Below the pieces are notes generated by a model. The model was given only the letters and a program-made list of their open reading frames with translations, had not been told where the DNA came from and did not search any database. Positions 1 through 64,000 of a stretch of DNA of 64,000 bases are shown one piece after another; positions within the stretch are counted from its first letter, which is position 1, and each line of letters opens with the position of its first letter. A program made the translations under genes and the position numbers. The DNA is from Acrocarpospora catenulata (GTDB taxonomy: Bacteria; Actinomycetota; Actinomycetes; Streptosporangiales; Streptosporangiaceae). Location of the stretch: NCBI RefSeq assembly GCF_018476525.1, contig NZ_JAHCST010000006.1, forward strand, positions 124,001 to 188,000, read 5' to 3'.

Positions 1-1505
1 CCGGTTGCCGGTTCGATTCCGAGAGTTACACCTATGGGTACTCCTTCTCCCCGGAACTCCTCCAGGAGTGGGACTGGAGCGAGCACTTCGCCGCCCAGCC
101 GGAGACGCTGCGTTACCTGAACCACGTCGCCGACCGGTTCGACCTGCGCCCGCACATCCGTTTCGACAGCGTGGTCCGGTCAGCCGTCTTCGACGACGGC
201 GCCGGCGGGTGGACCCTCGAACTCGCCGACGGCCGGCGACTCACCTGCCGTTTCCTCATGACGGCCCTCGGCCTGCTGTCCGCCCCGGTGAAACCGCGCA
301 TCCCCGGGATCGAGCGGTTCCAGGGCACCTCGTTCCACACCTACGACTGGCCCGAGGGCCTCGACCTCACCGGGAAACGGGTGGGGGTCATCGGTACCGG
401 GTCGACCGGCGTACAGATCATCGCCGAGCTGGCGGGGCAGGTCGCCGAACTCGACGTCTTCCAGCTCAAGCCGAACTGGTGCGCCCCGCTGAACAACAGC
501 CCCATCACCCGTGAGGAGATGGCGCACATCAAGGCCGGCTACGACGAGATCTTCGCCCGGTGCGCGGAGACCCCCGGCGGGTTCATCCACGGCCCCGACC
601 GCCGACCCTTCCACGAGGTGTCGCGGGAGGAGCGGCTCGCGCTGTGGGAGAAGTTGTACGCCTCCCCCGGCTTCGGAATCTGGCTGGGCAACTTCCGCGA
701 CATCCTCCTCGACGAGGACGCCAACCGGGAGTTCTCCGACTTCATCGCCGACAAGATTCGCAAACGGGTGCACGACCCGGTCACCGCGGAGAAACTGATC
801 CCCAAGGACCACGGTTTCGGCGTGCACCGGGTTCCCCTGGAATCCGGCTACTACGAGGCCTACAACCACGATTCCGTGCGTCTGGTCGATCTGGAGGAGA
901 CGCCGATCGTCGAGATCAACGAGACCGGCGTCGCCACCTCGGCAGGCCAGTTCGACCTCGATGTGATCGTGTACGCCACCGGCTTCGACGCGATCACCGG
1001 GTCGTACGACCGCATCGACTTCCGCGGCCGCGACGGGGTGCGGCTCCGCGACAAGTGGGCCGACGGCCCGACGACCTATCTCGGCGCGCTCGTCTCGGGG
1101 TTTCCCAACCTCGTCATGCTCGGCGGGCCCCATTCCGCCTCGGTCGCGACCAATTTCCCGCGCGCCATCGAGACCTCCGTCGACTGGGCCGCCCACCTGT
1201 TCGCCCACGTCATGGCCCTCGGTTACGTCCGGATCGACTGCGATCCCGACGCGGAGACGGAGTGGACCCGGCACATCCAGGATCTCTACCAGCGGCAGTT
1301 GCTGCGCAAGGCCAAGTCCTGGTTCACCGGGTACAACCCGAACATCCCCGGCCAGGACCGCACGCGCTACCTCATCTACACCGGCGGGGCGCCCCGGTAC
1401 AGACGCGAACTGGACGAGGTGGCCGCAGACGGCTACCGGGGGCTGGTGTTCAGCTCGCCCGATGAGGTCCCCCATCTCACCTCGTCAGAGGGCGTGACCT
1501 CCTGA
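1..1505 (+). CDS. Baeyer-Villiger-type flavin monooxygenase (5' truncated)
   Basis: The gene begins before the window; the frame is open from base 3. The first visible residues (GCRFDSESYTYGYSFSPELL) match the region after the N-terminal FAD-binding motif of cyclohexanone/phenylacetone monooxygenases, so only about the first 50-60 residues are missing. The Baeyer-Villiger fingerprint FxGxxxHxxxW(P) is present as FQGTSFHTYDWP, followed by the NADPH Rossmann motif GVIGTGSTG. Family members insert one oxygen from O2 into a ketone to give an ester or lactone, using FAD and NADPH, in the cytoplasm. The gene is followed after 50 bases by an enoyl-CoA hydratase on the same strand. Its presence suggests that a cyclic or chain ketone arises in the pathway; the substrate itself cannot be read from sequence. 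Confidence 0.9.
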   Translation, partial: GCRFDSESYTYGYSFSPELLQEWDWSEHFAAQPETLRYLNHVADRFDLRPHIRFDSVVRSAVFDDGAGGWTLELADGRRLTCRFLMTALGLLSAPVKPRIPGIERFQGTSFHTYDWPEGLDLTGKRVGVIGTGSTGVQIIAELAGQVAELDVFQLKPNWCAPLNNSPITREEMAHIKAGYDEIFARCAETPGGFIHGPDRRPFHEVSREERLALWEKLYASPGFGIWLGNFRDILLDEDANREFSDFIADKIRKRVHDPVTAEKLIPKDHGFGVHRVPLESGYYEAYNHDSVRLVDLEETPIVEINETGVATSAGQFDLDVIVYATGFDAITGSYDRIDFRGRDGVRLRDKWADGPTTYLGALVSGFPNLVMLGGPHSASVATNFPRAIETSVDWAAHLFAHVMALGYVRIDCDPDAETEWTRHIQDLYQRQLLRKAKSWFTGYNPNIPGQDRTRYLIYTGGAPRYRRELDEVAADGYRGLVFSSPDEVPHLTSSEGVTS

Positions 1506-1555
1506 GCGCCACGCCGCCCCCGGGGAAGGAGACCAACGAATGAGAGGCGTGAAGC

Positions 1556-2356
1556 ATGACTGACACGATCCTGGTGGACCGGCCGCGGCCCGGGGTCGCC
1601 GTGGTGACCATGAACCGTCCGGAGAGCCTGAACTCCCTGAACAACGAGCTGTTCGTGGCGCTCGCGGACCGGCTCGGGGAGCTGGACCGCGACCGCGAGG
1701 TGAAGGTGATCGTGCTCACCGGGGCGGGCCGGGGGTTCTGCGCCGGGCACGACCTGACGGAAGTGCAGGCCACCCGGAGTCTGTCCATCGGCGAGCGGCT
1801 CATCGGCATCGACGACGAGGTGCGCTGCCTGCTGCTGGTCCACTCACTGACCACACCGACGATCGCGGCGGTCAACGGCCCGGCCCGGGGTGGCGGCATG
1901 TCGATCGCCGTCGCCTGCGACATGCGGGTCGCCAGCACCGCCGCCACGTTCGGCGTGGCCTTCGTCAACATCGGGATCTCCTCCGGCGACGCCGGGCTTT
2001 CCTGGACCCTGCCCCGGCTGGTGGGCTCGGGTGTGGCGGCGGAGCTGATGCTGACCGGCCGGGTGGTGGACGCCGAGGAGGCCCTGCGGCTGGGGCTGGT
2101 CAACCGGGTCGCGCCCGCCGGCGAACTGCTCGCCACGGCGCTCGACCTCGCCGAGCAGATCGCCGCCCACGACATGCTGGCGATCTGGATGACCAAACGG
2201 GCCCTGAACGCCTCCGGCGGCATCAGCCTGGAGGACGCGGTGCGGTTGGAGAACACGGCCCAGATCATCGCCATGGACTCCGAGACCGCCCAGGCCAAGA
2301 TCGCCGAGTTCTTCGCGCGCCGCGACTCCGGGTCGCCACCCGCGCCCGCGAAGTGA
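1556..2356 (+). CDS. enoyl-CoA hydratase/isomerase (crotonase family)
   Basis: This 266-residue protein has normal crotonase length. The oxyanion-hole segment GAGRGFCAGHDL and the following NGPARGGGMSIAVACDMRVA are classic. The first acidic position of the hydratase active site is less clear than in EchA1-like enzymes, so hydratase, isomerase or hydrolase activity are all possible. The ATG at 1556 is preceded by a weak GAGAG; upstream ATG/GTG codons run quickly into stops, so this start is forced. It lies 50 bases after the monooxygenase and probably shares its transcript. It converges on the thiolase gene downstream. Likely role: hydration of a 2-enoyl-CoA in beta-oxidation of the imported substrate. 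Confidence 0.9.
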   Translation: MTDTILVDRPRPGVAVVTMNRPESLNSLNNELFVALADRLGELDRDREVKVIVLTGAGRGFCAGHDLTEVQATRSLSIGERLIGIDDEVRCLLLVHSLTTPTIAAVNGPARGGGMSIAVACDMRVASTAATFGVAFVNIGISSGDAGLSWTLPRLVGSGVAAELMLTGRVVDAEEALRLGLVNRVAPAGELLATALDLAEQIAAHDMLAIWMTKRALNASGGISLEDAVRLENTAQIIAMDSETAQAKIAEFFARRDSGSPPAPAK

Positions 2357-2446
2357 GTGCGTGGCCCTGATCCCCGGCACCCGCTTGGCCGTGGCCATGG
2401 AGGCACCGTCGGACGGAGCCTCCACCTCCGGACCTTGACCCTGCCC

Positions 2447-3601
2447 TCAGCGCGGGACCCGCTCCAGCAGGGTGCCGGTGCCCAGGCCGCCGCCGGTGCA
2501 CATGGCCACGAGCGCGCGGCGGGCCCCGGTGCGGACGAGGTCGTGGACCGCGGTCGTGACCAGGCGGGCGCCGGTGGCTCCGACGGGGTGGCCCAGGGCG
2601 ATGGCGCCCCCGTTGCGGTTGACCCGGGCCGGGTCGACGTCGTACTCCCGCAACCAGGCCAGTACCACGCTCGCGAACGCCTCGTTGACCTCGAACAGGT
2701 CGATGTCGTCCAGGGAGAGACCTGCGACATCCAGCAGGGCGCGGGTGACCGGGATCGGGCCGGTGAGCCGCAGCGTGGGGTCGACGCCGACGATCGCCTG
2801 CCCGGTGATCCGCGCGAGCGGCCGCAGTCCGCGGGCCCGCGCGGCGGCGGCGCTCATGACCACGACCGCGGCGGCGCCGTCGGTGATCGGGGAGGAACTC
2901 GCCGCGGTGTGGAAGCCGTCGTCGCGGAAGGCCGGCCTGAGCGCGCGCAGCGCGTCGAGGCCGCTGTCGCGGACCGGCTCGTCGGCCGTCACCCGGACAC
3001 CGCCCGCCACGACGACCGGGGCGATCTCCGCGTCGAAGGCGCCGGCCGCCCGCGCCCGCAGCGCCCGCTGGTGGGAGTTCCAGGCGAACTCGTCGCACTC
3101 GGCCCGGCTGATGCCCCACTTCTCGGCGATCATCTCGGCGGACTCCCCCGCCGACACGACCGGGTACCGCTCGCGGTACCGGTCCGTGAGGGGATCGCCC
3201 ATGCCCGCTTCCCGGTCGCTGCCCAGCGGCACCCGGGACATCGACTCGACTCCGGAGGCCAGGACGACGTCGGCGGTGCCCGCCGCGATCGACGAGGCGG
3301 CCATGTTGACCGCCTGCTGGCTCGACCCGCACTGCGCGTCCAGGGTCACGGCCGGGACCTCGACCGGCATGCCCCCGGTCAGCACGGCGATCCGGCCGAT
3401 GTTGTACGCCTGTTCGCCGACCTTCGTCACCGCGCCGGTGAGCACCAGGTCGACGTCCGCGGAGGTGAGGCCGGCGCTCTCCAGGGCGGCGGCGTGCACA
3501 CCGGCCAGGAGTTCGGCCGGATGGACGGTGGACAGCCCGCCCCGCCGTCGGCCGAACGGCGTCCTCCTGGCCGAGACGATGACCGCTTCCCGATCGTCCA
3601 T
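2447..3601 (-). CDS. acetyl-CoA acetyltransferase (thiolase)
   Basis: A 384-residue thiolase of normal length. The nucleophilic cysteine sits in LDAQCGSSQQAVNM, the catalytic His in GGAIALGHPVGATG and the second Cys in CTGGGLGTG, so all three active-site residues of the degradative/biosynthetic thiolase family are present. It would cleave a 3-ketoacyl-CoA with CoA in the last step of a beta-oxidation turn. The ATG at 3601 is chosen because GGAGGG lies 7 bases upstream; a GTG at 3616 would overlap that ribosome site. It is a single-gene unit divergent from the F420 oxidoreductase operon, with a shared CTGA-N4-TCAG/TATACT element in the 90-base intergenic region. Confidence 0.93.
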   Translation of the reverse strand: MDDREAVIVSARRTPFGRRRGGLSTVHPAELLAGVHAAALESAGLTSADVDLVLTGAVTKVGEQAYNIGRIAVLTGGMPVEVPAVTLDAQCGSSQQAVNMAASSIAAGTADVVLASGVESMSRVPLGSDREAGMGDPLTDRYRERYPVVSAGESAEMIAEKWGISRAECDEFAWNSHQRALRARAAGAFDAEIAPVVVAGGVRVTADEPVRDSGLDALRALRPAFRDDGFHTAASSSPITDGAAAVVVMSAAAARARGLRPLARITGQAIVGVDPTLRLTGPIPVTRALLDVAGLSLDDIDLFEVNEAFASVVLAWLREYDVDPARVNRNGGAIALGHPVGATGARLVTTAVHDLVRTGARRALVAMCTGGGLGTGTLLERVPR

Positions 3602-3628
3602 GTCGTATCCCTCCACCGATCGAACTCA

Positions 3629-3656
3629 CTGACAGCATAGTATACTGACCGTTCCG
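3629..3656. promoter_or_regulatory. bidirectional ACTGA-N4-TCAGT / TATACT element
   Basis: Plus strand: CTGA CAGC ATAG followed directly by TATACT at 3641-3646, reading toward the F420 oxidoreductase. Minus strand: CGGA ACGG TCAG followed by TATACT, reading toward the thiolase. The two copies share the palindromic AGTATACT core. TATACT fits the actinobacterial TANNNT -10 box. See the regulon finding. Confidence 0.6.
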
Positions 3657-3691
3657 AATATTTGATGGCATGGCGGCCCGCCGGAGGCACC

Positions 3692-4696
3692 GTGAAGTTC
3701 GACCTCATGCTGGATCCCACCCCGACCACGGTCGGCGACTCGTGTACCGCGGCCCGCGACGACGGCTTCGACGGCGGCTGGGTGATCGAGACGAGGCACG
3801 ACCCGTTTCTCCTGCTGAACACGGCCGCCACCCGGCGTACCGGGCTCCAGCTCGGCACCGCCGTGGCCGTCGGGTTCGCCCGCAGCCCGATGATCCTCGC
3901 CCAGCTGGCCAACGACCTGCAGATCGCCACCGAGGGCCGGTTCGTGCTCGGCCTGGGGACCCAGGTCAAACCGCACATCGAGCGGCGTTTCTCCATGCCG
4001 TGGGGCCGCCCCGCGCCCCAGATGCGCGAGATGCTCGTCGCGATCCACGCCATCTTCGACGCCTGGGAGACCGGCTCGCGGCTCGACCACAAGGGCGAGT
4101 ACTACACCCACACGCTGATGACGGACGCCTTCTCCCCCGGCCCCAGCCCGTACGGGCGTCCACCGATCTACCTCGGCGCGCTCGGCCCGGCGATGACCGA
4201 ACTGGCCGGGCAACTCGCCGACGGCCTGGTCGTGCACCGGTTCATGTCCGAGCGGTTCCTGCGCGAGGTGACCCTCCCCCGGCTGCGGCGCGGCCTGGCC
4301 GGCCGGGCCCGTCCCCTCGAGCGGCCCTTCCAGGTCGTCTACCCGCCGTTCGCCGCCACCTGCGACGATCCGGAGGGGTCACGACGGCAGCTCGACGCGA
4401 TCCGGAGCCAGGTCGCCTTCTACGCCAGCACGCCGACCTACCGCCCGCTGCTCGACCTGCACGGCTGGGCGGACCTCGGCGACGAACTGCACGCCCTGTC
4501 CCGCGCGCAGGAGTGGCAGGAGATGTCCCGCCGGGTGCCCGACGAGGTCCTGGAGACCGTCGCCGTGGTCGCCCCGGCGGCCGATCTACGGGCCGATCTG
4601 GAGCGACGGTTCGGCGGTCTGATCGACCGATGCATCCTCTTCCCCGAGGAGAAGGCTCCGTCCACCGGCAATCCCCCACGAGAGGCGGACCGATGA
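3692..4696 (+). CDS. LLM-class F420-dependent oxidoreductase
   Basis: The protein is a luciferase-like TIM-barrel enzyme of about 334 residues, beginning VKFDLMLDP, with the GRFVLGLGTQVKPHIERRF and PIYLGALGP segments typical of this class. Such actinobacterial enzymes use cofactor F420 (occasionally FMN) to move hydride between F420 and alcohols, ketones or enoyl-type substrates. GTG at 3692 is chosen because GGAGG lies just upstream; an in-frame ATG at 3665 would add 9 residues and cannot be excluded. The -10-like element at 3641-3646 would place the transcript start near 3653, upstream of both. The stop codon overlaps the start of the next gene (ATGA), so the three following small genes form one operon with translational coupling. 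Confidence 0.88.
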   Translation: MKFDLMLDPTPTTVGDSCTAARDDGFDGGWVIETRHDPFLLLNTAATRRTGLQLGTAVAVGFARSPMILAQLANDLQIATEGRFVLGLGTQVKPHIERRFSMPWGRPAPQMREMLVAIHAIFDAWETGSRLDHKGEYYTHTLMTDAFSPGPSPYGRPPIYLGALGPAMTELAGQLADGLVVHRFMSERFLREVTLPRLRRGLAGRARPLERPFQVVYPPFAATCDDPEGSRRQLDAIRSQVAFYASTPTYRPLLDLHGWADLGDELHALSRAQEWQEMSRRVPDEVLETVAVVAPAADLRADLERRFGGLIDRCILFPEEKAPSTGNPPREADR

Positions 4697-5085
4697 CCAC
4701 CGACACCGAACGACTCAAGACCTTCGTCGGCCTGATGAACTCCGGCAGGTTCGACACCGCGCGCGAGATGGTCGCGGAGAACGTGCGGATCGAAGAGCCG
4801 GACGCGATCCCGTACGGCGGCACGTTCACCGGCCTGGCCGGCTTCGACGAGTTCCGCCGGATCTTCGCCGCGACCTGGCGCCGGTGGAGCGACGGTCCCA
4901 TCTGGTACGCCGAGAACGAGGGCACCGTGGTCAAGCTCAACGTGATCACGGCGGTCAGCCGGGCCACCGGCCAGGAGTACACCACCCCGCTCGCCGAGTT
5001 CTTCACCTTCACCGACGGGAAGATCAGCCGGATCGTCATCTTCTACCAGGACGTGCCCGGCTTCCTGAAGGCCATCGGCTCATGA
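4693..5085 (+). CDS. SnoaL-like NTF2-fold protein
   Basis: A 130-residue protein with the NTF2/SnoaL pattern: an N-terminal helix pair (LMNSGRFDTAREMVAENV), the AIPYGGTFTGLAGFDEFRR segment and a C-terminal strand ending in RIVIFYQD. This fold serves ketosteroid isomerases, polyketide cyclases and small dehydratases. No specific catalytic signature allows a firm reaction to be named. It overlaps by ATGA both the upstream F420 oxidoreductase and the next SnoaL-like gene. A related protein is encoded at 29.6 kb, suggesting that isomerisation or dehydration of a small keto intermediate recurs in this pathway (inference). Confidence 0.8.
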   Translation: MTTDTERLKTFVGLMNSGRFDTAREMVAENVRIEEPDAIPYGGTFTGLAGFDEFRRIFAATWRRWSDGPIWYAENEGTVVKLNVITAVSRATGQEYTTPLAEFFTFTDGKISRIVIFYQDVPGFLKAIGS

Positions 5086-5546
5086 CCGCCGCGCTTCTCG
5101 AGCGGGCCCGCGAGGCCAAGCACCGCTACGTCTGGGCCCTGGACGGACGGGACTGGGCTGGCTACCTGGCCACCCTGGCCGACGAACTGACGGTCGACTT
5201 CCGCAGCCTCGGCTACAAGTCCGTCATGACGCTGCGCGCCCACGACTGGATCGCCCAGGTACGCAAGGTGATGGACGGCTTGGACGCCTCGCACCACGCG
5301 GTGTCCAACCTGGTGGTCGACCAAGGGCCCGGCGGGCTGGCGGTGCGTTCGTACGTCACGGCCCAGCACGTGCTGCGCACCAAGGGTGAGCCGGACCGGC
5401 TCTATCTCCTCGCCGGGTGGTACGACGACCGGATGACCGAGGTCGACGGCGCCTTGAAACTCACCCAGATCGTGTTCAACCAGGTCTGGTCCCAGGGCGA
5501 CCCAACCGTGATGACCGACGCCGTACGGCGCGGGAGGACCTCCTAG
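5082..5546 (+). CDS. SnoaL_4-like NTF2-fold protein
   Basis: A 154-residue protein with the longer SnoaL_4 layout (AKHRYVWALDGRDWAGY at the N-terminus, HHAVSNLVVD in the middle). In this subgroup the HxxxN segment lines the cavity, as in aromatic-ring hydroxylase beta subunits and small dehydratases. The start overlaps the previous stop (ATGA), so it is the third gene of the operon. The gene ends just before a perfect 15-bp-stem hairpin shared with the convergent ferredoxin gene. Substrate unknown; the pairing with an F420 oxidoreductase suggests joint processing of a keto intermediate. Confidence 0.78.
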   Translation: MTAALLERAREAKHRYVWALDGRDWAGYLATLADELTVDFRSLGYKSVMTLRAHDWIAQVRKVMDGLDASHHAVSNLVVDQGPGGLAVRSYVTAQHVLRTKGEPDRLYLLAGWYDDRMTEVDGALKLTQIVFNQVWSQGDPTVMTDAVRRGRTS

Positions 5547-5553
5547 CAAGCCG

Positions 5554-5587
5554 CTTCCGGTCCGGGGCGCGGGCCCCGGACCGGAAG
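5554..5587. terminator. bidirectional hairpin terminator
   Basis: A perfect 15-bp inverted repeat (CTTCCGGTCCGGGGC / GCCCCGGACCGGAAG) with a GCGG loop lies between the convergent SnoaL_4-like gene and ferredoxin gene. There is no U-tract, as is usual for actinobacterial terminators. Confidence 0.75.
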
Positions 5588-5591
5588 GCCG

Positions 5592-5786
5592 CTAGTCCAG
5601 CCGCAACGCCTGCACCGGGCAGACGTTCACGCCGAGTTCGGCGTCCTCCTCCTTGCCCGGCTCGACGGCCACCCCGTCGTCGCCCACCGCGCTGTATCCC
5701 GCGGGGTCGAGCGGGAACAGCGACTCGTCGACCATCGCGCACTGGCCATGGCCCTGGCAGACCTCGCGGTCAACCGATATCAACAC
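5592..5786 (-). CDS. [3Fe-4S]-type ferredoxin, P450 partner
   Basis: A 64-residue ferredoxin with cysteines in CQGHGQC near the N-terminus and NVCPVQAL near the C-terminus. The His-Gly in place of a central cysteine is the usual mark of single-cluster [3Fe-4S] ferredoxins that feed actinobacterial P450s. GTG at 5786 is chosen because GGAAGGAG lies about 7 bases upstream. It follows the P450 gene by 14 bases in the alcohol dehydrogenase-P450-ferredoxin operon, so it almost certainly delivers electrons to that P450. A ferredoxin reductase is not encoded nearby. Confidence 0.92.
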   Translation of the reverse strand: MLISVDREVCQGHGQCAMVDESLFPLDPAGYSAVGDDGVAVEPGKEEDAELGVNVCPVQALRLD

Positions 5787-5800
5787 CGCGGGCTCCTTCC

Positions 5801-7012
5801 CTACGCCGGGGAGACGGTCACCGGCATCCGCTTCACGGGCCGGAAGTAGCAGTCACGCCCGTAGGTCGGTTCGGCGTCGAGACGCACGTCGCTCGTGCGC
5901 CGCAGGAACTCCTCCAGGAGGATGCGGATCTCCAACCGCGCGACGAAGGCACCGAGGCAGAAGTGGTTCCCGAAGCCGAAGGTGAGGTGCGCGTTGGGGC
6001 TGCGCGTCAGGTCGAACGACATCGGGTTCTCGAACTCGTCGGGGTCGAAGTTGGCGGACCCGTACATCATGATCACGGCGTCCCCCTCCTTGATGGTCGA
6101 GCCGTGCAGCTCGATGTCCCGGGCCGCCGTGCGGCGCATGAACACCACCGGCGTGGACCAGCGCAGGATCTCCTCCACCGCAGGATCGGGGACACGGTCG
6201 AGGTGCCGGCGGAGGTAGGCCATCTGGTCGGGGTTGTGGATGAGCCCGTGCATGCCGTGCGACAGGGCGTTGCGGGTCGTCTCGTTGCCGGCGCCGATCA
6301 GCAGGAGCGTGAAGCCCATCAGCTCCTCGTTGGTCAGCCGGTCCCCGTCCACGGCCCTGGTGAGCTTGGACATGATGTCGTCGCCGGGGTCGTCCCTGCG
6401 CAGGTCGGCGAGGTGGAGGCCGTAGTTCCAGAGGCCGTGCACCGCCTCCATCTGGGCTTCGGGGGACGGGGAGTACTCCGGGTCCATCGGCGAGGCGATG
6501 GTGTTGGACCAGTCGAGAACCTTGTACCGGTCCTCCTCCGGGACGCCCATCAGGTTGCAGATCACCTGCATGGGCAGCTCGACGGCGACGTCGTGGACGA
6601 AGTCGAAGGACTTCTTCTCCAGCGCCTTGGTGACGATCTCGGCGGCCAGGTCGCGGAAGGAGTCCTCGAACGTCTTGATCGACCGGCGGGTGAACGCCTG
6701 ACTCACCAGCAGGCGGTTCCGGTGGTGCTCGGGCCCGTCGAGGCTGGTCATGGCCGGTTTGCCGCCGCTCTTGAGGGTCGGGCCCGCCTTCTTCGGGCTG
6801 ACACCCTTGTAGTTGAGGTAGTTCGCCGCGTCGCGGTTGATGTTCCTGACGTCGCTGTGCCGGGTGATGATCCAGCCGGACTCGATCATGCCGGGCTCGC
6901 GGTTGGACTGGAGGAAACACGGCGCGTTCTGCCGCAGGTAGGCGAACTGGTCGTGCGGCAGGCCGTTCTGGTAGATCTCCGGATTGAGGACGTCGATGTC
7001 GGTCAGCTTCAT
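5801..7012 (-). CDS. cytochrome P450
   Basis: A 403-residue soluble bacterial P450. The I-helix oxygen-activation motif is LLIGAGNETT, the K-helix ExxR is EEILRW, and the heme-binding loop is FGFGNHFCLG with Cys352 as thiolate ligand. The layout, including the early DGPEHHRNR C-helix stretch, resembles the actinobacterial CYP125/CYP142/CYP124 group that hydroxylates sterol, terpenoid or methyl-branched chains, but subfamily assignment needs alignment. AAGGAG sits upstream of the ATG. It is the middle gene of the operon alcohol dehydrogenase-P450-ferredoxin, which would convert a terminal methyl to an alcohol and then an aldehyde; the aldehyde dehydrogenase at 9.8 kb would finish the acid. Confidence 0.94.
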   Translation of the reverse strand: MKLTDIDVLNPEIYQNGLPHDQFAYLRQNAPCFLQSNREPGMIESGWIITRHSDVRNINRDAANYLNYKGVSPKKAGPTLKSGGKPAMTSLDGPEHHRNRLLVSQAFTRRSIKTFEDSFRDLAAEIVTKALEKKSFDFVHDVAVELPMQVICNLMGVPEEDRYKVLDWSNTIASPMDPEYSPSPEAQMEAVHGLWNYGLHLADLRRDDPGDDIMSKLTRAVDGDRLTNEELMGFTLLLIGAGNETTRNALSHGMHGLIHNPDQMAYLRRHLDRVPDPAVEEILRWSTPVVFMRRTAARDIELHGSTIKEGDAVIMMYGSANFDPDEFENPMSFDLTRSPNAHLTFGFGNHFCLGAFVARLEIRILLEEFLRRTSDVRLDAEPTYGRDCYFRPVKRMPVTVSPA

Positions 7013-7033
7013 GGACCTTCTCCTTCGGGCACG

Positions 7034-8197
7034 TCAGGTGCGGTGTGCCGAGTCGCTCGGCTGAAGCGTGAAGTCGATGACTGTGCGGGCCACGGCCGCG
7101 CTGTCGAGGTTGTCCACCACGTCGTTGATCTTCGTGAGCGGGACGGTGTTCCCCACGAGTTCGTCCAGGAGAAGATCTCCGCGCCGGTACCGCTCGACGA
7201 TGAAGGGCACCTCGCGTGCGACGTTGGTCGAGCCGCAGCGGCAGCCGATGATCGACTTCTGCTGGCTGACGAACGGCAGGTACATCGGCAGGTCCATGGT
7301 GGCGTTCAGCGGCGCCGCCCCCACCAGGCACACCCGCCCGCCCGGCCGCGTCAGGTCCAGGGCCTGCCGGACCGTCGACGGCAGGCCCACCACCTCGAAC
7401 ACCACGTCGGCGCCGCGTCCCCCGGTCAGCTCGCGGACCGACTCGAGCACCGCGGCCGGATCCGTCCCCCGGACCACGGCGGAGGCGCCGAACCGGCGGG
7501 CGAGCTCCAGCTTCTCCGGCATCAGGTCGACGGCGACGATGTGGGAGGCGCCGGCGATCCGCGCGCCCTGGACCACGTTGAGGCCCACGCCGCCGCAGCC
7601 GAGCACGGCCACCACGTCGCCCGGCCGGACGGCGGCGGTGTTGAGGGCGGCGCCGATGCCGGTGAGCACCCCGCACCCGATGAGGCACGCGCTGGTCATC
7701 GGAATGTCAGCGGGCAGCCGCACGACCGTGGCGGCGTCGACGACGACGACGGAGGAGAACGTGCCGACGCCGGCGAGCTGGGCCACCGGATCGCCGGCGC
7801 GGGTGAGCCGCGGCGGGGCCGACGGATCGGCGGTCGGCTTGGTCTCGCACAACTCGGGCTGCGACCGCACGCAGTAGAAGCACGAGCCGCACTGGGTCAG
7901 CCAGGTCAGGATCACCGGATCGCCCGGGGACAGCCCGGTCACGCCGGATCCGACCAGGTCGACCACACCGGCGCCCTCGTGGCCGAGCACGAGTGGCGGC
8001 GCGAAGGGGATGGCGCCGGTGAGGATCGACTGATCGGTGTGACAGACGCCGGTGGCGGCGAGTCGTACGCGCACCTCGTGCGCGAGCGGTGCGCGGACGG
8101 CCAGGTCGAGGAGTTCGAGCGGGCCGCCGGATTCGGTGAACACCGCCGCTTCGGCGATGACCGTCGAGGCCCCGGTGCCCGTACCAGCTCTGCTCAT
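7034..8197 (-). CDS. zinc-dependent alcohol dehydrogenase (class III-like MDR)
   Basis: A 387-residue medium-chain dehydrogenase/reductase. Catalytic zinc ligands are in GVCHTD and GHEGAG; the structural zinc site is the four-cysteine block CGSCFYCVRSQPELC; the cofactor Rossmann motif is VLGCGGVG. Members oxidise primary alcohols with NAD+, some with mycothiol or factor-dependent chemistry. The stop lies 21 bases before the P450 start, so the two are co-transcribed. The ATG at 8197 lacks a strong ribosome site, so the exact start is uncertain by about a dozen residues. Likely role: oxidation of the alcohol formed by the neighbouring P450. Confidence 0.92.
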   Translation of the reverse strand: MSRAGTGTGASTVIAEAAVFTESGGPLELLDLAVRAPLAHEVRVRLAATGVCHTDQSILTGAIPFAPPLVLGHEGAGVVDLVGSGVTGLSPGDPVILTWLTQCGSCFYCVRSQPELCETKPTADPSAPPRLTRAGDPVAQLAGVGTFSSVVVVDAATVVRLPADIPMTSACLIGCGVLTGIGAALNTAAVRPGDVVAVLGCGGVGLNVVQGARIAGASHIVAVDLMPEKLELARRFGASAVVRGTDPAAVLESVRELTGGRGADVVFEVVGLPSTVRQALDLTRPGGRVCLVGAAPLNATMDLPMYLPFVSQQKSIIGCRCGSTNVAREVPFIVERYRRGDLLLDELVGNTVPLTKINDVVDNLDSAAVARTVIDFTLQPSDSAHRT

Positions 8198-8210
8198 AGA
8201 GCACTTCTAG

Positions 8211-8230
8211 CATGTATACGATACGTTCGG
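8211..8230 (-). promoter_or_regulatory. weaker copy of the CTGA-N4-TCAG / TATACT element
   Basis: On the minus strand, toward the alcohol dehydrogenase-P450-ferredoxin operon: CCGA ACGT ATCG followed by TATACA. The half-sites are degenerate but spacing and the -10-like box agree with the other copies. On the plus side, 8241-8251 reads CGATCGTTCGT, identical to part of the TetR operators near 52-53 kb. Confidence 0.4.
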
Positions 8231-8281
8231 TAGACTTCGGCGATCGTTCGTAACACGGCGGTGACATCCCTGGGAGGCGCC

Positions 8282-9364
8282 ATGCACACTGCCGAAACAC
8301 CCGCGAGCTCCACGATCCCGAGGTCGATGGCGGACTTCACTCCGGACTGGTTGACGACGGTGCTGGCACCGTCGTTTCCGGGGGTGGTCGTGAGCTCCGC
8401 GACCGTCGAGACCGTCAACACCGGGGTCGCGATGACGGCCCGCATCCATCTCACCTACGAGAACGACTCACCGGACTACCCACGGTCGGTCTGCGTGAAG
8501 TGCTGCTTCGGCTCCCCGCACAGCCCGGTCATGCTCGACGGAGGGCTGTACGCCAAGGAGGCGTACATGTACGGGCGCATGTTGCCGGACCTGCCGCTCA
8601 ACGTGCCCCGCTGCTTCTCCAGCGGCTACGACGACGCCACGAAGTCGGCGTACATCATGCTTGAGGACCTGACCCTCCGCAACGGGACCTTCAGTTCGGC
8701 GGACCGGTCGCTCACCGTGGAGCAGGTCGACGACGTGCTCTCCCAGCAGGCCGCCATGCACGCCATGACGTGGGACGCGCCGTGGCTCCACGACAGGCGC
8801 TGGCTGCACCACGGCGTCCCGCTCGGCGAGCGTGATCCGTTCTACGACCTCTTCACCGAGCGCATCCCCGAGTTCCTGGAGATGCCCCGGGGCGGAGCCC
8901 TGCCACGGCGCTTCCGCGACCCGGTCTTCCTCCGGGAGGCCCTCTACCGGCTGCTGGAGCTGGATGGCAGAGCGACTCCGTGCCTCATTCACGGCGACGC
9001 CCACACCGGCAACCTGTTCATCGACGGCGAGGGCCGTCCGGGCCTGCTGGACTGGCAGTGCGCACGCGCCGGCCACTGGAGTCTCGACGTCGCCAAGACG
9101 ATGATGTCGGCGCTCGACCCGGAAGACCGGCGCAGCTCGGAGAAGGCCCTGCTCCGACGCTACCTGCGGACCCTGTCGGAGCACGGCGCCCCGGCGCCGG
9201 ACTGGGACGAGGCCTGGGACAGCTACCGCAGGCACGCCGTCTTCGGCCTGTGGATCTGGCTCGTCACCCCTCCGGACATGCAGACCGAGCTCCGCGTGAC
9301 CGCCACGGTCTACAAATTCGGGGTCGCCGCGATCGACCTCAACGCGATGGAGGCGATGGCATGA
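8282..9364 (+). CDS. phosphotransferase-family protein (APH fold)
   Basis: A 360-residue aminoglycoside-phosphotransferase-fold protein. The catalytic loop is IHGDAHTGN and the metal-binding segment is LLDWQ, the Brenner-type HGDxxxxN...D pattern. Actinobacteria often place such kinases beside acyl-CoA dehydrogenase and steroid or terpenoid catabolic genes, where they may phosphorylate a hydroxylated substrate rather than give antibiotic resistance; this is family context, not proof. ATG 8282 follows GGGAGG closely; a GTG at 8261 would add seven residues. Its stop overlaps the next start (ATGA), so it heads an operon with the F420 nitroreductase-type gene and probably the aldehyde dehydrogenase. 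Confidence 0.87.
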   Translation: MHTAETPASSTIPRSMADFTPDWLTTVLAPSFPGVVVSSATVETVNTGVAMTARIHLTYENDSPDYPRSVCVKCCFGSPHSPVMLDGGLYAKEAYMYGRMLPDLPLNVPRCFSSGYDDATKSAYIMLEDLTLRNGTFSSADRSLTVEQVDDVLSQQAAMHAMTWDAPWLHDRRWLHHGVPLGERDPFYDLFTERIPEFLEMPRGGALPRRFRDPVFLREALYRLLELDGRATPCLIHGDAHTGNLFIDGEGRPGLLDWQCARAGHWSLDVAKTMMSALDPEDRRSSEKALLRRYLRTLSEHGAPAPDWDEAWDSYRRHAVFGLWIWLVTPPDMQTELRVTATVYKFGVAAIDLNAMEAMA

Positions 9365-9801
9365 CCGAAAGCGGAAAGCGCCGCACCGGCTGGGACACCC
9401 GGTTCGCCGACAAGGCGGACCACATCGCCCGGTACCTCGCGACGGACGGCGAGGACGGCTACCTCTGGTCGGAGACGCCCACCCTGCTGCTGACCACCCG
9501 CGGGCGGCGCTCCGGCCAGGAGCGCACGGTCGCCCTGATCTTCGGCGAGGACGACGGCCGCTACATCCTGGTCGCGTCCCAGGGGGGAGCGCCTCGCCAC
9601 CCCAACTGGTACCTCAACATCCTCGCGGACCCCGTCGTAACGCTACAGGTGAAGGCCGACCGCTTCACCGCCCGTGCCCGGACGGCCACCGGAGAAGAAC
9701 GCGAGCGCCTGTGGAAGCAGATGGTCCCGCTCTGGGAGTACGACGTGTACGCGACGCGGACCGACCGGGTCATTCCGGTCGTGGTGCTGGAACGGCAGTA
9801 A
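9361..9801 (+). CDS. deazaflavin (F420)-dependent nitroreductase-family protein
   Basis: A 146-residue split-beta-barrel protein of the Ddn/FDOR-A type. The diagnostic TLLLTTRGRRSG near residue 40 and PNWYLNI near residue 80 bind F420 and close the barrel. Family members reduce quinones, enones or nitro compounds with reduced F420. The start overlaps the stop of the phosphotransferase gene (ATGA), and the aldehyde dehydrogenase follows after 20 bases. With two luciferase-like F420 enzymes nearby, this shows that F420 redox chemistry is a theme of the cluster. Confidence 0.9.
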   Translation: MTESGKRRTGWDTRFADKADHIARYLATDGEDGYLWSETPTLLLTTRGRRSGQERTVALIFGEDDGRYILVASQGGAPRHPNWYLNILADPVVTLQVKADRFTARARTATGEERERLWKQMVPLWEYDVYATRTDRVIPVVVLERQ

Positions 9802-9821
9802 CCGAACGGGATACGAGGGTC

Positions 9822-11276
9822 ATGGAACACGACATCAAGCACCTTTACATCGGCGGAGAATACGTCGCACCCCACTCGGCGAGCCGCATCGAGGTGGTGA
9901 ACCCCGCCAACGGGCAGCGCATCGGGTCGATCGTGGACGGTGACGCGACCGACGTCGCGCGGGCGGCGGAAGCGGCCGACCGGGCGTTCCGGACGTCCGG
10001 CTGGGCTGAGCTCACGCCGAAGGACCGGGCCGCCTACATCCGCCGCCTGGCGGACGCGTACGTGGAGCGTGGCGCGGAGATGGCCCGGCTGGTGAGTTCG
10101 GAGAACGGTATGCCGATCTCCTTCTCCCGGCTGGTCCACGAGGAGCGCCCCGCCCGCTACTACCGGTACTTCGCCGGTGTCGCGGACACCCTGGAACTGG
10201 AACACACCCGGCCGACCAGCACCGGTTACGCCATCGTGCGCAGGGAGCCGATCGGCGTCGCCGGGCTCATCATTCCGTGGAACGGCCCCCAGGGGCTCAT
10301 CGCGTGGAAGCTCGGGCCGGCCCTCGCCGCCGGGTGCGCCGTGGTCATCAAGCCGTCGCCGGAGACCACACTCGACGCGTTCCTGCTCAGCGAGGCGATC
10401 GAGCAGGCCGGCTTCCCGCCCGGACTGATCAACATCGTCAGCGGCGGCCCCGAGACCGGGCAGGCCTTGGTCGATCACCCGCTGATCACCAAGATCGCCT
10501 TCACCGGCTCGTCCGCCACCGGCAAGATCATCGCTGCCCGGGCCGGGGCCCAGCTCAAGCCGGTCACCCTGGAACTCGGCGGCAAGTCGGCGGCCATCCT
10601 GCTCGACGACGCCGACCTCGAGGAGTTCGGCGCCCGGATCCTTGAGGTGTGCCTCCCCAACACCGGCCAGCAGTGCACGGCGTGCACCCGGGTCCTGGCT
10701 CCTCGCGACAAGTACGACCAGGTCGTCGAACTCGCCACCGAGGTCCTGGCCCGCGTCCCGGTCGGCGACCCGGCCGACCCGAAGTCGGTGTTCGGGCCGC
10801 TCGTGTCCGCGCGGCAGCGCGCCCGGGTGGAGTCGTACATCGCGGCGGGTCTGCGGGAAGGCGCGCGCCTGACCACCGGTGGCGGCCGGCCGGCGGGGCT
10901 CGAAGACGGGTGCTACGTGGAACCGACCGTGTTCCGGGATGTCTCCAACGACATGCGGATCGCCCGCGAGGAGATCTTCGGACCGGTCCTGTCGATCATT
11001 CCCTACGACGGCGAGGAGGAGGCGATCGCCATCGCCAACGACTCCACCTACGGCCTCAGCGGAGCGGTGTTCAGCCGCGACGTCGACCACGCCACCGACG
11101 TGGCGCGGCGGCTGCAGACCGGCACGGTCGGCGTCGACCAGTTCTCGATCGCGCTGGAGGCCCCCTTCGGCGGCTACAAGGAGAGCGGTCTGGGCCGGGA
11201 ACTCGGTCCGGAGTCGGTCGACGCCTACCTGCGTACCAAGACCATCTACCGCGCCGGCAGCGCTCCCTCCGCGTGA
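9822..11276 (+). CDS. NAD(P)-dependent aldehyde dehydrogenase
   Basis: A 484-residue aldehyde dehydrogenase of standard length. The general base is E251 in LELGGKS and the nucleophile is C285 in NTGQQCTACTR; FTGSSATGK supplies the cofactor loop. It oxidises an aldehyde to an acid with NAD(P)+. The ATG at 9822 is close to GAGGG; no better start exists. It probably completes the alcohol-to-acid conversion begun by the P450 and alcohol dehydrogenase transcribed divergently at 5.8-8.2 kb, supplying the acid for the CoA ligases. The gene ends at a strong bidirectional hairpin. Confidence 0.93.
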   Translation: MEHDIKHLYIGGEYVAPHSASRIEVVNPANGQRIGSIVDGDATDVARAAEAADRAFRTSGWAELTPKDRAAYIRRLADAYVERGAEMARLVSSENGMPISFSRLVHEERPARYYRYFAGVADTLELEHTRPTSTGYAIVRREPIGVAGLIIPWNGPQGLIAWKLGPALAAGCAVVIKPSPETTLDAFLLSEAIEQAGFPPGLINIVSGGPETGQALVDHPLITKIAFTGSSATGKIIAARAGAQLKPVTLELGGKSAAILLDDADLEEFGARILEVCLPNTGQQCTACTRVLAPRDKYDQVVELATEVLARVPVGDPADPKSVFGPLVSARQRARVESYIAAGLREGARLTTGGGRPAGLEDGCYVEPTVFRDVSNDMRIAREEIFGPVLSIIPYDGEEEAIAIANDSTYGLSGAVFSRDVDHATDVARRLQTGTVGVDQFSIALEAPFGGYKESGLGRELGPESVDAYLRTKTIYRAGSAPSA

Positions 11277-11292
11277 CGGCCTGCCACAAAAC

Positions 11293-11329
11293 GGACGTCC
11301 CCGATGACGAGTGGTCATCGGGGACGTCC
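11293..11329. terminator. bidirectional hairpin terminator
   Basis: A perfect 16-bp stem (GGACGTCCCCGATGAC and its complement) with a GAGTG loop lies between the convergent aldehyde dehydrogenase and ABC binding-protein genes. Confidence 0.8.
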
Positions 11330-11342
11330 GGCTCGGAGGGGG

Positions 11343-12557
11343 TTACAGCACGTCGTACTGACCGTTGACGAGCTGTGTGCTCGCCGGGATCAGGACGTAG
11401 GGACCCGGGTCACCCCGGAAGTGGCTGTCCTTCGTCCAGTCGAACTTGCTGCTCATCGCGGGATCGAAGGGCGTGGTGGGGTTGTTCTCCATGGCGGCCC
11501 GCCAGCCGTCCGGGTCGTCGGTCTTGCCGACGGCGATGAAGGCGTTCATCGACGCGAGAACCGTGTCGTAGGAGAGAGCGTAGGTCAGGAGCGGGGTGGT
11601 GTAGGTGACGTTCTCCTCGGCGAGCGTCGCGATGAGCTTCTTCTTGCCGGGCAACATCTCGGCGTCCGTCTGCGCGACGCTGACCTGGTAGGCGTTGAGT
11701 ACGACGCCCTCGGCCTCCTCGGCCGTGAACAGGCCGGAGATGTTGCCGGTGGCGACCGCCGAATCCCCGTAGAAGGGGGCGTCGAACCCGATCTTCGCCC
11801 GGGACTTGATGATGTAGCCGCCGGCGGGCCCGACCGAGAAGAACACGACCGCCTGGGTACCCGCGTCCCGCAGCCGGGTGAGCGGTGCGGACATGTCGAG
11901 GTCCGCGGCGCCGTACTTCTCGATGCGCAGGGTGAGCCCGAGATCCTGGAACGCCTTGGCGTAGGGGGCCTCCTGGGCCTCGCCGACCGCGCTGTTGGGA
12001 ACCAGCAGCCCGGCGTTGGTGTAGCCCTTGTCCTTGAACAGCTTCGCGAAGTACTGGGACTGGACCACGCTCGCGCCCGCGCCGGAGAAGATGTAGGGGT
12101 TCGTCGCGGCATCGCCCGCGGCCGCCGCCTGGTTGGGGCAGATGACCGGGACCTTCGCCGCCGTGGTGGCCGCCGCGAGCGCGACGAGCTCACTGCTGGA
12201 GGTGCCCGCGAAGACCAGGTCGGGCTTGCTGGCGGCCACCTCGCCCTGGAAGAGCGAGACGGCCCTGGTCGGGTCGCTCTGGGTGTTGAGGGTCTTGACC
12301 TCGACCTTCCGGCCGTTCACTCCGCCGTTGGCGTTCACGACGTCGGCGGCCGCCTTCACGCCGGCGAGCAGCGGCTCACCCGAGGGTGCGGAGATGCCGG
12401 AGGTGGCGAGAAGGGCGAGAATTCGGATCGGCTCGGTCTCGGACTGTGCGCCGCCTTCACCGTCGGCCCCGCACGCGGCGACCGTCAGCACGGTGATGAG
12501 CAGGCTCGCGACAGCGGCAAAGGGCCGCCGGCGCCATGTGTTCTTGGGTTTACCCAC
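11343..12557 (-). CDS. Liv-type ABC transporter substrate-binding lipoprotein
   Basis: A periplasmic-binding-protein type I (Leu/Ile/Val-binding-like) lipoprotein of about 404 residues. The N-terminus has a basic stretch (WRRR), a hydrophobic core and the lipobox TVAAC, so the mature protein would be anchored by lipidated Cys outside the membrane. GTG 12557 is chosen because GGGAGG lies 5-6 bases upstream; the further GTG at 12593 has no such site. The cognate permeases and ATPases are most likely the livHMGF genes at 24.3-27.8 kb, 12 kb away, which lack their own binding protein; the shared promoter element supports this. The ligand is probably the catabolic substrate or an acidic derivative (inference). 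Confidence 0.9.
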   Translation of the reverse strand: MGKPKNTWRRRPFAAVASLLITVLTVAACGADGEGGAQSETEPIRILALLATSGISAPSGEPLLAGVKAAADVVNANGGVNGRKVEVKTLNTQSDPTRAVSLFQGEVAASKPDLVFAGTSSSELVALAAATTAAKVPVICPNQAAAAGDAATNPYIFSGAGASVVQSQYFAKLFKDKGYTNAGLLVPNSAVGEAQEAPYAKAFQDLGLTLRIEKYGAADLDMSAPLTRLRDAGTQAVVFFSVGPAGGYIIKSRAKIGFDAPFYGDSAVATGNISGLFTAEEAEGVVLNAYQVSVAQTDAEMLPGKKKLIATLAEENVTYTTPLLTYALSYDTVLASMNAFIAVGKTDDPDGWRAAMENNPTTPFDPAMSSKFDWTKDSHFRGDPGPYVLIPASTQLVNGQYDVL

Positions 12558-12621
12558 CAGGTCCTCCCGCTTCCTGTAGGCATCGCCGGGCACGGCCCAC
12601 GATGTACAAGAGCTAGCGAGT

Positions 12622-12640
12622 TAGTTACTGAATGGTCAGT
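12622..12640 (-). promoter_or_regulatory. ACTGA-N4-TCAGT element upstream of the binding-protein gene
   Basis: Plus-strand ACTGAATGGTCAGT at 12627-12640 is a perfect ACTGA-N4-TCAGT dyad. Read toward the minus-strand gene it is CTGA CCAT TCAG followed by TAACTA at the -10-like position. Confidence 0.6.
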
Positions 12641-12791
12641 GTCCATAGGTACGGCGGTCGCGTCAAGGGTTTCGGCGTGACCGTCGCGAAGAGGCGCAGT
12701 GTGGGGAGTTCTGGGCCCAGCAGCCTGGCGAGCTACGCGAGATCAGTGGGAATTTCGGCCTCTCTGCACGAAATAGGAGACTCAAAGTTCC

Positions 12792-12809
12792 CTGACTGCT
12801 TAGTATAGT
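12792..12809 (+). promoter_or_regulatory. CTGA-N4-TTAG / TATAGT element upstream of the MFS gene
   Basis: CTGA CTGC TTAG followed directly by TATAGT, about 65 bases before the MFS start. The 12594-12875 intergenic stretch holds this site and the divergent one at 12622 but no gene that I can support. Confidence 0.55.
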
Positions 12810-12875
12810 TAAGCGTGAGGTCATGCTGAAGGCCGGATCGCGGTCCTGGGCGACAACCATCGGTGGGGGTGCGGG

Positions 12876-14063
12876 ATGCGGCCGGACGTGGGACCTGTCG
12901 TGCCGCTCGGTGAACCCGAGCCGTCGGTGCGGCCACGGGGGCGCGACCTGCTACTTCCGGCGGCAGGCCCGCTGGCGTGCTTCCTCCCGCTCTACCTGAC
13001 GGCGTCACTCGCGCTCAGCATGGGGCGCGAGATGAACCTGGACGCCGGCCGCCTCGGAGTCGTGACGAGCGCGTACTTCGCGGCCGGGGCGGTGGCGACG
13101 ATACCCGGCGGATGGCTGACCCCGCGCATCGGCTACCCGCGGATGATCCAGGCCGGCATCCTCCTGGCCGCCGGCAGCCTGCTCGCCATCGCCTTCGCCG
13201 TCCACTCGTGGGTCGGCCTGGTGATCGCCGTGGCCGTGGCCGGCCTGGCGCAGAGTCTGGTGGAACCGGCCGCCGGCGCCTACATCGGCGCGGCCGTCGA
13301 CCGTCGGCACCAGGGCTTCGCCTTCGGCGTCAAGCTCGCCGCCCTCCCCCTCTCCTCTCTGCTCTGCGGAATCGCCGTCCCCCTGGTCGCGGCGCCGCTG
13401 GGCTGGCGTGCGGCCTTCGTCGTGGCAGCCGCGCTGATCCTGCCGACCGTGCTGGTGACACCGTCCGTACGGCCCCAGGCAGCCCGGCGGACCACCGGCC
13501 GCGCGCCGGGCGATGTCACCCTGGTCCTCCTGCTCGGGATCGGCGCGGGCCTGGCCTTCGCCGCGGCGAACAGCTTCTCGGCGTTCGTCGTGAGCTCGGC
13601 GGGCGCCAACGGGATCCCGGAGTCGACGGCCGGGCTGCTGGTCGCGCTGGGCGGCATCGTCGGCGTGGTCAGCCGGATCTCCCTCGGCGTCCGGGCCGAC
13701 CGGGCACGACGCGGCCCGTTGCTCATCGCCCGGAACATCCTCCTCGCCTCGGTGGTGACGTTCGCCGTGCTGGGCCTGGGGTCCACCTCGACATTCGCGG
13801 TGGCGATCGTGATCGCCTTCGTGACCATCTGGGGCTGGTCGCCCGTCTACCAGATGGCGTCGGTGAGCGCGTTCGCCCCGGAACCGGACCGGCCGCTGCG
13901 GATCGTCACCGCGATGATCTTCGTGGGCTGCATCGCCGGCCCGGTGGGATTCGGCTGGATCGTCCGGACCGGCTCGTTCGGGGCCGCCTGGTTCGCGGCG
14001 GCCGCGGTGACGGTGCTCGCGGCGGTGCTCTTCACCGTCGCGGCCCGGGTCACGGACCGCTGA
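12876..14063 (+). CDS. MFS transporter
   Basis: A 395-residue protein with about 12 hydrophobic segments, split by a charged central loop near residues 200-215 (RPQAARRTTGRAPGD). The first half has the PGGWLTPRIGYPRM loop resembling MFS motif A (GxLaDrxGrk), and the second half the RISLGVRADRARRGP loop at the equivalent place. It would lie in the cytoplasmic membrane and move a small organic anion or related metabolite by proton coupling or export a product. It is a single-gene unit under its own copy of the shared promoter element and converges on the DUF1214 gene with only 6 bases between stops. Confidence 0.85.
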   Translation: MRPDVGPVVPLGEPEPSVRPRGRDLLLPAAGPLACFLPLYLTASLALSMGREMNLDAGRLGVVTSAYFAAGAVATIPGGWLTPRIGYPRMIQAGILLAAGSLLAIAFAVHSWVGLVIAVAVAGLAQSLVEPAAGAYIGAAVDRRHQGFAFGVKLAALPLSSLLCGIAVPLVAAPLGWRAAFVVAAALILPTVLVTPSVRPQAARRTTGRAPGDVTLVLLLGIGAGLAFAAANSFSAFVVSSAGANGIPESTAGLLVALGGIVGVVSRISLGVRADRARRGPLLIARNILLASVVTFAVLGLGSTSTFAVAIVIAFVTIWGWSPVYQMASVSAFAPEPDRPLRIVTAMIFVGCIAGPVGFGWIVRTGSFGAAWFAAAAVTVLAAVLFTVAARVTDR

Positions 14064-14069
14064 GCGCCA

Positions 14070-15233
14070 TCAGGTCGGGTGCTTCCGGACCAGGTCGCTC
14101 AGCCGCACCGGCCGAACCCGTGGGATCGGTGGCGGGCGTTCGGGGTAGGTCCACCGCCACATCAGGACGCCGCGTTCGTGACCGGCGGTGTCCAGCCAGT
14201 TGGGCACGCCGGGGTCCTCGGCGGCCACGACGAAGCGCAGCCCGCCGTCCGGGCCGACGGTCGCGGTGGTGCTGTTGAGGTACATCTGGTGGAAGCGGAA
14301 GTCGAGCGACTCCATCCAGGCGTTGGTCAGCCCGAGCAGCCAGAAGCTCGCCTTCGGGGGGTCGTCGACCTCGACGACGAGCGCCTGGCCGGGCGCCAGC
14401 TCCCAGAAACCGCTCAGGAAGACGGTACGGGGATTCCCGCCACCGGCCTTCCACCGGTCCTGGGCGGCGTCGAACCCCACGCCCCGCCGCTGGAACTCCG
14501 CGAACATCCGCCCCCGGGACACGGTCGCGGTGCCGGTCTCCCGGACGATCTGGTCCAGCCCTCGGCGCAGGCCGGCCGCCCGCAACGGGGCCGGACGCTC
14601 CGGCGCGAACCGTCTGGAGATCGTGAGCTTGGCCGGCCGGTGGCGCCGGTGGTCGGTGAACCGGCCGTGGAACTCGTTGCGGACCAGGATCATCGTCGAG
14701 TTCGGCGCCAGCGGGAGCCAGGCACCGGAGGCCGGAGGCGCCCGCGACACGGTCACCTCGAAGTGGCCGTCCGGGTCCATGGGGATGGCGTCGCTGTCGA
14801 GGGTGCCGGTGATCGCCGCGCTGGCCGTCGGGTCGACCAGCTTCATCAGGACGCCCGGATCCGGCGATCCGGGCGCCGGTCCCTGGCTGGTGAAGGTGAA
14901 ACAGTCGGCGGTGCCGGCCCGACCCCTGATCACGTACTCGGCGTCGCCGTCCACGTAGGCGAGCTGGAGGGTGTAGTCCGGCGCGTCACCGATGAGGTGG
15001 TAGGTGTCGTTGAATCCGTCGCCGAAGAACGGGAAGTCCCGGTCCAGGTACTCCACCGCGCGCTCCACCGACATGCGCATGTCGCGCAGTAGGACACGCA
15101 GGCCCTCGACCCGGTCGAGTTCGGGGCCGTCGCGATCGAGGATCTCGGCTCCGGCCCAGGCGAGCTTGGCGCCCAGGCCGACGCAGAAGTCTTCCCAGGC
15201 CCGCCATAGTTCCTCTGTGTCGTCTCCGGGCAT
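14070..15233 (-). CDS. DUF1214-domain protein
   Basis: A 387-residue soluble protein whose C-terminal half (FWELAPGQALVVEVDDPP..., FWLLGLTNAWMESLDFRFH) resembles DUF1214 proteins, which have a jelly-roll-like beta fold and unknown reaction. No signal peptide is visible. Related genes frequently sit in actinobacterial and proteobacterial steroid or terpenoid catabolic clusters (family context), but no activity can be assigned. It overlaps the upstream sulfotransferase by one base (TGATG), so the two are translationally coupled and may act on the same compound. Confidence 0.75.
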   Translation of the reverse strand: MPGDDTEELWRAWEDFCVGLGAKLAWAGAEILDRDGPELDRVEGLRVLLRDMRMSVERAVEYLDRDFPFFGDGFNDTYHLIGDAPDYTLQLAYVDGDAEYVIRGRAGTADCFTFTSQGPAPGSPDPGVLMKLVDPTASAAITGTLDSDAIPMDPDGHFEVTVSRAPPASGAWLPLAPNSTMILVRNEFHGRFTDHRRHRPAKLTISRRFAPERPAPLRAAGLRRGLDQIVRETGTATVSRGRMFAEFQRRGVGFDAAQDRWKAGGGNPRTVFLSGFWELAPGQALVVEVDDPPKASFWLLGLTNAWMESLDFRFHQMYLNSTTATVGPDGGLRFVVAAEDPGVPNWLDTAGHERGVLMWRWTYPERPPPIPRVRPVRLSDLVRKHPT

Positions 15234-16093
15234 CAGGTCCTGCTGAGCTCGTACGTCAGGTGGACGCCGGCCGACTCCAGGCGGGCCACGACGGCGGCGT
15301 CGATGAGTTCGCTGTCGTAGGTGGACAGTTCGCGCTTCCAGTCGCCCACGATGCCCTTGCGCATGAACGGCGTCGCGTCCTCGCGGCCCTCCCGCAGGTC
15401 GGCGTGGTTGATCTCGAAACGCAGGTCGCTGTTGCGCATCGCGTTGAACTCGGTCCTGGCTATGACCTCCGCCAGCCGTTCCGGCGACACCGGTCGGCCG
15501 ACGAACTCGATCACCTGGGCCAGGGTGGCGCGCACGTCCGCGCGGGCCTGTTCGTAGGTGATCTTCAGCAGATTCGGGTGCTCGGTCCGCCGCCAGCCGA
15601 TGACGTTGTCGGTGTACGGGCCGTAGGGCACCTCGCCCCGGGCGAACTGCTCGGCGAAGTCGTGGATCGAGAAGCCGTCGCCCGTCACGTAGCGGGACCC
15701 GGCCGCGTGCGTCCCCAGGCCCTTGACCTCGTAGAAGTAGGAGACGCAGACATCCTTGGGGTTACGGGTGATGTGGACGACTTTGCCCTTCTCCGGCCAG
15801 GCCCTGGGCATCAGATCCACCGGGAGATGGGTCTTCATCAGCCGTGGCGAGGGGGACTCGACGCAGGCCAGGTAACCGCGATAACCGGGCCGGTCCTTGC
15901 CGGAGAGGTTGGGCACCTGGCGGGAGCCGCCGGACAGCGTGCCCCAGCCGTCCCACAGGCCGCTCAGCATGACCTGCATCCAGTTGGTGCCCGACTTCGG
16001 GAAGCCGGAGACGATGACGTCGCCGCCGGCCAGCGGGAAGTCGCGGATGTCGTCGTAGTTGTCGTGCATGAATGTCGGGTCGGGGTCGTGCAT
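15233..16093 (-). CDS. PAPS-dependent sulfotransferase
   Basis: A 286-residue sulfotransferase. The 5'-phosphosulfate loop is GFPKSGTNWMQ, the 3'-phosphate motif is RNPKDVCVSYFY, and the C-terminal RKGIVGDWK matches the RKGxxGDWK signature. These residues define the cytosolic type I (SULT1-like) family that transfers sulfate from PAPS to hydroxyl groups of steroids, phenols and alcohols. ATG 16093 is chosen because GGAGAG lies 7 bases upstream; an ATG at 16108 has no ribosome site. In a degradative cluster it may protect or trap a hydroxylated intermediate, or the operon may modify rather than degrade. It is the first gene of a two-gene operon. Confidence 0.9.
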   Translation of the reverse strand: MHDPDPTFMHDNYDDIRDFPLAGGDVIVSGFPKSGTNWMQVMLSGLWDGWGTLSGGSRQVPNLSGKDRPGYRGYLACVESPSPRLMKTHLPVDLMPRAWPEKGKVVHITRNPKDVCVSYFYEVKGLGTHAAGSRYVTGDGFSIHDFAEQFARGEVPYGPYTDNVIGWRRTEHPNLLKITYEQARADVRATLAQVIEFVGRPVSPERLAEVIARTEFNAMRNSDLRFEINHADLREGREDATPFMRKGIVGDWKRELSTYDSELIDAAVVARLESAGVHLTYELSRT

Positions 16094-16246
16094 GGTGCCG
16101 CTCTCCATGGTCGTTGGGAGTCAGGCCCGAGGCGGTTCCCCGAGCCTCTTCAGCCGACGTGAGATGACGACGCGCCGCGGCGTCGTCGAGCATGAGTGGG
16201 CGATCTCGACCGGGGTCGCGATGCCGATGGGAGGGCCTTCCACCTC

Positions 16247-16270
16247 TGCGCACTGTGCGTTTAGTATACA
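16247..16270. promoter_or_regulatory. bidirectional CTGA-N4-TCAG-type element
   Basis: Plus strand: CTGT GCGT TTAG followed by TATACA toward the enoyl-CoA hydratase. Minus strand: CTAA ACGC ACAG followed by TGCGCA toward the sulfotransferase operon. It is one of several sites used in both directions. Confidence 0.5.
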
Positions 16271-16318
16271 CGGAGCGGGGTGCCTGGCCAGGGCCACGCA
16301 CAGCGAGGAAGGGGCAGC

Positions 16319-17110
16319 GTGAGCGACGCGGACAGCGGCAAGGACAGCGACAAGGACTACGTCAGGACGGAGGTCGGGGACGGGATCGCCTGGGTGACGC
16401 TCAACGAGCCACGCCGGCTCAACCCCGTCACCCTCGCCCGTATCGCGCGGATCCAGGACGTCGTCGCCGGTCTGTCCCCCCGGCCCGACGTCCGGGTGAT
16501 CGTCGTGACCGGCGCCGGCCGGGGATTCTGCTCCGGCGCCGACCTCAAGGACGAGACGCTGCGCACGGCCCCGATGTTCCCCCCGGCCAGCGGCACACTG
16601 CTCGACTCGCGGGACGGCCTGTGGAACCTCAGCGCCGTGCGCCAGCCCGTGATCGCGATGGTCAACGGCCCCGCGTTCGGCTACGGGTACGAACTCGCCC
16701 TTCAGGCCGACATCCGGATCGCCGGCGAGTCGGCCAGGTTCGGCTTCCCGTACGCGAAGATGGGCGCGGTCACCGACACCGGCGCGGCGACGTGGCTGCT
16801 CCCCCGCCAGGTCGGATACGCGCTGGCCGCCGAACTCCTGTTCACCGGCCGAGTGCTCACCGGCGCGCAGGCCCGGGAGGTCGGCCTGGTCAGCCAGGTG
16901 GTGCCCGACGAGTCGCTGCGCGCGGTCACCACCGAACTGGCCCGGGAAATCGCCGCCGGCGACCCGGCGGCGGTCCAGGCGAGCAAACGCATGCTCGTGG
17001 CCGGCCGGGACCAGTCGGCGGCCGAGCACGTCCTGATGCAGTTCCAGTACGCCAACCGGTACCGCCCGGACCTCGGCGAGGCCGCCGCCCGGCTCACCGG
17101 CGGCCGTTGA
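16319..17110 (+). CDS. enoyl-CoA hydratase/isomerase (crotonase family)
   Basis: A 263-residue crotonase. GAGRGFCSGADLKDE forms the first oxyanion-hole segment and NGPAFGYGYELALQADIRIA the second. The Glu after SGADLKD is not in the usual hydratase position, so isomerase or hydrolase activity is possible. GTG 16319 follows GAGGAAGGGG at a good distance; an upstream GTG at 16280 would lie almost on the predicted transcript start. It is a single-gene unit. It shares only family-level similarity with the crotonase at 1.6 kb, so it probably serves a different acyl-CoA. Confidence 0.9.
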   Translation: MSDADSGKDSDKDYVRTEVGDGIAWVTLNEPRRLNPVTLARIARIQDVVAGLSPRPDVRVIVVTGAGRGFCSGADLKDETLRTAPMFPPASGTLLDSRDGLWNLSAVRQPVIAMVNGPAFGYGYELALQADIRIAGESARFGFPYAKMGAVTDTGAATWLLPRQVGYALAAELLFTGRVLTGAQAREVGLVSQVVPDESLRAVTTELAREIAAGDPAAVQASKRMLVAGRDQSAAEHVLMQFQYANRYRPDLGEAAARLTGGR

Positions 17111-17164
17111 GCCGCCCCAGCGACCGGGACCACCTGGGCCATCGTCTAGACGCCCGGGCGCCGG

Positions 17165-17260
17165 CGCTCGCTGGTCGTCGATCACCTAGCCGGCGAGCCC
17201 GGCCAGGATCCGCGCTCGCTAGGCGTCGATCGCCCGGCCGGTGAGTCCGGCCAGGATCTT
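17165..17260. repeat. decayed 48-bp tandem duplication of a gene 3' end
   Basis: Bases 17165-17212 and 17213-17260 match at 39 of 48 positions. The right copy carries the last codons and stop of the nitronate monooxygenase gene; the left copy lies after that stop and has lost it (TAG became CAG). It looks like an old in-place duplication. Confidence 0.65.
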
Positions 17261-18253
17261 CGCGGCCTCGGCGACGATGCCCGGGACGAAGTCGGCGATC
17301 CGTACCACCGAGTCGATGCCGCTGGCCACCTGGCCGGTCGGGAACAGCCCGTTGAGCACGTCGCCCTCGTCCTGGACCCGGCGGAAGGCGGCCGCCTTCC
17401 ATTCGGTGATCTCCTCGTCGGAGCGCCCCTCGGCGACCATGCGCTCGATGGTGTCGGTCGCCTGGTTGCGCAGGCCGCGGATCGGGCCGTACACCCCGGG
17501 GAAGGTGACGTCGTCGCCCTCCTTGGCCCCGAGGACCCGCTCGATGATCGCCGGATGCCACCCGCTTTCCTCGGTGGCGATGAAGCGGGTCCCCATGGCG
17601 ACCCCGTCCGCCCCGAAGCAGAGCGCCGCCGCCAGGCCGCGGGCGTCCCGGACGCCGCCGCTGACGATGACCGGCACGTCGACGGCCTCGGTGACGTTGG
17701 GGCCGAGCACGAAGGTGTGCACGGGCTTGGAGTGGGTGTGCCCGCCCATCTCGTAACCGGAGGCGATGACCAGGTCCACGCCGGCGCGGACCGCGTGCAG
17801 AGCCTGCCGGGTCGAGCCGACCTTGCAGAAGTGCAGGAGCCCGGCGTCGCGGATGGCGTCGCGGAACCTGTCCGGTGCCCCGCCGGAGGTCGTCACCACC
17901 CGCAACTGCTTCTCCAGCGCCGAATCGGCGCGCCGGGCGTCGAGCAGGTAGCCGAGGTGCTGGACCGAGGACTCGATCACGTCGCCGGTGTAGTCGATCC
18001 CGATGGGGATGTTGGCGGCGAACGGCAGGTCCGTGTGGGAGGCGACGAAGTCCATCTGGGCGCGGAAGACCTTCTCCGCCTTCTTCGGTTCGGCCCACAG
18101 GTCGGCGACGCTGACCGAGCCGAGGCCTCCGGCGGCCGACACGGCGGCGGCGATCGCCCCGGTCGTGAACGAACCCGACCCCATGCCGTCCTGCATGACG
18201 GGATGCCTGATGCCGACCATCTCAGTGAACCGGGTGGGAATACGGGTGGACAT
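17219..18253 (-). CDS. nitronate monooxygenase / 2-nitropropane dioxygenase family protein
   Basis: A 344-residue FMN-binding TIM-barrel. Visible family marks are VMQDGMGSG at the N-terminus, SGYEMGGHT in place of the usual QGxEAGGH, and the phosphate-binding VPVIVSGGV...GADGVAMGTRF. Characterised members oxidise alkyl nitronates; many homologues in acyl-CoA clusters act as enoyl reductases or have unknown function, so the name is only the family name. GGAGG precedes the ATG by 5 bases. It is divergent from the molybdopterin oxidoreductase gene with two copies of the regulon element between them. Downstream of its stop lies a degenerate copy of its own last 48 bases. Confidence 0.87.
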   Translation of the reverse strand: MSTRIPTRFTEMVGIRHPVMQDGMGSGSFTTGAIAAAVSAAGGLGSVSVADLWAEPKKAEKVFRAQMDFVASHTDLPFAANIPIGIDYTGDVIESSVQHLGYLLDARRADSALEKQLRVVTTSGGAPDRFRDAIRDAGLLHFCKVGSTRQALHAVRAGVDLVIASGYEMGGHTHSKPVHTFVLGPNVTEAVDVPVIVSGGVRDARGLAAALCFGADGVAMGTRFIATEESGWHPAIIERVLGAKEGDDVTFPGVYGPIRGLRNQATDTIERMVAEGRSDEEITEWKAAAFRRVQDEGDVLNGLFPTGQVASGIDSVVRIADFVPGIVAEAAKILAGLTGRAIDA

Positions 18254-18313
18254 TTCGCCTCCGGCGGGGTTCGGAATCCAGAGGCAGCGGCACCCCTGGC
18301 CGGTCTCCTGGGT

Positions 18314-18331
18314 TGTATCCTGGACGGTCGG
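18314..18331 (-). promoter_or_regulatory. CTGA-N4-TCAG-type element upstream of the nitronate monooxygenase gene
   Basis: Read on the minus strand: CCGA CCGT CCAG followed by GATACA, about 60 bases upstream of the start codon. Confidence 0.45.
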
Positions 18332-18370
18332 TATATGTCAAGCTGTCCTAGTCCCACACAGACAGATACA

Positions 18371-18388
18371 CTAACCATTCAGACTACT
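18371..18388 (+). promoter_or_regulatory. CTAA-N4-TCAG element upstream of the molybdopterin oxidoreductase
   Basis: CTAA CCAT TCAG followed by ACTACTTA, 22 bases before the start codon. Its left part is the reverse complement of the dyad at 12627. Confidence 0.5.
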
Positions 18389-18409
18389 TATCGGCCGTGA
18401 GGACCTCAC

Positions 18410-20434
18410 GTGACCATGACCGTCCGCAGCTACTGCCGGTTCTGCGTCGCACACTGCGGTCTGCTCGTCGACGTCGACGACGGGCAGGTCGTCAGGGCCA
18501 CCGGAGACGCCGAACACCCGCTGTCCGCCGGGTATACCTGTGCCAAGGGACGCGCGCTCCCGGGCTTCCACCACGACCCGGACCGGCTCGACACGCCGAT
18601 GGTCGGCCGGGCCGGCCCGGACCGGCGACCGACCACCTGGGACACCGCCCTCGCCGACCTCGCCGCCCGGCTGGCCACGATCAGCCGGGAGAGCGGCCCC
18701 GACGCGATCGCCGTCTTCAACGGCTCAGGCGGCGGGATGGACGCCGCCGGCGCGCTCGCCGCACGGCGGCTCGCCCGGGCGCTCGGGACCACGAGCGTCT
18801 ACAGCCCCCTCACCATCGACGCGCCGGCCAAACCTCTCGTCGGCGCGCTGGTCGCCGGCCAACCGGGCCTCTTCGCCGCCGGGGTGGCGCCCGGCGCCAC
18901 CCTGACCGTCCTGGTCGGCTCCAACCCGGTCATCTCCCACGGCCACTCCAGTGGCGCCCCGAATCCACGCACCCGGCTGCGCGAGCTGACCGCCCGCGGC
19001 GAGGTCTGGGTCGTCGACCCACGGCGCACCGAGACGGCCGAGATGGCGACCCGGCACCTGGCGCCGCGGCCGGGGACCGACCACGTCTGGCTGGCCGCCC
19101 TCGTCAACGAGATGCTGGCCGTCGCCGACCACCGCGCGCTGGCCCGCGAGACGACCGGGCTGGCCGAGCTCGCGGACTGCCTGGCCCCCTACGATCTGGC
19201 GCTGGCCGGCCGGGTCTGCGGGATCCCGCCGGATGACCTGGTGGCGATGCGCGACGCGCTGCGGCGGCACGGCCGGTTCGCGGGTCTGACCGGCACAGGG
19301 GTGACGATGTCCCGCTCCGGCACGCTGACCCAGTGGCTGATGCTCGTCCTCCAGATCGTCACCGGGTCGGCGGACGCGCCCGGGGGCACCTGGTTCAACC
19401 CCGGCTTCATCCGGTCCCTGGACCGGCACCCTTGGCGGACGGGCGACCATCGCCCGCGCCCCGGCCCGCCGAGCCGTCCCGAGCTTCCCCGCCAGTTCGG
19501 TGAACAGCCCACCGTCGCGCTGCTCGACGAGATCGAGACGGGCAACGTCCGCGCGCTCCTGATCCTGGGCGCGAACCTGGCCTCCTGCCTGCCGGACACC
19601 GGCCGCGCGCTGCGCGCCCTGCGGGCGGCCGAGGTCGTCGCGGTCGCCGACGTCGTGCACAACGGGATGACCAGGCTGGCCACCCACCTGCTGCCCTGCG
19701 CCGGTCAGCTGGAGCGGCCCGACCTCACCTACCTGACCGACCAGTACGCGCCCGAGATCTCGGCGCAGTACACCGACGCGGTCGTCCCACCGGCGGCCGA
19801 CCGCCGGGAACTGTGGCGGATCCTGGCCGATCTCGGCGAACGGCTGGGCCGATCGATCCTGCCGGGCGGCGTGCCGGTCGCCCAGGCGACAGCCGACACG
19901 CTGTTCGCCGACGCGCTGCGTACGGCCCGCTGCGACCTGGAGACGCTGCGCGCCGCGCGGGTCGTCGTGGACCCCGAGCCGGCCACGGGCTGGGTGCGGG
20001 CGGGCGTCCGCGAGCGAGGCGGGTGGAACCTCGCCCCGGCCGAACTCCGCGCGGCGATGTACCTGCCCGTACCGGCCGGTGAGCTGGTGCTCCTGCCACG
20101 CCGCCAGCTCCGGCACTTCAACTCCCAGCTCACCACCGGACCAGCCGGCGACGGCTCGGACGCGGTGTACCTCAACCCGCTCGACGCCGCCGATCTCGGC
20201 ATCGGCGACGCCGGCCCGGTCACCGTCACCAGCGAGTTCGGCGCGCTCGACGCCCTGGCCCGGCTCGACCGGCGGCTCCCCCGCGGCGCGGTGAGCGTTC
20301 CGCACGGCTTCGAAAGGACCAACGTGAACAGGCTGACCAGCACCAGAACGGGCATCGACCCGTTGACCGGCATGCCGACCCTGAGCGGACTCCCGGTCCA
20401 GGTGACCCCCCGCACGCCCGGCGGGCAGCGGTGA
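18410..20434 (+). CDS. molybdopterin-dependent oxidoreductase (DMSO reductase family)
   Basis: A 674-residue catalytic subunit. The N-terminal CRFCVAHC plus the later TCAKGR give the four cysteines of an Fe4S4 cluster; the central domains bind bis-molybdopterin guanine dinucleotide (VLVGSNPVISHGHSSG region), and the C-terminal region has the cofactor-closing HFNSQLTTG segment. There is no twin-arginine signal, so it acts in the cytoplasm. Family reactions include hydroxylation or reduction without O2, but nothing fixes the substrate. GTG 18410 fits GAGGA six bases upstream. The stop overlaps the next start (GTGA). No separate electron-transfer subunit is adjacent. Confidence 0.88.
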   Translation: MTMTVRSYCRFCVAHCGLLVDVDDGQVVRATGDAEHPLSAGYTCAKGRALPGFHHDPDRLDTPMVGRAGPDRRPTTWDTALADLAARLATISRESGPDAIAVFNGSGGGMDAAGALAARRLARALGTTSVYSPLTIDAPAKPLVGALVAGQPGLFAAGVAPGATLTVLVGSNPVISHGHSSGAPNPRTRLRELTARGEVWVVDPRRTETAEMATRHLAPRPGTDHVWLAALVNEMLAVADHRALARETTGLAELADCLAPYDLALAGRVCGIPPDDLVAMRDALRRHGRFAGLTGTGVTMSRSGTLTQWLMLVLQIVTGSADAPGGTWFNPGFIRSLDRHPWRTGDHRPRPGPPSRPELPRQFGEQPTVALLDEIETGNVRALLILGANLASCLPDTGRALRALRAAEVVAVADVVHNGMTRLATHLLPCAGQLERPDLTYLTDQYAPEISAQYTDAVVPPAADRRELWRILADLGERLGRSILPGGVPVAQATADTLFADALRTARCDLETLRAARVVVDPEPATGWVRAGVRERGGWNLAPAELRAAMYLPVPAGELVLLPRRQLRHFNSQLTTGPAGDGSDAVYLNPLDAADLGIGDAGPVTVTSEFGALDALARLDRRLPRGAVSVPHGFERTNVNRLTSTRTGIDPLTGMPTLSGLPVQVTPRTPGGQR

Positions 20435-21276
20435 CGGCGGCCCGGGTCGGCTGGATCGGCCTCGGCGACCAGGGCGTCCCGCTCGTACGCCGGCTGCTGA
20501 CGGCACCGCACGACGTCGTGCTGTGGGCCCGTCGCGAGCAGTCCCTGGAACCTTTCTCCGGCACCCGGGCCTTGGTCGCCGCGTCCCCGGCGGAACTGGG
20601 CGAACGGTGCGATGTCATCGCGGTCTGCGTGACGGCCGACAGCGATGTCGTGGACGTCGCCGTCGGCGGCGGGCTGCTGGCGGCGATGCGGCCGGGCACC
20701 ACGCTCGTGGTCCACAGCACGGTCGCGCCGCGGACCTGCGTGGCTCTCGCGGAGCAGGCCGCCCCGCTGGGCGTGGACGTGATCGACGCCCCGGTCACCC
20801 GCGACGGCGCCTCGCACGAGGAGTCCCGCTTCAGTCTGCTCGTCGGGGGCGAGACGGACGTCGTGGCGCGGGTCCATCCGGTCCTGCGCGCCTACGCCGA
20901 CTTCGTCTTCCATCTCGGACCGCTCGGCAGCGGTCAGCACATGAAGATCATCAACAACACGCTCGCGGTGTCGAACCTGGCGTTGATCTTCGACGCGCTG
21001 CGCGTCGGCGAGGCGGCCGGGCTGGATCCCGAGGAGATGCTGGCCGCCCTGCGGCACACCAGCGGCGGGAGCGTGATGGTCGGCCTGACGCCGTTCTACC
21101 GTCCCGAGCCGCGAATGGACTATGTGAACCTGCTGGACAAGGATGTCGGCCTCTTCACCGCCCTGGTGTCGGGGCAGACCGGTCAGCCGCCGTCCCTGCT
21201 GAACGAGATCGCCCGCGAGATGGTGGACCGCCTGCTCGCGGCCGGCGGAACGGGCCGCACCGGCAAGCCCGAGTGA
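20431..21276 (+). CDS. 3-hydroxyisobutyrate dehydrogenase-like NAD(P) oxidoreductase
   Basis: A 281-residue beta-hydroxyacid dehydrogenase. The N-terminal Rossmann motif is WIGLGDQG, and the catalytic lysine lies in GSGQHMKIINN, followed by the all-alpha C-terminal domain. Family members oxidise 3-hydroxy acids such as 3-hydroxyisobutyrate or reduce the matching semialdehydes. The substrate-anchoring segment HSTVAPRTC is slightly atypical (DxSTxxP is usual), so the substrate may differ. It overlaps the molybdopterin oxidoreductase by GTGA and is the last gene of that operon. Confidence 0.87.
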   Translation: MTAARVGWIGLGDQGVPLVRRLLTAPHDVVLWARREQSLEPFSGTRALVAASPAELGERCDVIAVCVTADSDVVDVAVGGGLLAAMRPGTTLVVHSTVAPRTCVALAEQAAPLGVDVIDAPVTRDGASHEESRFSLLVGGETDVVARVHPVLRAYADFVFHLGPLGSGQHMKIINNTLAVSNLALIFDALRVGEAAGLDPEEMLAALRHTSGGSVMVGLTPFYRPEPRMDYVNLLDKDVGLFTALVSGQTGQPPSLLNEIAREMVDRLLAAGGTGRTGKPE

Positions 21277-21297
21277 TGATGGGTCGGATGACATATT

Positions 21298-21315
21298 CTG
21301 AATGGACAGTATACT
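21298..21315 (+). promoter_or_regulatory. CTGA-N4-ACAG / TATACT element
   Basis: CTGA ATGG ACAG followed directly by TATACT, one of the best copies. It lies 150 bases before the acyl-CoA ligase start, giving a long leader that contains a small open frame. Confidence 0.6.
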
Positions 21316-21358
21316 AACGCGCATCCGCAGGCTGCGGGACGGCAGGGAAGGAGCGACC

Positions 21359-21457
21359 TTGACAGTCACTGTCCAGTCGGAATACAAAGGCCCCCCGCGG
21401 GGACTTCCGGCAAGCCCCGACCGGAACATCCCTGCTGCAAGTCGAAAGACGAGGTGA
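21359..21457 (+). CDS. possible 32-residue leader peptide
   Basis: A TTG at 21359 follows GGAAGGAG by 5 bases and opens a 32-codon frame that stops 7 bases before the acyl-CoA ligase start. The product begins MTVTVQSEYKG and ends SRKTR; it matches nothing I recognise. Codons 1-5 overlap the perfect palindrome GACAGTCACTGTC (21361-21373). The good ribosome site is the main evidence. It could couple translation to the ligase or be chance. Confidence 0.35.
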   Translation: MTVTVQSEYKGPPRGLPASPDRNIPAASRKTR

Positions 21458-21464
21458 CGTCGCC

Positions 21465-23177
21465 TTGGACCTCTCCCCCGACGCCACGAACCCCGATCTC
21501 GCCCGCCGGCGAGCTGATCTCGAACTGAGCCGGCCGACCTGGACACCTCGGACCTTCGCCCAGCACCTCGACCACTGCGCCGAACGGTGGCCGGACAACA
21601 TCTACATCGAGAGCGCCGGGCAGTCCTGGTCCTACCGCGACGTGGCGGCCTACAGCAGACGCGCGGCGGGTGGGTTCCACCGCGCCGGCATCGGCGCCGG
21701 CGACCGGGTGGCCCTGCTGATGGGCAACTCCGCCGAGTTCGTCGCCATGTACGCCGGTCTGACCCGCATCGGGGCCATCGCCGTACCGATGAACTACCTC
21801 CTCGGCACCGAGGAGATGCGCTACGTCCTGGACCACTCCGAGCCGTCGATCGTCGTGCTCGACTGCGAGGTCGCCGGCCGGGACGTCGCCACCGTGTTGC
21901 GGAACACCGGCGCCTTCGACGGCCGGGGCCCGCGGCTCGTCGTGCGATCCGGCCGGCCCTCGTTCGAGCCGTGGACCGCCTGGGACGACCTGCTCGGCGA
22001 CGGTGAGGACGCCGCCGCGCCGGACGCCGGGTCCCCCACCGCGCCGTGCGCCATCATGTACACCGCCGGGTCGTCCGGCACGCCCAAAGGCGCGCTCCTG
22101 CACAGCGACGCGATGCTCCGGGAGGCGTACGGGACCGCCCTGACCCGCGGCTACGACACCGGGTGGAGCAGCCTGACCGCGCTGCCTTCCTTCCACTTGT
22201 TCGGCCTGGCGCAGTGCATCCTGCCGGCCACCTTCGTCGGCGGCCGGGTGATCCTGCGGCAGCGGTTCGACCCCCGGGAGCAGCTGGAGACGATCGCGGC
22301 CGGCGCGGCCAGTGACATCGTCGTCGTGGCGGCGATGGCCTACCGGCTGATCGACGAGCTCGCCACCTTCGACCGCGACGCCCATCCCGGCTGGGCGTTG
22401 CGGTCGGTCTTCATCGGCGGCGACGCGATGCCCGAGGCCGACTGGCAGAAGGTCCGCGACGCCTTCGGCGTCGACGAGGTGACCTCCGGCTTCGGCATGA
22501 CCGAACTCCAGGGCACGGCGTTCATGGTCCCGCCCGGTTCGTCGAACGAGGTTCTGGCCAACACGGTCGGCTGGGAGTCGACGGCGGGCTGCGCGGGAAT
22601 CGCCGCCCTCGGCGGCGCCGAGCACGAGTGGCGGGTGGTCGACCCCGGCGGCGGACAGGTGGTCGCGCCCGGCGAGATCGGCGAACTCCAGTATCGCGGC
22701 CCGAGCGTCTCCCCCGGCTACTGGCGAATGGATCCGGAGACCGACGCCTCCCGGGTCGACGGCTGGTTCCGCTCGGGCGACCTCGGATGGGTCCGCGAGG
22801 ACGGCGCGTTCGTCTTCACCGGCCGCAACTCCGACGTCTACCGGTCCGGGGGCGAACTGGTCTCGCCGCGCGAGGTCGAGGCTCTGATCGCCGACCTGCC
22901 GGGGGTCGGGGCCGCCTACGTGGTCGGCGTGCCGGACCGCCGCTGGGGACAGGCCGGCTGCGCCTGGATCGTCCCGGCGCCCGGCGCCCAGCCCGACCTG
23001 GACGCCGTCATCACGCACTGCCAGGAGCGCCTGGCCCGCTACAAGGTGCCCAAGTACGCCTTCCTGATCGCCGAGGCGGACGTGCCGGTCTCCGCGTCCG
23101 GCAAGTTCCGCAAACGAGGGCTGGTAGACCTCGCGGTGGAACGCCTCGCGGACCGGTCCCTCGCCGTCGCGGAATGA
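21465..23177 (+). CDS. acyl-CoA synthetase (AMP-binding)
   Basis: A 570-residue member of the ANL superfamily. The P-loop is YTAGSSGTPKG, the A5 motif GFGMTE, the hinge region WFRSGDLGW...GRNSDVYRSGGE, and the C-terminal catalytic lysine is in SASGKFRKR. It activates a carboxylic acid with ATP through an acyl-adenylate to the CoA thioester. TTG 21465 is chosen because GAGGTGA lies 7 bases upstream and no other in-frame start is near. It overlaps the racemase gene (ATGA), so the product of this ligase is probably the substrate of the racemase. It is similar in layout to the ligase at 27.8-29.6 kb, for example in HSDAMLREAYGTAL. Confidence 0.92.
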   Translation: MDLSPDATNPDLARRRADLELSRPTWTPRTFAQHLDHCAERWPDNIYIESAGQSWSYRDVAAYSRRAAGGFHRAGIGAGDRVALLMGNSAEFVAMYAGLTRIGAIAVPMNYLLGTEEMRYVLDHSEPSIVVLDCEVAGRDVATVLRNTGAFDGRGPRLVVRSGRPSFEPWTAWDDLLGDGEDAAAPDAGSPTAPCAIMYTAGSSGTPKGALLHSDAMLREAYGTALTRGYDTGWSSLTALPSFHLFGLAQCILPATFVGGRVILRQRFDPREQLETIAAGAASDIVVVAAMAYRLIDELATFDRDAHPGWALRSVFIGGDAMPEADWQKVRDAFGVDEVTSGFGMTELQGTAFMVPPGSSNEVLANTVGWESTAGCAGIAALGGAEHEWRVVDPGGGQVVAPGEIGELQYRGPSVSPGYWRMDPETDASRVDGWFRSGDLGWVREDGAFVFTGRNSDVYRSGGELVSPREVEALIADLPGVGAAYVVGVPDRRWGQAGCAWIVPAPGAQPDLDAVITHCQERLARYKVPKYAFLIAEADVPVSASGKFRKRGLVDLAVERLADRSLAVAE

Positions 23178-24232
23178 ACACCCCGCTTCCCCTGACGGGG
23201 GTCCGGGTGGTGGAGCTGGCGTCGCTGGCCCCCGCCCCGCTGGCGACGCTCATGCTCGAGGACTTCGGCGCGGAGGTGACGCTGGTCGAACGACCGGGAG
23301 GGCGGGACCAGGCCGGCTGGGCCGGCCGGGACCCGCTCTTCCTCGGCGGCAAGCGCCGGCTGACGCTCGACCTCAAATCCCCCGAGGGCCGCGAGCGCGT
23401 ACGGGACCTGGCGGCCGACGCCGACGTGTTCGTGGAGGCGTTCCGGCCCGGTGTCGCCGAGCGCCTCGGCCTTGGCCCCAATGACCTGCTGAGCCGGACG
23501 CCCGGGTTGATCTACCTGCGGGTCACCGGCTGGGGGCAGCACGGGCCGTCGGCCCACCGGCCGGGACACGACATCAACTACGTCGCGGCGGCCGGCGCGC
23601 TGTCCCAGATCGGGCTCGACGAGCCGGTCGCCCCACCGGGCTTTCTCGGCGACTTCGCCGGCGGCTCGTTCCTGGCGGTCATCGGCGTGCTGCTCGCGCT
23701 GCAGGCACGGGCCCGCACCGGCAGGGGTCAGGTCGTCGACGCCGCGATGGTCGACGGCGTGGCCCTGCTGATGTCCTGCGTGCTCGAACTGGAGGGCCGT
23801 GGCGTGCTCGGCCCACCCCGCGAGAACCCGCTGCGCGGGGCGGCGCCGTTCTACCGCTCCTACCGGTGCGCGGACGGCCGGTGGTTCGCGGTCGGCGCCG
23901 TCGAGCCGCCGTTCTACGTCGCGATGCTCGCCTGCCTGGGGATCGACGATGAGGACCCGGCCCACCAGCACGACCGGGCCCGCTGGCCCGCCCTCACCGC
24001 GCGGGTCGCCGAGGTGTTCGGCACCCGGACGCGGGCGGAGTGGACGCGCGTGTTCGCCGGGACGGAGGGGTGCGGCACACCGGTGCTGGACCTTGACGAA
24101 CTGGGTGACGATCCGCACCTGTCCGCCCGCGGCACCTACCGGCGGTCCGACGCCGGCTGGCAGGCCGCCCCGGCACCCCGGCTCAGCCACACACCCGGCC
24201 GCCGGAGGAACCCCTCCGGCGGCACCCGCTAG
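23174..24232 (+). CDS. alpha-methylacyl-CoA racemase (class III CoA-transferase family)
   Basis: A 352-residue protein of the CaiB/BaiF fold. The racemase-specific motif GHDINY (His132) and the following LGDFAGG (Asp160) correspond to the catalytic His/Asp pair of mycobacterial and human AMACR, which invert the 2-methyl centre of branched acyl-CoA by deprotonation and reprotonation. This distinguishes it from true CoA-transferases. It is coupled to the upstream acyl-CoA ligase by ATGA. It is the strongest hint that the pathway handles 2-methyl-branched chains, as in sterol side chains or pristane-like isoprenoids, where only one epimer can enter acyl-CoA dehydrogenation. Confidence 0.9.
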   Translation: MNTPLPLTGVRVVELASLAPAPLATLMLEDFGAEVTLVERPGGRDQAGWAGRDPLFLGGKRRLTLDLKSPEGRERVRDLAADADVFVEAFRPGVAERLGLGPNDLLSRTPGLIYLRVTGWGQHGPSAHRPGHDINYVAAAGALSQIGLDEPVAPPGFLGDFAGGSFLAVIGVLLALQARARTGRGQVVDAAMVDGVALLMSCVLELEGRGVLGPPRENPLRGAAPFYRSYRCADGRWFAVGAVEPPFYVAMLACLGIDDEDPAHQHDRARWPALTARVAEVFGTRTRAEWTRVFAGTEGCGTPVLDLDELGDDPHLSARGTYRRSDAGWQAAPAPRLSHTPGRRRNPSGGTR

Positions 24233-24268
24233 ATCACTCCGATGTGGGGTTCGGCGGCCGCCCTTGCT

Positions 24269-24364
24269 CGCCCCCTCCTGCGCGAACCGGCGGGCTATCG
24301 CCCGGCCGATCCCCGACGCCGCCCCGAAGACGACTGCCTGCTTTCCCGCGAGACGTCCTGACAT
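24269..24364 (-). pseudogene. N-terminal remnant of a short-chain dehydrogenase
   Basis: On the minus strand an ATG at 24364 opens MSGRLAGKQAVVFGAASGIG followed by RAIARRFAQEGA, a textbook SDR beta1-alphaA with the TGxxxGIG-type cofactor loop. After about 32 residues the frame becomes unrelated sequence and soon meets the converging racemase gene. No catalytic Tyr-Lys region exists. The fragment overlaps, in another frame, the unusual C-terminal tail of LivF. It looks like the stub of an SDR gene that once followed livF and was deleted. Confidence 0.65.
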
Positions 24365-25125
24365 GCACCCGGGACGGCGGCTCCCGGCGCTTCGCGCGAT
24401 GAGGTCGTCATTGCCCCGAGGCCGAGATAGATGGCCCGTACGTCCTCCTCGGTGACAGCGCTGGCCGGTTCGTCGATGACGACGCGTCCCCGGCCGAGGA
24501 CGAGCACCTGGTCGGCCACGGAGAGCGCCTCGCCGACGAGTTGTTCGACGAGCACGACCGCCTTGCCTTCGTCGCGCAGCATCCGGACCGTGGCCAGCAG
24601 TTCCTTGACGATGACCGGGGCGAGACCGGCCGACGGCTCGTCGAGCATGAGGACCTTCGGCTCCGGCATGAGCGCCTGGGCTATCGCCAGCATCTGCTGC
24701 TGGCCGCCGGACAGCAGCGCGGCCTTCTGCCGTGACTTGTCCTTGAGTACGGGGAACCGGCGGTAGGCCACCTCCATGGCGGCGGCCCGGTCGCGGCGGC
24801 CCAGGTGCCGGCCGCCCAGTGCCAGGTTCTCCTCGACGGTCCGCTGCCGGAAGACCCGTTTGCCCTCCTGGACGAGCGCGAGGCCCTGCCGCCCCCGCAG
24901 GTGGGTGGGGGTCCGCGTCACGTCCCGGCCGAGGAGCTCGACCGTGCCGGCCTGGGCCTTGACGACGCCGGTGATGGTGGACAGCAGGGTCGTCTTCCCC
25001 GCGCCGTTGGCGCCAAGGACTACGGTGATCTTGCCTGGTGCGGCGGACAGGGCGACGTCACGCAGGACGGTGAGGTCGCCGTAGCCGGACACGAGGTTCT
25101 CGACGCTCAGGTACAGCTCGGTCAT
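24295..25125 (-). CDS. livF: Liv-type ABC transporter ATP-binding protein
   Basis: An ATPase of 276 residues. Walker A is GANGAGKTT, the signature is LLSGGQQQM, Walker B is VLMLDEPSAGL, and the short length of the core and QEGKRVF segment fit LivF. The family usually ends just after the IYLG motif; here about 40 extra residues follow (rich in Ser, Arg and Gly), read through the start of a degraded SDR gene, so the tail is probably not functional. ATG 25125 lies one base after the stop of the permease-ATPase fusion. It would energise import together with the fused LivG domain, at the inner face of the membrane. Confidence 0.92.
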   Translation of the reverse strand: MTELYLSVENLVSGYGDLTVLRDVALSAAPGKITVVLGANGAGKTTLLSTITGVVKAQAGTVELLGRDVTRTPTHLRGRQGLALVQEGKRVFRQRTVEENLALGGRHLGRRDRAAAMEVAYRRFPVLKDKSRQKAALLSGGQQQMLAIAQALMPEPKVLMLDEPSAGLAPVIVKELLATVRMLRDEGKAVVLVEQLVGEALSVADQVLVLGRGRVVIDEPASAVTEEDVRAIYLGLGAMTTSSREAPGAAVPGACQDVSRESRQSSSGRRRGSAGR

Positions 25126-25126
25126 G

Positions 25127-26974
25127 TCAGTCGGTCTCGTCCTCACTCGCGGCGGAGGCGCGCGGAGCCGCCAGGGCCTGGACCACCTCGGTCGGGTCCA
25201 CCGACCCCAGGTAGCTGCGCGCCACCGCCTCGTCGTCGCGGATCTCGTCGGGCGTGCCGTTGGCGATCAGCCGGCCGCGTTCGAGCACGTGGATGCGGTC
25301 GGCGACGTTGCAGACCATCTCGAAGTTGTGCTCCACCAAGATGATCGTCGCGCCGGCGTCGCGCAGGGCGCGCAGCAGGTCGCTCAGCTCCTCCACCTCC
25401 GCGGCGCCCAGTCCCGAGGCCGGTTCGTCCAGCAGCAGGACGGAGGCGTCGGTGCACAACGCGCGGGCGACCTCGACGAGGCGGCGGGTGCCCAGCGGCA
25501 CGCCGCTCGCGTCGGCGTCGGCCACGGGCAGCAGCCCGACCGCGCTCAGCCACCGGGTGGCGGCCTCGCTGTCCTCGACGGCTGACCTGCGGTAGTTCGG
25601 CAGCCGCAGCATCGCGGGCAGGACGCCGGTGTAGTGGCGCCGGTACCGGGCCGACGACACGACCTCGGCGACGGTCATCGACCGGGGCACGACCGGGGTC
25701 TGGAAGGTGCGCGCCACGCCCATGAGCGCCGCCGTCTCCGGACGGCGCGGCGGGAGCACGTCGGCGCCGAGGACGACCCGGCCGGAGTCGGCGCCGTAGT
25801 AACCGGAGATGATGTTGAGCATCGTCGTCTTGCCTGACCCGTTCGCGCCGATCAGCCCGGTGATCTGGCCGGGGGCCGCCTCGATAGTGACGCCGTCGAG
25901 CGCCCGGACCCCGCCGAACGACATGACGATGTCCTGGACCAGCACCCGCTTGCCGGGAACCGGCGGCACGTCGCCGACGTCCGCGACGGACTTGGCGATG
26001 ACGGTCGACCGGATCAGGCCGAGGCGCCGCTTGACCGAACGCACCAGCCGGCGGTACCGGTCACTGGTGAGCAGGACGCCACCGGCGATCAGGAAGGCTC
26101 CGTACACCACGAAGGTGTACTCCTGGAACGCCTCCATCTGGTTGGGACCGAGCTGGAGGATCGCCACGCCGACGACGGCGCCGTAGACCGTCTCGGCGCC
26201 GCCGAGCACGGCGGCGGCGAGAATGGTGATCGCGAACATGAAGTTGAAGTAGTCGGGGGTCACGAACCGATCGAGATAGGCGTAGAGCCAGCCCGCCACG
26301 CCGGCCGGCAACGCGCCCACGACGTAGGCCGTGGCCTTGAGCCGGGTGACGCTGTAGCCGAGCGACTTGGCCAGGACCGGGCTCTCCCGTATCACGCGCA
26401 GCGCCGAGCCGTGCCGGCCGAGGACCAGGTTGCGCATCAGCGTGAGCCACAGAATCAGGCAGCCCACGGTCAGCACGTAGAACCCGTCGGTGCCGAGCGG
26501 CTGTCCGAACAGCACCGGGGCGTTGATGCCCAGCATGCCCGAGGTGCCGCCGGTGTAGGCGTCCAGCAGGTCGGTGGTCTCCGGGATCAGCGCGACCAGG
26601 AAGAAGGAGCACATGGCCAGGCCCCAGCCGGTGATCCGGAGGCCGGGCAGGGCGGTTATCAGGCCCAGGATCGCGACGAAGACCAGGGAGGCCACCAGCG
26701 AGACCGCCATGTCGTAGCCCTGGATGGACAGCCAACCGGTCAGGTACGCCCCCGCGGCGTACATCGCGACCTGGCCGATCGCCAGCTCACCGCCGTACCC
26801 CCAGGCGAGGTTGAGCCCGCTGACCACCAGGGCCAGGATCGAGATCAGCAACACCTGGCGCATGAAGCCGTGACCGGCTCCCCAGTAGGGCGCGGCCATC
26901 ACGAACAGGCCGACGACCAGGGGGGCGACCCACATGTAGCGGGTCAGTGTCACGTCCACTCCGCGGATCTTCAT
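25127..26974 (-). CDS. fused Liv-type permease and ATPase (LivM-LivG)
   Basis: A 615-residue fusion. Residues 1 to about 330 form a LivM-like permease with roughly 8-10 membrane spans (GLNLAWGYGGELAIGQVAMY near residue 60, GSALRVIRESPVLAKSLGYS near 200, and the conserved AVLGGAETVYGAVVG near 275). From about residue 365 a LivG ATPase follows, with Walker A GANGSGKTT, Walker B VLLLDEPASGLG and the H-loop VEHNFEMV. One domain of each kind in one chain removes the need for separate assembly. Start and stop overlap or abut livH (TGATG) and livF. The partner binding protein is most likely encoded at 11.3 kb. Confidence 0.92.
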   Translation of the reverse strand: MKIRGVDVTLTRYMWVAPLVVGLFVMAAPYWGAGHGFMRQVLLISILALVVSGLNLAWGYGGELAIGQVAMYAAGAYLTGWLSIQGYDMAVSLVASLVFVAILGLITALPGLRITGWGLAMCSFFLVALIPETTDLLDAYTGGTSGMLGINAPVLFGQPLGTDGFYVLTVGCLILWLTLMRNLVLGRHGSALRVIRESPVLAKSLGYSVTRLKATAYVVGALPAGVAGWLYAYLDRFVTPDYFNFMFAITILAAAVLGGAETVYGAVVGVAILQLGPNQMEAFQEYTFVVYGAFLIAGGVLLTSDRYRRLVRSVKRRLGLIRSTVIAKSVADVGDVPPVPGKRVLVQDIVMSFGGVRALDGVTIEAAPGQITGLIGANGSGKTTMLNIISGYYGADSGRVVLGADVLPPRRPETAALMGVARTFQTPVVPRSMTVAEVVSSARYRRHYTGVLPAMLRLPNYRRSAVEDSEAATRWLSAVGLLPVADADASGVPLGTRRLVEVARALCTDASVLLLDEPASGLGAAEVEELSDLLRALRDAGATIILVEHNFEMVCNVADRIHVLERGRLIANGTPDEIRDDEAVARSYLGSVDPTEVVQALAAPRASAASEDETD

Positions 26975-27840
26975 CACACCACCCTTTGCTGTCGGCTGCC
27001 GAACAGTCCGGTCGGTCTCAGGAGCAGCACCAACAGGAGAACCGCGAACAGGGCCACGGCGGAGAAACTGGCGCCGAGGTAGAGGGCCGAGACCGACTCG
27101 ACGATGCCCACCGAGAAGCCGCCGACGAGGGCGCCGGGGAACGACCCGAACCCGCCGATCGCCAGCGCGAGGAAGGACTTGAGGGTGATGGCGGTGCCGA
27201 GCGTGACGACGGCGTAGGTGGTGGGGCCGACCGCCGGCCCGACAGCGGCGCCGATCGCGCCGGCCGCCGCCGTGGTCGCCAGCGACATGCGGCGGACGTT
27301 GATCCCCCGCAGCGCGGCGGCGACGCGGTCCTCGGACATCGCGAGGCAGGACAGGCCGGAGAGGGTGAACCGCGACCACCCCCACAGTCCGAGGAAGGCC
27401 AGCAGGGCCACGGCGATCAGGGCCAGGCCGTCGACCGTGACGCGGCCGCCGACCAGGTCGACGACCGTCGGCGAGACCAGGTCCTTCACCTGGAACGGCT
27501 GGTCGCCCCAGATGAGGATGGCAACGCCTTCGATGACGATCGAGGCGCCGACCGTGGTGACGAGTTCACCGTGGGAACCCCGGCCCTGGACGGTCCTGAT
27601 CGCCAGCAGGTTGACCAGGAGGCCGACCAGGAGGCCGAACCCGGCGCCGAGCAGGATGACGACCGCCGGCGGCAGGTCGCCGGTGACGCCGAACTGGTAG
27701 GCGAGCATGGTCCCGAGCATCACGATCGCGCCCTGCGCGAAGTTGAACGCTCCGGCGCCGACGAGCGTCAGGTTGTAGCCGAGGGCGACGATGACGTAGA
27801 TCGATCCGATGACGAGCCCACCGAGGAGGGCGGTCTGCAT
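26974..27840 (-). CDS. livH: Liv-type ABC transporter permease
   Basis: A 288-residue LivH-like permease, very hydrophobic, with about 8 spans. GLVIGSIYVIVALGYNLTL at the N-terminus and the FAQGAIVMLG segment are characteristic, as is the EDRVAAALRGINVRRM cytoplasmic loop that contacts the ATPases. The ATG at 27840 follows a purine-rich site and lies inside the 3' end of the upstream ligase gene, which reads on in another frame for 73 bases. The permease would form the translocation pore with the LivM domain encoded immediately downstream. Confidence 0.92.
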   Translation of the reverse strand: MQTALLGGLVIGSIYVIVALGYNLTLVGAGAFNFAQGAIVMLGTMLAYQFGVTGDLPPAVVILLGAGFGLLVGLLVNLLAIRTVQGRGSHGELVTTVGASIVIEGVAILIWGDQPFQVKDLVSPTVVDLVGGRVTVDGLALIAVALLAFLGLWGWSRFTLSGLSCLAMSEDRVAAALRGINVRRMSLATTAAAGAIGAAVGPAVGPTTYAVVTLGTAITLKSFLALAIGGFGSFPGALVGGFSVGIVESVSALYLGASFSAVALFAVLLLVLLLRPTGLFGSRQQRVV

Positions 27841-29573
27841 GGTGAGTCCTTCCTTGACCTGGCGTCGCGGCCCCGTTCGGCCGCCATGGCCACGAGGTCC
27901 TGGCGCTTGAGCTTGCCCATGCCGGTCAGCGGCAGCTCCGCGGCCGAGATGATGAACACGTGGCGGGGCACCTTGTAGCGGGCGAGCCGCGTCCGGCAGT
28001 GCTCGACCAGTTCCTCCGGCGTCACCGCCACGCCGGCGACCGGGACGATCCAGGCGCAGCCCGTCTCCCCCCACTTCGGGTCGGGCACGCCGACGACGAC
28101 CGCCTGCCCGACCGCGGGGTGGGTGTAGAGCGCGGCCTCCACCTCTTTCGGCGTGACGTTCTCGCCGCCGCTCTTGTACATCTCCTTCACCCGGCCGGTC
28201 AGCACCAGGCACCCGTCCGCACGCAGGTGACCCACATCCCCGGTACGCAGGTAGCCGTCGCGGAAGGACTTGACGTTCTCCAGGTCGTTGTCCCAGTAGC
28301 CGCGGGTGACGGTCGGGCCGGAGATGAGGATCTCGCCGTCCTGGCCGTCGGGGACCGGCTCGCCGGTGTCCAGGTCGACGATCAGACAGCGATGCTGGCG
28401 CCCGCCGGACTCGGCCAGGCCCGCCGCGCCGGAGACCTTCGCCCGGCCGACGGTGTCGGTCAGCACCTCCAGCGGATCCTCCGGCCGGGCGATGAAGGTG
28501 ATGCCCGGCGCCTCGGTCATGCCGTAGCCGGTGCCGAGCTCGGTCGCCCCGAGCACCCGCCGGATGTCCATCCAGCTCGCGGCGGGCACCGCGTTCCCCG
28601 CGGTGAACAGAGCCGTCAGCGAGGACAGGTCATAGTCCTTGCCTTCGGCGGCCGCGACCAGCCGCTGGCTCATCGCCGGCACCGACACGATGTCCCGCAC
28701 CCGGTGGCGTTCGACCTGGGCGAGCTGGTGCTCGGCGTCGAACGTCTTCTCCACCACCGCCGCGCCGCCCACGAACATCGAGGCGAACACGCACTGCATG
28801 AGGCCGAAGATGTGGAAGGTCGGCAGCGCGGTCATGACCCGCCAGCCGTCGTCGTAGGCCCGGCACAGCGCGGTTCCGTAGGCCTCGCGGAGCATGGCGT
28901 CATGCGTCTCGGTCACGCCCTTGGGCAGGGCCGTCGAGCCGGAGGTGTAGAAGAGGTGGGAGGTATCGTGCGGGTCGGCGAGAGAGTCGCCGTCGTAGGA
29001 CGCCGCGCCGGGGGTGAAGGGGGCGTGGGCGAAGGACGGCGTCACCTTGAAGTCGGCCGGCACGACGAAGACCTGCCGCAGGTGCGGGAAGCCCTCCTCG
29101 CCGCCGGCGGCCAGCGTCTCGGTGAACAGCTCCACGCCATCGCGCACCGGTACGTCGGGATCGACGACGACGACGGAACACTGGGACTGCCGGAGGACGA
29201 ACGCCAGCTCGACCGGCGCCAGCAGGTAGTTGAGCGGGACGACCCAGCCGCCCAGCCGGGAGATGGCGAAGGTGGCGGCGTAGAAGTCAAAGCAGTTCCC
29301 CATGAGGAGGCCGACGTGTGCCCCGGGCCCGACCCCCGCCGCCGCGAGCGTGGCGGCGATCTCCCGCGATCGGCGGGCGGTGTCGGCATAGGTGTGGGAG
29401 TCGTCGTCGAAGATCAGGTAAGCCCGGTCCGGCCACCGCGCGGCACTGGCGTCCAGCCGCTGGTCGATGGACATCGGCGCCCACGCGCCGATGCTCTCCT
29501 CAAGCCGCCGGCGGCGCCGGGCGAGGTCGGCGAGGGCGAAGGGCGTCTGCTCGCCCGCGAGGTCAGGGCTCAT
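27768..29573 (-). CDS. acyl-CoA synthetase (AMP-binding)
   Basis: A 601-residue ANL-superfamily ligase. The P-loop is YTSGSTALPKG, A5 is GYGMTEAPG, the hinge YLRTGDVGHLRADG and the C-terminal lysine motif GMGKLKRQD. It forms an acyl-CoA from acid, ATP and CoA. Its last 25 residues are a Ser/Arg-rich tail read over the first 73 bases of livH, beyond the usual family end; this looks like a lost stop. It overlaps the SnoaL gene upstream by ATGA. Being in one operon with an importer suggests vectorial activation of the incoming acid. Confidence 0.92.
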   Translation of the reverse strand: MSPDLAGEQTPFALADLARRRRRLEESIGAWAPMSIDQRLDASAARWPDRAYLIFDDDSHTYADTARRSREIAATLAAAGVGPGAHVGLLMGNCFDFYAATFAISRLGGWVVPLNYLLAPVELAFVLRQSQCSVVVVDPDVPVRDGVELFTETLAAGGEEGFPHLRQVFVVPADFKVTPSFAHAPFTPGAASYDGDSLADPHDTSHLFYTSGSTALPKGVTETHDAMLREAYGTALCRAYDDGWRVMTALPTFHIFGLMQCVFASMFVGGAAVVEKTFDAEHQLAQVERHRVRDIVSVPAMSQRLVAAAEGKDYDLSSLTALFTAGNAVPAASWMDIRRVLGATELGTGYGMTEAPGITFIARPEDPLEVLTDTVGRAKVSGAAGLAESGGRQHRCLIVDLDTGEPVPDGQDGEILISGPTVTRGYWDNDLENVKSFRDGYLRTGDVGHLRADGCLVLTGRVKEMYKSGGENVTPKEVEAALYTHPAVGQAVVVGVPDPKWGETGCAWIVPVAGVAVTPEELVEHCRTRLARYKVPRHVFIISAAELPLTGMGKLKRQDLVAMAAERGRDARSRKDSPCRPPSSVGSSSDRSTSSSPSATT

Positions 29574-29992
29574 GTGGTGGCCTCCGTTCCGGCTGCTCCG
29601 GGCTCCTGACGCAGCAGGCCCGGGTCCCAGTAGTGCGGTCGCATCGCGACGATGGATCCCTGCTCGATCTCGAACATCTCGACGAACGGCATCTCGACGA
29701 CCACTCCGTTGCCGCGCAGCCGGCCCCGGACGGTGCACTCCCGGAAGACCAGGCTTCCCGACTCCGCGAAGCGGTTGGGTGTCTCCCGCCACGACGCCCA
29801 GGTCTGACCGATCTTCCGCATCAGGTCGGCGAACTGTTCGTGGCCCCGGTACTCCCCGCCATAGGGCATGGACGGCGGTTCGGATACGTGGACGTCGGCG
29901 TGCACGTAGGCGAGCGCGCCGTCGAGGTCGCCGACGTTGACATGTTTCATAAACGCCTGGACGATTTCGGTGCCACTCGGCGGTTCGGTCAT
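29570..29992 (-). CDS. SnoaL-like NTF2-fold protein
   Basis: A 140-residue protein similar in layout to the one at 4.7 kb (both have a PYGGxxxG segment after about 45 residues: SMPYGGEYRG here, AIPYGGTFTG there). No reaction can be named; isomerase, dehydratase or cyclase chemistry are known in the fold. It lies between acyl-CoA dehydrogenase (31 bases upstream) and the acyl-CoA ligase (ATGA overlap) in the Liv operon. The two paralogues in one regulon suggest parallel handling of similar intermediates. Confidence 0.8.
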   Translation of the reverse strand: MTEPPSGTEIVQAFMKHVNVGDLDGALAYVHADVHVSEPPSMPYGGEYRGHEQFADLMRKIGQTWASWRETPNRFAESGSLVFRECTVRGRLRGNGVVVEMPFVEMFEIEQGSIVAMRPHYWDPGLLRQEPGAAGTEATT

Positions 29993-30023
29993 TGTTCCTG
30001 CCTGTCGGTCCGTTCGGTGGTGG

Positions 30024-31169
30024 TCAGCGCGGCAGACCCGCGTGCTTCTTCAGCCAGCGCGAGATGACGACGTGCTGGATTTCGTTGGTCCCCTCGCCGA
30101 TGGCCTCCAGGCGCACGTCGCGGAAGTACCGCTCGATCGGCAGGTCGCTGACGTAGCCGATGCCGCCGTGGATGCGCAGCGCCTCCTCGGTGACGAACAG
30201 GCCGGCCTCCGAACAGACGAGTTTGGCCATCGAGCAGGCGAGCTGGATGTCCTCGCCCGCGTCGTACCGCGCGGCGGCGTGGTCCAGCATCAGCTCGGCC
30301 GACCGGACGCGCACCGCCATGTCGGCCAGCTTGAACGCGATCGCCTGGTGCTGGTCGATCGGCTTGCCGAACGCCTCCCGCTGGGCGGCGTAGGAGATCG
30401 ACTGGTCGAGGGCGGCCCTGGCCAGCCCGAGGGCGATCGCCCCGACGTGCATCCGGCCGACGTCGATGCGGTTGAGGAACGCGTGCTGGCCCCGGCCGAG
30501 CATGTCCGGCCCGCCGAGCAGGCCGGCGGCCGGGATCCGGTGACCGCTGTAGGTCATCTCCACCGTGTCCGACGCGCGGTGCCCGAGCTTGTCGAAGGGC
30601 TGTGAGACCGACAGCGTCGGGCCGGGCGCGGCCGGATCCCGTTCGACGAGAAAGGCGGAGAGGCGGTCACCGGTGCGGGCGGCCAGCACGATCAGGTTCG
30701 CCCTGGATCCGTTGGTGACCCAGGTCTTCGCTCCATCGATGACGTAATCGTCGCCGTCGAGTTCGGCCCGGCACAGCAGCGCGCTGGTGTCACTGCCGGC
30801 CTGCGGCTCGGACAGTGAGATGGACGCGATCACCTCGCCCGCTGCCAGCTTCGGCAGCCAGTGCTCCTTCTGCTCCTCGGTCCCGAACGTCTGGATCAGG
30901 CCTCCGGCGACCCAGATCGTGGTGACGGTGCCGGCCAGGGACGCCCACGCGTACGCCAGCTCCTCCACGATCCGGACCCGGGTCGACTCGTTGAGGCTCA
31001 GACCGCCGTATTTCTCGTCGATCCCCGCACCGAAGAGGCCCATCTCCGCGAGTGCCGGGCCGAAGACCCACGGATGGGCGCCCTCCCGTTCCAAGCGTGT
31101 CGCGACCGGAGCGACCTCCGTACGGGCGTATCGCCGTACCGCCTCGACGATCTCCACGTTCACACTCAT
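30024..31169 (-). CDS. acyl-CoA dehydrogenase
   Basis: A 381-residue FAD flavoprotein. SLSEPQAGSD and WVTNGSRANL are the flavin and substrate contact segments, and EAIGEGTNEIQ near the C-terminus holds the catalytic Glu in the GEGTxEIQ setting. It introduces the 2,3-double bond in an acyl-CoA and passes electrons to electron-transfer flavoprotein, which is not encoded here. It is the first gene of the operon dehydrogenase-SnoaL-ligase-livH-livMG-livF, under its own CTGA-N4-TCAG element. Being a single-chain enzyme of normal length it probably forms a homotetramer rather than the heterotetramer seen for some steroid enzymes. Confidence 0.93.
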   Translation of the reverse strand: MSVNVEIVEAVRRYARTEVAPVATRLEREGAHPWVFGPALAEMGLFGAGIDEKYGGLSLNESTRVRIVEELAYAWASLAGTVTTIWVAGGLIQTFGTEEQKEHWLPKLAAGEVIASISLSEPQAGSDTSALLCRAELDGDDYVIDGAKTWVTNGSRANLIVLAARTGDRLSAFLVERDPAAPGPTLSVSQPFDKLGHRASDTVEMTYSGHRIPAAGLLGGPDMLGRGQHAFLNRIDVGRMHVGAIALGLARAALDQSISYAAQREAFGKPIDQHQAIAFKLADMAVRVRSAELMLDHAAARYDAGEDIQLACSMAKLVCSEAGLFVTEEALRIHGGIGYVSDLPIERYFRDVRLEAIGEGTNEIQHVVISRWLKKHAGLPR

Positions 31170-31194
31170 CGGGCACTCCCTGTCCGCACATCTT

Positions 31195-31212
31195 AGTGCA
31201 CTGATCGGTCAG
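31195..31212 (-). promoter_or_regulatory. CTGA-N4-TCAG / TGCACT element
   Basis: Read toward the acyl-CoA dehydrogenase: CTGA CCGA TCAG followed by TGCACT, about 25 bases from the start codon. The dyad is perfect. Confidence 0.6.
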
Positions 31213-31305
31213 ACTACTTAGCTGAGGACGGGTCGGCAAGGGTCCGTTAACGCGAACTGAGCGGACCTGCGGGCGGGCCGCACGGCCGGGCGATTGATTA
31301 AGTTA

Positions 31306-31323
31306 CTGTATGATTAGTATACT
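31306..31323 (+). promoter_or_regulatory. CTGT-N4-TTAG / TATACT element
   Basis: CTGT ATGA TTAG followed directly by TATACT. It ends 9 bases before an ATG at 31333 and 27 bases before the preferred ATG at 31351. Confidence 0.55.
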
Positions 31324-31350
31324 AGCGTCATTATGCATGAAGGGTGGAGG

Positions 31351-32424
31351 ATGGCACACTCCCCGCAGGTCGAGCAGCCGAGCGACGGCGTGGCCCACGT
31401 GGCCACAGCCGCCTGTGACGACTGGACGGCGCCCGGCGCCCATGAGGTCAGCGACGGCGTCCACCGCATCCCTCTCCCACTGCCGCAGGACGGCCTGCGG
31501 GCCGTCAACGTCTACGCACTCGAAGCGTCTGACGGGCTGCTGCTGGTCGACGGCGGCTGGGCGCTACAGGCGGCACGGGACGCGCTGGAGAAGGCGGTGC
31601 GGTCGCTCGGCCACAGCCTGCGCGACATCTCGCGCTTCGTCGTCACCCACGCCCACCGCGACCACTACACGCAGGCCGTGGCGATCCGGCGCGAATTCGG
31701 GAGCAGGGTGGCCCTCGGCGCCCTGGAGCGTGAATCGCTGGAGCAGGCGATGGCCCCGGGCCCGGGCGGCAGGTCGATGCTGGCCCTGCTGCGCCGGGCC
31801 GACGCCGGCGAGTTGGCCGAGGACCTGCTGGCGGCCGGATTCGGCCGCGCCATGGAGCCGCGCGCCTGGGAGCTGCCGGATCAGTGGCTGACCGGAGGCG
31901 AGCGCATCCCGGTCGACGCGCAGCGCCACCTCGAAGCGATCCACACGCCGGGCCACACGCGGGGGCACATCGTCTTCGCCGACCGTCACCGCGACCTGCT
32001 CTTCACCGGCGACCACGTGCTCCCCCACATCACGCCGTCGATCGGTTTCGAGGCCGCCCAGGCCCAGCTGCCCCTGCAGGACTTCCTCGACTCCCTCGAA
32101 CGGGTCCGCGAACTGCCCGACATGGCGATGCTCCCAGCCCACGGCGCGCCGGGACCGAGCGTTCACCGGCGCGCCGCCGAACTGCTGGAGCATCACGAGA
32201 ACAGGCTGGCGCTGTGCCGGGCCGAAGTGCGTCCCACCGGCACCACGGGCTACGACGTCGCCAGGGCGCTGGCCTGGACGAGCCGGGGCCGACGTTTCCG
32301 GGAACTCGATCCGCTCAACCAGATGCTCGCCGTCTCGGAGACCCTCGCCCACCTCGACGTACTGGTCTCCCGCGGCGTCCTCTCCTGTGAGGAACGGGCC
32401 GATGTCCGCCGCTACGCCTGCTGA
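31351..32424 (+). CDS. metallo-beta-lactamase-fold hydrolase
   Basis: A protein of about 357 residues. The two-metal motif THAHRDH lies near residues 99-105 (HxHxDH), followed by the TPGHTRGH histidine and FTGDHVLPH aspartate, giving a complete dinuclear site. The C-terminal helix-rich region (DVARALAWTSRGRRF) resembles LACTB2-like/hydroxyacyl-thioester hydrolases. Such enzymes often hydrolyse CoA or glutathione thioesters, or lactones. ATG 31351 is preferred because AAGGG lies 6 bases upstream; ATG 31333 would be nearly leaderless. A lactone or CoA-ester hydrolase would fit a pathway with a Baeyer-Villiger enzyme (inference). Confidence 0.85.
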   Translation: MAHSPQVEQPSDGVAHVATAACDDWTAPGAHEVSDGVHRIPLPLPQDGLRAVNVYALEASDGLLLVDGGWALQAARDALEKAVRSLGHSLRDISRFVVTHAHRDHYTQAVAIRREFGSRVALGALERESLEQAMAPGPGGRSMLALLRRADAGELAEDLLAAGFGRAMEPRAWELPDQWLTGGERIPVDAQRHLEAIHTPGHTRGHIVFADRHRDLLFTGDHVLPHITPSIGFEAAQAQLPLQDFLDSLERVRELPDMAMLPAHGAPGPSVHRRAAELLEHHENRLALCRAEVRPTGTTGYDVARALAWTSRGRRFRELDPLNQMLAVSETLAHLDVLVSRGVLSCEERADVRRYAC

Positions 32425-32440
32425 CGGGCCAGCTTAATTA

Positions 32441-32458
32441 CTAATCACTCAGTTTATT
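32441..32458 (+). promoter_or_regulatory. CTAA-N4-TCAG / TTTATT element upstream of DoxX-like gene
   Basis: CTAA TCAC TCAG followed by TTTATT, located between the metallo-hydrolase stop and the DoxX-like start. Confidence 0.5.
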
Positions 32459-32528
32459 TGTCGTCTCCAGGTTGATGTTCACGGTGAGCCGTCTCGCCAA
32501 CTTGGCTGAACCACGGTGGAGGAGTCAG

Positions 32529-33026
32529 GTGGAAACCGACCTCGCGGCGTTCATCCTGCGACTGGCGCTCGGGCCGATGCTCGTCGCGCACGGCTGGAAC
32601 AAACTCTTCGGATCGGGGGGATTGACCGGCACACAGGGCTGGTTCGAGGCGCTCGGCCTGCGCCCGGCGTGGCTGCACGCCCGGATGGCGGCGACCGTGG
32701 AGATCGGTGCCGGCGTGTTCCTGACGCTTGGCCTGCTGACCGGGCTTGACGCCACGGCGTACGTGGCCCTGATGGTCGTCGCCACCCTCACCGACCACCG
32801 CGGCAAGGGCTACTTCGTCTTCAAGGGCGGCGGCGAGTACACGATCCTCATCGCCATGGCGTCGGTCGGTGTCGCCGCGCTGGGTCCCGGCCGCTGGTCG
32901 CTCGACCACCTGCTCGGACTCGACCTGTACGGCTGGCGGTGGGCCGCCATCGCCGCGATCGGCGGAACGGTGGCCGCGGCGGGTCTCCTGGCGACCTCGT
33001 ACCGGCCGACGGAGACCAGACCCTGA
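32529..33026 (+). CDS. DoxX-family membrane protein
   Basis: A protein of about 165 residues with four hydrophobic spans and the DoxX marks FILRLALGPMLVAHGWNKLF and the central GLLTGLDATAYVALM. DoxX-like proteins are small membrane proteins associated with quinone or thiosulfate redox and redox stress; function here is not known. GTG 32529 is chosen for GGTGGAGGAG upstream; an ATG at 32475 would add 18 residues with no clear ribosome site. It has its own copy of the shared promoter element and ends at a strong hairpin. Confidence 0.82.
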   Translation: METDLAAFILRLALGPMLVAHGWNKLFGSGGLTGTQGWFEALGLRPAWLHARMAATVEIGAGVFLTLGLLTGLDATAYVALMVVATLTDHRGKGYFVFKGGGEYTILIAMASVGVAALGPGRWSLDHLLGLDLYGWRWAAIAAIGGTVAAAGLLATSYRPTETRP

Positions 33027-33035
33027 CCTGCCCCA

Positions 33036-33071
33036 GGGATGGCGGGCCATGCGTGCATGGCCCGCCATCCC
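33036..33071. terminator. bidirectional hairpin terminator
   Basis: A perfect 16-bp stem (GGGATGGCGGGCCATG and its complement) with a CGTG loop, followed by TTT on the plus strand, lies between the convergent DoxX-like and amidohydrolase genes. Confidence 0.8.
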
Positions 33072-33085
33072 TTTCCTCGAAGAGA

Positions 33086-34324
33086 TCAGCCCCGGGAGGT
33101 GTCGATGTTGTAGAGCCTCGCGGCGTTGCCGCTGAGCACGGCCTCACGCTTGGCGAAGTCCACCTTCTCCAGGGTCGCCCCGATCTGCTTGAGCGGCTCG
33201 GGGTAGAGGCACGTGGGGTGCGGGAAGTCGGTCTCGAACATGACCTTGTCCCAGCCGACGAAGTCGATGTCGCGCAGCAGCGTCTGGTTCTCGAACCAGA
33301 AGCAGGAGTAGATCTGCCGGTGGAAGTACTCCGAGGGCTTCATCGACAGCCGCACGTTGGCCTCGTCGGCCTGGTAGTCGAGCGCCTCCAGCAGGAAGGG
33401 CATCCACCCGATGCCGCTCTCGACCGAGACGAACTTGAGGTTCGGGTGCCGCTCCAGGATGCCGGAGAAGATCAGGTTGGCGACCACCCGGGCGTTGCCG
33501 AGGTAGAGCATCGCCGAGCCGATGGCCAGGCGCTTCGATTCCTCGAAGCTGGGCCACGGCGAGTCGCCGTACCACTGGACACCGGTGTCGCTGGCTCCCA
33601 CGTGGAAGTTGATCGGCATGCCGAGCGACTCGCACACCTCCCACAGCGGCTCCCAGTGCAGGTCGCTCAGGTCGGGGAGATCCTGGTGCTGCGGGTCGGA
33701 GGTGATGTTGACACCCTTGAGGCCCTGGGCGTGCACCCGCTGGGTCTCCTTGACCGCGGCCTCGATGTCCCACCAAGGGATCATCGCCATGCCGTGCAGG
33801 CGGCCGTTGGAGTTCTCGTAGAGCTCGATCATCGTGTCGTTCCAGATCTGGGCGCAGAGCAGGCGGAGCTGGCGGTCCTCGATCGCCTTGAACGCCTGGC
33901 CGCCGAAACCGACCACGTTGGGGTAGATGATCTGGCCCCAGATGCCGACCTCGTCCATCAGGTCGAGCCGGGGCTCCAGGAAGGAGGCCGCCGGGGAGAC
34001 CTCGGTGAGCGGCCAGTGGGTGAAGCCGGGCCCCTTGTGTTTCACGTTCTGGTGGTTGATGACCGACCCGCCTCCGGCGCGGCCCATCACGTTGTCGCCG
34101 ACGACCCAGATCCACATGTCGGCCGACTCCATCCGGCCCTTGTGGGGGTTGTAGATCTCCCGTCCGGCCGAGGACACCACCCGGGGCACCTGGTCCTTGT
34201 ACTTCTCCGGTGCCAGGCGGGTCCACAGGTCGGCGGGCTCCGTCAGGTGCGTGTCAGCGTCGATCACCTTGATGCCCTTGATCGACTCAGGGGTCCGGCC
34301 GCTGTAGTTCAGCACTTCGGTCAT
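33086..34324 (-). CDS. amidohydrolase family 2 (TIM-barrel metal hydrolase/decarboxylase)
   Basis: A 412-residue protein of the amidohydrolase_2 family. The N-terminal metal motif is DADTHLTEP, the barrel histidine is in PINFHVGAS, and the C-terminal aspartate is in FETDFPHP. The family contains hydrolases and non-oxidative decarboxylases (gamma-resorcylate, ACMS type); actinobacterial relatives are common in steroid and aromatic clusters with unsettled roles. GAGAG precedes the ATG. It is the second gene of an operon whose first gene is the double CoA-transferase 53 bases upstream, so it likely acts on the CoA-transferase product or substrate. Confidence 0.88.
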   Translation of the reverse strand: MTEVLNYSGRTPESIKGIKVIDADTHLTEPADLWTRLAPEKYKDQVPRVVSSAGREIYNPHKGRMESADMWIWVVGDNVMGRAGGGSVINHQNVKHKGPGFTHWPLTEVSPAASFLEPRLDLMDEVGIWGQIIYPNVVGFGGQAFKAIEDRQLRLLCAQIWNDTMIELYENSNGRLHGMAMIPWWDIEAAVKETQRVHAQGLKGVNITSDPQHQDLPDLSDLHWEPLWEVCESLGMPINFHVGASDTGVQWYGDSPWPSFEESKRLAIGSAMLYLGNARVVANLIFSGILERHPNLKFVSVESGIGWMPFLLEALDYQADEANVRLSMKPSEYFHRQIYSCFWFENQTLLRDIDFVGWDKVMFETDFPHPTCLYPEPLKQIGATLEKVDFAKREAVLSGNAARLYNIDTSRG

Positions 34325-34377
34325 GGTTCTCTCTCGTTCGCAGCGGAATGGTGGTGTGGTCGTTCGGGTGGCCTGGC

Positions 34378-36933
34378 TCAGGTCACGCCGTCCGCGCGCA
34401 GCGCGGCGATCTCGGCGGTGTCCAGCCCCAGCAGGGTGCCGAGCACGTGGTCGGTGTCCTCTCCGTAGTTCGGGCCGGAACGGTTGATCAGACCGCCGAT
34501 GTGGGCGGGGGTCTTCTCGAAGTGCACAGGCAGCTCCTTGACCGGCCACCGGCCGAGTTCCGTCTGGTCCAGCTCGACCAGCCAGTTCAGGTGCCGGAGC
34601 TGGGGGTCGGTCTCGTACCGGTCCTGGGCGGTCTGGCAGACGCCGGCCGGGACGCCGTTCTGCTGGAGGGTCGCCATGAGCTCGTACGCGTCCCATCCGG
34701 CGGTGGCCTCGCCGACCAGCCGGTCGAGCAGGTCCTGGTGCTTCAGGCGGGCGGGCAGGTCCGCGAACCGCGCGTCCTCCAGCAGCGCTTGGACGCTGAT
34801 CACCTTGGCGAGCGACTCCCACTGGGTCTGGGTGAAGCACCCGATCGCGATCCACCGGTCGTCACCGGCCGCCCGGTAGGCGCCGTGCGGCGCGGCCGGT
34901 TTGTACGGCGAGCGGTTGCCGTACCGGGACCAGCGGCGGCCGTTGGCACTGTGGTCCAGGATCGCGGTGCCGGTCAGGTAGAGCCCGGTCTCGACCTGGG
35001 AGGCGTCGATGTAACAGCCTTCCCCGGTGCGCTGCCTGCGGTAGAGGGCGGCCATCATGGCGGTGCTCATGTTGTACGCGCCGAACCAGTCAAGGTAGGA
35101 GTAGCCGATTCCGGCGGGCGCGAACGGCTCGGGCAGGCCGGACATGTCGCTGAGACCGGAGAACGCCTGCGCGGTGGGGCCGTAACTGCGCATGGTGCTG
35201 TAGGAGCCCCGCTGTCCCATGCCGGACTGCTGCACGTAGACGATCGACGGGTTGATCTTGCGAAGTTCGGCGTAGCCGAGGCCCATCCGCTCCATGGTGC
35301 CGGGCGAGAACCCCTCGATCACCACGTCCGCGCGGGCGATGAGCTGTTTGAGGATCTCCATCCCGCGCGGCGTCTTCAGGTTGAGGCTCAGGCCGAGTTT
35401 GCCGGAGTTGATCTCCATGAAGGAGCCTGAGCGGTTGGGGCCCGGAATCTGGGGGTTGGGGATGGGACCGGTGGCCGCGTCCCGTTCCGCGCGTCCGCCG
35501 AGCGGGGGGAAGGCGGTGCCGAAGCGCATGCCGTCGTAGCGGGACGAGTGCTCGACCTTGATCACCTCGGCGCCCAGGGCGGTGAAGAACCGCCCGGCCC
35601 CGGCACTGGCCAGCAACCAGGCGAGGTCGAGCACCCGGACGCCCCGCAGCGCGAACGGCCGGTCACCGGTCTCGGTGCGGTTCTCCGGCCAGGACCGGGG
35701 CTGGAGCTCCGAGCCGAGGACCTCCTGGGTGTGCTCCCCCAGGAGCGGCGGACGCGTGCCGGTGCTCCACGGAACCTCGTCGCAGACCCACTTCGCTCCG
35801 ACGTAGGTGAAGCTGCGCCCGTGCTCGGGATGGTCGACCTCGACGAACGTGCCGCGCTGCGCCCAGTGGTCGTCGGCGAGGTTCTCCTCGGGCCGCCGGA
35901 TGGGCGCCCACGGCAGACCGGCCCGCTGCCCCTCGCGCCAGATCTCCCGATCGTTCAGGAACCTTCCGACGAAGGCGGCGAAGACGGCCGCGAGGTGTTT
36001 GCGGACGGGCGGCGAGTTGCGGTAGGCACCGTCCTCGTACTTCTCCTCGGCCAGATCATCGGCCATGCCGTGGCGTTCCAGCATGGCGACGGTCTCCCGC
36101 CAGGTGGTCGAGCGACCGGGCAGGTAGGTGTTGTACGGCAGCGTCCAGCGGCCGTCCTTGGTGGCCGCCAGTACGGGGGCGCCGGGCGTGGGGAGGGAGT
36201 GCCGGCAGGTCTGGCGCCGGTGCGTCTGCCGCTGGAAGATCCAGTTGGGCAGGTCGGTCTCGGTGTTCTTGCTGACCGACTCGTGCACCGAGGTCTCCAC
36301 CCGCTGGCCCTCCCCCGTGCGGTCGCGGTGCCACAACGCCGCCATGACGGAGGTCGCCATCATCTCGCCGGTGATGTGGTAGGCCTGCCACATCTGCGGG
36401 GCCACCGGGGGCAGGTCGTAGTGGCCGTCGGGCTCGGGGTCGTACCCGCAGTTCATCATCACCCCGCCCAGCGCCAGGTGGATCAGGTCGCTGCCGGAGA
36501 AGTGGGCCCACGGCCCGTCGTCGCCGAACGCGGTGATCCGTGCGTGCACCAGACCAGGGTTCAGCTCCGCCAGGCGCCGCGCGTCGAACCCGATGCCCGC
36601 GAGGTAGCCGCGGGGCCGTGTCTCCAGGAGCACGTCGCTCGAGGCGAGCAGCCCGGCCAGGGCGGCCTGTCCGGCGTCGGTGTCCAGATCCAGTACGACG
36701 GAGCGTTTGCCCAGGTTGTAGTGCCAGAAATGAAGGCTGCGGTCGGGGCCTTCCACGTCCTGGTAGAACGGGCCGATCGACCGGGTGGTCTCGCCGCCGA
36801 CAGGCTCCACCTTGACGACGTCGGCGCCGAGGCCCGCCAGCACCCGGCCGCAGTACTCCCCGAGTTCGTCGGCCAGTTCGACCACACGGATCCCGGCGAG
36901 AAACCCGGCCTTCTCATTCGATGACTTCGACAT
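34378..36933 (-). CDS. tandem class III CoA-transferase (two CaiB/BaiF domains)
   Basis: An 851-residue protein, twice the usual family length. Domain 1 starts at GIRVVELADELGEYCGRVLA (about residue 14) and domain 2 at GVRVLDLAWLLASAGAGRFF (about residue 440). Each has the N-terminal CoA-binding Rossmann-like part and the linked small domain. At the position of the family's nucleophilic aspartate I read Glu in both halves (SVHES and SQVET), common in double-domain relatives but a point to test. It may transfer CoA between acids without ATP, with one half structural. The start lies near GGGGAG. It is first in an operon with the amidohydrolase. Confidence 0.9.
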   Translation of the reverse strand: MSKSSNEKAGFLAGIRVVELADELGEYCGRVLAGLGADVVKVEPVGGETTRSIGPFYQDVEGPDRSLHFWHYNLGKRSVVLDLDTDAGQAALAGLLASSDVLLETRPRGYLAGIGFDARRLAELNPGLVHARITAFGDDGPWAHFSGSDLIHLALGGVMMNCGYDPEPDGHYDLPPVAPQMWQAYHITGEMMATSVMAALWHRDRTGEGQRVETSVHESVSKNTETDLPNWIFQRQTHRRQTCRHSLPTPGAPVLAATKDGRWTLPYNTYLPGRSTTWRETVAMLERHGMADDLAEEKYEDGAYRNSPPVRKHLAAVFAAFVGRFLNDREIWREGQRAGLPWAPIRRPEENLADDHWAQRGTFVEVDHPEHGRSFTYVGAKWVCDEVPWSTGTRPPLLGEHTQEVLGSELQPRSWPENRTETGDRPFALRGVRVLDLAWLLASAGAGRFFTALGAEVIKVEHSSRYDGMRFGTAFPPLGGRAERDAATGPIPNPQIPGPNRSGSFMEINSGKLGLSLNLKTPRGMEILKQLIARADVVIEGFSPGTMERMGLGYAELRKINPSIVYVQQSGMGQRGSYSTMRSYGPTAQAFSGLSDMSGLPEPFAPAGIGYSYLDWFGAYNMSTAMMAALYRRQRTGEGCYIDASQVETGLYLTGTAILDHSANGRRWSRYGNRSPYKPAAPHGAYRAAGDDRWIAIGCFTQTQWESLAKVISVQALLEDARFADLPARLKHQDLLDRLVGEATAGWDAYELMATLQQNGVPAGVCQTAQDRYETDPQLRHLNWLVELDQTELGRWPVKELPVHFEKTPAHIGGLINRSGPNYGEDTDHVLGTLLGLDTAEIAALRADGVT

Positions 36934-36986
36934 GCACTCCCCAGGGATCCGCCCAGTGCCAACAGCCGCCAGACAACCTTGCCCAT

Positions 36987-37010
36987 AGTTCACTGACTGA
37001 ATAGTATACT
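36987..37010. promoter_or_regulatory. bidirectional CTGA-N4-TCAG-type element
   Basis: Plus strand: CTGA CTGA ATAG followed by TATACT toward the OB-fold gene. Minus strand: CTAT TCAG TCAG followed by TGAACT toward the CoA-transferase. It is the right-most copy in the window. Confidence 0.55.
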
Positions 37011-37068
37011 TCGGGCGAGTTAATGCAACCCCACCGGAGCCGGTCAAGTCCAGGAAGGACATCGGGAC

Positions 37069-37521
37069 GTGCCAGATCACCCCCGCTCGATCGACGAGGT
37101 CTTCGACGTTTTCCCCAACGCGCCGATCACCCACGACAACCTCGACATCTACCTGGGCCGTCTGGAGCGCCGGCTCCTCGTCAAGCGATGCCGTGCCTGC
37201 GACCGCTACCACGAGCCACCACGGTCCTTCTGCCCCGACTGCCTCTCCGGCGACGTGGCGGCGGCACCGGTCAGCGGCGCGGGCAGGGTGGTCCTCTTCA
37301 GCCGGGTACACACCGGCCCGGCCGGCTTCGGGATCGACTACGCGGCAGGGCACCCGATCGCCGTCGTCGAGCTGCGAGAACAACCAGGCCTCCGCCTCTC
37401 CGGCCAGTTCGTCACGCCGGACGGGCGCGACGCCCGCCTCGACGAGCGGGTCGAACTCGTGTGGATCGACCGCGCGGACGGCCCCACCCCCGCCTTCGTT
37501 CCAAGCTCAGAGGAGGTCTGA
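37069..37521 (+). CDS. Zn-ribbon/OB-fold protein (DUF35), thiolase partner
   Basis: A 150-residue protein with an N-terminal helix, a zinc ribbon CRAC...CPDC (about residues 42-62) and a C-terminal OB fold (GRVVLFSRVHTGPAGFG). DUF35 proteins bind acyl-CoA and act as obligate partners of thiolase-like enzymes; in steroid side-chain degradation a DUF35 domain (in ChsH2) pairs with the aldolase Ltp2. The following gene, 4 bases downstream, is such a thiolase-like protein, so the two very probably form a complex. GTG 37069 has AGGAAGG upstream. It is the first gene of a three-gene operon. Confidence 0.9.
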   Translation: MPDHPRSIDEVFDVFPNAPITHDNLDIYLGRLERRLLVKRCRACDRYHEPPRSFCPDCLSGDVAAAPVSGAGRVVLFSRVHTGPAGFGIDYAAGHPIAVVELREQPGLRLSGQFVTPDGRDARLDERVELVWIDRADGPTPAFVPSSEEV

Positions 37522-37525
37522 ACCC

Positions 37526-38698
37526 ATGGCTCAGCCGATCAGCGATCAGATCGCGATCGCCGGGGTGTTCTCCGCGCCGTACACCCGCTCGCGGGGCATG
37601 ACGGCGCTGGCGATGGTCACCGAGGCGTGCGTCGGAGCGTTGCGGGACGCCGGGCTCGGTCCCTGCGACGTCGACGGCCTGTCCGGATCCCAGCTCGTGC
37701 ACTCGAACACGCTCCAGGCCGCGCTCGGCGTCCCCGAGATCACGTGGTGGTGCAACCAGCGCATCCCGGTCTACCACCAGCTCTTCGAGGCGATGTACGC
37801 GGTGTGGTCCGGTGCGGCCACGACCGTACTGGTCTACCACGTCACCTACCGCGCGCCGGGGGTCTCCCGGTCGGCCGCCGCGGACCCGTTCCGGCGGCGG
37901 TTCGGCCTGGGCACCAACGTGCCGAACGCGAACCCCGACGCCGCTGTCAACGCCGTCGGCTACGCGACCTGGGCCGGCCGCTACCTCCACGACTACGGTC
38001 TGGACCGTACGACCTTCGGCATGGTCGCCGTCAACGGCCGCTCGAACGCCTTGCTCAACGAGCACGCGGCGATGCGCGAACCACTCACCATGGACGACTA
38101 CCTCGCCGCCCGGATGTTGCGCGAACCGCTGACCATGCTCGACATGGACCTGCCGGTCGACGGTGCCGACGCCTTCGTGGTGACGAGCACGGAACGCGCT
38201 CGCGACCTCCCCCGGCGGCCGGTGACCATCCACGCCGCCTCGATGGGCCAGGCACGGGTGAACAACGAGGAGCAACTCGTCGACCTCGACCACACCGGCC
38301 AGCAGATCGCGGCGGCCGCCATGTGGTCACGCAGCGACGCCACCCTGCGTGACATCGACGTGTTCCTGCCGTACGACGGGTTCTCCATCATCGAGACCCG
38401 CTGGTTCGAGGTCATCGGATACTGCGGGCCCGGTGAGGCGTACGACTTCATGAAGCACCACTGGAACACCGAGCGCGAGCGCATCGAGATCGACGGGAGG
38501 GTGCTCGTCAACCCCCACGGTGGCAGCCTGGCCGACGGCGGCACCCAGGGCTCCGGGCACTTCCGGGAGGCGGTGCTCCAGCTCAGGGGGGAGGCGTCGG
38601 AGGGCCGCCAGGTGCCGGGCGCGACCACCGCGCTGGTGACCTCTGGCGGCTTCTTCTTCAACTCGGCGGCGGCGGTTCTCCGTGCCGACGAAGGGTGA
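37526..38698 (+). CDS. thiolase-fold lipid-transfer-type protein (possible acyl-CoA retro-aldolase)
   Basis: A 390-residue protein of the SCP-x/lipid-transfer thiolase group. The fold is clear from its length and the C-terminal NPHGGSLADGGTQGSGH, which replaces the GHPxGxSG histidine loop. The normal Cys-Gly/Ser nucleophile loop is replaced by WWCNQRIP; a Cys remains but not its Gly/Ser setting, so ordinary thiolysis is doubtful. Relatives such as Ltp2 catalyse retro-aldol cleavage of a 3-hydroxyacyl-CoA with a DUF35 partner, present here just upstream. GAGGAGG precedes the ATG. Inference: the pair cleaves a tertiary 3-hydroxyacyl-CoA at the end of a side chain. Confidence 0.85.
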   Translation: MAQPISDQIAIAGVFSAPYTRSRGMTALAMVTEACVGALRDAGLGPCDVDGLSGSQLVHSNTLQAALGVPEITWWCNQRIPVYHQLFEAMYAVWSGAATTVLVYHVTYRAPGVSRSAAADPFRRRFGLGTNVPNANPDAAVNAVGYATWAGRYLHDYGLDRTTFGMVAVNGRSNALLNEHAAMREPLTMDDYLAARMLREPLTMLDMDLPVDGADAFVVTSTERARDLPRRPVTIHAASMGQARVNNEEQLVDLDHTGQQIAAAAMWSRSDATLRDIDVFLPYDGFSIIETRWFEVIGYCGPGEAYDFMKHHWNTERERIEIDGRVLVNPHGGSLADGGTQGSGHFREAVLQLRGEASEGRQVPGATTALVTSGGFFFNSAAAVLRADEG

Positions 38699-38702
38699 GG
38701 AC

Positions 38703-39593
38703 GTGGCACCGGCCTTCGAACTGGGAATCGGCGGCCCGTCGGGCGGAGCACGCGACGGGAGCCAACTCGCCGAGGCCGCGACCCGGGCCGAGGACCTCGG
38801 CTTCGCGTGGTTCGGCAACGGCGAGCACGTCATGTTCCACAACCCGACCTCCAGCGCGCTGATCAACCTGGCCTTCCTCGCCGGGGTGACCTCGCGGATC
38901 CGCCTGCTGAGCGCGATCACGCTGGTGCCCCTCTACCCGGCCGCCCTGCTCGCGAAGATGGCGGCGTCACTGGCGATCCTCGCCGACGGCCGGTTCGAGC
39001 TCGGCATCGGCGTCGGCGGGGAGTATCCCGCGGAGTTCACCGCCTGCGGCGTGGACGTGCGCACCCGCGGCGCGCGCACGGACGAGGCGATCGACGTGAT
39101 GCGCGCCATGTGGACCGGCCGGCAGGTCGACCACGACGGCCGGTTCTGGCAGGTGAAGGGCCGCCTGCAGCCCGAGCCGCCGTCGCCGCCCCGGATCTGG
39201 GTGGCCGGGCGCTCCCCGGCCGCCGTGCGCCGGGCGATCCGCGCCGGTGACGTGTACATGCCGTACCTGCTGCGCCCGCACCGCCTCAGGGAGCAAATCG
39301 GCATGATCGAGCAGCGGGTGCCGATCATGCCCTACGTCTTCCTGCACGTGGACGACAACGGCGACCGCGCCCGCGCAGACGCGGCGGAGTGGGTGGGCCA
39401 CATGTACCGGCAGAACCCCGAGACCTTCCGGGAACTCGTCATCGCCGGCGACGCCGACGATTGCGCGGCCCGCCTGGCGCAAATACGGGACTGGGGGTGC
39501 TCAGGCGCGCACATCACCCTGGTCTGCCCGCCCGGCCAGTGGCTCGAACGGTGCGATCTGGTCGGACAGGAAATCCTGCCGAAGCTGCGATAG
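38703..39593 (+). CDS. LLM-class F420-dependent oxidoreductase
   Basis: A protein of about 296 residues with the luciferase-like barrel: FELGIGGPSGGA start, GFAWFGNGEHV, ILADGRFELGIGVGGEYPAE and PPRIWVAGRSPAA are all typical of F420-binding members. It probably moves hydride between F420 and a hydroxy- or enoyl-type intermediate. GTG 38703 is preferred (AAGGGTGAGG upstream); an in-frame GTG at 38682 overlaps the thiolase stop. It is third in the DUF35-thiolase-LLM operon. It differs enough from the 3.7-kb enzyme to have another substrate. Confidence 0.88.
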   Translation: MAPAFELGIGGPSGGARDGSQLAEAATRAEDLGFAWFGNGEHVMFHNPTSSALINLAFLAGVTSRIRLLSAITLVPLYPAALLAKMAASLAILADGRFELGIGVGGEYPAEFTACGVDVRTRGARTDEAIDVMRAMWTGRQVDHDGRFWQVKGRLQPEPPSPPRIWVAGRSPAAVRRAIRAGDVYMPYLLRPHRLREQIGMIEQRVPIMPYVFLHVDDNGDRARADAAEWVGHMYRQNPETFRELVIAGDADDCAARLAQIRDWGCSGAHITLVCPPGQWLERCDLVGQEILPKLR

Positions 39594-39609
39594 GGCCAAC
39601 ATGCCGGCC

Positions 39610-39630
39610 GGCGGCGTCGCCAACGCCGCC
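39610..39630 (+). terminator. hairpin after the F420 oxidoreductase gene
   Basis: GGCGGCGT and its complement ACGCCGCC around a CGCCA loop, 17 bases after the stop codon, without a U-tract. The rest of 39594-39775 shows no gene that I can support. Confidence 0.4.
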
Positions 39631-39775
39631 AGCCAGGACTCCTTCTGACACCTGCCGGTCCTGGCGTGCAGGGCGCACGCGAGTGCAAGTGCCGCAGTCG
39701 GAGAGCCATCCTGCAAGGTGGAGGTGTCGGTGGCGCCCTGAAACGATCAGTTGCGGCGCTGGGCGGACGTCCTTG

Positions 39776-40342
39776 TCACGTCCCGGCGAGGGCGGACCGC
39801 AGTTCGTCGGTCACCGCGTCCAGGCAGCTGCCGAAACTCGCATGTCCCTTGGCCTCGATCCAGTTCCGGAAGGCGTTCTGAAAGGCCACCGCGGCCAGCT
39901 GCGCGACCAGTTCGGCCGTGCCGGCGTTCACCTGACGCCGCATCAGAGCATCGCGGATCGCCTCGATGATCGCTGCGGTCTTGGTCCGTTCACGTTCCTG
40001 CAGCTCCGGGCTGGCGTCGATCACCGCCCGGCGCTCCGCCGCGCCGTCCACCTGCTCGACGAGCTGGGCACCGACTCGCGCCAGCGCGTCGAGGGCGGCA
40101 GCGAGCGGAGCCGCGTCCGGGTCTGCCGTCAGGACCGCTTCCGCCAGCGCCGGGGGCAGGCGCTCCGAGCCGCCGAACAGGACCTCGCGCTTGTCCGGAA
40201 AGTAGCGGAAGTAGGAGCGCCGGGTGAGGCCGGCCCGCTCGGCGATATGGGTCACCGTCACGTTGTCGTAGCCGCGCTCCAGGAACAGCTCCAGAGCCGC
40301 CCGCTTCAGGCGCTCCTCGGCACCCGGATCCCACCTCGCCAT
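39776..40342 (-). CDS. TetR-family transcriptional regulator
   Basis: A protein of about 188 residues. The N-terminal helix-turn-helix reads RAALELFLERGYDNVTVTHI then AERAGLTRRSYFRYFPDKRE, fully typical of TetR. The C-terminal ligand domain is unremarkable. ATG 40342 is chosen because the family starts near RW...A; an ATG at 40378 is possible, and neither has a strong ribosome site. It is divergent from the saccharopine-dehydrogenase-like gene. Between them lies the perfect palindrome GACACACTGTGTC, a likely operator. It is not adjacent to any ACTGA-N4-TCAGT site, so it is not the obvious regulator of the large regulon to its left. Confidence 0.88.
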   Translation of the reverse strand: MARWDPGAEERLKRAALELFLERGYDNVTVTHIAERAGLTRRSYFRYFPDKREVLFGGSERLPPALAEAVLTADPDAAPLAAALDALARVGAQLVEQVDGAAERRAVIDASPELQERERTKTAAIIEAIRDALMRRQVNAGTAELVAQLAAVAFQNAFRNWIEAKGHASFGSCLDAVTDELRSALAGT

Positions 40343-40398
40343 ACGCCGACGGTAACAGGTGATGTCCCGCTGTGCCATCAGTGCTAGCCTGCAATCAC

Positions 40399-40411
40399 GA
40401 CACACTGTGTC
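40399..40411. promoter_or_regulatory. palindrome GACACACTGTGTC, probable TetR operator
   Basis: A perfect 6-1-6 palindrome in the intergenic region between the divergent TetR gene and reductase gene, the expected place for auto- and cross-regulation. Confidence 0.6.
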
Positions 40412-40466
40412 ATCACTGGGGGCGCCCGCTCCCGGTGCGGCCCGGAGTAGGCAGGGTGACGTTCGC

Positions 40467-41585
40467 ATGACCGAGACCAGCGAGACCGGCGGGACGACCG
40501 GCGAGAGCAGGACGAACGACGAGGTATGGATAGTCGGGGCCACCGGCCGTATCGGCCGAGGCGTGACCGCGCGACTGGCCGCGCGGGGACTGAAGGTCAT
40601 GCCGGTGGGCCGCAGCCGGGAGCGGATGCTCGCCGCCGGGGCCGCAGCCGGTCTGCCCGGGGACGCGAAGGTGGTCGTCGCCGACTCGGCTGAGCGGATC
40701 GCGGACGAGATCGTCCGGAAACGCCCGCGGGTGGTGGTGAACACGATGGGCGCCTTCGCCGCCACGGCACCGGTGATCGCCCGTGCCTGCCTGCCCGGCG
40801 GCGGCCACTACGTCGACCAGGCCAACGACGTGGTCGCCGTCGACCGGCTGCTCGCCCTGCACGACGAAGCGGTGCGGGCGGGCAGCACCCTGGTCACCGG
40901 CGCCGGATTCGGCGTGCTGGCGACGGAGGCGGTGGTGGCGAAGCTGTGCGAAGGCCGGCCCACGCCGCACCGGGTGCGCGTCGACGCCGTGGCCTCGGTG
41001 GCCGTCGAGGCGGGCGCGCTCGGTGCCGCCCTGGCGGCCAGCCTCGTGGACGTGCTCACCACCGGCGGACGGCGGTACGAGAACGGGCGGCTGATGACAT
41101 CGCGCCTCGGCGCGGATCCGCAGCAACTCACCTTCCCGGACGGGGAGTCAGCGAAGTCGGCAGGTGTCTCCTCCGGCGAGCTCGTCGCGGCGCACGCGGT
41201 GAGCGGAGCACCGTTCGTCACCGCCACTTCCGCTCTCGTGCCGGCCGCTCCGCTGATACGCGCCCTGCTCCCGCTGTTCGGCCGCCTGCTGTCGGTTCCG
41301 GCGCTGCGACGCCTCGCCGTCGACCGGCTCGGCCGGGTCCCGGTGAAGGCCGCGCCCCGTCCGCGCAAGCACTCCTGGGGGCACGCCGTCGTCGAGTGGA
41401 GGGACGGCACCCGGCGCGAGGGATGGCTCCGCGCCGACGATGGCATGGACTTCACGGCCGAGGTCACCGCCACCGTCACCGAACTGCTGGCCCGGGGCGT
41501 CGGCAGGCCCGGGGCCTGGACACCGGCAGCCGCCCTCGGGGCGGACCTGGCGACGGCCGCGGGCGGCACCTTCGTACTGGACTGA
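40467..41585 (+). CDS. saccharopine dehydrogenase-like NAD(P) oxidoreductase
   Basis: A 372-residue protein with an N-terminal Rossmann fold (VWIVGATGRIGRGVTARLA) and the saccharopine-dehydrogenase-like layout, including VVNTMGAFA and GGGHYVDQAND. Actinobacterial homologues include trans-acting enoyl reductases of lipid synthesis and many uncharacterised proteins. No membrane segment is evident beyond a hydrophobic stretch near ALVPAAPLIRALLPLF. ATG 40467 has AGGGTGA upstream. It is probably the target of the divergent TetR. The substrate is unknown. Confidence 0.8.
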   Translation: MTETSETGGTTGESRTNDEVWIVGATGRIGRGVTARLAARGLKVMPVGRSRERMLAAGAAAGLPGDAKVVVADSAERIADEIVRKRPRVVVNTMGAFAATAPVIARACLPGGGHYVDQANDVVAVDRLLALHDEAVRAGSTLVTGAGFGVLATEAVVAKLCEGRPTPHRVRVDAVASVAVEAGALGAALAASLVDVLTTGGRRYENGRLMTSRLGADPQQLTFPDGESAKSAGVSSGELVAAHAVSGAPFVTATSALVPAAPLIRALLPLFGRLLSVPALRRLAVDRLGRVPVKAAPRPRKHSWGHAVVEWRDGTRREGWLRADDGMDFTAEVTATVTELLARGVGRPGAWTPAAALGADLATAAGGTFVLD

Positions 41586-41638
41586 GGCGCGCCGATGCCT
41601 GGCGTTCGTCAAGACGATCAGAGTGCGTTCGGGTGTGG

Positions 41639-42508
41639 TTATTTGACGCCGCCTGCGGTGAGGCCGGACACGATGCGGCGCTGGAAGATGAGGACTGCTA
41701 TGACGAGCGGGATGGTGACGACGACGGCGGCGGCCATTTGAGTGCCGTAGGGGGTGTCGAAGCCGTGGGCGCCGGTGAACCGGGAGATGGCGACGGTGGC
41801 GGTTTGCATGTCTTTTTTGTTCACCATGGACAGGGCGATGATGAATTCGTTCCAGGCGGCGATGAAGGTGATGATCGCGGTGGTGAACACGCCAGGTGCG
41901 GCCAGGGGCAAGATGATGCGGCGGAAGGCCTGCATGCGGGTGCAGCCGTCGATCATTGCGGCTTGTTCTAGTTCGGGTGGCAGCTGGCGGAGGTAGGCGG
42001 TGAGGTTCCAGACGGCCAGGGGCAGGGCGAACGACATGCTGGGCGCGATCATTGCCTGGTAGGTGTTGATCCAGCCGATGTCGGTGAACAGTTTCAGCAG
42101 GGGTACGACCATGGAGATGCCGGGGAACATGGAGGTCGCGATGACGATGGCGGCCGCGGTGCGTTTGAAGGGGAAGTCGAGCCGCGCGAGAGCGTAAGCG
42201 GTGGCGGTTCCAATGAGGAGGGTTACTGCGGTGGTGGTGCCGGCGACCAGGATGCTGTTGAGCAGCGCGCGCTGAAAGCCTACTGAGGGCTCGAATACGG
42301 CTTGCAGGTTGGCAATCGACCACGGATCCGGCAGCGGTGTGGTCTGGAATTGGTCGGTGGGCCGGCGGAACGCGGATACGACCATCCAGAAGAACGGGGC
42401 CAGGCAGTACACGACGATAACGGCGATCCCAAGGTACTGGGCGGCGGCGCGCACCCTTGACCGGGTGCCGCGCGGCCGGCCTGTGGCGGGCAGGGTGCTG
42501 GCGGTCAT
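41639..42508 (-). CDS. carbohydrate ABC transporter permease (MalG-like)
   Basis: A 289-residue inner-membrane permease with six predicted spans. The cytoplasmic EAA loop is EQAAMIDGCTRMQAFRRIIL, and the family-typical SMFPGISMVVPL and ITFIAAWNEFIIALS are present. It pairs with the MalF-like permease whose stop overlaps its start (ATGA). No ATP-binding gene is in the window, so a shared MsiK-type ATPase encoded elsewhere is the likely partner (known for actinobacterial sugar importers). It is the last gene of the debranching-enzyme/binding-protein/permease operon. Confidence 0.93.
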   Translation of the reverse strand: MTASTLPATGRPRGTRSRVRAAAQYLGIAVIVVYCLAPFFWMVVSAFRRPTDQFQTTPLPDPWSIANLQAVFEPSVGFQRALLNSILVAGTTTAVTLLIGTATAYALARLDFPFKRTAAAIVIATSMFPGISMVVPLLKLFTDIGWINTYQAMIAPSMSFALPLAVWNLTAYLRQLPPELEQAAMIDGCTRMQAFRRIILPLAAPGVFTTAIITFIAAWNEFIIALSMVNKKDMQTATVAISRFTGAHGFDTPYGTQMAAAVVVTIPLVIAVLIFQRRIVSGLTAGGVK

Positions 42509-43497
42509 GCGCGGGCGTCCTTCCGGATGGTGCGTGTTTCTGCGATCAGGTCGGTGCCTAGTAGCCGGACGAACGCGTAGGCCACCGCAACGACGTAGAG
42601 AAACAGGAGTGTCGAGTAGGCGGCGGCTTGCCCGTAGTGCAGGTTGCCGGCTTCGTTGAAGGCCAGGATGGAAATGGTTTGCACGGACTGTTTCTGGCTG
42701 CCGATCAGGATGTAGGGCAGGTCGAACATGCGCAGCACGTCCATGACCCGGAACAGCACCGCGACCAGCAGGACCGGTTTGACCAGCGGCAAGGTGATGC
42801 GGCGGAACTGCTGTAAGGCGGTGGCGCCGTCGACGCGGGCGGCCTCGTAGAGCTCCTGCGGGATGAGCTGCAGCCCGGCGAGGGTGAGCAGGCCGATGAA
42901 TGGGGCGGTTTTCCAGGTGTCAGCGATGATGATGGCGAGTTTGGCGGGCCAGCCGTCGGCGGTCCACAGGATCTGCTGGCCCAGAAGCTGGTTGGCGATC
43001 CCGTTGGACGAGAAGATCCATTGCCAGAGCAGGCCGGACATCGCGGTGGGCACTGCCCAGGGGATGAGGATGCCGGCCCGCACGATGGCGCGGCCCCGCA
43101 GCGCGTGGTGCATGACCAGGGCCATTGCCAGGCCGATGGCGACTTCGATGGCCACCGTGGTGATGGTGAAGAAGGTGGTGTTGGCGAAGGCGTTCCAGAA
43201 CGCCGCGCCACGGTCGCCGGACAGGACGTCGGCGTAGTTGGAAAGGCCCACGAAGTGCTCGTCGGACACGACGAACCCGTCGGCGTCGAACTCTTGCCCT
43301 TGGCTGTAAAGAGATTGCCGGATCGCCGATATCAGTGGGTATCCGATGACGAGTGCCAGGGCGAGGAAGGTGGGCGAGAGCAGCAATGCCGCGAGCCGGT
43401 TCTGGCTAATCTCGGACAGACTGCGCCGGGTGCGCCGAGGTGGGCGGCCAGTATGCGTGCCGGCATCAGCGTCGGCGAGTGTGGGCATCGATGTCAC
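42505..43497 (-). CDS. carbohydrate ABC transporter permease (MalF-like)
   Basis: A 330-residue permease with six spans and an N-terminal cytoplasmic extension rich in Arg (RPPRRTRRS). The EAA loop is ELYEAARVDGATALQQFRRI. GTG 43497 has GAGGAAAG upstream; ATG 43488 is an alternative four residues in. It lies 75 bases after the binding-protein gene, with a stable hairpin between that would lower permease expression relative to the binding protein. It forms the heterodimeric pore with the MalG-like permease. Confidence 0.93.
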   Translation of the reverse strand: MTSMPTLADADAGTHTGRPPRRTRRSLSEISQNRLAALLLSPTFLALALVIGYPLISAIRQSLYSQGQEFDADGFVVSDEHFVGLSNYADVLSGDRGAAFWNAFANTTFFTITTVAIEVAIGLAMALVMHHALRGRAIVRAGILIPWAVPTAMSGLLWQWIFSSNGIANQLLGQQILWTADGWPAKLAIIIADTWKTAPFIGLLTLAGLQLIPQELYEAARVDGATALQQFRRITLPLVKPVLLVAVLFRVMDVLRMFDLPYILIGSQKQSVQTISILAFNEAGNLHYGQAAAYSTLLFLYVVAVAYAFVRLLGTDLIAETRTIRKDARA

Positions 43498-43533
43498 AGG
43501 TCTTTCCTCGCTGGGCGGTCAATCCGGCTTGGT

Positions 43534-43561
43534 GGCCGGGCACCAGTTGTGGTGCCCGGCC
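43534..43561 (-). terminator. intra-operon hairpin (attenuator or RNA stabiliser)
   Basis: A perfect 12-bp stem (GGCCGGGCACCA and complement) with a GTTG loop lies between the binding-protein stop and the permease start. Such structures are common after binding-protein genes and favour higher binding-protein levels. Confidence 0.6.
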
Positions 43562-43572
43562 GGGACGGCTGC

Positions 43573-44886
43573 TTACTGAGCGGTGAGCTGCTTGAGGTTG
43601 GCCTGCAACGCGGTCAGCGCGGTGGCCGCGTCGGTGTCGCCGGCGATCACCGGCGCGATCGCGTTCTGGATCGCGGCGGACACATCGCCGTAGTGCACCG
43701 CCTTGGGCCGTGCCACCGCCGACTCCAGCGACTTCTGCAAGTACGGCAGGTACGGGAACTGCTTCTGCAAAGCGGCATCGGCGTACAGGCTGGTGCGGGT
43801 GGGTGCGGTGGAGGTGGCCAGCAGGTTGGCGCGCTGTGCTTCCTCACCGGTCAGATAGGTGATGAAGTCACGTGCGGTGGCCTTGTTCTTACCGAAGCTG
43901 GACACGGCAAGGTTGAGCCCGCCCAGGGTCGACGAGCCAGGCCCGTTCAGGCCGGGCAGCGCGGCGACGGCGAACTTCCCGGCGACCTTCGACGATCCGT
44001 CGGTCTTGTTGGCCAGATCCCACACGTACGGCCACTGGCGCAGGAACACCAAAGTGCCGTCCTGGAACGCTTTGCGGCCGTCTTCTTCCTTGTAGGTGAT
44101 CGCGGCCTTCGGGATGGTGCCGTCGTTGAACGCCGACACCAGCCAGGTCAGCGCGGCTTTCGCCTGCGGGGCGTCGACGGTCGGGTTGCCCTGCTCGTCG
44201 AAGACCCGCCCACCAGCTGACTGCACGGCTTCGGCGAAGTTGACGACCAGGCCTTCATATTTGTCGAACTGCCCGGCGTAGCAGCTGACATCCTTGCCCT
44301 GCGGCAGCGCTTTGACCTTGGCGCAGGCGTCCTGCATCTGGGCCCAAGTTGCTGGGGCCGTAGTGATTCCGGCCGCGGTCAAAAGGTCGGTGCGGTAGAA
44401 CAGGAGCCCGCCGTTGGTCTGCCAAGGCACGGCGTACAGGGTGCCGCGGTATTTGGCTGACTCGATGGCCGAGGTGAGCAGGCCAGAGGTGTCGGTGCTG
44501 GCGGGAATCTCGTCGATCCACCGGTTGGCGGCGAACTGGGCCGTCCACACCACATCCAGGCCGAGCACCGAATAGGCGTCGGATTTCACCTGGGCGTTCT
44601 GCTGCAGCTGCTTGAGCTGGTCGTCAGCTGAGGCGGGCAGCTCGACGATAGTGACCTTCTCGTTCGGGTGCGCGGCATTCCAGGTGTCGACCTGCTTCTG
44701 CAGGTTGCCTGAGGTGTCCTTGCCGGTCGCGAACGTGATCGCGCCACGGTCATCGCCGCCCGCCGCAGGATCGGGGCTGGCGTTGGAGCAGGCGGCTAAC
44801 GCTGACGCTAACGCGAGCACGGCCGCGGCGGCGGGGAGCACGCGCCGGGCCCCGTAGCCGTGGTCCCGTTTACGGTGCGAGTTCAC
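43573..44886 (-). CDS. carbohydrate ABC transporter substrate-binding lipoprotein
   Basis: A 437-residue family 1 (MalE-like) solute-binding protein. The signal has basic residues, a hydrophobic core and the lipobox ALAAC, so the mature protein is anchored to the outer face of the membrane. PWQTNGGLLFYRTDLL and FQDGTLVFLRQWPYVW are typical of oligosaccharide-binding members, with aromatic residues to stack on sugar rings. GTG 44886 has AAGGAG 8 bases upstream. It follows the debranching-like gene by 31 bases. The sugar is unknown, but an alpha-glucan-derived oligosaccharide would fit the neighbouring glycosidase. Confidence 0.93.
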   Translation of the reverse strand: MNSHRKRDHGYGARRVLPAAAAVLALASALAACSNASPDPAAGGDDRGAITFATGKDTSGNLQKQVDTWNAAHPNEKVTIVELPASADDQLKQLQQNAQVKSDAYSVLGLDVVWTAQFAANRWIDEIPASTDTSGLLTSAIESAKYRGTLYAVPWQTNGGLLFYRTDLLTAAGITTAPATWAQMQDACAKVKALPQGKDVSCYAGQFDKYEGLVVNFAEAVQSAGGRVFDEQGNPTVDAPQAKAALTWLVSAFNDGTIPKAAITYKEEDGRKAFQDGTLVFLRQWPYVWDLANKTDGSSKVAGKFAVAALPGLNGPGSSTLGGLNLAVSSFGKNKATARDFITYLTGEEAQRANLLATSTAPTRTSLYADAALQKQFPYLPYLQKSLESAVARPKAVHYGDVSAAIQNAIAPVIAGDTDAATALTALQANLKQLTAQ

Positions 44887-44917
44887 TTCTCTATCTCCTT
44901 GGGTTGGGCGGGTAGGT

Positions 44918-46885
44918 TTAGTTGGGCCGTAGGTGCTGCAGGGTGCGCTGGCCGGGAACAGGGCTACTCGCCGCGATTTCCCGTGTGGTGCCAGAGCTTT
45001 CGAGGTAACCGATGACGGCTACCGCACCGGCCGCCGCCCAGGCTTGAGGGCGGCAGGCCGTCGGGTACGCCAGCACGGGTTCGCCGTGATGCGCGCTGGT
45101 GCCCGCGTAAAGTTCGGGAAGCCGCCAGTCAAACTGCTCAGCGGCGGTGACCAGGCCTTCGGCCAGGGTGTGGGCGATGTCGTGATATCCCTCGGCGGCC
45201 AGGCCAAGCACAGCGATGGCGGTGTCGTGCGGCCAGACGCTGCCGCAGTGGTAGCTCAGCGGGTTGAACGCCTTGCTCGCCGACGACAAGGTCCGCAGCC
45301 CATATCCGCAGTTGAGGTCGGGGGCGGCGAGTCTGGCTGCCACCTGTGCCGCTTCATGCGGGGCAAGAAGCCCGGTACCCAGCAGATGAGCCATATTGGA
45401 CGCGGCGCCGTCGACCGGTTTCTTGTCGCGGTCCAAAGCGATGGCCGGGTAGGTGCCGGACTCGTCGGTGAGCCAGAAGCTGTGACGGAACCGGTCTTGC
45501 AGGTCGGCTGCCCACTGGCGCCGTAGCGGTACGCCATGCTGGCCGAAAGCGTCGAGCATGTCGGCGCCGTGCATCACCGCCGCGTAGGCGTAGCCCTGAA
45601 CTTCGCACAGGGCAAGGGGTGCTTGCGCTTCGCGGCCGTCGGCCCACCGCACCGCGCCGGGGGTGTCTTTCCAGCCCTGGTTGGCCAGCCCGCCACGGGT
45701 GGAGGCACGGTATTCGACGAACCCGTCGCCGTCGGCATCCCCGTACGTGGTGATCCAGTCCAGGGCCGCCTGCAGTCCGGGCAGCAGCGCGGCGACCTCG
45801 GCCTCGGGCATGCCCGCCCGCCACGCCTCGTGCAGCAGCCGGATCCACAACGCGGTGGCGTCGATGGTGCCGTAGTACACCGGCGGGATCACCATCTCGC
45901 CCAGGCGCAGGGTTTCGCGGCGTACCTCGTGCAGGATCTTGCCTGGTTCTTCTTCCGAACCCGGCACGATCCGGTTTCCTTGCCGGCGCTGCAACGCGCG
46001 CAGCGTTCCGGCCGCCAGGGTGCGGCTGTGGGGCAGCAGCAGCGACGCCGACCACAGCGCGTCGCGGCCGAAAAGTGTGAAATACCAGGGGCTTCCCGCT
46101 GACACGAACTGGTCGCGTGGATCGGCCGGATCGGCCAGGATCATGCGCTCCACATCGGCAAGGCTGGTCTCAAGCAGCCGGCGCCGCCGCGGGTCGGCCG
46201 GTTGCGAGCCGGGCGCCAAGACCGGCGGCTGCCCGGCCGGCAGCGGAAGAAAGACCCGCTCGGCTGCGTCACCGGGCGTTTCGGTGCCAAGCACCCACAG
46301 CGTCACCACGGCGGGCTGCCGCGCGGTGACCTCCAGGTGAAACGTCAGCACCACGGTGGCGCCGTCGAGGGTCACCTGATGTGGCAGCGGATCGCAGGTC
46401 AAGTCGACCATGTGCCCGGCGCCGGCCCAGGCCGCGCCGTCAGCGGTCAGTGAAGGCGTGAGCACGGGCGGATGGGTTCCGCCGCGGACCTCGTGCACCG
46501 CGGCGAGGTCGGCCTCGGCCCGCACGGTGACAGTGACCTGCGTGGCTCCCGGGGCGAAGCTGGAGAACTCCAGCTGCTCGTTGACGGCGTCCGGGCCGGC
46601 CGTGCGGCGGCGGTACCACAGCAGCGACACATCGGAGGCGTCGTCACCGTCCGGGCGCACATAGGCGGCGAACACCGCCTCAGCTGCCGAAACCTGCCGG
46701 CCCACTGGCTTGACCGCCGCGCCCCCCACTTCGGCGGTCAGCCGCGACAGCAGCCGGACATCGCCGCGGTAGAAGCCGTCGAGCTCCCCAGGCCGGACCT
46801 GGCCGTCCGGCGCGCTCAGGCACACCGACGGCGCCCACAGCACCGACACCAAGTCGTCCAGAGAAGGCTGGCGGTGGTAACTCAC
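44918..46885 (-). CDS. glycogen-debranching-like amylo-alpha-1,6-glucosidase family protein
   Basis: A 655-residue cytosolic protein with no signal peptide. Residues 1-215 form the beta-sandwich glycogen-debranching N-terminal domain (WAPSVCLSAPDGQV start, FYRGDVRLLSRL). The rest is an (alpha/alpha)6 toroid with SPWYFTLFGRDALWSA, CEVQGYAYAA and HCGSVWPHDTAI, matching the MGH1-like/amylo-1,6-glucosidase group. It probably trims an imported oligosaccharide. Start GTG 46885. It heads the operon with the ABC genes, and an ATTTGCACGTGCAAAT operator lies 38 bases upstream, so the LacI protein encoded divergently should repress it. Confidence 0.88.
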   Translation of the reverse strand: MSYHRQPSLDDLVSVLWAPSVCLSAPDGQVRPGELDGFYRGDVRLLSRLTAEVGGAAVKPVGRQVSAAEAVFAAYVRPDGDDASDVSLLWYRRRTAGPDAVNEQLEFSSFAPGATQVTVTVRAEADLAAVHEVRGGTHPPVLTPSLTADGAAWAGAGHMVDLTCDPLPHQVTLDGATVVLTFHLEVTARQPAVVTLWVLGTETPGDAAERVFLPLPAGQPPVLAPGSQPADPRRRRLLETSLADVERMILADPADPRDQFVSAGSPWYFTLFGRDALWSASLLLPHSRTLAAGTLRALQRRQGNRIVPGSEEEPGKILHEVRRETLRLGEMVIPPVYYGTIDATALWIRLLHEAWRAGMPEAEVAALLPGLQAALDWITTYGDADGDGFVEYRASTRGGLANQGWKDTPGAVRWADGREAQAPLALCEVQGYAYAAVMHGADMLDAFGQHGVPLRRQWAADLQDRFRHSFWLTDESGTYPAIALDRDKKPVDGAASNMAHLLGTGLLAPHEAAQVAARLAAPDLNCGYGLRTLSSASKAFNPLSYHCGSVWPHDTAIAVLGLAAEGYHDIAHTLAEGLVTAAEQFDWRLPELYAGTSAHHGEPVLAYPTACRPQAWAAAGAVAVIGYLESSGTTREIAASSPVPGQRTLQHLRPN

Positions 46886-46922
46886 GATGCCCCCGTAGCG
46901 TCAGCGGGATCTTCCGATCGTG

Positions 46923-46938
46923 ATTTGCACGTGCAAAT
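46923..46938. promoter_or_regulatory. LacI operator O1
   Basis: ATTTGCACGTGCAAAT is a perfect 16-bp palindrome with the central CG typical of LacI-family sites. It lies 38 bases upstream of the debranching-enzyme operon. Confidence 0.8.
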
Positions 46939-46978
46939 TCTTACGTTTCGTGACCGTAGCACTCGTCACACCGATAGG

Positions 46979-47005
46979 ACCAGGGGCCAGGAGGCGGCCC
47001 CTGGT
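46979..47005. other. inverted repeat in the operator-operator interval
   Basis: ACCAGGGGCC and its complement around AGGAGGC. The 464-base gap 46886-47349 holds operators O1 and O2, this hairpin and a degenerate operator-like match at 47188-47203, but no gene I can support. Confidence 0.4.
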
Positions 47006-47246
47006 AACGGAACGGAAACGAACGCTCCACCGCCATGTCGCCCTGGCGCTCCAGATCCATGCAAAGACCTGCCCATCACGTGCCGGAATTCCCCTGGGGC
47101 AGCCCGCAGATTCAGGCCGTCTCGCCAGCCCATGGCCGCATGGGCACATTCCGTTCGACCGGCGGATGGGGGCTATGCTGGCCGTTCGTTTGCTCGTGCC
47201 AAGAGTGCTGGACGGAGTTGTTGGGAAGCTGATCTTCCAAAGCAAT

Positions 47247-47258
47247 TTGCACGTGCAA
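47247..47258. promoter_or_regulatory. LacI operator O2
   Basis: TTGCACGTGCAA, a perfect 12-bp palindrome with the same core as O1, about 90 bases upstream of the LacI gene start. It suggests autoregulation. Confidence 0.75.
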
Positions 47259-47349
47259 GATTTTTGCTGCGGGGAAGGTAGCATTTCCCCGCGAGACAGG
47301 CCAGCGGCACAATGGGGCCTTGCCGACGGGAACGGACACGGAGGATGCA

Positions 47350-48390
47350 GTGGCAGACGAGGCGCGCCGTGAGATGAACGCCGCAGCTCCGCCCACCGCC
47401 ACCGATGTCGCCAAGGTCGCGGGCGTGTCGCGCCAGACGGTCGCCAACGTGATCCAGGCCCCGCACCGGGTCCGGCCGGAAACTCGCGCGAAAGTCGAGG
47501 CGATCATCGAGCAGCTTGGGTACCGGCCCAACCGGGCAGCTCAGGCGCTCAAGTTCAGTGCGTCGCGCACGATCGGGTTCCGTATCCAGCCCATCGCCCC
47601 GGGCGCCCTCAACTCCATGTATGACCGGTTCCTGCACGCCCTGGCCGAGGCAGGCCATGAGGCAGACCGCCAGTTCCTGATCTACACCGCACCTGATGCG
47701 GCAGCTGAGATCGAGGTGACGCAGCGCCTGCACCGCAGCGGATCGGCTGACGCGTTCGTGCTCTACGACATTGCCGCCGATGACCTGCGCCCGGCCGCGC
47801 TGCTTGACCTGGGTGTGCCGTTCGTGGCGTTCGGGCGCACGGATCTCGGCGGCGAAACGTACACATGGATCGATGTGGACAACCTGGCAGGCATCGCGTC
47901 GGCTGTGGACCATCTGGTGCACCGAGGGCACCGGCGCATCGCGTTTGTCGGCTGGCCCGACGGCACCACCATAGGTGACCGGCGTGCGCGGGGCTGGCGT
48001 GACGCCGTAGCACGCCACGGTCTGCAGGCCGACTGCGCCGGGCTGGACGCCCGCTGCGACGACTCGGCCACGGCCGCCGCCGAACAGGCATTCGGGCTGC
48101 TCAGCAGGGCGCAGCCGCCGACAGCTTTCGTGGCAGCCACCGACACCCTCGCCGTCGGCGTCATGCGCGCCTGCCAGCGCTGGGGCCTGGACGTCGGCCG
48201 CGACGTGGCGATCACCGGCTTCGACGACACCCCCACCGCGGCAGCGCTGGAGCTCAGCAGCATCCGCCAGCCGATCGAAACCGTGGGCCGGGCGCTGATG
48301 TCCGCGCTGCTCGGGGAGCACGAAGGGGGCCAGCTACTGCAGCCGCAGCTGGTCATCCGGGCGTCCAGTGCCGCCCCCGCGCCCCGCTAG
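47350..48390 (+). CDS. LacI-family transcriptional regulator
   Basis: A 346-residue regulator. The N-terminal helix-turn-helix and hinge read TATDVAKVAGVSRQTVANVI ... RAAQALKFSASRTIGF, followed by a periplasmic-binding-like sensor domain (AFVLYDIAADD, HRRIAFVGWP, AITGFDDTP). GTG 47350 is chosen because GGAGG lies five bases upstream; a TTG at 47320 would add ten residues without such a site. Three matching palindromes lie upstream of the debranching/ABC operon, of this gene and of the secreted glycosidase-like gene, so it probably controls all three and releases on binding the imported sugar. Confidence 0.93.
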   Translation: MADEARREMNAAAPPTATDVAKVAGVSRQTVANVIQAPHRVRPETRAKVEAIIEQLGYRPNRAAQALKFSASRTIGFRIQPIAPGALNSMYDRFLHALAEAGHEADRQFLIYTAPDAAAEIEVTQRLHRSGSADAFVLYDIAADDLRPAALLDLGVPFVAFGRTDLGGETYTWIDVDNLAGIASAVDHLVHRGHRRIAFVGWPDGTTIGDRRARGWRDAVARHGLQADCAGLDARCDDSATAAAEQAFGLLSRAQPPTAFVAATDTLAVGVMRACQRWGLDVGRDVAITGFDDTPTAAALELSSIRQPIETVGRALMSALLGEHEGGQLLQPQLVIRASSAAPAPR

Positions 48391-48450
48391 CTGTGACTTA
48401 CCTGGACTCTTGACGTTCCGGCAACCTTCTGGAAATCTCTCCCCCACCCG

Positions 48451-48466
48451 ATTTGCTCGTGCAAAT
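48451..48466. promoter_or_regulatory. LacI operator O3
   Basis: ATTTGCTCGTGCAAAT, palindromic except for the centre, 20 bases upstream of the secreted protein start. It differs from O1 by one base. Confidence 0.75.
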
Positions 48467-48485
48467 TCGTTGGAGAGGAACGCCC

Positions 48486-50735
48486 GTGCATCCCAGCAAA
48501 CGATCCCGCAGCCGCCTGGTTTTAGCGGCGCTGGCCGCTTTTGCGCTGGTGGGAGCCACTGTGCACAGCCAGTTCAGCCATCCCACGCCTGCCCAGGCAA
48601 ACCCCACTCAGGTTGACAGTGCCGTCATTGGCTGGGAAGGCGACTGGTGGGCCGCGATGGCCCATCGCGACGGAAGCTTCGACGTGCAGGCCGCCGGCCG
48701 GGGCTTCACCGTCAGCTTCGGCATCTACAACAATCCCGCCAAGGTGCAGTGGTTCAACGCCGAAGGTTTCTATCCGGCGCTGGTCACCCAGTTCGAGCGG
48801 GACAACTCCACCGTTACGATCACCAGCTTCGGTGACAAACTCACGCTGGGCGGCAACGACTTCGTCGCCGTCTACTCCCGCGTCCGCGTGTTCAACCACG
48901 ACAGCGTCCCGCACACCCTCGACCCTGCCCCATCCCCGCAACTGATCAAGCTGAACTCCGTGTCCACCACCGTCGCGGCAGGACAGACAGCCACACACGA
49001 CTACGTCGTCGCCTCAGACCGGTTCGGCAACACCTACCCGTGGCCCAGCGACGCGACCCTGGCCGGTGCCGGCGGTTACGACAGCCACTACGCGCACATG
49101 AAGTCCTACTGGGACGGCCGCCTGGCCGGCATCGCCCAAATCGACCTGCCCGATAAGCGGCTGGTCAACGCGTTCAAGGCCGGGTTCATCTACACCAACA
49201 TCGTCAAGGACGGCAACCGGCTCAACGTCGGCGAGAACGGCTACGACCGCATGTTCGACCACGACCTCATCGGCATGGTCGTCAGCCTGATCGAGCAGGG
49301 CGACCTGGCGGTCGCGAAAACCTATCTGCCGCTGCTGTTTCACGACCAGTACCCCGACGCGGTCTACAAGTTCGCCTGGCCCTGGGCGGCGTACCTGCAG
49401 AAGACCGGCGACACCGCCTACGTGTCAGCCAACTTCACCACCATCTCCAACATGGTCCACCAGATCCCCGGCGCGCGCACCGGCCCCGGCAATACCATGA
49501 AACGCTCCGAAGGCGTCGACAGCTGGGGAGCATGGACCGTCGACAACCAGTCCGCACTGTTCGGCCTGCTCGCCTACAAGTACATCGCCCAGGCCTTGGG
49601 CAACACCACCGAAACGACCTGGGCCACGGCCCAGTACGACAGCCTGTTCGCCGCGGTCAACACCCAGCTGCAGAAGACCATCACCGACAACAACCTCACC
49701 TACCTGCCCTGCGCGATGGACCAGCCCAACTCGGCCAACCGCTGCGGCAACGTCACCAACGACGCCAACTGGGCCTCGATGTTCCTGTTCGGGCGGTGGA
49801 ACTGGAACGGCCTGCTGTTCGGTGCCGCGCAAACCGGGCCGATGGCAACCCTGGTCGACGCCACCTACGACTACGGTTTCGCCCACCTGTCTGGACTGGA
49901 CCCGCACACCTACGGCGGATACCCCGGCTACAGCACCGCCTACAACGCCGGCTACGGCGAAGCAGGCCTGGCCAGCGCCAGGCACCGCACCGAAGGCATC
50001 TACGGCTACCAATTCATGGTCAGCAACACGCAAAGTGGCCCGTTCTCCTGGTGGGAAGGCATCCCCACCGCCGGCACCACCAACTGGAGCCCTGGCAACC
50101 ACGCCACTTCCGGCACCGGCTCCAGCCCACACATGTGGGGGCAGACCAACGCCTCCAAAGTCCTGCTCAACTCCCTGGTCGCGGAGAAGAGCAACGGGCA
50201 GGTCATCGTCGGGCGAGGCGTTCCCAGCGAGTTCCTGCGCGGCGGCGCCACCGTGAAGGCCACCAACGTCGCCATCGCCGGCGGCAACCGCATGGGCGCC
50301 ACCATCACCAGCACCGGCAGCACCATTTCCTTGACGCTATCGGGCAGCACCCCGTCCGGCGGTACGCAGTTCTCCCTGCCGGCGTTCATCGGCAACATCG
50401 CCTCGGCCACGGCGGGAACCATCGACAACACCAGCGGAACCGTGACCCTGGCCCCCGGCACCACCAGCGTCACCGTCACCCTGGCCACCGCCCCGGCCTA
50501 CCGGCAGCTCGGCGGCCTCGACCTCGGTGGCTACTGCAAGTCCATCGGCCACATCGGCGGCGTCAGCCTCGACGGCACCGACGCCTACAGCTGGAAATGC
50601 GTCACCAGCAGCGGCGCCCACATCGGCATGGACATGGACGACGCCTGCGCCTGGGGATACCGCACCGTCGCCGCCGCGTTCTCCCGGTACAGCACCTTCA
50701 GCAACCCCTACAGCTGGCAGTGCTGGGCATCCTGA
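48486..50735 (+). CDS. secreted six-hairpin glycosidase-like protein with Cys-rich C-terminal domain
   Basis: A 749-residue secreted protein. Residues 1-40 form a signal peptide (basic start, LVLAALAAFALVG core, PAQA cleavage region). The next part has beta-rich segments, then an all-alpha region with FIYTNIVKDGNRLNVGENGY, FAWPWAAYLQKTGD and FGRWNWNG, suggestive of an (alpha/alpha)6 glycosidase. After an Ala/Thr/Gly-rich linker the last ~80 residues (LDLGGYCKSIG, SWKC, DDACAWGY, SWQCWAS) form a four-cysteine domain seen on many actinobacterial exoproteins, probably carbohydrate-binding. I cannot name a GH family. GTG 48486 follows GGAGAGGAA. It likely releases the sugar taken up by the neighbouring ABC system. 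Confidence 0.8.
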   Translation: MHPSKRSRSRLVLAALAAFALVGATVHSQFSHPTPAQANPTQVDSAVIGWEGDWWAAMAHRDGSFDVQAAGRGFTVSFGIYNNPAKVQWFNAEGFYPALVTQFERDNSTVTITSFGDKLTLGGNDFVAVYSRVRVFNHDSVPHTLDPAPSPQLIKLNSVSTTVAAGQTATHDYVVASDRFGNTYPWPSDATLAGAGGYDSHYAHMKSYWDGRLAGIAQIDLPDKRLVNAFKAGFIYTNIVKDGNRLNVGENGYDRMFDHDLIGMVVSLIEQGDLAVAKTYLPLLFHDQYPDAVYKFAWPWAAYLQKTGDTAYVSANFTTISNMVHQIPGARTGPGNTMKRSEGVDSWGAWTVDNQSALFGLLAYKYIAQALGNTTETTWATAQYDSLFAAVNTQLQKTITDNNLTYLPCAMDQPNSANRCGNVTNDANWASMFLFGRWNWNGLLFGAAQTGPMATLVDATYDYGFAHLSGLDPHTYGGYPGYSTAYNAGYGEAGLASARHRTEGIYGYQFMVSNTQSGPFSWWEGIPTAGTTNWSPGNHATSGTGSSPHMWGQTNASKVLLNSLVAEKSNGQVIVGRGVPSEFLRGGATVKATNVAIAGGNRMGATITSTGSTISLTLSGSTPSGGTQFSLPAFIGNIASATAGTIDNTSGTVTLAPGTTSVTVTLATAPAYRQLGGLDLGGYCKSIGHIGGVSLDGTDAYSWKCVTSSGAHIGMDMDDACAWGYRTVAAAFSRYSTFSNPYSWQCWAS

Positions 50736-50751
50736 CCCGCGCCCGCACCAC

Positions 50752-50781
50752 CTGGTGAGGCCCCGCCCGGGGCCTCACCAG
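50752..50781. terminator. hairpin terminator after the secreted protein gene
   Basis: A perfect 13-bp stem (CTGGTGAGGCCCC and complement) with a GCCC loop, 16 bases after the stop codon. Confidence 0.8.
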
Positions 50782-50793
50782 CCGACAATCCGG

Positions 50794-50892
50794 CAGGTAC
50801 CGAAACACCGGGATCCGGTTGAGGCGGCGCTCCAGGGGCGTGAAGTCACGGCCGTTCTTGGGCAGCAGCCAGTTCGGCCCGAGTTGGAAGCT
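50794..50892 (-). pseudogene. fragment of a flavin/Baeyer-Villiger monooxygenase gene
   Basis: Minus-strand translation gives FQLGPNWLLPKNGRDFTPLE then RRLNRIPVFRYL. This resembles the stretch after the second Rossmann motif of FAD monooxygenases (FQRTPxWVLPR.DR...ERRLFRRxPxxQRL). Only about 33 codons remain, between the transporter stop and the terminator of the sugar island. No start, flavin motif or catalytic region is left. The similarity is from memory of the family and short, so moderate certainty. Confidence 0.5.
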
Positions 50893-50903
50893 CCGGGGCG
50901 ACG

Positions 50904-52247
50904 TCATCGGCGTTCGTCGGTTTCGTAGAGGTTCCGCTGGAAGTGCTCCTTGATGCCGATCACCGAGACGTAGGTGACTGCGGCGCAGGCGATGATGTAC
51001 AGCGCCACAGACCAGGAGGCGCCCGTCGTCGCGAGGAGATTCACCATGATGAAGGGCGCGAGCCCACCCGCGAACACGCTGCCGATCTGGTAACCCAGTG
51101 ACGCGGCCGACATCCTGATGTTGGCCGGGAACATCTCCGCGAAAAGCGCCGGCTGCGGCCCGAACATCGTCGCGTGAATGGTGAAGGCGACGGTCAGGGC
51201 GAGGAACATGAGGACCGGTGAACCGGTGTCGATGAGCCAGAACATCGGGAACGCGTACAGAGCCATCAGAACCGTGCCGACGAGGTACAGCTTCCGACGG
51301 CCCCGGCGGTCGCTCACCGCGCCGAACAACGGCAGCGTGATGATCTGGGTGACCCCCGCCAGCAGCACGAGCGCCAGTACGGTGCTGTGGGAGAGCCCCA
51401 GGTGCGTGACCCCGTAGTCGAGCATGCCGCTGACCAGGATGTAGTACGTCACGTTGACGACGAAGAACGAGCCAGCCGCGCGCAGGATCGACTTCCAGCT
51501 ATGGCGCACCGCCTCCACCAGAGGCGTCCTGCTGATGCCCGCGGCGGCCTTCGCCGCAGCGGACTTCTGTCGCAACGCCGTGAAGACCGGAGTGTCCTCG
51601 ATCTTCAGCTGGACGTAGCTTCCCACGCCGATGAGGAGGATTCCCACCAGGAAGGGGATACGCCAGCCCCACGTCTGGAACTGTGTCTCCGTCATGGCGG
51701 CCGACGCGAGCAGAAAGGCGCCAGTACCGGCCGCGACGCCGATGATTCCTCCGGTCTGGATCAGGCTTCCGTAGAAGCCTCGCTGTTTCACGGGGGCGTG
51801 CTCTGTCAGCAGCAGGGCCGCGCCACCCCACTGGGCCCCGACGCCGAGGCCCTGGAACAGCCGCAGGATGATCAGCAGAATCGGGGCGGTGATACCGATC
51901 GCGGCGTAGGTGGGCAGCAGGCCGATCAGGAACGTGGCGGCGCCCATCACGACGAGCGCCCCCACGAGCGCGCGCTTGCGGCCGTGCTTGTCGCCGTAGT
52001 GCCCGGCGATGATGCCGCCCACCGGCCGGGCCACGAAACCGACGGCGAAGGTGCCGAACGCGGCGAGCGTGCCCGCCGCGCCGGAGAACCCGGGGAAGAA
52101 CTGGCGGCCGAACACGAGGGCCGCGGCGGTCGCGTAGATCGAGAAGTCATACCACTCGAGCGCGGTCGCGAAGACCGCGGCGGCCGCGGTCTTGCGCATG
52201 GCGGGTCGTGAGAGGTGCTGGGGCAGCGTTGGGGATGGTGCGGACAT
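50904..52247 (-). CDS. MHS-family (metabolite:H+ symporter) MFS transporter
   Basis: A 447-residue, 12-span transporter. The N-terminal ATALEWYDFSIYATAAALVF and the loop GDKHGRKRALV with the GLGVGAQWGGAALL span are diagnostic of the ProP/ShiA/KgtP subfamily, which imports organic acids or zwitterions with protons. The stop is followed at once by a monooxygenase gene fragment. Upstream, GAACGATCGTTC at 52319 is a TetR operator copy, tying the transporter to the divergent acyl-CoA operon. Likely role: uptake of the acid used by that operon. ATG 52247 has GGAGTGAG upstream. Confidence 0.92.
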   Translation of the reverse strand: MSAPSPTLPQHLSRPAMRKTAAAAVFATALEWYDFSIYATAAALVFGRQFFPGFSGAAGTLAAFGTFAVGFVARPVGGIIAGHYGDKHGRKRALVGALVVMGAATFLIGLLPTYAAIGITAPILLIILRLFQGLGVGAQWGGAALLLTEHAPVKQRGFYGSLIQTGGIIGVAAGTGAFLLASAAMTETQFQTWGWRIPFLVGILLIGVGSYVQLKIEDTPVFTALRQKSAAAKAAAGISRTPLVEAVRHSWKSILRAAGSFFVVNVTYYILVSGMLDYGVTHLGLSHSTVLALVLLAGVTQIITLPLFGAVSDRRGRRKLYLVGTVLMALYAFPMFWLIDTGSPVLMFLALTVAFTIHATMFGPQPALFAEMFPANIRMSAASLGYQIGSVFAGGLAPFIMVNLLATTGASWSVALYIIACAAVTYVSVIGIKEHFQRNLYETDERR

Positions 52248-52318
52248 CTCACTCCAGTCCGAGCAGGCGGCGACCGGCCCTCGACGGATGGGCACACACG
52301 ACGCCGGTAACACGATCT

Positions 52319-52330
52319 GAACGATCGTTC
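52319..52330. promoter_or_regulatory. TetR operator copy 1
   Basis: GAACGATCGTTC, a perfect 12-bp palindrome, 72 bases upstream of the MHS transporter start. An identical copy lies at 53107. Confidence 0.75.
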
Positions 52331-52398
52331 GTGCCAACGTAAAATATGTGTGACCGCCCGGCCGCGCAAGCCCCAATCCCGGCGGACTGCCGGTACGA

Positions 52399-53019
52399 TC
52401 AGTTGTTCCGCGCACCCACCAGGGCGAGCGCGAAGTCGGCCTGCAGCTCGGCAACGGCCTCGCGGGACAGTTCGCCGTCCGGCCGGAACCAGTTGGCCAC
52501 GGTCGCGCACAGCAGCAGGACGGCGCGGGTGGCGTCATGCGGTCGCGTGGTGGTGAACTCGCCCGACTCCACGCCTTCCTCGACGAGCCGGAGGAACAGC
52601 GCCTCCGTCTCGTCGCGCGCCGCGACCACGGCCTTCCGTCGTTCACCGCCGAGGTAGCGAAGCTCGCTCAGCGCGACGATCGACGCAGGTTGGGCGTCCA
52701 CCACGAAGCCGACGTAGGCGCGGACCGCGGCCCGCAACCGATCGGTCGGGTTCGGCTTCGCCGCGGCGACGGTGCGGTTCGTCCTGCGGAGCAGTTCGCC
52801 GTTGGTGTCCTTCAGGACGGCGACCAGCAGGTCTTCCTTGGACGGGAAGTAGTTGTAGACGTTCGACAGGCTGGTGTCGGCGCGCTTGGCGATGTCCCGC
52901 ATCGAGGCACCGTTGAACCCGTGTTCGGCGAACGCCGCGAGCGCGCCGTTCATGATGGGCTGGTGGTTGAGACCAGGGGAAGGTTGCTTGGCCGAGCGCC
53001 GTTCAGAACGTTCGTTCAT
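52399..53019 (-). CDS. TetR-family transcriptional regulator
   Basis: A 206-residue regulator. The helix-turn-helix is AFAEHGFNGASMRDIAKRAD followed by TSLSNVYNYFPSKEDLLVAV; the C-terminal domain resembles those of acyl-CoA-sensing regulators such as KstR2/FadR-type TetR proteins (inference). It sits between the MHS transporter (same strand, downstream) and the divergent acyl-CoA operon. Three copies of its probable operator surround it: 52319, 53006 (overlapping its own first codons, one mismatch) and 53107. It should repress transporter, itself and operon until a CoA thioester intermediate binds. Confidence 0.92.
   Translation of the reverse strand: MNERSERRSAKQPSPGLNHQPIMNGALAAFAEHGFNGASMRDIAKRADTSLSNVYNYFPSKEDLLVAVLKDTNGELLRRTNRTVAAAKPNPTDRLRAAVRAYVGFVVDAQPASIVALSELRYLGGERRKAVVAARDETEALFLRLVEEGVESGEFTTTRPHDATRAVLLLCATVANWFRPDGELSREAVAELQADFALALVGARNN
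53006..53017. promoter_or_regulatory. TetR operator copy 2 (imperfect, overlaps the gene start)
   Basis: GAACGTTCGTTC differs at one base from the perfect sites and covers the first codons of the regulator gene. Binding here could block its own transcription. Confidence 0.5.
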
Positions 53020-53106
53020 AGGACTATAGGTTAGCCGCCACCCGGACTCCCCGTGCCGGCTCACCGCTCCGCTTGACCACTCGTGACGGGAGGGCCTACC
53101 GTACAA

Positions 53107-53118
53107 GAACGATCGTTC
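53107..53118. promoter_or_regulatory. TetR operator copy 3
   Basis: GAACGATCGTTC, identical to the site at 52319, located 19 bases upstream of the acyl-CoA dehydrogenase start codon. Confidence 0.75.
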
Positions 53119-53136
53119 GTACCGGATGGAGGTCCA

Positions 53137-54321
53137 GTGACGCATCGGCCAGCACCCCGTCCAGGAACGCCGTACCACCTCACAGAAGAGCGACTCCAGA
53201 TCCAGCAACTGGCTCGCGAGTTCGCGATGAAAGAAGTCCTTCCTGTCGCCAACGAGCTCGACCCGATAAAGGGCACCATTCCCGACGAGCTGCGGAACCG
53301 GATGGCGGACATGGGCTTCTTCGGGCTGATGATCCCGGAGGAGTACGGCGGGCTCGGGCTCGGCGTCTTCGAGTACTGCCTGGTCGCCGAGGAGTTGTCG
53401 CGGGCGTGGCTCAGCGTCGGGAGCCTGCTGGCGCGAGGGAACGGCATGGGCGGCGAGTTCACCGAGGAACAGAGGCGCGTGCTCCTCCCCCGCATGGCCG
53501 CCGGAGAGTATCTGGGCGCCTTCGCGCTGTCGGAGGCCGAGGCCGGGTCGGACGTCGCGAACCTCTCGTGCCGGGCCGAGCGGGACGGTGACGACTGGGT
53601 GGTGCACGGTACGAAGATGTGGTGCACCTACGCCGATCAGGCCGACTACATCGTCCTGTTCGCCCGTACCGCTCCTCGCGATCCCGGCAGACCGCACCAC
53701 GGCATCAGCGCGTTCCTCGTGGACAAACCCCGGGGCTCCTTCCCGGCCGGCATGTCGGGAACCAAGGTGCGCAAGATCGGTTACTTCGGGTGGAGCACCT
53801 GGGACCTGTCCTTCGACGGGCTCCGCCTGCCGGCCTCGGCGATGATCGGTCAGGAGGGCCGCGGCTTCTACCTCGCGCTGAGCGGCCTGGAGGTCGGCCG
53901 GGCGCACACCGCGGCGCGCGCCATCGGCCTCGCCCGCGCGGCCCTGGAGGACGCCGTCGAGTACGCGCACACGCGACGCCAGTGCGGCGGTCCCCTCTCC
54001 CAGTTCCAGGACATCCGCTTCAAGATCGCGAAGATGGCCGCCGACATCGAGGCGGCGCGGCAGTTGCTGTACCACGTCGCGACGGAGATCGACAGCGGGC
54101 GGCGGTGCGGCAAGGAGGCCGCGATGGCCAAGTACGTCGCCAGCGAGATGGCCGAGCGGGTCACGAGCGAGGCCCTGCAGATCCACGGCGGGGCCGGCTA
54201 CACCACCGATTTCGCCGTCGAACGGCACTGGCGCGACGCCAGGCTCACCAGGATTTTCGAGGGAACCTCCGAGATCCAACTCCGCGTGATCTCCGACGAC
54301 ATCCTGGGCGGACAGCGGTGA
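53137..54321 (+). CDS. acyl-CoA dehydrogenase
   Basis: A 394-residue FAD enzyme. ALSEAEAGSDVANLS and WCTYADQADYIV form the flavin and substrate sites, and RIFEGTSEIQL carries the catalytic Glu in its usual YEGTSEIQ-like place. It desaturates an acyl-CoA at the 2,3 position. GTG 53137 is chosen because GGAGG lies 4 bases upstream and the operator at 53107 would otherwise lie inside the gene. It is the first gene of a seven-gene operon and overlaps the next gene by GTGA. Confidence 0.93.
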   Translation: MTHRPAPRPGTPYHLTEERLQIQQLAREFAMKEVLPVANELDPIKGTIPDELRNRMADMGFFGLMIPEEYGGLGLGVFEYCLVAEELSRAWLSVGSLLARGNGMGGEFTEEQRRVLLPRMAAGEYLGAFALSEAEAGSDVANLSCRAERDGDDWVVHGTKMWCTYADQADYIVLFARTAPRDPGRPHHGISAFLVDKPRGSFPAGMSGTKVRKIGYFGWSTWDLSFDGLRLPASAMIGQEGRGFYLALSGLEVGRAHTAARAIGLARAALEDAVEYAHTRRQCGGPLSQFQDIRFKIAKMAADIEAARQLLYHVATEIDSGRRCGKEAAMAKYVASEMAERVTSEALQIHGGAGYTTDFAVERHWRDARLTRIFEGTSEIQLRVISDDILGGQR

Positions 54322-55181
54322 CCCGCGCGGAAGGCACGCCGCGGACGCGACCGGCGCCGTACTTCGAGGACTTCCGGGTCGGGCAGCGCTACACCGGACC
54401 CGCGCGCACCTTCAGCCGCGGCGTGGTCGCGGCGTTCGCCGAGGTCACCGGGGACACGCATCCGCTGCACACAGACGGCATCGTGCTCGGTGCGCTCGTG
54501 TTGTCGGCGTTCTTCGGCTGGCATCATGAGCTGGGGCTGTCGACGCACGTCGAGGCGGCTTTCGACGTCCAGTGGGAGTACCGCGCCCCCGTCCACGTGG
54601 GCGACACGGTGACCTACGAGATGACGATCACGCGCTGTCGCCGGACCTCCGGCCGTACGAACGGAGTCGTCGGCCGGCACATCGTGGTGCGCGACCAGAA
54701 TGGTGTGGTCGTCCAGGCCGGGACGAGCAGCATGCTGGTCACCGCCCGGATGGCGGCCGACGATCAGGACCTCCGGACCGGGCGCGCCTTCGTCACCGAG
54801 GCATGGGCGGCCGCGCTTGCCGAACGGCTCAATCAGGACCCGGACTTCCGCACCGCCACCAGCACGTGGGACGGCACCATCGGGCTGCGGTCCGGCGCCC
54901 AGGAGATCCACTTCCGGGTCTACCAGGGACGGGTGCACGACACGGGCCCGCGTACGCCGAACGGGCCGAGGTTCGTCCTCGCCGCCGACGACCTGACCTG
55001 GACCGAACTGCTGACCGGCCCGGTCAACGACTTCACCAAAAGGGCCATGAAAGACGAGTTCCGGGTGCACGGTGACGCTTACGAATACCTGCGCCTCACC
55101 AAGGCGTTGATCGCGCTGGTGGGGCAGGCCCGGGTCCTCGCGGGCGAGGAAGAGAGCATGCGATGCGCGCCGACTACCTGA
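54318..55181 (+). CDS. MaoC-like hydratase fused to an SCP2-like sterol-carrier domain
   Basis: A 287-residue two-domain protein. Residues ~15-143 form a hot-dog domain with the hydratase-2 motif AEVTGDTHPLH (Asp46, His51 as catalytic pair). Residues ~158-280 look like an SCP2 sterol-transfer domain: a helix (AWAAALAERLNQDPDF), then TWDGTIGLRSG, a beta-sheet (FRVYQGRV) and a C-terminal helix ending GDAYEYLRLTKALIALV. The same pair of modules ends the eukaryotic peroxisomal MFE-2. It would hydrate a bulky 2-enoyl-CoA to the 3R-hydroxyacyl-CoA while holding the lipid tail. Coupled to the dehydrogenase by GTGA and overlapping the next gene by 19 bases. Confidence 0.72.
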   Translation: MTRAEGTPRTRPAPYFEDFRVGQRYTGPARTFSRGVVAAFAEVTGDTHPLHTDGIVLGALVLSAFFGWHHELGLSTHVEAAFDVQWEYRAPVHVGDTVTYEMTITRCRRTSGRTNGVVGRHIVVRDQNGVVVQAGTSSMLVTARMAADDQDLRTGRAFVTEAWAAALAERLNQDPDFRTATSTWDGTIGLRSGAQEIHFRVYQGRVHDTGPRTPNGPRFVLAADDLTWTELLTGPVNDFTKRAMKDEFRVHGDAYEYLRLTKALIALVGQARVLAGEEESMRCAPTT

Positions 55182-55984
55182 CCGTGGACGACACGACCTC
55201 CTTCATCCTGCAGGAGGGAGAAGGCCGGCCCGTGCTCTGCCTGCACACGGCGGGCCAGAACGGCGTCCAATGGCGCCATACGCAGTCGGAACTCGCCGCG
55301 CACGGATACCGCGTCGTCGTCCCCGACCTGCCGGGGCACGGCCGATCGGAGCCGGCCCCGAACGGACCGGTACGCGACATCGGCCGGTACGCCGTCTGGT
55401 GCGAGCGGCTCATCGACCAGCTCGGCCTGGAGAACCCCTACGTCGTCGGATGCTCGATCGGCGGCAGGATCGGCCTCGACCTCGCCGTACGCCGAGGCGA
55501 TCGGCTCGCCGGCGTCGTGGCGATGGCCGCCCACGGGGCCCGGGACTCGCGGCCGCTGTTGTCGTTGCGCCGCCTCGAGCGGGAGCTCATCGACTCGGCG
55601 GCGCCGGCGCGTTCCGACCGCACCTACCACGGCACGCTGGCCGTCGTCGGCGACCGCGTGCCGGCGGCGAAGGCGGAGCTCATCGCGCGTATGCATCGCC
55701 GGGAGGACCCGGAGATCTCCAACAGCGACCTGATCGGCTGGGTCACCCACGACATCAGCCACGGACTGCCCTCCGTGGCCTGCCCTGTCCATCTCGTCGT
55801 CGGCGGCGACGATCTGTGGGTGGATCCCGCGGACGTCCAGGCGACGGCCCGGTTGATCCCCGACGCGCGCTACACGCTTCTCGACGGCATCGGCCACTAT
55901 CCGATGGAAGAACTCGACGGGTTCGGCGAGACCCTCCACGGGTGGCTCAAGGACCTCGGGGATCGCCGGAGGACCGCGGCATGA
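55163..55984 (+). CDS. alpha/beta-hydrolase
   Basis: A 273-residue alpha/beta-hydrolase. The oxyanion region is LCLHTAGQNG, the nucleophile elbow GCSIGG (Ser), the acid GGDDLWV and the base GIGHYPME, so the triad is complete. The LHTAG start and size fit the 3-oxoadipate enol-lactonase/meta-cleavage hydrolase branch. It might open a lactone or hydrolyse an ester or CoA thioester. The ATG at 55163 lies within the end of the MaoC-SCP2 gene with GGAAGAGAG upstream, and the stop overlaps the ligase start (ATGA). Confidence 0.9.
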   Translation: MRADYLTVDDTTSFILQEGEGRPVLCLHTAGQNGVQWRHTQSELAAHGYRVVVPDLPGHGRSEPAPNGPVRDIGRYAVWCERLIDQLGLENPYVVGCSIGGRIGLDLAVRRGDRLAGVVAMAAHGARDSRPLLSLRRLERELIDSAAPARSDRTYHGTLAVVGDRVPAAKAELIARMHRREDPEISNSDLIGWVTHDISHGLPSVACPVHLVVGGDDLWVDPADVQATARLIPDARYTLLDGIGHYPMEELDGFGETLHGWLKDLGDRRRTAA

Positions 55985-57642
55985 ACGAGACCCTGACCGA
56001 TCTGCTCGCGGCGGTCGTCGCCGCGGACCCGCAGGCTCCGCTCGTGATCGACGCCGCGGACGAGCCGGTGTGGACGACCCGTGGGCAGTTGTGGCGGCGC
56101 GTCGTGTCGCTGAGCCGGGAACTGCGCGAGCACGGCGTCGGACGCGGTGCCTGCGTGGCGCTGTGGCTGCCCAACTGGTCCGACTACCTGGTGTGGCAGT
56201 TCGCGACCGCCGCGCTGGGCGCCCATGTGGTCGGCGTCAACACCCGGTACGGCCTGAGCGACGTCGTGCACATCCTCGACCACGCCCGTCCCGTGGTCCT
56301 CGCCGTCGCACACGGATTCCTGCGTCTGGACCTCGCCGGACTGCTGCGCGAGGCGATGAATGTGACGTCCGCGCCCGCGCCGTCGACCGCGGTGATCACC
56401 GGCCCGGCCGCGCCGCCGCCGGACGCGGCGACGCTGGCCGCGTACGACGTCGGCGCGGGCTCCTGGACGCCACGGACACCGGCGGCACCGGGGCAGGGGC
56501 GCGACGCCGGCCTCGACCTGACGGCCCTGCGCGGCGCGCCCGACGAGCTGGCCGTCGCGTTCACCACTTCGGGGTCGACCGGTAGGCCCAAGCTGGCCGC
56601 GCACCGTGGCAGCGCCGTCGCCCGGCACGCCCGCAACGTCGCCGCCGCCGGGGCATGGGACGCCTCGTCGGTCAGCCTGGTCTGCCTCCCTCTTTCCGGG
56701 GTCTTCGGCTACGTGCCCGCGCTGGCGGCCATCGCCGCCGGCGGAAAGGTCCTGCTTGAGCCGGCGTTCGGCGAAGACGCGGTCCTGAGCGACATGGCCC
56801 GGTTCGAGGTGAGCCACCTGGCGAGCGCCGACGACGTCGGCGGCCGGCTCATGGCTGCCTGGGAGCGGCACCCGGTCGAGCTGGGCGCGTTCCGCCTGAT
56901 GCTCATCGGCGACTTCTACGGCAACTCGCGCAAGGTGTCCCAGTGGATCGAGCAGGAGATCGGCGCGACCGCGGCCGGGATCTACGGGTCGAGCGAGCTG
57001 TTCGCGCTCACCGCCCTCTGGCACGGCGGCGATGCGGAGCCGCCCCGATGGAGCGGAGGCGGACGCGTGGTCTCGCCGGACATCGAGGTCCGCGCGATCG
57101 ACATCGCGACCGAGCGGCCGGTCGAGCCGGGTACCCCGGGCGAGCTGCAGTTCCGCGGCTACTGCGTGGTGGACGCCTACCTCGGTGACATCGACGGCGC
57201 GATCGCGCGGCGGTCGCGTCTGGACGACGGCTGGTTCCGGACCGGCGACCTCGGGACCGTTCGCGCGGACGGCGGGTTCGTGTACCTGTGCCGCATGGGT
57301 GACTCGCTGCGGCTCAAGGGCTTCCTGGTCGAGCCGGCCGAGATCGAGAACCGCCTCGCCGAGCATCCCGAGGTCGCCATGGCCAAGGTCGTGGGGATCA
57401 CGGTCGGCGAGGAGACCAGGGCGATCGGCTTCGTGGTGCCCGTCGAGGACGCGGAGCCCGATCCCGATGATCTCGTGCGCTGGTGCGCGGTGACGCTCGC
57501 CAGGTTCAAGGTTCCGGAGACGGTGCACGTCATGCGCGAGATGCCGATGACCGCCGGCACCAATGGGATGAAGATCCGCGCCGCGGCACTTCGCGAACTG
57601 GCGCTGGAGCTCGCGGCGAAGAAACTGGAGAACCACCCGTGA
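55981..57642 (+). CDS. acyl-CoA synthetase (AMP-binding)
   Basis: A 553-residue ANL ligase. The P-loop is FTTSGSTGRPK, A5 is IYGSSELFA (atypical; most have GxTE), the hinge WFRTGDLGT and the C-terminal lysine GTNGMKIRAA. The altered A5 suggests an unusual acid. It supplies the CoA thioester to the operon. Start ATG 55981 overlaps the hydrolase stop; the stop overlaps the thiolase start (GTGA). The order hydrolase-ligase suggests that an ester or lactone is first opened to an acid. Confidence 0.92.
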   Translation: MNETLTDLLAAVVAADPQAPLVIDAADEPVWTTRGQLWRRVVSLSRELREHGVGRGACVALWLPNWSDYLVWQFATAALGAHVVGVNTRYGLSDVVHILDHARPVVLAVAHGFLRLDLAGLLREAMNVTSAPAPSTAVITGPAAPPPDAATLAAYDVGAGSWTPRTPAAPGQGRDAGLDLTALRGAPDELAVAFTTSGSTGRPKLAAHRGSAVARHARNVAAAGAWDASSVSLVCLPLSGVFGYVPALAAIAAGGKVLLEPAFGEDAVLSDMARFEVSHLASADDVGGRLMAAWERHPVELGAFRLMLIGDFYGNSRKVSQWIEQEIGATAAGIYGSSELFALTALWHGGDAEPPRWSGGGRVVSPDIEVRAIDIATERPVEPGTPGELQFRGYCVVDAYLGDIDGAIARRSRLDDGWFRTGDLGTVRADGGFVYLCRMGDSLRLKGFLVEPAEIENRLAEHPEVAMAKVVGITVGEETRAIGFVVPVEDAEPDPDDLVRWCAVTLARFKVPETVHVMREMPMTAGTNGMKIRAAALRELALELAAKKLENHP

Positions 57643-58859
57643 AAGACATCGTGATCTGCGATCCGGTCCGGACACCCGTCGGAGTCGACGGCGGGATGTT
57701 CCGCGACCTCACCGCCGCCGACCTCGCCACCCAGGCCCTGCGCGGTCTCATGGAACGGACCGGGCTGCGCGCCGGCGACGTCGACGACGTGGTGCTGGGG
57801 TACTGCTATCCGACCAGCGAGGCCCCGGCGATCGGCCGGGTCGCGGCCCTGAACGCGGGCTTGGGCGTCGAGGTCGGCGGCGTGCAACTCGACCGCCGCT
57901 GCGGATCCGGCCTGCAGGCGGTGCTGTACGCGGCCTCGACCGTCGCGCAGGGGTGGGCCGAGGTCATCGTCGCCGGCGGCGTGGAGGCGATGAGCCAGGC
58001 GGAGTTCTACGCGCTTGGCCTCAAGCAGGGAGTCCGGGGCGATTCGGTCCAGCTCGTCAACAGGATCACACGCGGGCGCACCACGGCCGGCGGGACCGAT
58101 TTCCCGGTACCCGGCGGCATGCTGGAAACCGCGGAGAATCTGCGGGAGCAGTACGGCATCTCCCGCACCGAACAGGACGAGTTCGCCCTCGACTCGCATC
58201 AGAAGGCGGTGACCGCCCGCGAGGACGGCAAGTTCGCCGACGAGATCGTGCCGGTCACCGTGCCGGCCACGCGGCGCAGCCCGCAGCAGGTCATCTCGCT
58301 CGACGAACATCCGAGGCCGGCTCTCACCATGGACGATCTGGCCCGCCTGACGCCGGTACGGCGTTCCGTCGACCCCGACGCGACCGTCACCGCCGGCAAC
58401 GCCTGCGGGCAGAGCGACGGGGCGGCGTTGTCGGTGGTCACCACCGCCGCGAAGGCCGCGGAACTCGGCCTGCGCCCGTACCTGCGCATCGTCTCCTCCG
58501 CCGTCGCCGGAGTGCCGCCGCGGATCATGGGAATCGGTCCCGTACCGGCGGTGGCCACCGCGCTCGCCAGGGCGGGACTCACCCTGGCGGACATCGATCT
58601 CATCGAGATCAACGAGGCGTTCGCCGCCCAGGTCATCGCCTGCCTACGCGAGTGGCGGCTCACCGGCTCAGACCGCGAGCGGCTCAACGTCAACGGCTCC
58701 GGCATATCCCTCGGCCATCCGGCCGGCGCCACCGGCGGCCGGATTCTGGCCACGCTGGCCCACGAGATGAAAAGGCGAACAAGCCGATACGGGCTCGAAA
58801 CGATGTGCATGGGCGGCGGGCAGGGGCTCGCCACGATATTCGAACGCGTCGGCCACTGA
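57639..58859 (+). CDS. acetyl-CoA acetyltransferase (thiolase)
   Basis: A 406-residue thiolase with all catalytic residues: Cys in DRRCGSGLQAV, His in SLGHPAGATGGR, second Cys in METMCMGGGQG-like TMCMGGGQG. It would cleave a 3-ketoacyl-CoA at the end of the spiral. Start GTG 57639 overlaps the ligase stop. It is followed after 31 bases by the lyase gene. A 3-hydroxyacyl-CoA dehydrogenase is not encoded in the operon, so that step must come from elsewhere. Confidence 0.93.
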   Translation: MKDIVICDPVRTPVGVDGGMFRDLTAADLATQALRGLMERTGLRAGDVDDVVLGYCYPTSEAPAIGRVAALNAGLGVEVGGVQLDRRCGSGLQAVLYAASTVAQGWAEVIVAGGVEAMSQAEFYALGLKQGVRGDSVQLVNRITRGRTTAGGTDFPVPGGMLETAENLREQYGISRTEQDEFALDSHQKAVTAREDGKFADEIVPVTVPATRRSPQQVISLDEHPRPALTMDDLARLTPVRRSVDPDATVTAGNACGQSDGAALSVVTTAAKAAELGLRPYLRIVSSAVAGVPPRIMGIGPVPAVATALARAGLTLADIDLIEINEAFAAQVIACLREWRLTGSDRERLNVNGSGISLGHPAGATGGRILATLAHEMKRRTSRYGLETMCMGGGQGLATIFERVGH

Positions 58860-58890
58860 GGACAGCCGTTTCCGGCGAAAGGACATGAAC

Positions 58891-59871
58891 ATGCGATCGA
58901 AGGCGCACCGGCCGCGCCGCTCCTGCCTGGCCGTGCCGGGGTCGAACACCCGTTTCTTGGAGAAGGCGCAAGGGCTCCCCGCCGACCAGGTGTTCCTCGA
59001 CCTCGAAGACGCGGTCTCCCCACTGGCGAAGGAGAGCGCCCGCAAGAACATCGTCCACGCGCTCAACACCGGGGACTGGGGCACGAAGATCCGCGCGGTG
59101 CGGGTCAACGACTGGACGACGCGCTGGACCTACCGCGATGTGATCGAGGTGGTCGAGGGCGCCGGTCAGGAACTCGACTGCGTCATGCTGCCCAAGGTCC
59201 AGAGCGCCGATCAGGTGGTGGCGCTGGACCTGCTGCTGACCCAGATCGAGACCACCATGGGGTACGAGGTCGGCCGCATCGGCATCGAGGCGCAGATCGA
59301 GAACCCCCGCGGCCTGATCAACGTCGACGCGATCGCCGCCTCGTCGCCTCGCGTCGAGACGATCATCTTCGGCCCGGCCGACTTCATGGCATCGATCAAC
59401 ATGAGGAGCCTGGTCGTAGGTGAGCAGCCGCCGGGGTACGACGTCGGCGACGCCTACCACTACACGCTGATGCGCATCCTGACCGCCGCCCGAGCCCACG
59501 ACAAGCAGGCCATCGACGGTCCGTACGTGCAGGTGCGCGACCTCGAAGGATACAGGCGCGTAGCCGGACGATCGGCGGCGCTGGGCTTCGACGGCAAGTG
59601 GGTGCTGCACCCGGATCAGATCGAGGCGGCCAACCAGATCTTCGCACCCGCGCAGTCGGACTACGACCACGCGGAGAACATTCTGGACGCCTACGCGTAC
59701 TACACCTCGGAGACGGGCGGCGCGAAGGGCGCGGTCATGCTCGGAGACGAGATGATCGACGAAGCCTCCCGGAAGATGGCGCACGTGATCGCCGGCAAGG
59801 GGCGCGCCGCCGGTATGACCCGCCAGGACGTCTGGCGTGCTCCCCTGTCCCGGCAGTCGCAGGAGAACTGA
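58891..59871 (+). CDS. HpcH/HpaI-family CoA ester lyase (CitE/malyl-CoA lyase-like)
   Basis: A 326-residue TIM-barrel lyase. SCLAVPGSNTRFLEKA, VFLDLEDAVSP, MLPKVQSADQ, GIEAQIENPRG and IFGPADF are the classic motifs; the Glu and Asp bind Mg2+ for retro-Claisen cleavage of malyl-CoA, citramalyl-CoA, methylmalyl-CoA or similar 3-hydroxyacyl-CoA. ATG 58891 is preferred because AAAGGA is 7-8 bases upstream; ATG 58885 is only one base away from it. The MaoC gene follows after one base, the same lyase-hydratase pair as in methylmalyl-CoA/mesaconyl-CoA and leucine/itaconate routes. Confidence 0.9.
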   Translation: MRSKAHRPRRSCLAVPGSNTRFLEKAQGLPADQVFLDLEDAVSPLAKESARKNIVHALNTGDWGTKIRAVRVNDWTTRWTYRDVIEVVEGAGQELDCVMLPKVQSADQVVALDLLLTQIETTMGYEVGRIGIEAQIENPRGLINVDAIAASSPRVETIIFGPADFMASINMRSLVVGEQPPGYDVGDAYHYTLMRILTAARAHDKQAIDGPYVQVRDLEGYRRVAGRSAALGFDGKWVLHPDQIEAANQIFAPAQSDYDHAENILDAYAYYTSETGGAKGAVMLGDEMIDEASRKMAHVIAGKGRAAGMTRQDVWRAPLSRQSQEN

Positions 59872-59872
59872 C

Positions 59873-60382
59873 GTGAAATACGGACGCAGCTACGAAGAGT
59901 TCGAGATCGGCGCCACCTACCGGCACTGGCCCGGCAAGACCGTGACGGAGTACGACGATCACCTGTTCTGCCTCTTGACCATGAATCATCACCCGCTCCA
60001 CCTCGATCGGCACTATGCCGAGACCACCACGGAGTTCGGCAGGAACGTGGTCGTCGGGAACTACGTCTACTCCCTGCTGCTCGGCATGAGCGTCGCCGAC
60101 ATCTCGGGCCTGGCCATCGCCAACCTGGAGATCGAGTCGCTGCGGCACGTCGCCCCCACCTTCCACGGCGACACCCTGTACGGCGAGACGAGCGTCCTGG
60201 GCAAGTGGGAGAGCAAATCCAAGGACGATCGCGGCATCGTCCACGTGGAGACCACGGGCTACAAGCAGGACGGCACCATCGTGTGCACGTTCCGCCGCAA
60301 AGTGCTGGTCGGAAAGGAGTCCCACCTCGCGAAGATCGGCGGCCGGCACGCCGGTCGCCCGGACCCTACGGCAGTTCGTTGA
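59873..60382 (+). CDS. MaoC-like (R)-specific hydratase
   Basis: A 169-residue hot-dog hydratase. The hydratase-2 motif is MNHHPLHLD, where Asn replaces the usual Gly-Asp, as in mesaconyl-CoA/methylcrotonyl hydratase-like members; the catalytic Asp is not at its normal place. GNYVYSLLLGMSVADISG completes the fold. It probably hydrates a mesaconyl- or itaconyl-like CoA for the lyase encoded upstream. GTG 59873 follows AGGAG by seven bases. Last gene of the operon. Confidence 0.87.
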   Translation: MKYGRSYEEFEIGATYRHWPGKTVTEYDDHLFCLLTMNHHPLHLDRHYAETTTEFGRNVVVGNYVYSLLLGMSVADISGLAIANLEIESLRHVAPTFHGDTLYGETSVLGKWESKSKDDRGIVHVETTGYKQDGTIVCTFRRKVLVGKESHLAKIGGRHAGRPDPTAVR

Positions 60383-60449
60383 ATCGAGGTCCCCTCCCTG
60401 CCGGCGCGTCGTTCTGACGAAACCTTGGACGAGTGTCGAATCTGTTAGT

Positions 60450-60467
60450 AAACTTTATTTAAAGTTT
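60450..60467. promoter_or_regulatory. palindrome AAACTTTATTTAAAGTTT upstream of the GH43 gene
   Basis: A perfect 18-bp palindrome preceded by GTTAGT, 29 bases before the GH43 start. Related GTTAG..AAACTTT sequences precede actinomycete extracellular glycosidase genes as LacI/ROK-type sites (recalled, not checked). It is strikingly AT-rich against its surroundings. Confidence 0.5.
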
Positions 60468-60496
60468 CTGGCGGGTCCGCAGGTAGAAGGAGCCTC

Positions 60497-61582
60497 ATGA
60501 ACAGACATGCGCTTCGACTGGCGGTCATCGCCCTCGCGATGACCGCCATCGGCGGCGTCGCCGCCTCCCCCGGCACCGCCGCATCGGCCGCCCAGCAGGC
60601 CGTGGCTCGCGGCCGCACCACCCTGGGTGGCGCCGACCCCAGCGTCATCAGGGTCGGCAACCTCTACGTCGCGGCCAAGTCCGTGAACGGCGGCATCGCG
60701 GTACGGACGGCGACCACTCTGGAGGGCATCGCCGCCGCGCCCCGGCACCAGGTGTGGAATGACACCGGCAACCTCGGTGAGGTGTGGGCGCCCGAGATCG
60801 TGCACCACAACGGCCGCTACCACATCTACTTCGCGGCGGGCAGCGGCGCCGCCCACCGGATGTACCACATCAGTTCCGCCACCGCCGACTCCGGCTATTC
60901 CGCCGCGACGAAGGTCGCCCTGCCCGGCGACAAGTGGGCCATCGACGGCGTGCCGTTCACCTTCAACGGCCAGCGCTGGTTCGTGTGGTCCGGCTGGGCG
61001 GGCGACAGCAACGTCGAGCAGAACCTCTACATCGCCCGGATGAGCAGCCCGACCACGACCACCGGCGGCCGTTACGTCATCTCCCAGCCGCGCGAGCCGT
61101 GGGAGCGGGTCGTCGGCAACCCGTTCATCAACGAGGCCCCCGAGCCGATCCTCGACCCGAACGGGCAGTTGCACATCGTGTACTCCGCGAACGGCAGTTG
61201 GAGCAGCAAGTACTGCATCGCCGATCTGCGACTGCGCTCCGGTGGTGACCCGACGTACGTGTGGGACTGGTACAAGAGCAACGGTTGCCTGTTCGGCTCG
61301 TACGCGGCGTACATGATGCAGGGCTGGACCCCGACGCTGCACGTGGACGGCCCCGGCCACCACACGTTCGTGCTGGAGCGCGGGGACATCGCCACCAGCC
61401 CGCCGTCCGGCAACCGGTTCCCGACCATGTACCACGCTGTTGCCAAGGGCACGCCGTACTCGTGGTCCAACCGGTACTGGTACACCGGCACGGCCGTCTG
61501 GTGGAGCAAGACCACCTACCAGCGGGCCAACGTGCCCGGCGCCAACACCGACGTCGGGTACAGCCTCAAGTTCTTCGAATGA
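60497..61582 (+). CDS. secreted GH43-family glycosidase
   Basis: A 361-residue secreted protein. The signal peptide spans about residues 1-31 (RHALRLAVIALAMTAIGG). The five-bladed propeller has the catalytic base in GGADPSVIR, the pKa-modulating Asp in WAIDGVPF and the general acid Glu in NEAPEPIL; WAPEIVHHNGRYHIYFA is typical. Family enzymes are arabinofuranosidases, xylosidases or arabinanases; the exact substrate cannot be read. AAGGAG lies six bases before the ATG. A perfect palindrome upstream is a likely operator. It begins a secreted-protein region unrelated to the acyl-CoA operons. Confidence 0.9.
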   Translation: MNRHALRLAVIALAMTAIGGVAASPGTAASAAQQAVARGRTTLGGADPSVIRVGNLYVAAKSVNGGIAVRTATTLEGIAAAPRHQVWNDTGNLGEVWAPEIVHHNGRYHIYFAAGSGAAHRMYHISSATADSGYSAATKVALPGDKWAIDGVPFTFNGQRWFVWSGWAGDSNVEQNLYIARMSSPTTTTGGRYVISQPREPWERVVGNPFINEAPEPILDPNGQLHIVYSANGSWSSKYCIADLRLRSGGDPTYVWDWYKSNGCLFGSYAAYMMQGWTPTLHVDGPGHHTFVLERGDIATSPPSGNRFPTMYHAVAKGTPYSWSNRYWYTGTAVWWSKTTYQRANVPGANTDVGYSLKFFE

Positions 61583-61821
61583 CGCACCTGGGCTTCAGGA
61601 GCATCGCGACCGGCGTGCTGGGACGACCGTGTTCGTTCACCGACGCGAGCGCCTGCCCGCCGGTCATCCTCCCTGAATATGAACGGAATGTCCGCGCGAG
61701 ACGCCGGTCGATCAGCATGGTCACAGGTGGTCGCCGAGGCGTGGACTCCGACCAATGTGATGGAAATCGGTGTCGCGGTGACATCGGTTGATGGTTGCCG
61801 CCGATTTGGTGCGCGGAGTTT

Positions 61822-61846
61822 GCCACCAGCCCGGTGCGGCTTTTTT
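61822..61846 (+). terminator. weak intrinsic terminator with T6 tract
   Basis: GCCACC / GGTGCGGC can pair with one bulge around AGCCC and is followed by TTTTTT. This U-tract is unusual for the window. The 536-base gap 61583-62118 holds this, a TTGACA at 61872 that could be a -35 box (best -10 candidate TACATT is only 15 bases on), and no gene I can support. Confidence 0.4.
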
Positions 61847-62118
61847 ATGTTGTCGGCGAGTCATTCTCATGTTGACAGGGGCGGATTCCTGTTACATTTT
61901 GGCAACGCCGTTTAACCTATCGGAAACATGATCACTAAAAGCAGTCGAGTAGCGACTCGTTGCAGAATCCCGGCATCAATCGTCTTTATCGTCATCTCGT
62001 GCCGATGAATCGTTCATCTGCCGTACACCACGCGGCACTCCAGCCCGACTTGTATGCGTGTTCAGGGAATCCGCGACACCCGCAGGGGGTGTGCTTCCTG
62101 AACCGAGGGCGAGGGAAA

Positions 62119-62694
62119 ATGTCTGGTAGCGGTATCAACTGGGTGAGGAGCCGGCCGGCTCATCACCGTGTCCGGAGGCTGATCGCGGCCGCGATGACCG
62201 CCGCCGTTGCGCTGGCCGTGGGTGTGACGCTGCCCGCGCCCGCCCAGGCCGCGGGGTACGTTGGCGAGAGCATCCTGCGGAGCAGGTTGACCAAGCAGTG
62301 CCTGGACAGCAATTTCGCCGGGCAGGTGTACACGCTGCCGTGCAGCGCCCGCGGCACCAACGACCACCAGATCTGGGAGCCGCTCCTTCAACTGCGCAGC
62401 GGCCCCGGCGGCCCCGCATATGACATCGTCGCCCTCAAGAACAAGGCGACAAAGATGTGCCTCGCGTTCGTTTACTCGGGCTCCAGGATCAAGACGACCT
62501 CCGAGTGCAGCGACGCCAATTCCGCTCTCGACCCCGAGTGGTATGCGCAGGGCACGGGCTGGAGGGACGTCGTCTTCTACCAGTGGCACGGCAACCCCAG
62601 CAGGAAGTGGACTCTGTTCACCGATGTATCCGGCGCTGTCTACTCGCAGATCACCGGCAACTACCAGAACGAGCACTGGCAGTTCGACTGGTAA
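62119..62694 (+). CDS. secreted ricin-type beta-trefoil lectin-like protein
   Basis: A 191-residue protein. A basic N-terminus (RSRPAHHRVRR) and hydrophobic core (LIAAAMTAAVALAVGVTL) end at PAQA, a signal peptide cut near residue 45. The mature part of about 145 residues has beta-trefoil repeats with KQCLDSN, DHQIWE and EHWQFDW, the QxW-type pattern of ricin B lectins, without a catalytic domain. It likely binds sugars outside the cell or joins other exoproteins. ATG 62119 is close to GAGGG. A strong hairpin follows 65 bases after the stop. Confidence 0.75.
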   Translation: MSGSGINWVRSRPAHHRVRRLIAAAMTAAVALAVGVTLPAPAQAAGYVGESILRSRLTKQCLDSNFAGQVYTLPCSARGTNDHQIWEPLLQLRSGPGGPAYDIVALKNKATKMCLAFVYSGSRIKTTSECSDANSALDPEWYAQGTGWRDVVFYQWHGNPSRKWTLFTDVSGAVYSQITGNYQNEHWQFDW

Positions 62695-62759
62695 ACACCC
62701 GTCCGAGATCCCCGCGTAACTCATGGTGAGTCGCGCGAGCGTGAAGGTGTGTTGACTCC

Positions 62760-62806
62760 GGCCTCGCCGGGGGTGGACAGAGGTTGCATCTGCCCCCGGC
62801 GGGGCC
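62760..62806 (+). terminator. hairpin terminator
   Basis: A 14-bp stem with one G-T pair (GGCCTCGCCGGGGG / CCCCCGGCGGGGCC) and a 19-base loop lies after the lectin gene. The remaining 62807-62951 shows no supported gene. Confidence 0.6.
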
Positions 62807-62951
62807 GCGGTCATGATCCGCCTGGCTGTGACCGGGCGTACCCGCCGAAACAAGGAGCAGGCCGTCGGCCCGGCCTGGGCTGTCAGGAAACCACACGGTG
62901 CTCCTTTGCGGTTGATGCGAGACCCCCGATTTCCTCATGAGTGGAGGAAGA

Positions 62952-64000
62952 ATGGCTGTCAGATTAGATGGCGGCGGCGCGCAAGGACGACGCGGGTGGG
63001 GCAGGATCGCGGTGGCGATCCTGGTCATGATGTCGATGGTGGTGAGCCTGGCGCGGACGGCCGAGGCCGCCGACGACCCGCCGCCCACCAGCTACACGAT
63101 CTCCATCCCGCTGCCCGACGGCGTCGACCTCGCCAGGGTGCGCGCCGAGGTGGCGGATCTCAACAACCGGAATCCGCAGCTTAGCGACACGTTCCAGCAG
63201 GAGGCCGCGCACTACCCGTTCCGTCTCCAGGACGGGACGTTCACGGTGGAGCAGGACTTCGACGGCACTCTCGCCGTGACGGGTTCCATCCTGTCACTCA
63301 CGATCGAGGCCGACGAGGTGCAGGCCAACAGTTTGAGCTGGTGGCAGGATGTCCTGTTGGCCGCCGCCAGTGGCCTCGCGGGACTGGCGGTCCGCATTCA
63401 GTGCGAGGGCTTTTTCGGTCTCGGTACCGGCGGGACGGGCAGCGTCTTCGCCGCGGCATTCTGCGTGGCCGTGGGCAGCGCCCTTGGCACCTTCATCTAT
63501 CAGATGGTGAACATCTTCGCCGACGGCGCCCAGCAGGACGGGAGACGCTGGGGTAGGGCGGTGGGGCTCGCGGTGGTGGCGGCCCTGATAGGAGTCGCCT
63601 GGGAAGGGGGGCTCAACACCTGGGCCCGCACCAAGCTCCCGGGCATTATGCGGAACGTGGGCCGATGGGTGAAGGATACCGGCCGGAGCCTCACGGGCTG
63701 GGCGAGAGGGGCCGGATCCCGCCTCGAACAGGTCGGCGAGGCGATCGACATGAACGCCGGCCCCTTCGCCGAGAGCCTGGCGGACGCGCTGGAGGAAGGC
63801 GCCGCGACCAACTCCGTGAATCTGCGGGTCCTGCCGCTGGGTGACTCGATCACCTACGGAGACGGGACGCCGGACAGCTCCAGCTACCGGGCTCAGTTGT
63901 GGGGTCTTCTCCTCGCCGGTGACGTCGACCGTCTCGACTACGTCGGCTCCCAGAAGACCGGCCAACTGGCGGACCGGGACAACGAGGGGCATCAGGGCTG
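62952..64000 (+). CDS. membrane-anchored SGNH/GDSL hydrolase (3' truncated)
   Basis: The reading frame is open from ATG 62952 to the window end (349 codons seen). GGAGGAAG precedes the start. Residues ~20-40 form a signal peptide or anchor (VAILVMMSMVVSLARTAEA). A soluble region follows, then hydrophobic segments (LLAAASGLAGLAV; FAAAFCVAVGSALGTFIY; AVGLAVVAALIGVAW). Near residue 295 the SGNH block I motif VLPLGDSITYGDG begins, followed by DYVGSQKTG...NEGHQG as in CE3-like esterases. The catalytic His lies beyond the window. It resembles secreted carbohydrate or lipid esterases but with an unusual membrane N-terminal region. Confidence 0.8.
   Translation, partial: MAVRLDGGGAQGRRGWGRIAVAILVMMSMVVSLARTAEAADDPPPTSYTISIPLPDGVDLARVRAEVADLNNRNPQLSDTFQQEAAHYPFRLQDGTFTVEQDFDGTLAVTGSILSLTIEADEVQANSLSWWQDVLLAAASGLAGLAVRIQCEGFFGLGTGGTGSVFAAAFCVAVGSALGTFIYQMVNIFADGAQQDGRRWGRAVGLAVVAALIGVAWEGGLNTWARTKLPGIMRNVGRWVKDTGRSLTGWARGAGSRLEQVGEAIDMNAGPFAESLADALEEGAATNSVNLRVLPLGDSITYGDGTPDSSSYRAQLWGLLLAGDVDRLDYVGSQKTGQLADRDNEGHQG

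Follow-up and report, generated by a model that had tools for sequence, protein, structure and literature searches.

KstR2 and AibR, single TetRs of lipid metabolism, act as single-unit homodimers on operators other than the one described here; KstR2 answers to a CoA thioester, and a structure of AibR with isovaleryl-CoA exists according to its PDB title. PfmR (TTHB023) of Thermus thermophilus (PDB 3vpr) is likewise built of single TetR units, and its literature (PMC7022988) places its sites at fatty-acid genes and gives two consensus sequences that differ in spacing, an early one, TACCGACCGNTNGGTN, and a later in vitro one, CTGACCGATCGGTCAG. Mce3R of Mycobacterium tuberculosis (PDB 9b7y) has two TetR units in one chain, and is presented in the literature (PMC11667970) as the first double TetR with a structure and as having a non-palindromic operator.

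Here we describe a catabolic gene cluster of the soil actinomycete Acrocarpospora catenulata (genome G000), most of it within a window of 64,000 nucleotides (contig NZ_JAHCST010000006.1, positions 124,001 to 188,000; negative coordinates lie to its left). A candidate 23-bp operator of two-fold pseudo-symmetry, with the core ACTGA-N4-TCAGT and one side extended by ATAC, marks a putative local catabolic regulon of some 20 promoters across 50 kb. The linked regulators resemble Mce3R in having two TetR units in one chain, but they are only 18-19% identical to it, the two-fold core sets their presumed operator apart from that of Mce3R as described, and about 20 promoters of a single cluster are covered, which itself encodes two double TetR paralogues (three in G127, a second Acrocarpospora genome). 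Compared with an asymmetric Mce3R-type operator of approximately 25 bp without palindrome, the block -10..+13 fits in length and has one longer arm, but its core is palindromic, the sites having been picked with a symmetric core and right arm. The half-site geometry ACYGA-N4-TNRGT is common to our element and the early PfmR consensus, whereas the TATAC arm is in neither PfmR consensus.

The operator element and its TATAC arm

The initial annotation had listed the element at 12 places between 3.6 and 37.0 kb, and it is present at all of them, in the form of 13 operator centres (those below apart from 21374), every one scoring at least 19 bits against a 21-position matrix trained on sites from G127 only. 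The places 8211-8230, 18314-18331 and 32441-32458 are weaker, and one site in the window was missing from that list. Nor does the set start at 3.6 kb as then supposed; beyond the window, six further sites, each scoring 16 bits or more, are located to its left (-13287, -13231, -11887, -9810, -348 and -235), the first near -13.3 kb, together with one of 15.9 bits at -11781. The candidate operators in the window, with positions conserved in G127, are:

3625..3660, no single strand: overlapping operator pair sharing one AGTATACT palindrome, centres 3634 (+; 24.0 bits) and 3650 (-; 29.6 bits; 22/23 kept); between divergent thiolase (-) and luciferase-like oxidoreductase (+) genes
8212..8234, - strand: operator, centre 8224, 22.4 bits, 23/23; Zn-alcohol dehydrogenase (-) on one side, kinase-like gene (+) on the other
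12624..12646, + strand: operator, centre 12633, 26.8 bits, 23/23; upstream of ABC solute-binding protein gene (-)
12788..12810, + strand: operator, centre 12797, 23.5 bits, 19/23; upstream of MFS transporter gene (+)
16249..16271, + strand: operator, centre 16258, 23.4 bits, 19/23; sulfotransferase (-) and enoyl-CoA-hydratase-like (+) genes either side
18313..18335, - strand: operator, centre 18325, 19.5 bits, no G127 partner mapped; upstream of nitronate-monooxygenase-like gene (-)
18364..18389, no strand assigned: operator, centre 18376, 21.5 bits, no G127 partner mapped; upstream of molybdopterin oxidoreductase gene (+)
21294..21316, + strand: operator, centre 21303, 30.8 bits, 21/23; upstream of acyl-CoA ligase gene (+)
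21365..21387, + strand: weak operator, centre 21374, 16.4 bits, no G127 partner mapped; same promoter region as 21303
31197..31219, + strand: operator, centre 31206, 24.9 bits, 23/23; upstream of acyl-CoA dehydrogenase/ligase/ABC genes (-)
31302..31324, + strand: operator, centre 31311, 34.1 bits, 21/23; upstream of metallo-beta-lactamase-fold gene (+)
32437..32459, + strand: operator, centre 32446, 19.0 bits, no G127 partner mapped; upstream of DoxX-family gene (+)
36989..37011, + strand: operator, centre 36998, 32.3 bits, 23/23; double CoA-transferase (-) on one side, ChsH2-like OB-fold/thiolase-like genes (+) on the other; the regulon ends here on the right

In a matrix of 28 sites from both genomes the core is nearly symmetric and the arms are asymmetric, the right arm being favoured because the sites were picked with a pattern of symmetric core plus TATACT at the right. 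Apart from the overlapping pair 3634/3650, paired operators in G000 have their centres 51-164 bp from each other; for G127 the distances are 57-72 bp, and no helical phasing was seen in these spacings.

Adjoining TATACT or close variants had also been claimed, but the exact hexamer is found at some sites only, others having TATACA, TATAGT, GACTACT, TTTATT or TGTCCA. Nor is this simply a separate -10 box at zero spacing from the dyad, as first described, since TATAC lies inside the conserved block; its polarity nevertheless fits a -10 role, because the arm faces the downstream gene at all nine distinct non-divergent sites (at two of the nine by about 3 bits only). This polarity would suit a class of promoters in which TATACT is the -10 and CTGA-N4-TCAG an upstream determinant, recognised either by an activator or by an alternative sigma factor. 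We consider that very improbable, as both half-sites are conserved, several sites lack TATACT, and at several sites the arm faces away from a gene whose start codon is 22-40 bp distant; moreover the last T of the hexamer, usually a strong -10 position, is among its less conserved letters (T 0.61, A 0.31). A directional element without two-fold symmetry was also tested: both half-sites are conserved and both strands used, with the arm directional at the nine non-divergent sites. An alternative sigma factor in particular is disfavoured because both half-sites are retained, both strands are used and the element accompanies a double TetR in a second family as well.

Confinement to the cluster and conservation

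The set had been thought limited to the catabolic cluster, and this was borne out when the matrix was set against other DNA of the genome: at 16 bits or above, 20 sites fall in 50.5 kb, none in the 53.5 kb of flanks and none in 320.7 kb of background, the matrix being trained on G127 and tested on G000, yet the two clusters are orthologous. The background comprised the remainder of contig C138 (11 stretches) and seven stretches of other contigs, and is conservative because the latter were chosen for holding pattern matches. With up to two mismatches ACTGANNNNTCAGTATACT has seven matches in the 10.29-Mb genome, all in the cluster region; with up to three there are 25, 17 in the cluster region and eight elsewhere, the surroundings of which were scored with the matrix, against 24 for a reversed control pattern. 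The 104 kb around the window hold 17 such matches, compared with 0.15 per Markov shuffle. Between -13.4 and 37.1 kb, sites are present in 9/9 divergent, 3/6 tandem and 0/6 convergent gaps (gaps of at least 40 bp, matches with up to five mismatches), and to the right of the cluster neither the divergent gap 40343-40466 nor the convergent gap 39594-39775 has a site at up to five mismatches. Genes were called by our own script, with uncertain starts; it overlooked a permease-type gene at about 26975-27767, the counterpart of which in G127 was called (171964-171098).

Across 15 orthologous site pairs, 325/345 positions of the block -10..+13 are kept in G127 as against 1250/1755 outside it, in a gapped comparison that is fairer than an earlier ungapped one of 14 pairs. 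It counted -11781 and left out -11887, 3634, 18325, 18376, 21374 and 32446, which lack a mapped partner or overlap another site. In G127, copies of the luciferase-like and nitronate-monooxygenase-like genes that stand elsewhere than in G000 have an operator, whereas an insert of unrelated genes (174.6-190.4 kb) has no site of at least 14 bits. The two clusters are not independent cases.

An origin as repeats or low-complexity chance matches of no regulatory role was rejected on the confinement and on the shuffle and control-pattern counts. Its probability is negligible, given also that sites occur in divergent and not in convergent gaps, that the block is kept while its flanks diverge more, and that the operator recurs in another family.

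Double TetR regulator candidates

The initial annotation had placed the regulator gene outside the window. The candidates do lie outside it but are linked to the cluster, and absence of a regulator from the locus was rejected once the left flank had been examined:

L002:11931-13205 (window -8069 to -6795), + strand: gene of a 425-aa double TetR, 7 kb left of the window
L002:2394-3617, - strand: gene of paralogue A2, a double TetR 51% identical to the 425-aa protein, 17 kb left of the window

The former is the only recognised DNA-binding gene between the outermost sites, where no single TetR gene was recognised; this survey covered the script-called genes, most of them assigned to families and the others assessed by eye from the residues at their two ends. 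The promoter of its operon has two operators, and directly upstream of A2 there is none. Both proteins contain two complete TetR units per chain, with two TetR_N and two TetR_C_24 stretches, and the five double TetR proteins of the two clusters align end to end. A single chain is predicted to form an intramolecular pseudo-dimer: for the A. pleiomorpha orthologue, AlphaFold2 (3 sequences) gives a model (pLDDT 80.9, pTM 0.75) that matches 9b7y from end to end. The first half is like KstR2 and AibR in fold and sequence, and the PDB entry closest in sequence to the second half is PfmR (3vpr, E 1.1e-18); PfmR, however, consists of single units whereas both linked regulators are double, so the single-unit homodimer of PfmR is not what is found here.

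Of 345 genomes in the order, 11 have a match to a profile of the double TetR protein, eight of these matches being to one half only, leaving G000, G127 and G695 with full-length proteins; the operator is near the double TetR gene in all three, which represent two families. The G695 protein, from the other family, is 34% identical. No more than 7 kb from its gene, two divergent promoters hold sites of 24.7 and 27.2 bits, and a weak 13.1-bit site adjoins the start of the gene itself; 100 shuffles of the 60 kb gave no site of at least 20 bits. G695 is thus one independent case. A follow-up pattern chosen after its sites were known had three matches (up to one mismatch) against two for the reversed control. 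Class-wide searches scored four candidates per genome among the matches listed. Three further genomes of the same genus (G027, G079 and G106) have neither protein nor cluster, and give 36 scattered matches against 79 for a control pattern.

The palindrome might instead be bound by a homodimer of an ordinary single-chain TetR from elsewhere in the genome, and the linked double TetRs might control something else. The nearly symmetric core would suit this, the 18-base pattern (up to one mismatch) occurs in 19 family genomes of which 17 lack a double TetR orthologue, and in G185 a 205-aa single TetR, divergent from an operon of acyl-CoA-dehydrogenase-like and ligase-like genes (assigned by eye), adjoins an exact pattern match, a very similar palindrome. 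We regard this as unlikely, because in the order full-length double TetRs were found only in the three genomes, with the operator near the gene in each, no single TetR is recognised between the outermost sites, and the operator arms are asymmetric (the picking pattern favouring the right arm).

The best reading, and a quite probable one, is that the 425-aa single-chain double TetR reads the operator, maybe with a paralogue, and represses, with the TATAC arm doubling as -10 and an acyl-CoA as probable inducer. A TetR-type repressor occluding promoters, as originally suggested, is the best-supported account, changed in that the regulator is linked and TATAC lies within the operator block. The operator might actually be read by A2, and in G127 also by B2, either instead of the 425-aa protein or alongside it, and the regulator gene might lie in another part of the 10.3-Mb genome or have escaped the gene calls.

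Proposed mechanism and significance

We infer binding, repression, the -10 role of TATAC and the inducer from this arrangement. Two unlike helix-turn-helix units of one chain would each take one half-site, as in Mce3R, and since the TATAC arm would also be the -10 region, the bound repressor is proposed to cover the promoter. Release of the repressor would then be brought about by a metabolite of the pathway, probably an acyl-CoA thioester, and the cluster would be switched on together with the operon that encodes the repressor.

More tentatively, and with appreciable doubt, the paralogues (two in G000, three in G127), with near-identical recognition helices and diverged ligand domains, may share the approximately 20 operators so that several metabolites are read, HTH1 reading TCAGTATAC and HTH2 the looser ACTGA side. 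The two G000 proteins are identical at 38/53 and 36/50 HTH positions and at 62/125 and 55/125 positions of their ligand parts; in G695 the recognition helix of HTH1 is identical at 9/10 positions and that of HTH2 at 5/10, and two of its sites have TCAGTATAC exact and a variable left side. Assigning arms through single-TetR relatives of the first half (eight loci and L104) was fruitless, because the matches were few and weak (two of at least 9 bits, best 13.9) and no HTH near HTH1 was seen there by eye.

Among the matches listed, one protein in a set of eight from the cluster was above a family cut-off, for TIGR03617 (F420-dependent LLM class oxidoreductase), and one in a set of ten, a thiolase (PRK07851, TIGR01930); neither match names the cluster substrate. 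A literature search that took in little of the subscription literature returned, among the matches listed, no earlier report of the motif or of Acrocarpospora with a TetR, and for double-TetR wording unrelated papers only.

The double TetR subfamily is small. With some 20 natural operators and five proteins from two species, this locus allows a direct test of the DNA-reading rule of a pseudo-dimer with two unlike HTHs. It also opens a way towards the inducer and the substrate of this 50-kb catabolic cluster, so far uncharacterised.

Confinement of the element to the catabolic cluster

The window spans positions 124001-188000 of the 293-kb contig C138, in a genome of 10.29 Mb. Allowing at most three mismatches, the pattern ACTGANNNNTCAGTATACT has 17 matches across the window plus 20-kb flanks to its left and right, compared with 0.15 in each Markov shuffle. 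At up to two mismatches all seven matches in the genome fall inside C138:112-161 kb; at up to three, 17 of 25 do so (a reversed control pattern gives 24 matches). Acrocarpospora pleiomorpha NBRC 16267 (G127), of the same genus and the nearest cluster-bearing relative found, has 15 of its 28 matches at this stringency in C4:164-228 kb (control pattern, 25).

When a 21-position matrix built from 17 A. pleiomorpha sites alone was applied to A. catenulata, 20 centres between -13.4 and 37.1 kb (window coordinates, negative values lying left of the window) scored 16 bits or more. The element itself, for which the initial annotation listed 12 places and proposed a weight-matrix scan, is borne out: 13 of the 20 centres account for these places, and such centres are confined to the cluster, with none in the remaining 53.5 kb of adjoining sequence or in another 320.7 kb from the same genome. 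Of the remaining seven, one (21374) lies within the window and six to its left, where another centre, -11781, falls narrowly under the cut at 15.9 bits. To the right of the regulon an A+T-rich stretch (60436-60466) carries the palindrome AACTTTAAATAAAGTT, scoring 15.6 and 12.2 bits, which may be the site of another regulator.

Operator anatomy and placement

The operator reads ACTGA, four bases (usually with G directly right of the centre), TCAGT, ATAC and then T or A, a right arm that the site-picking procedure favoured. In a gapped alignment of 15 orthologous promoter pairs from the two species, 325 of 345 positions (94%) are kept in -10 to +13, against 1250 of 1755 (71%) outside it. The edges are fairly sharp in an ungapped comparison as well (14 pairs), with spacer position +2 free. 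Because conservation spans this whole interval with such edges, TATAC is part of the conserved block; the TATACT proposed as a -10 box is not simply a separate element next to the dyad. At 3634/3650 two operators have in common the octamer AGTATACT, its own reverse complement, which could serve both diverging genes.

Among gaps of at least 40 bp in the cluster region, surveyed at up to five mismatches, sites occur in 9/9 divergent, 0/6 convergent and 3/6 tandem gaps (-13377, 21277 and 32425). The site-free tandem gaps at 1506 and 34325 fit genes inside operons, and that at 26975 holds a gene missed by the gene-calling script (called in A. pleiomorpha). For 21 of 22 listed gene starts, one of them (-9791) operon-internal, an operator centre lies within 150 bp; the exception is an MFS gene whose called start, 13020, is 223 bp from the centre and whose alternative start, 12876, is 79 bp from it. 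At non-divergent sites the TATAC arm points to the gene in all nine distinct cases, only about 3 bits separating both orientations at G127 227856 and 193973.

Non-divergent sites, arm toward the gene
A. catenulata: -13287, -13231, -9810, 21303, 21374, 32446
A. pleiomorpha (G127): 227856, 193973, 213429

At -11887, -11781, -348, 12633 and 31206, divergent sites close to one start, the arm is directed away from the nearest gene. These directions are compatible with a -10 on either side of the core, short of proof.

Distribution of the double TetR and its proposed operators

The candidate reader, a 425-residue single chain (L002:11931-13205, + strand, about 7 kb left of the window), is a member of the double TetR group. 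Mce3R represents this group among solved structures, and PMC11667970 puts the predicted members in actinomycetes at 204. Orthologues at E <= 1e-60 occur in 2 of 297 family genomes. A profile search at E <= 1e-35 matches 11 of 345 order genomes, eight matches spanning one half only and full-length proteins being present in A. catenulata, A. pleiomorpha and G695, of another family; a class sample of 394 genomes yielded no further full-length protein among the matches listed (four candidates scored per genome).

The G695 protein is 34% identical to the main A. catenulata one, and around its gene the matrix picks out two divergent promoters, one at 14950 (24.7 bits; by eye, a ligase-like neighbour) and one at 18685 (27.2 bits; by eye, thiolase-like and transporter-like neighbours). 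It scores 13.1 bits at 11650, directly ahead of the double TetR gene itself, and no further centre in the surrounding 60 kb reaches 10 bits. CTGNNNNNTCAGTATAC, a pattern selected after these sites were known, is exact in G695 (6.2 Mb) twice, at 14950 and 18685, with one further one-mismatch occurrence; its reversed control occurs twice at up to one mismatch. Three congeners without the protein (G027, G079, G106) have no cluster, and 36 matches at up to three mismatches versus 79 for the control, at most two close together.

In A. pleiomorpha the luciferase-like and nitronate-monooxygenase-like copies (77.6% and 79.1% identical DNA), relocated or paralogous, lie at other positions than in A. 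catenulata and have operators. About 16 kb of unrelated-looking genes (C4:174.6-190.4 kb), absent from the A. catenulata cluster, sit mid-regulon and contain no operator of at least 14 bits. Further paralogous double TetR genes lie in A. catenulata at L002:2394-3617, to the left of the window, and in A. pleiomorpha at C4:192.6-193.9 kb. The paralogues are 51-55% identical to the main protein with nearly identical recognition helices, and one in A. pleiomorpha is flanked both by regulon genes and, on each side, by an operator.

An 18-base pattern at up to one mismatch occurs in 19 of 297 family genomes, 17 of them without a double TetR orthologue. One of the 17, G185, encodes (L102:10000-11000) a single 205-residue TetR adjoining two near-perfect palindrome copies 152 bp apart and divergent from what by eye is an acyl-CoA-dehydrogenase-like/SDR-like/ligase-like operon; closely similar palindromes therefore also adjoin single TetRs. 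Co-occurrence with the double TetR holds here for operators arrayed in a cluster rather than for a site standing alone. Another sequence, ACCGACCAGTCGGTATGCT at A. catenulata C99:6631, is identical in all five genus members searched (also G127 C18, G027 C41, G106 C47 and G079 C36) and is perhaps a different, conserved TetR-like operator.

Proposed mechanism

In the portions of the literature covered by our search we found no earlier report of this operator, of a double TetR regulon this dense or of several double TetR paralogues within one cluster. We infer that the pseudo-dimer would occupy both half-sites, over the -10 region, and block polymerase. By analogy with related TetRs the inducer would be a CoA thioester, which would free the pseudo-dimer from the operator. 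Release would then open the regulator's own operon and the whole cluster, with its dehydrogenases, hydratases, thiolases, ligases, CoA-transferases, oxygenases and transporters.
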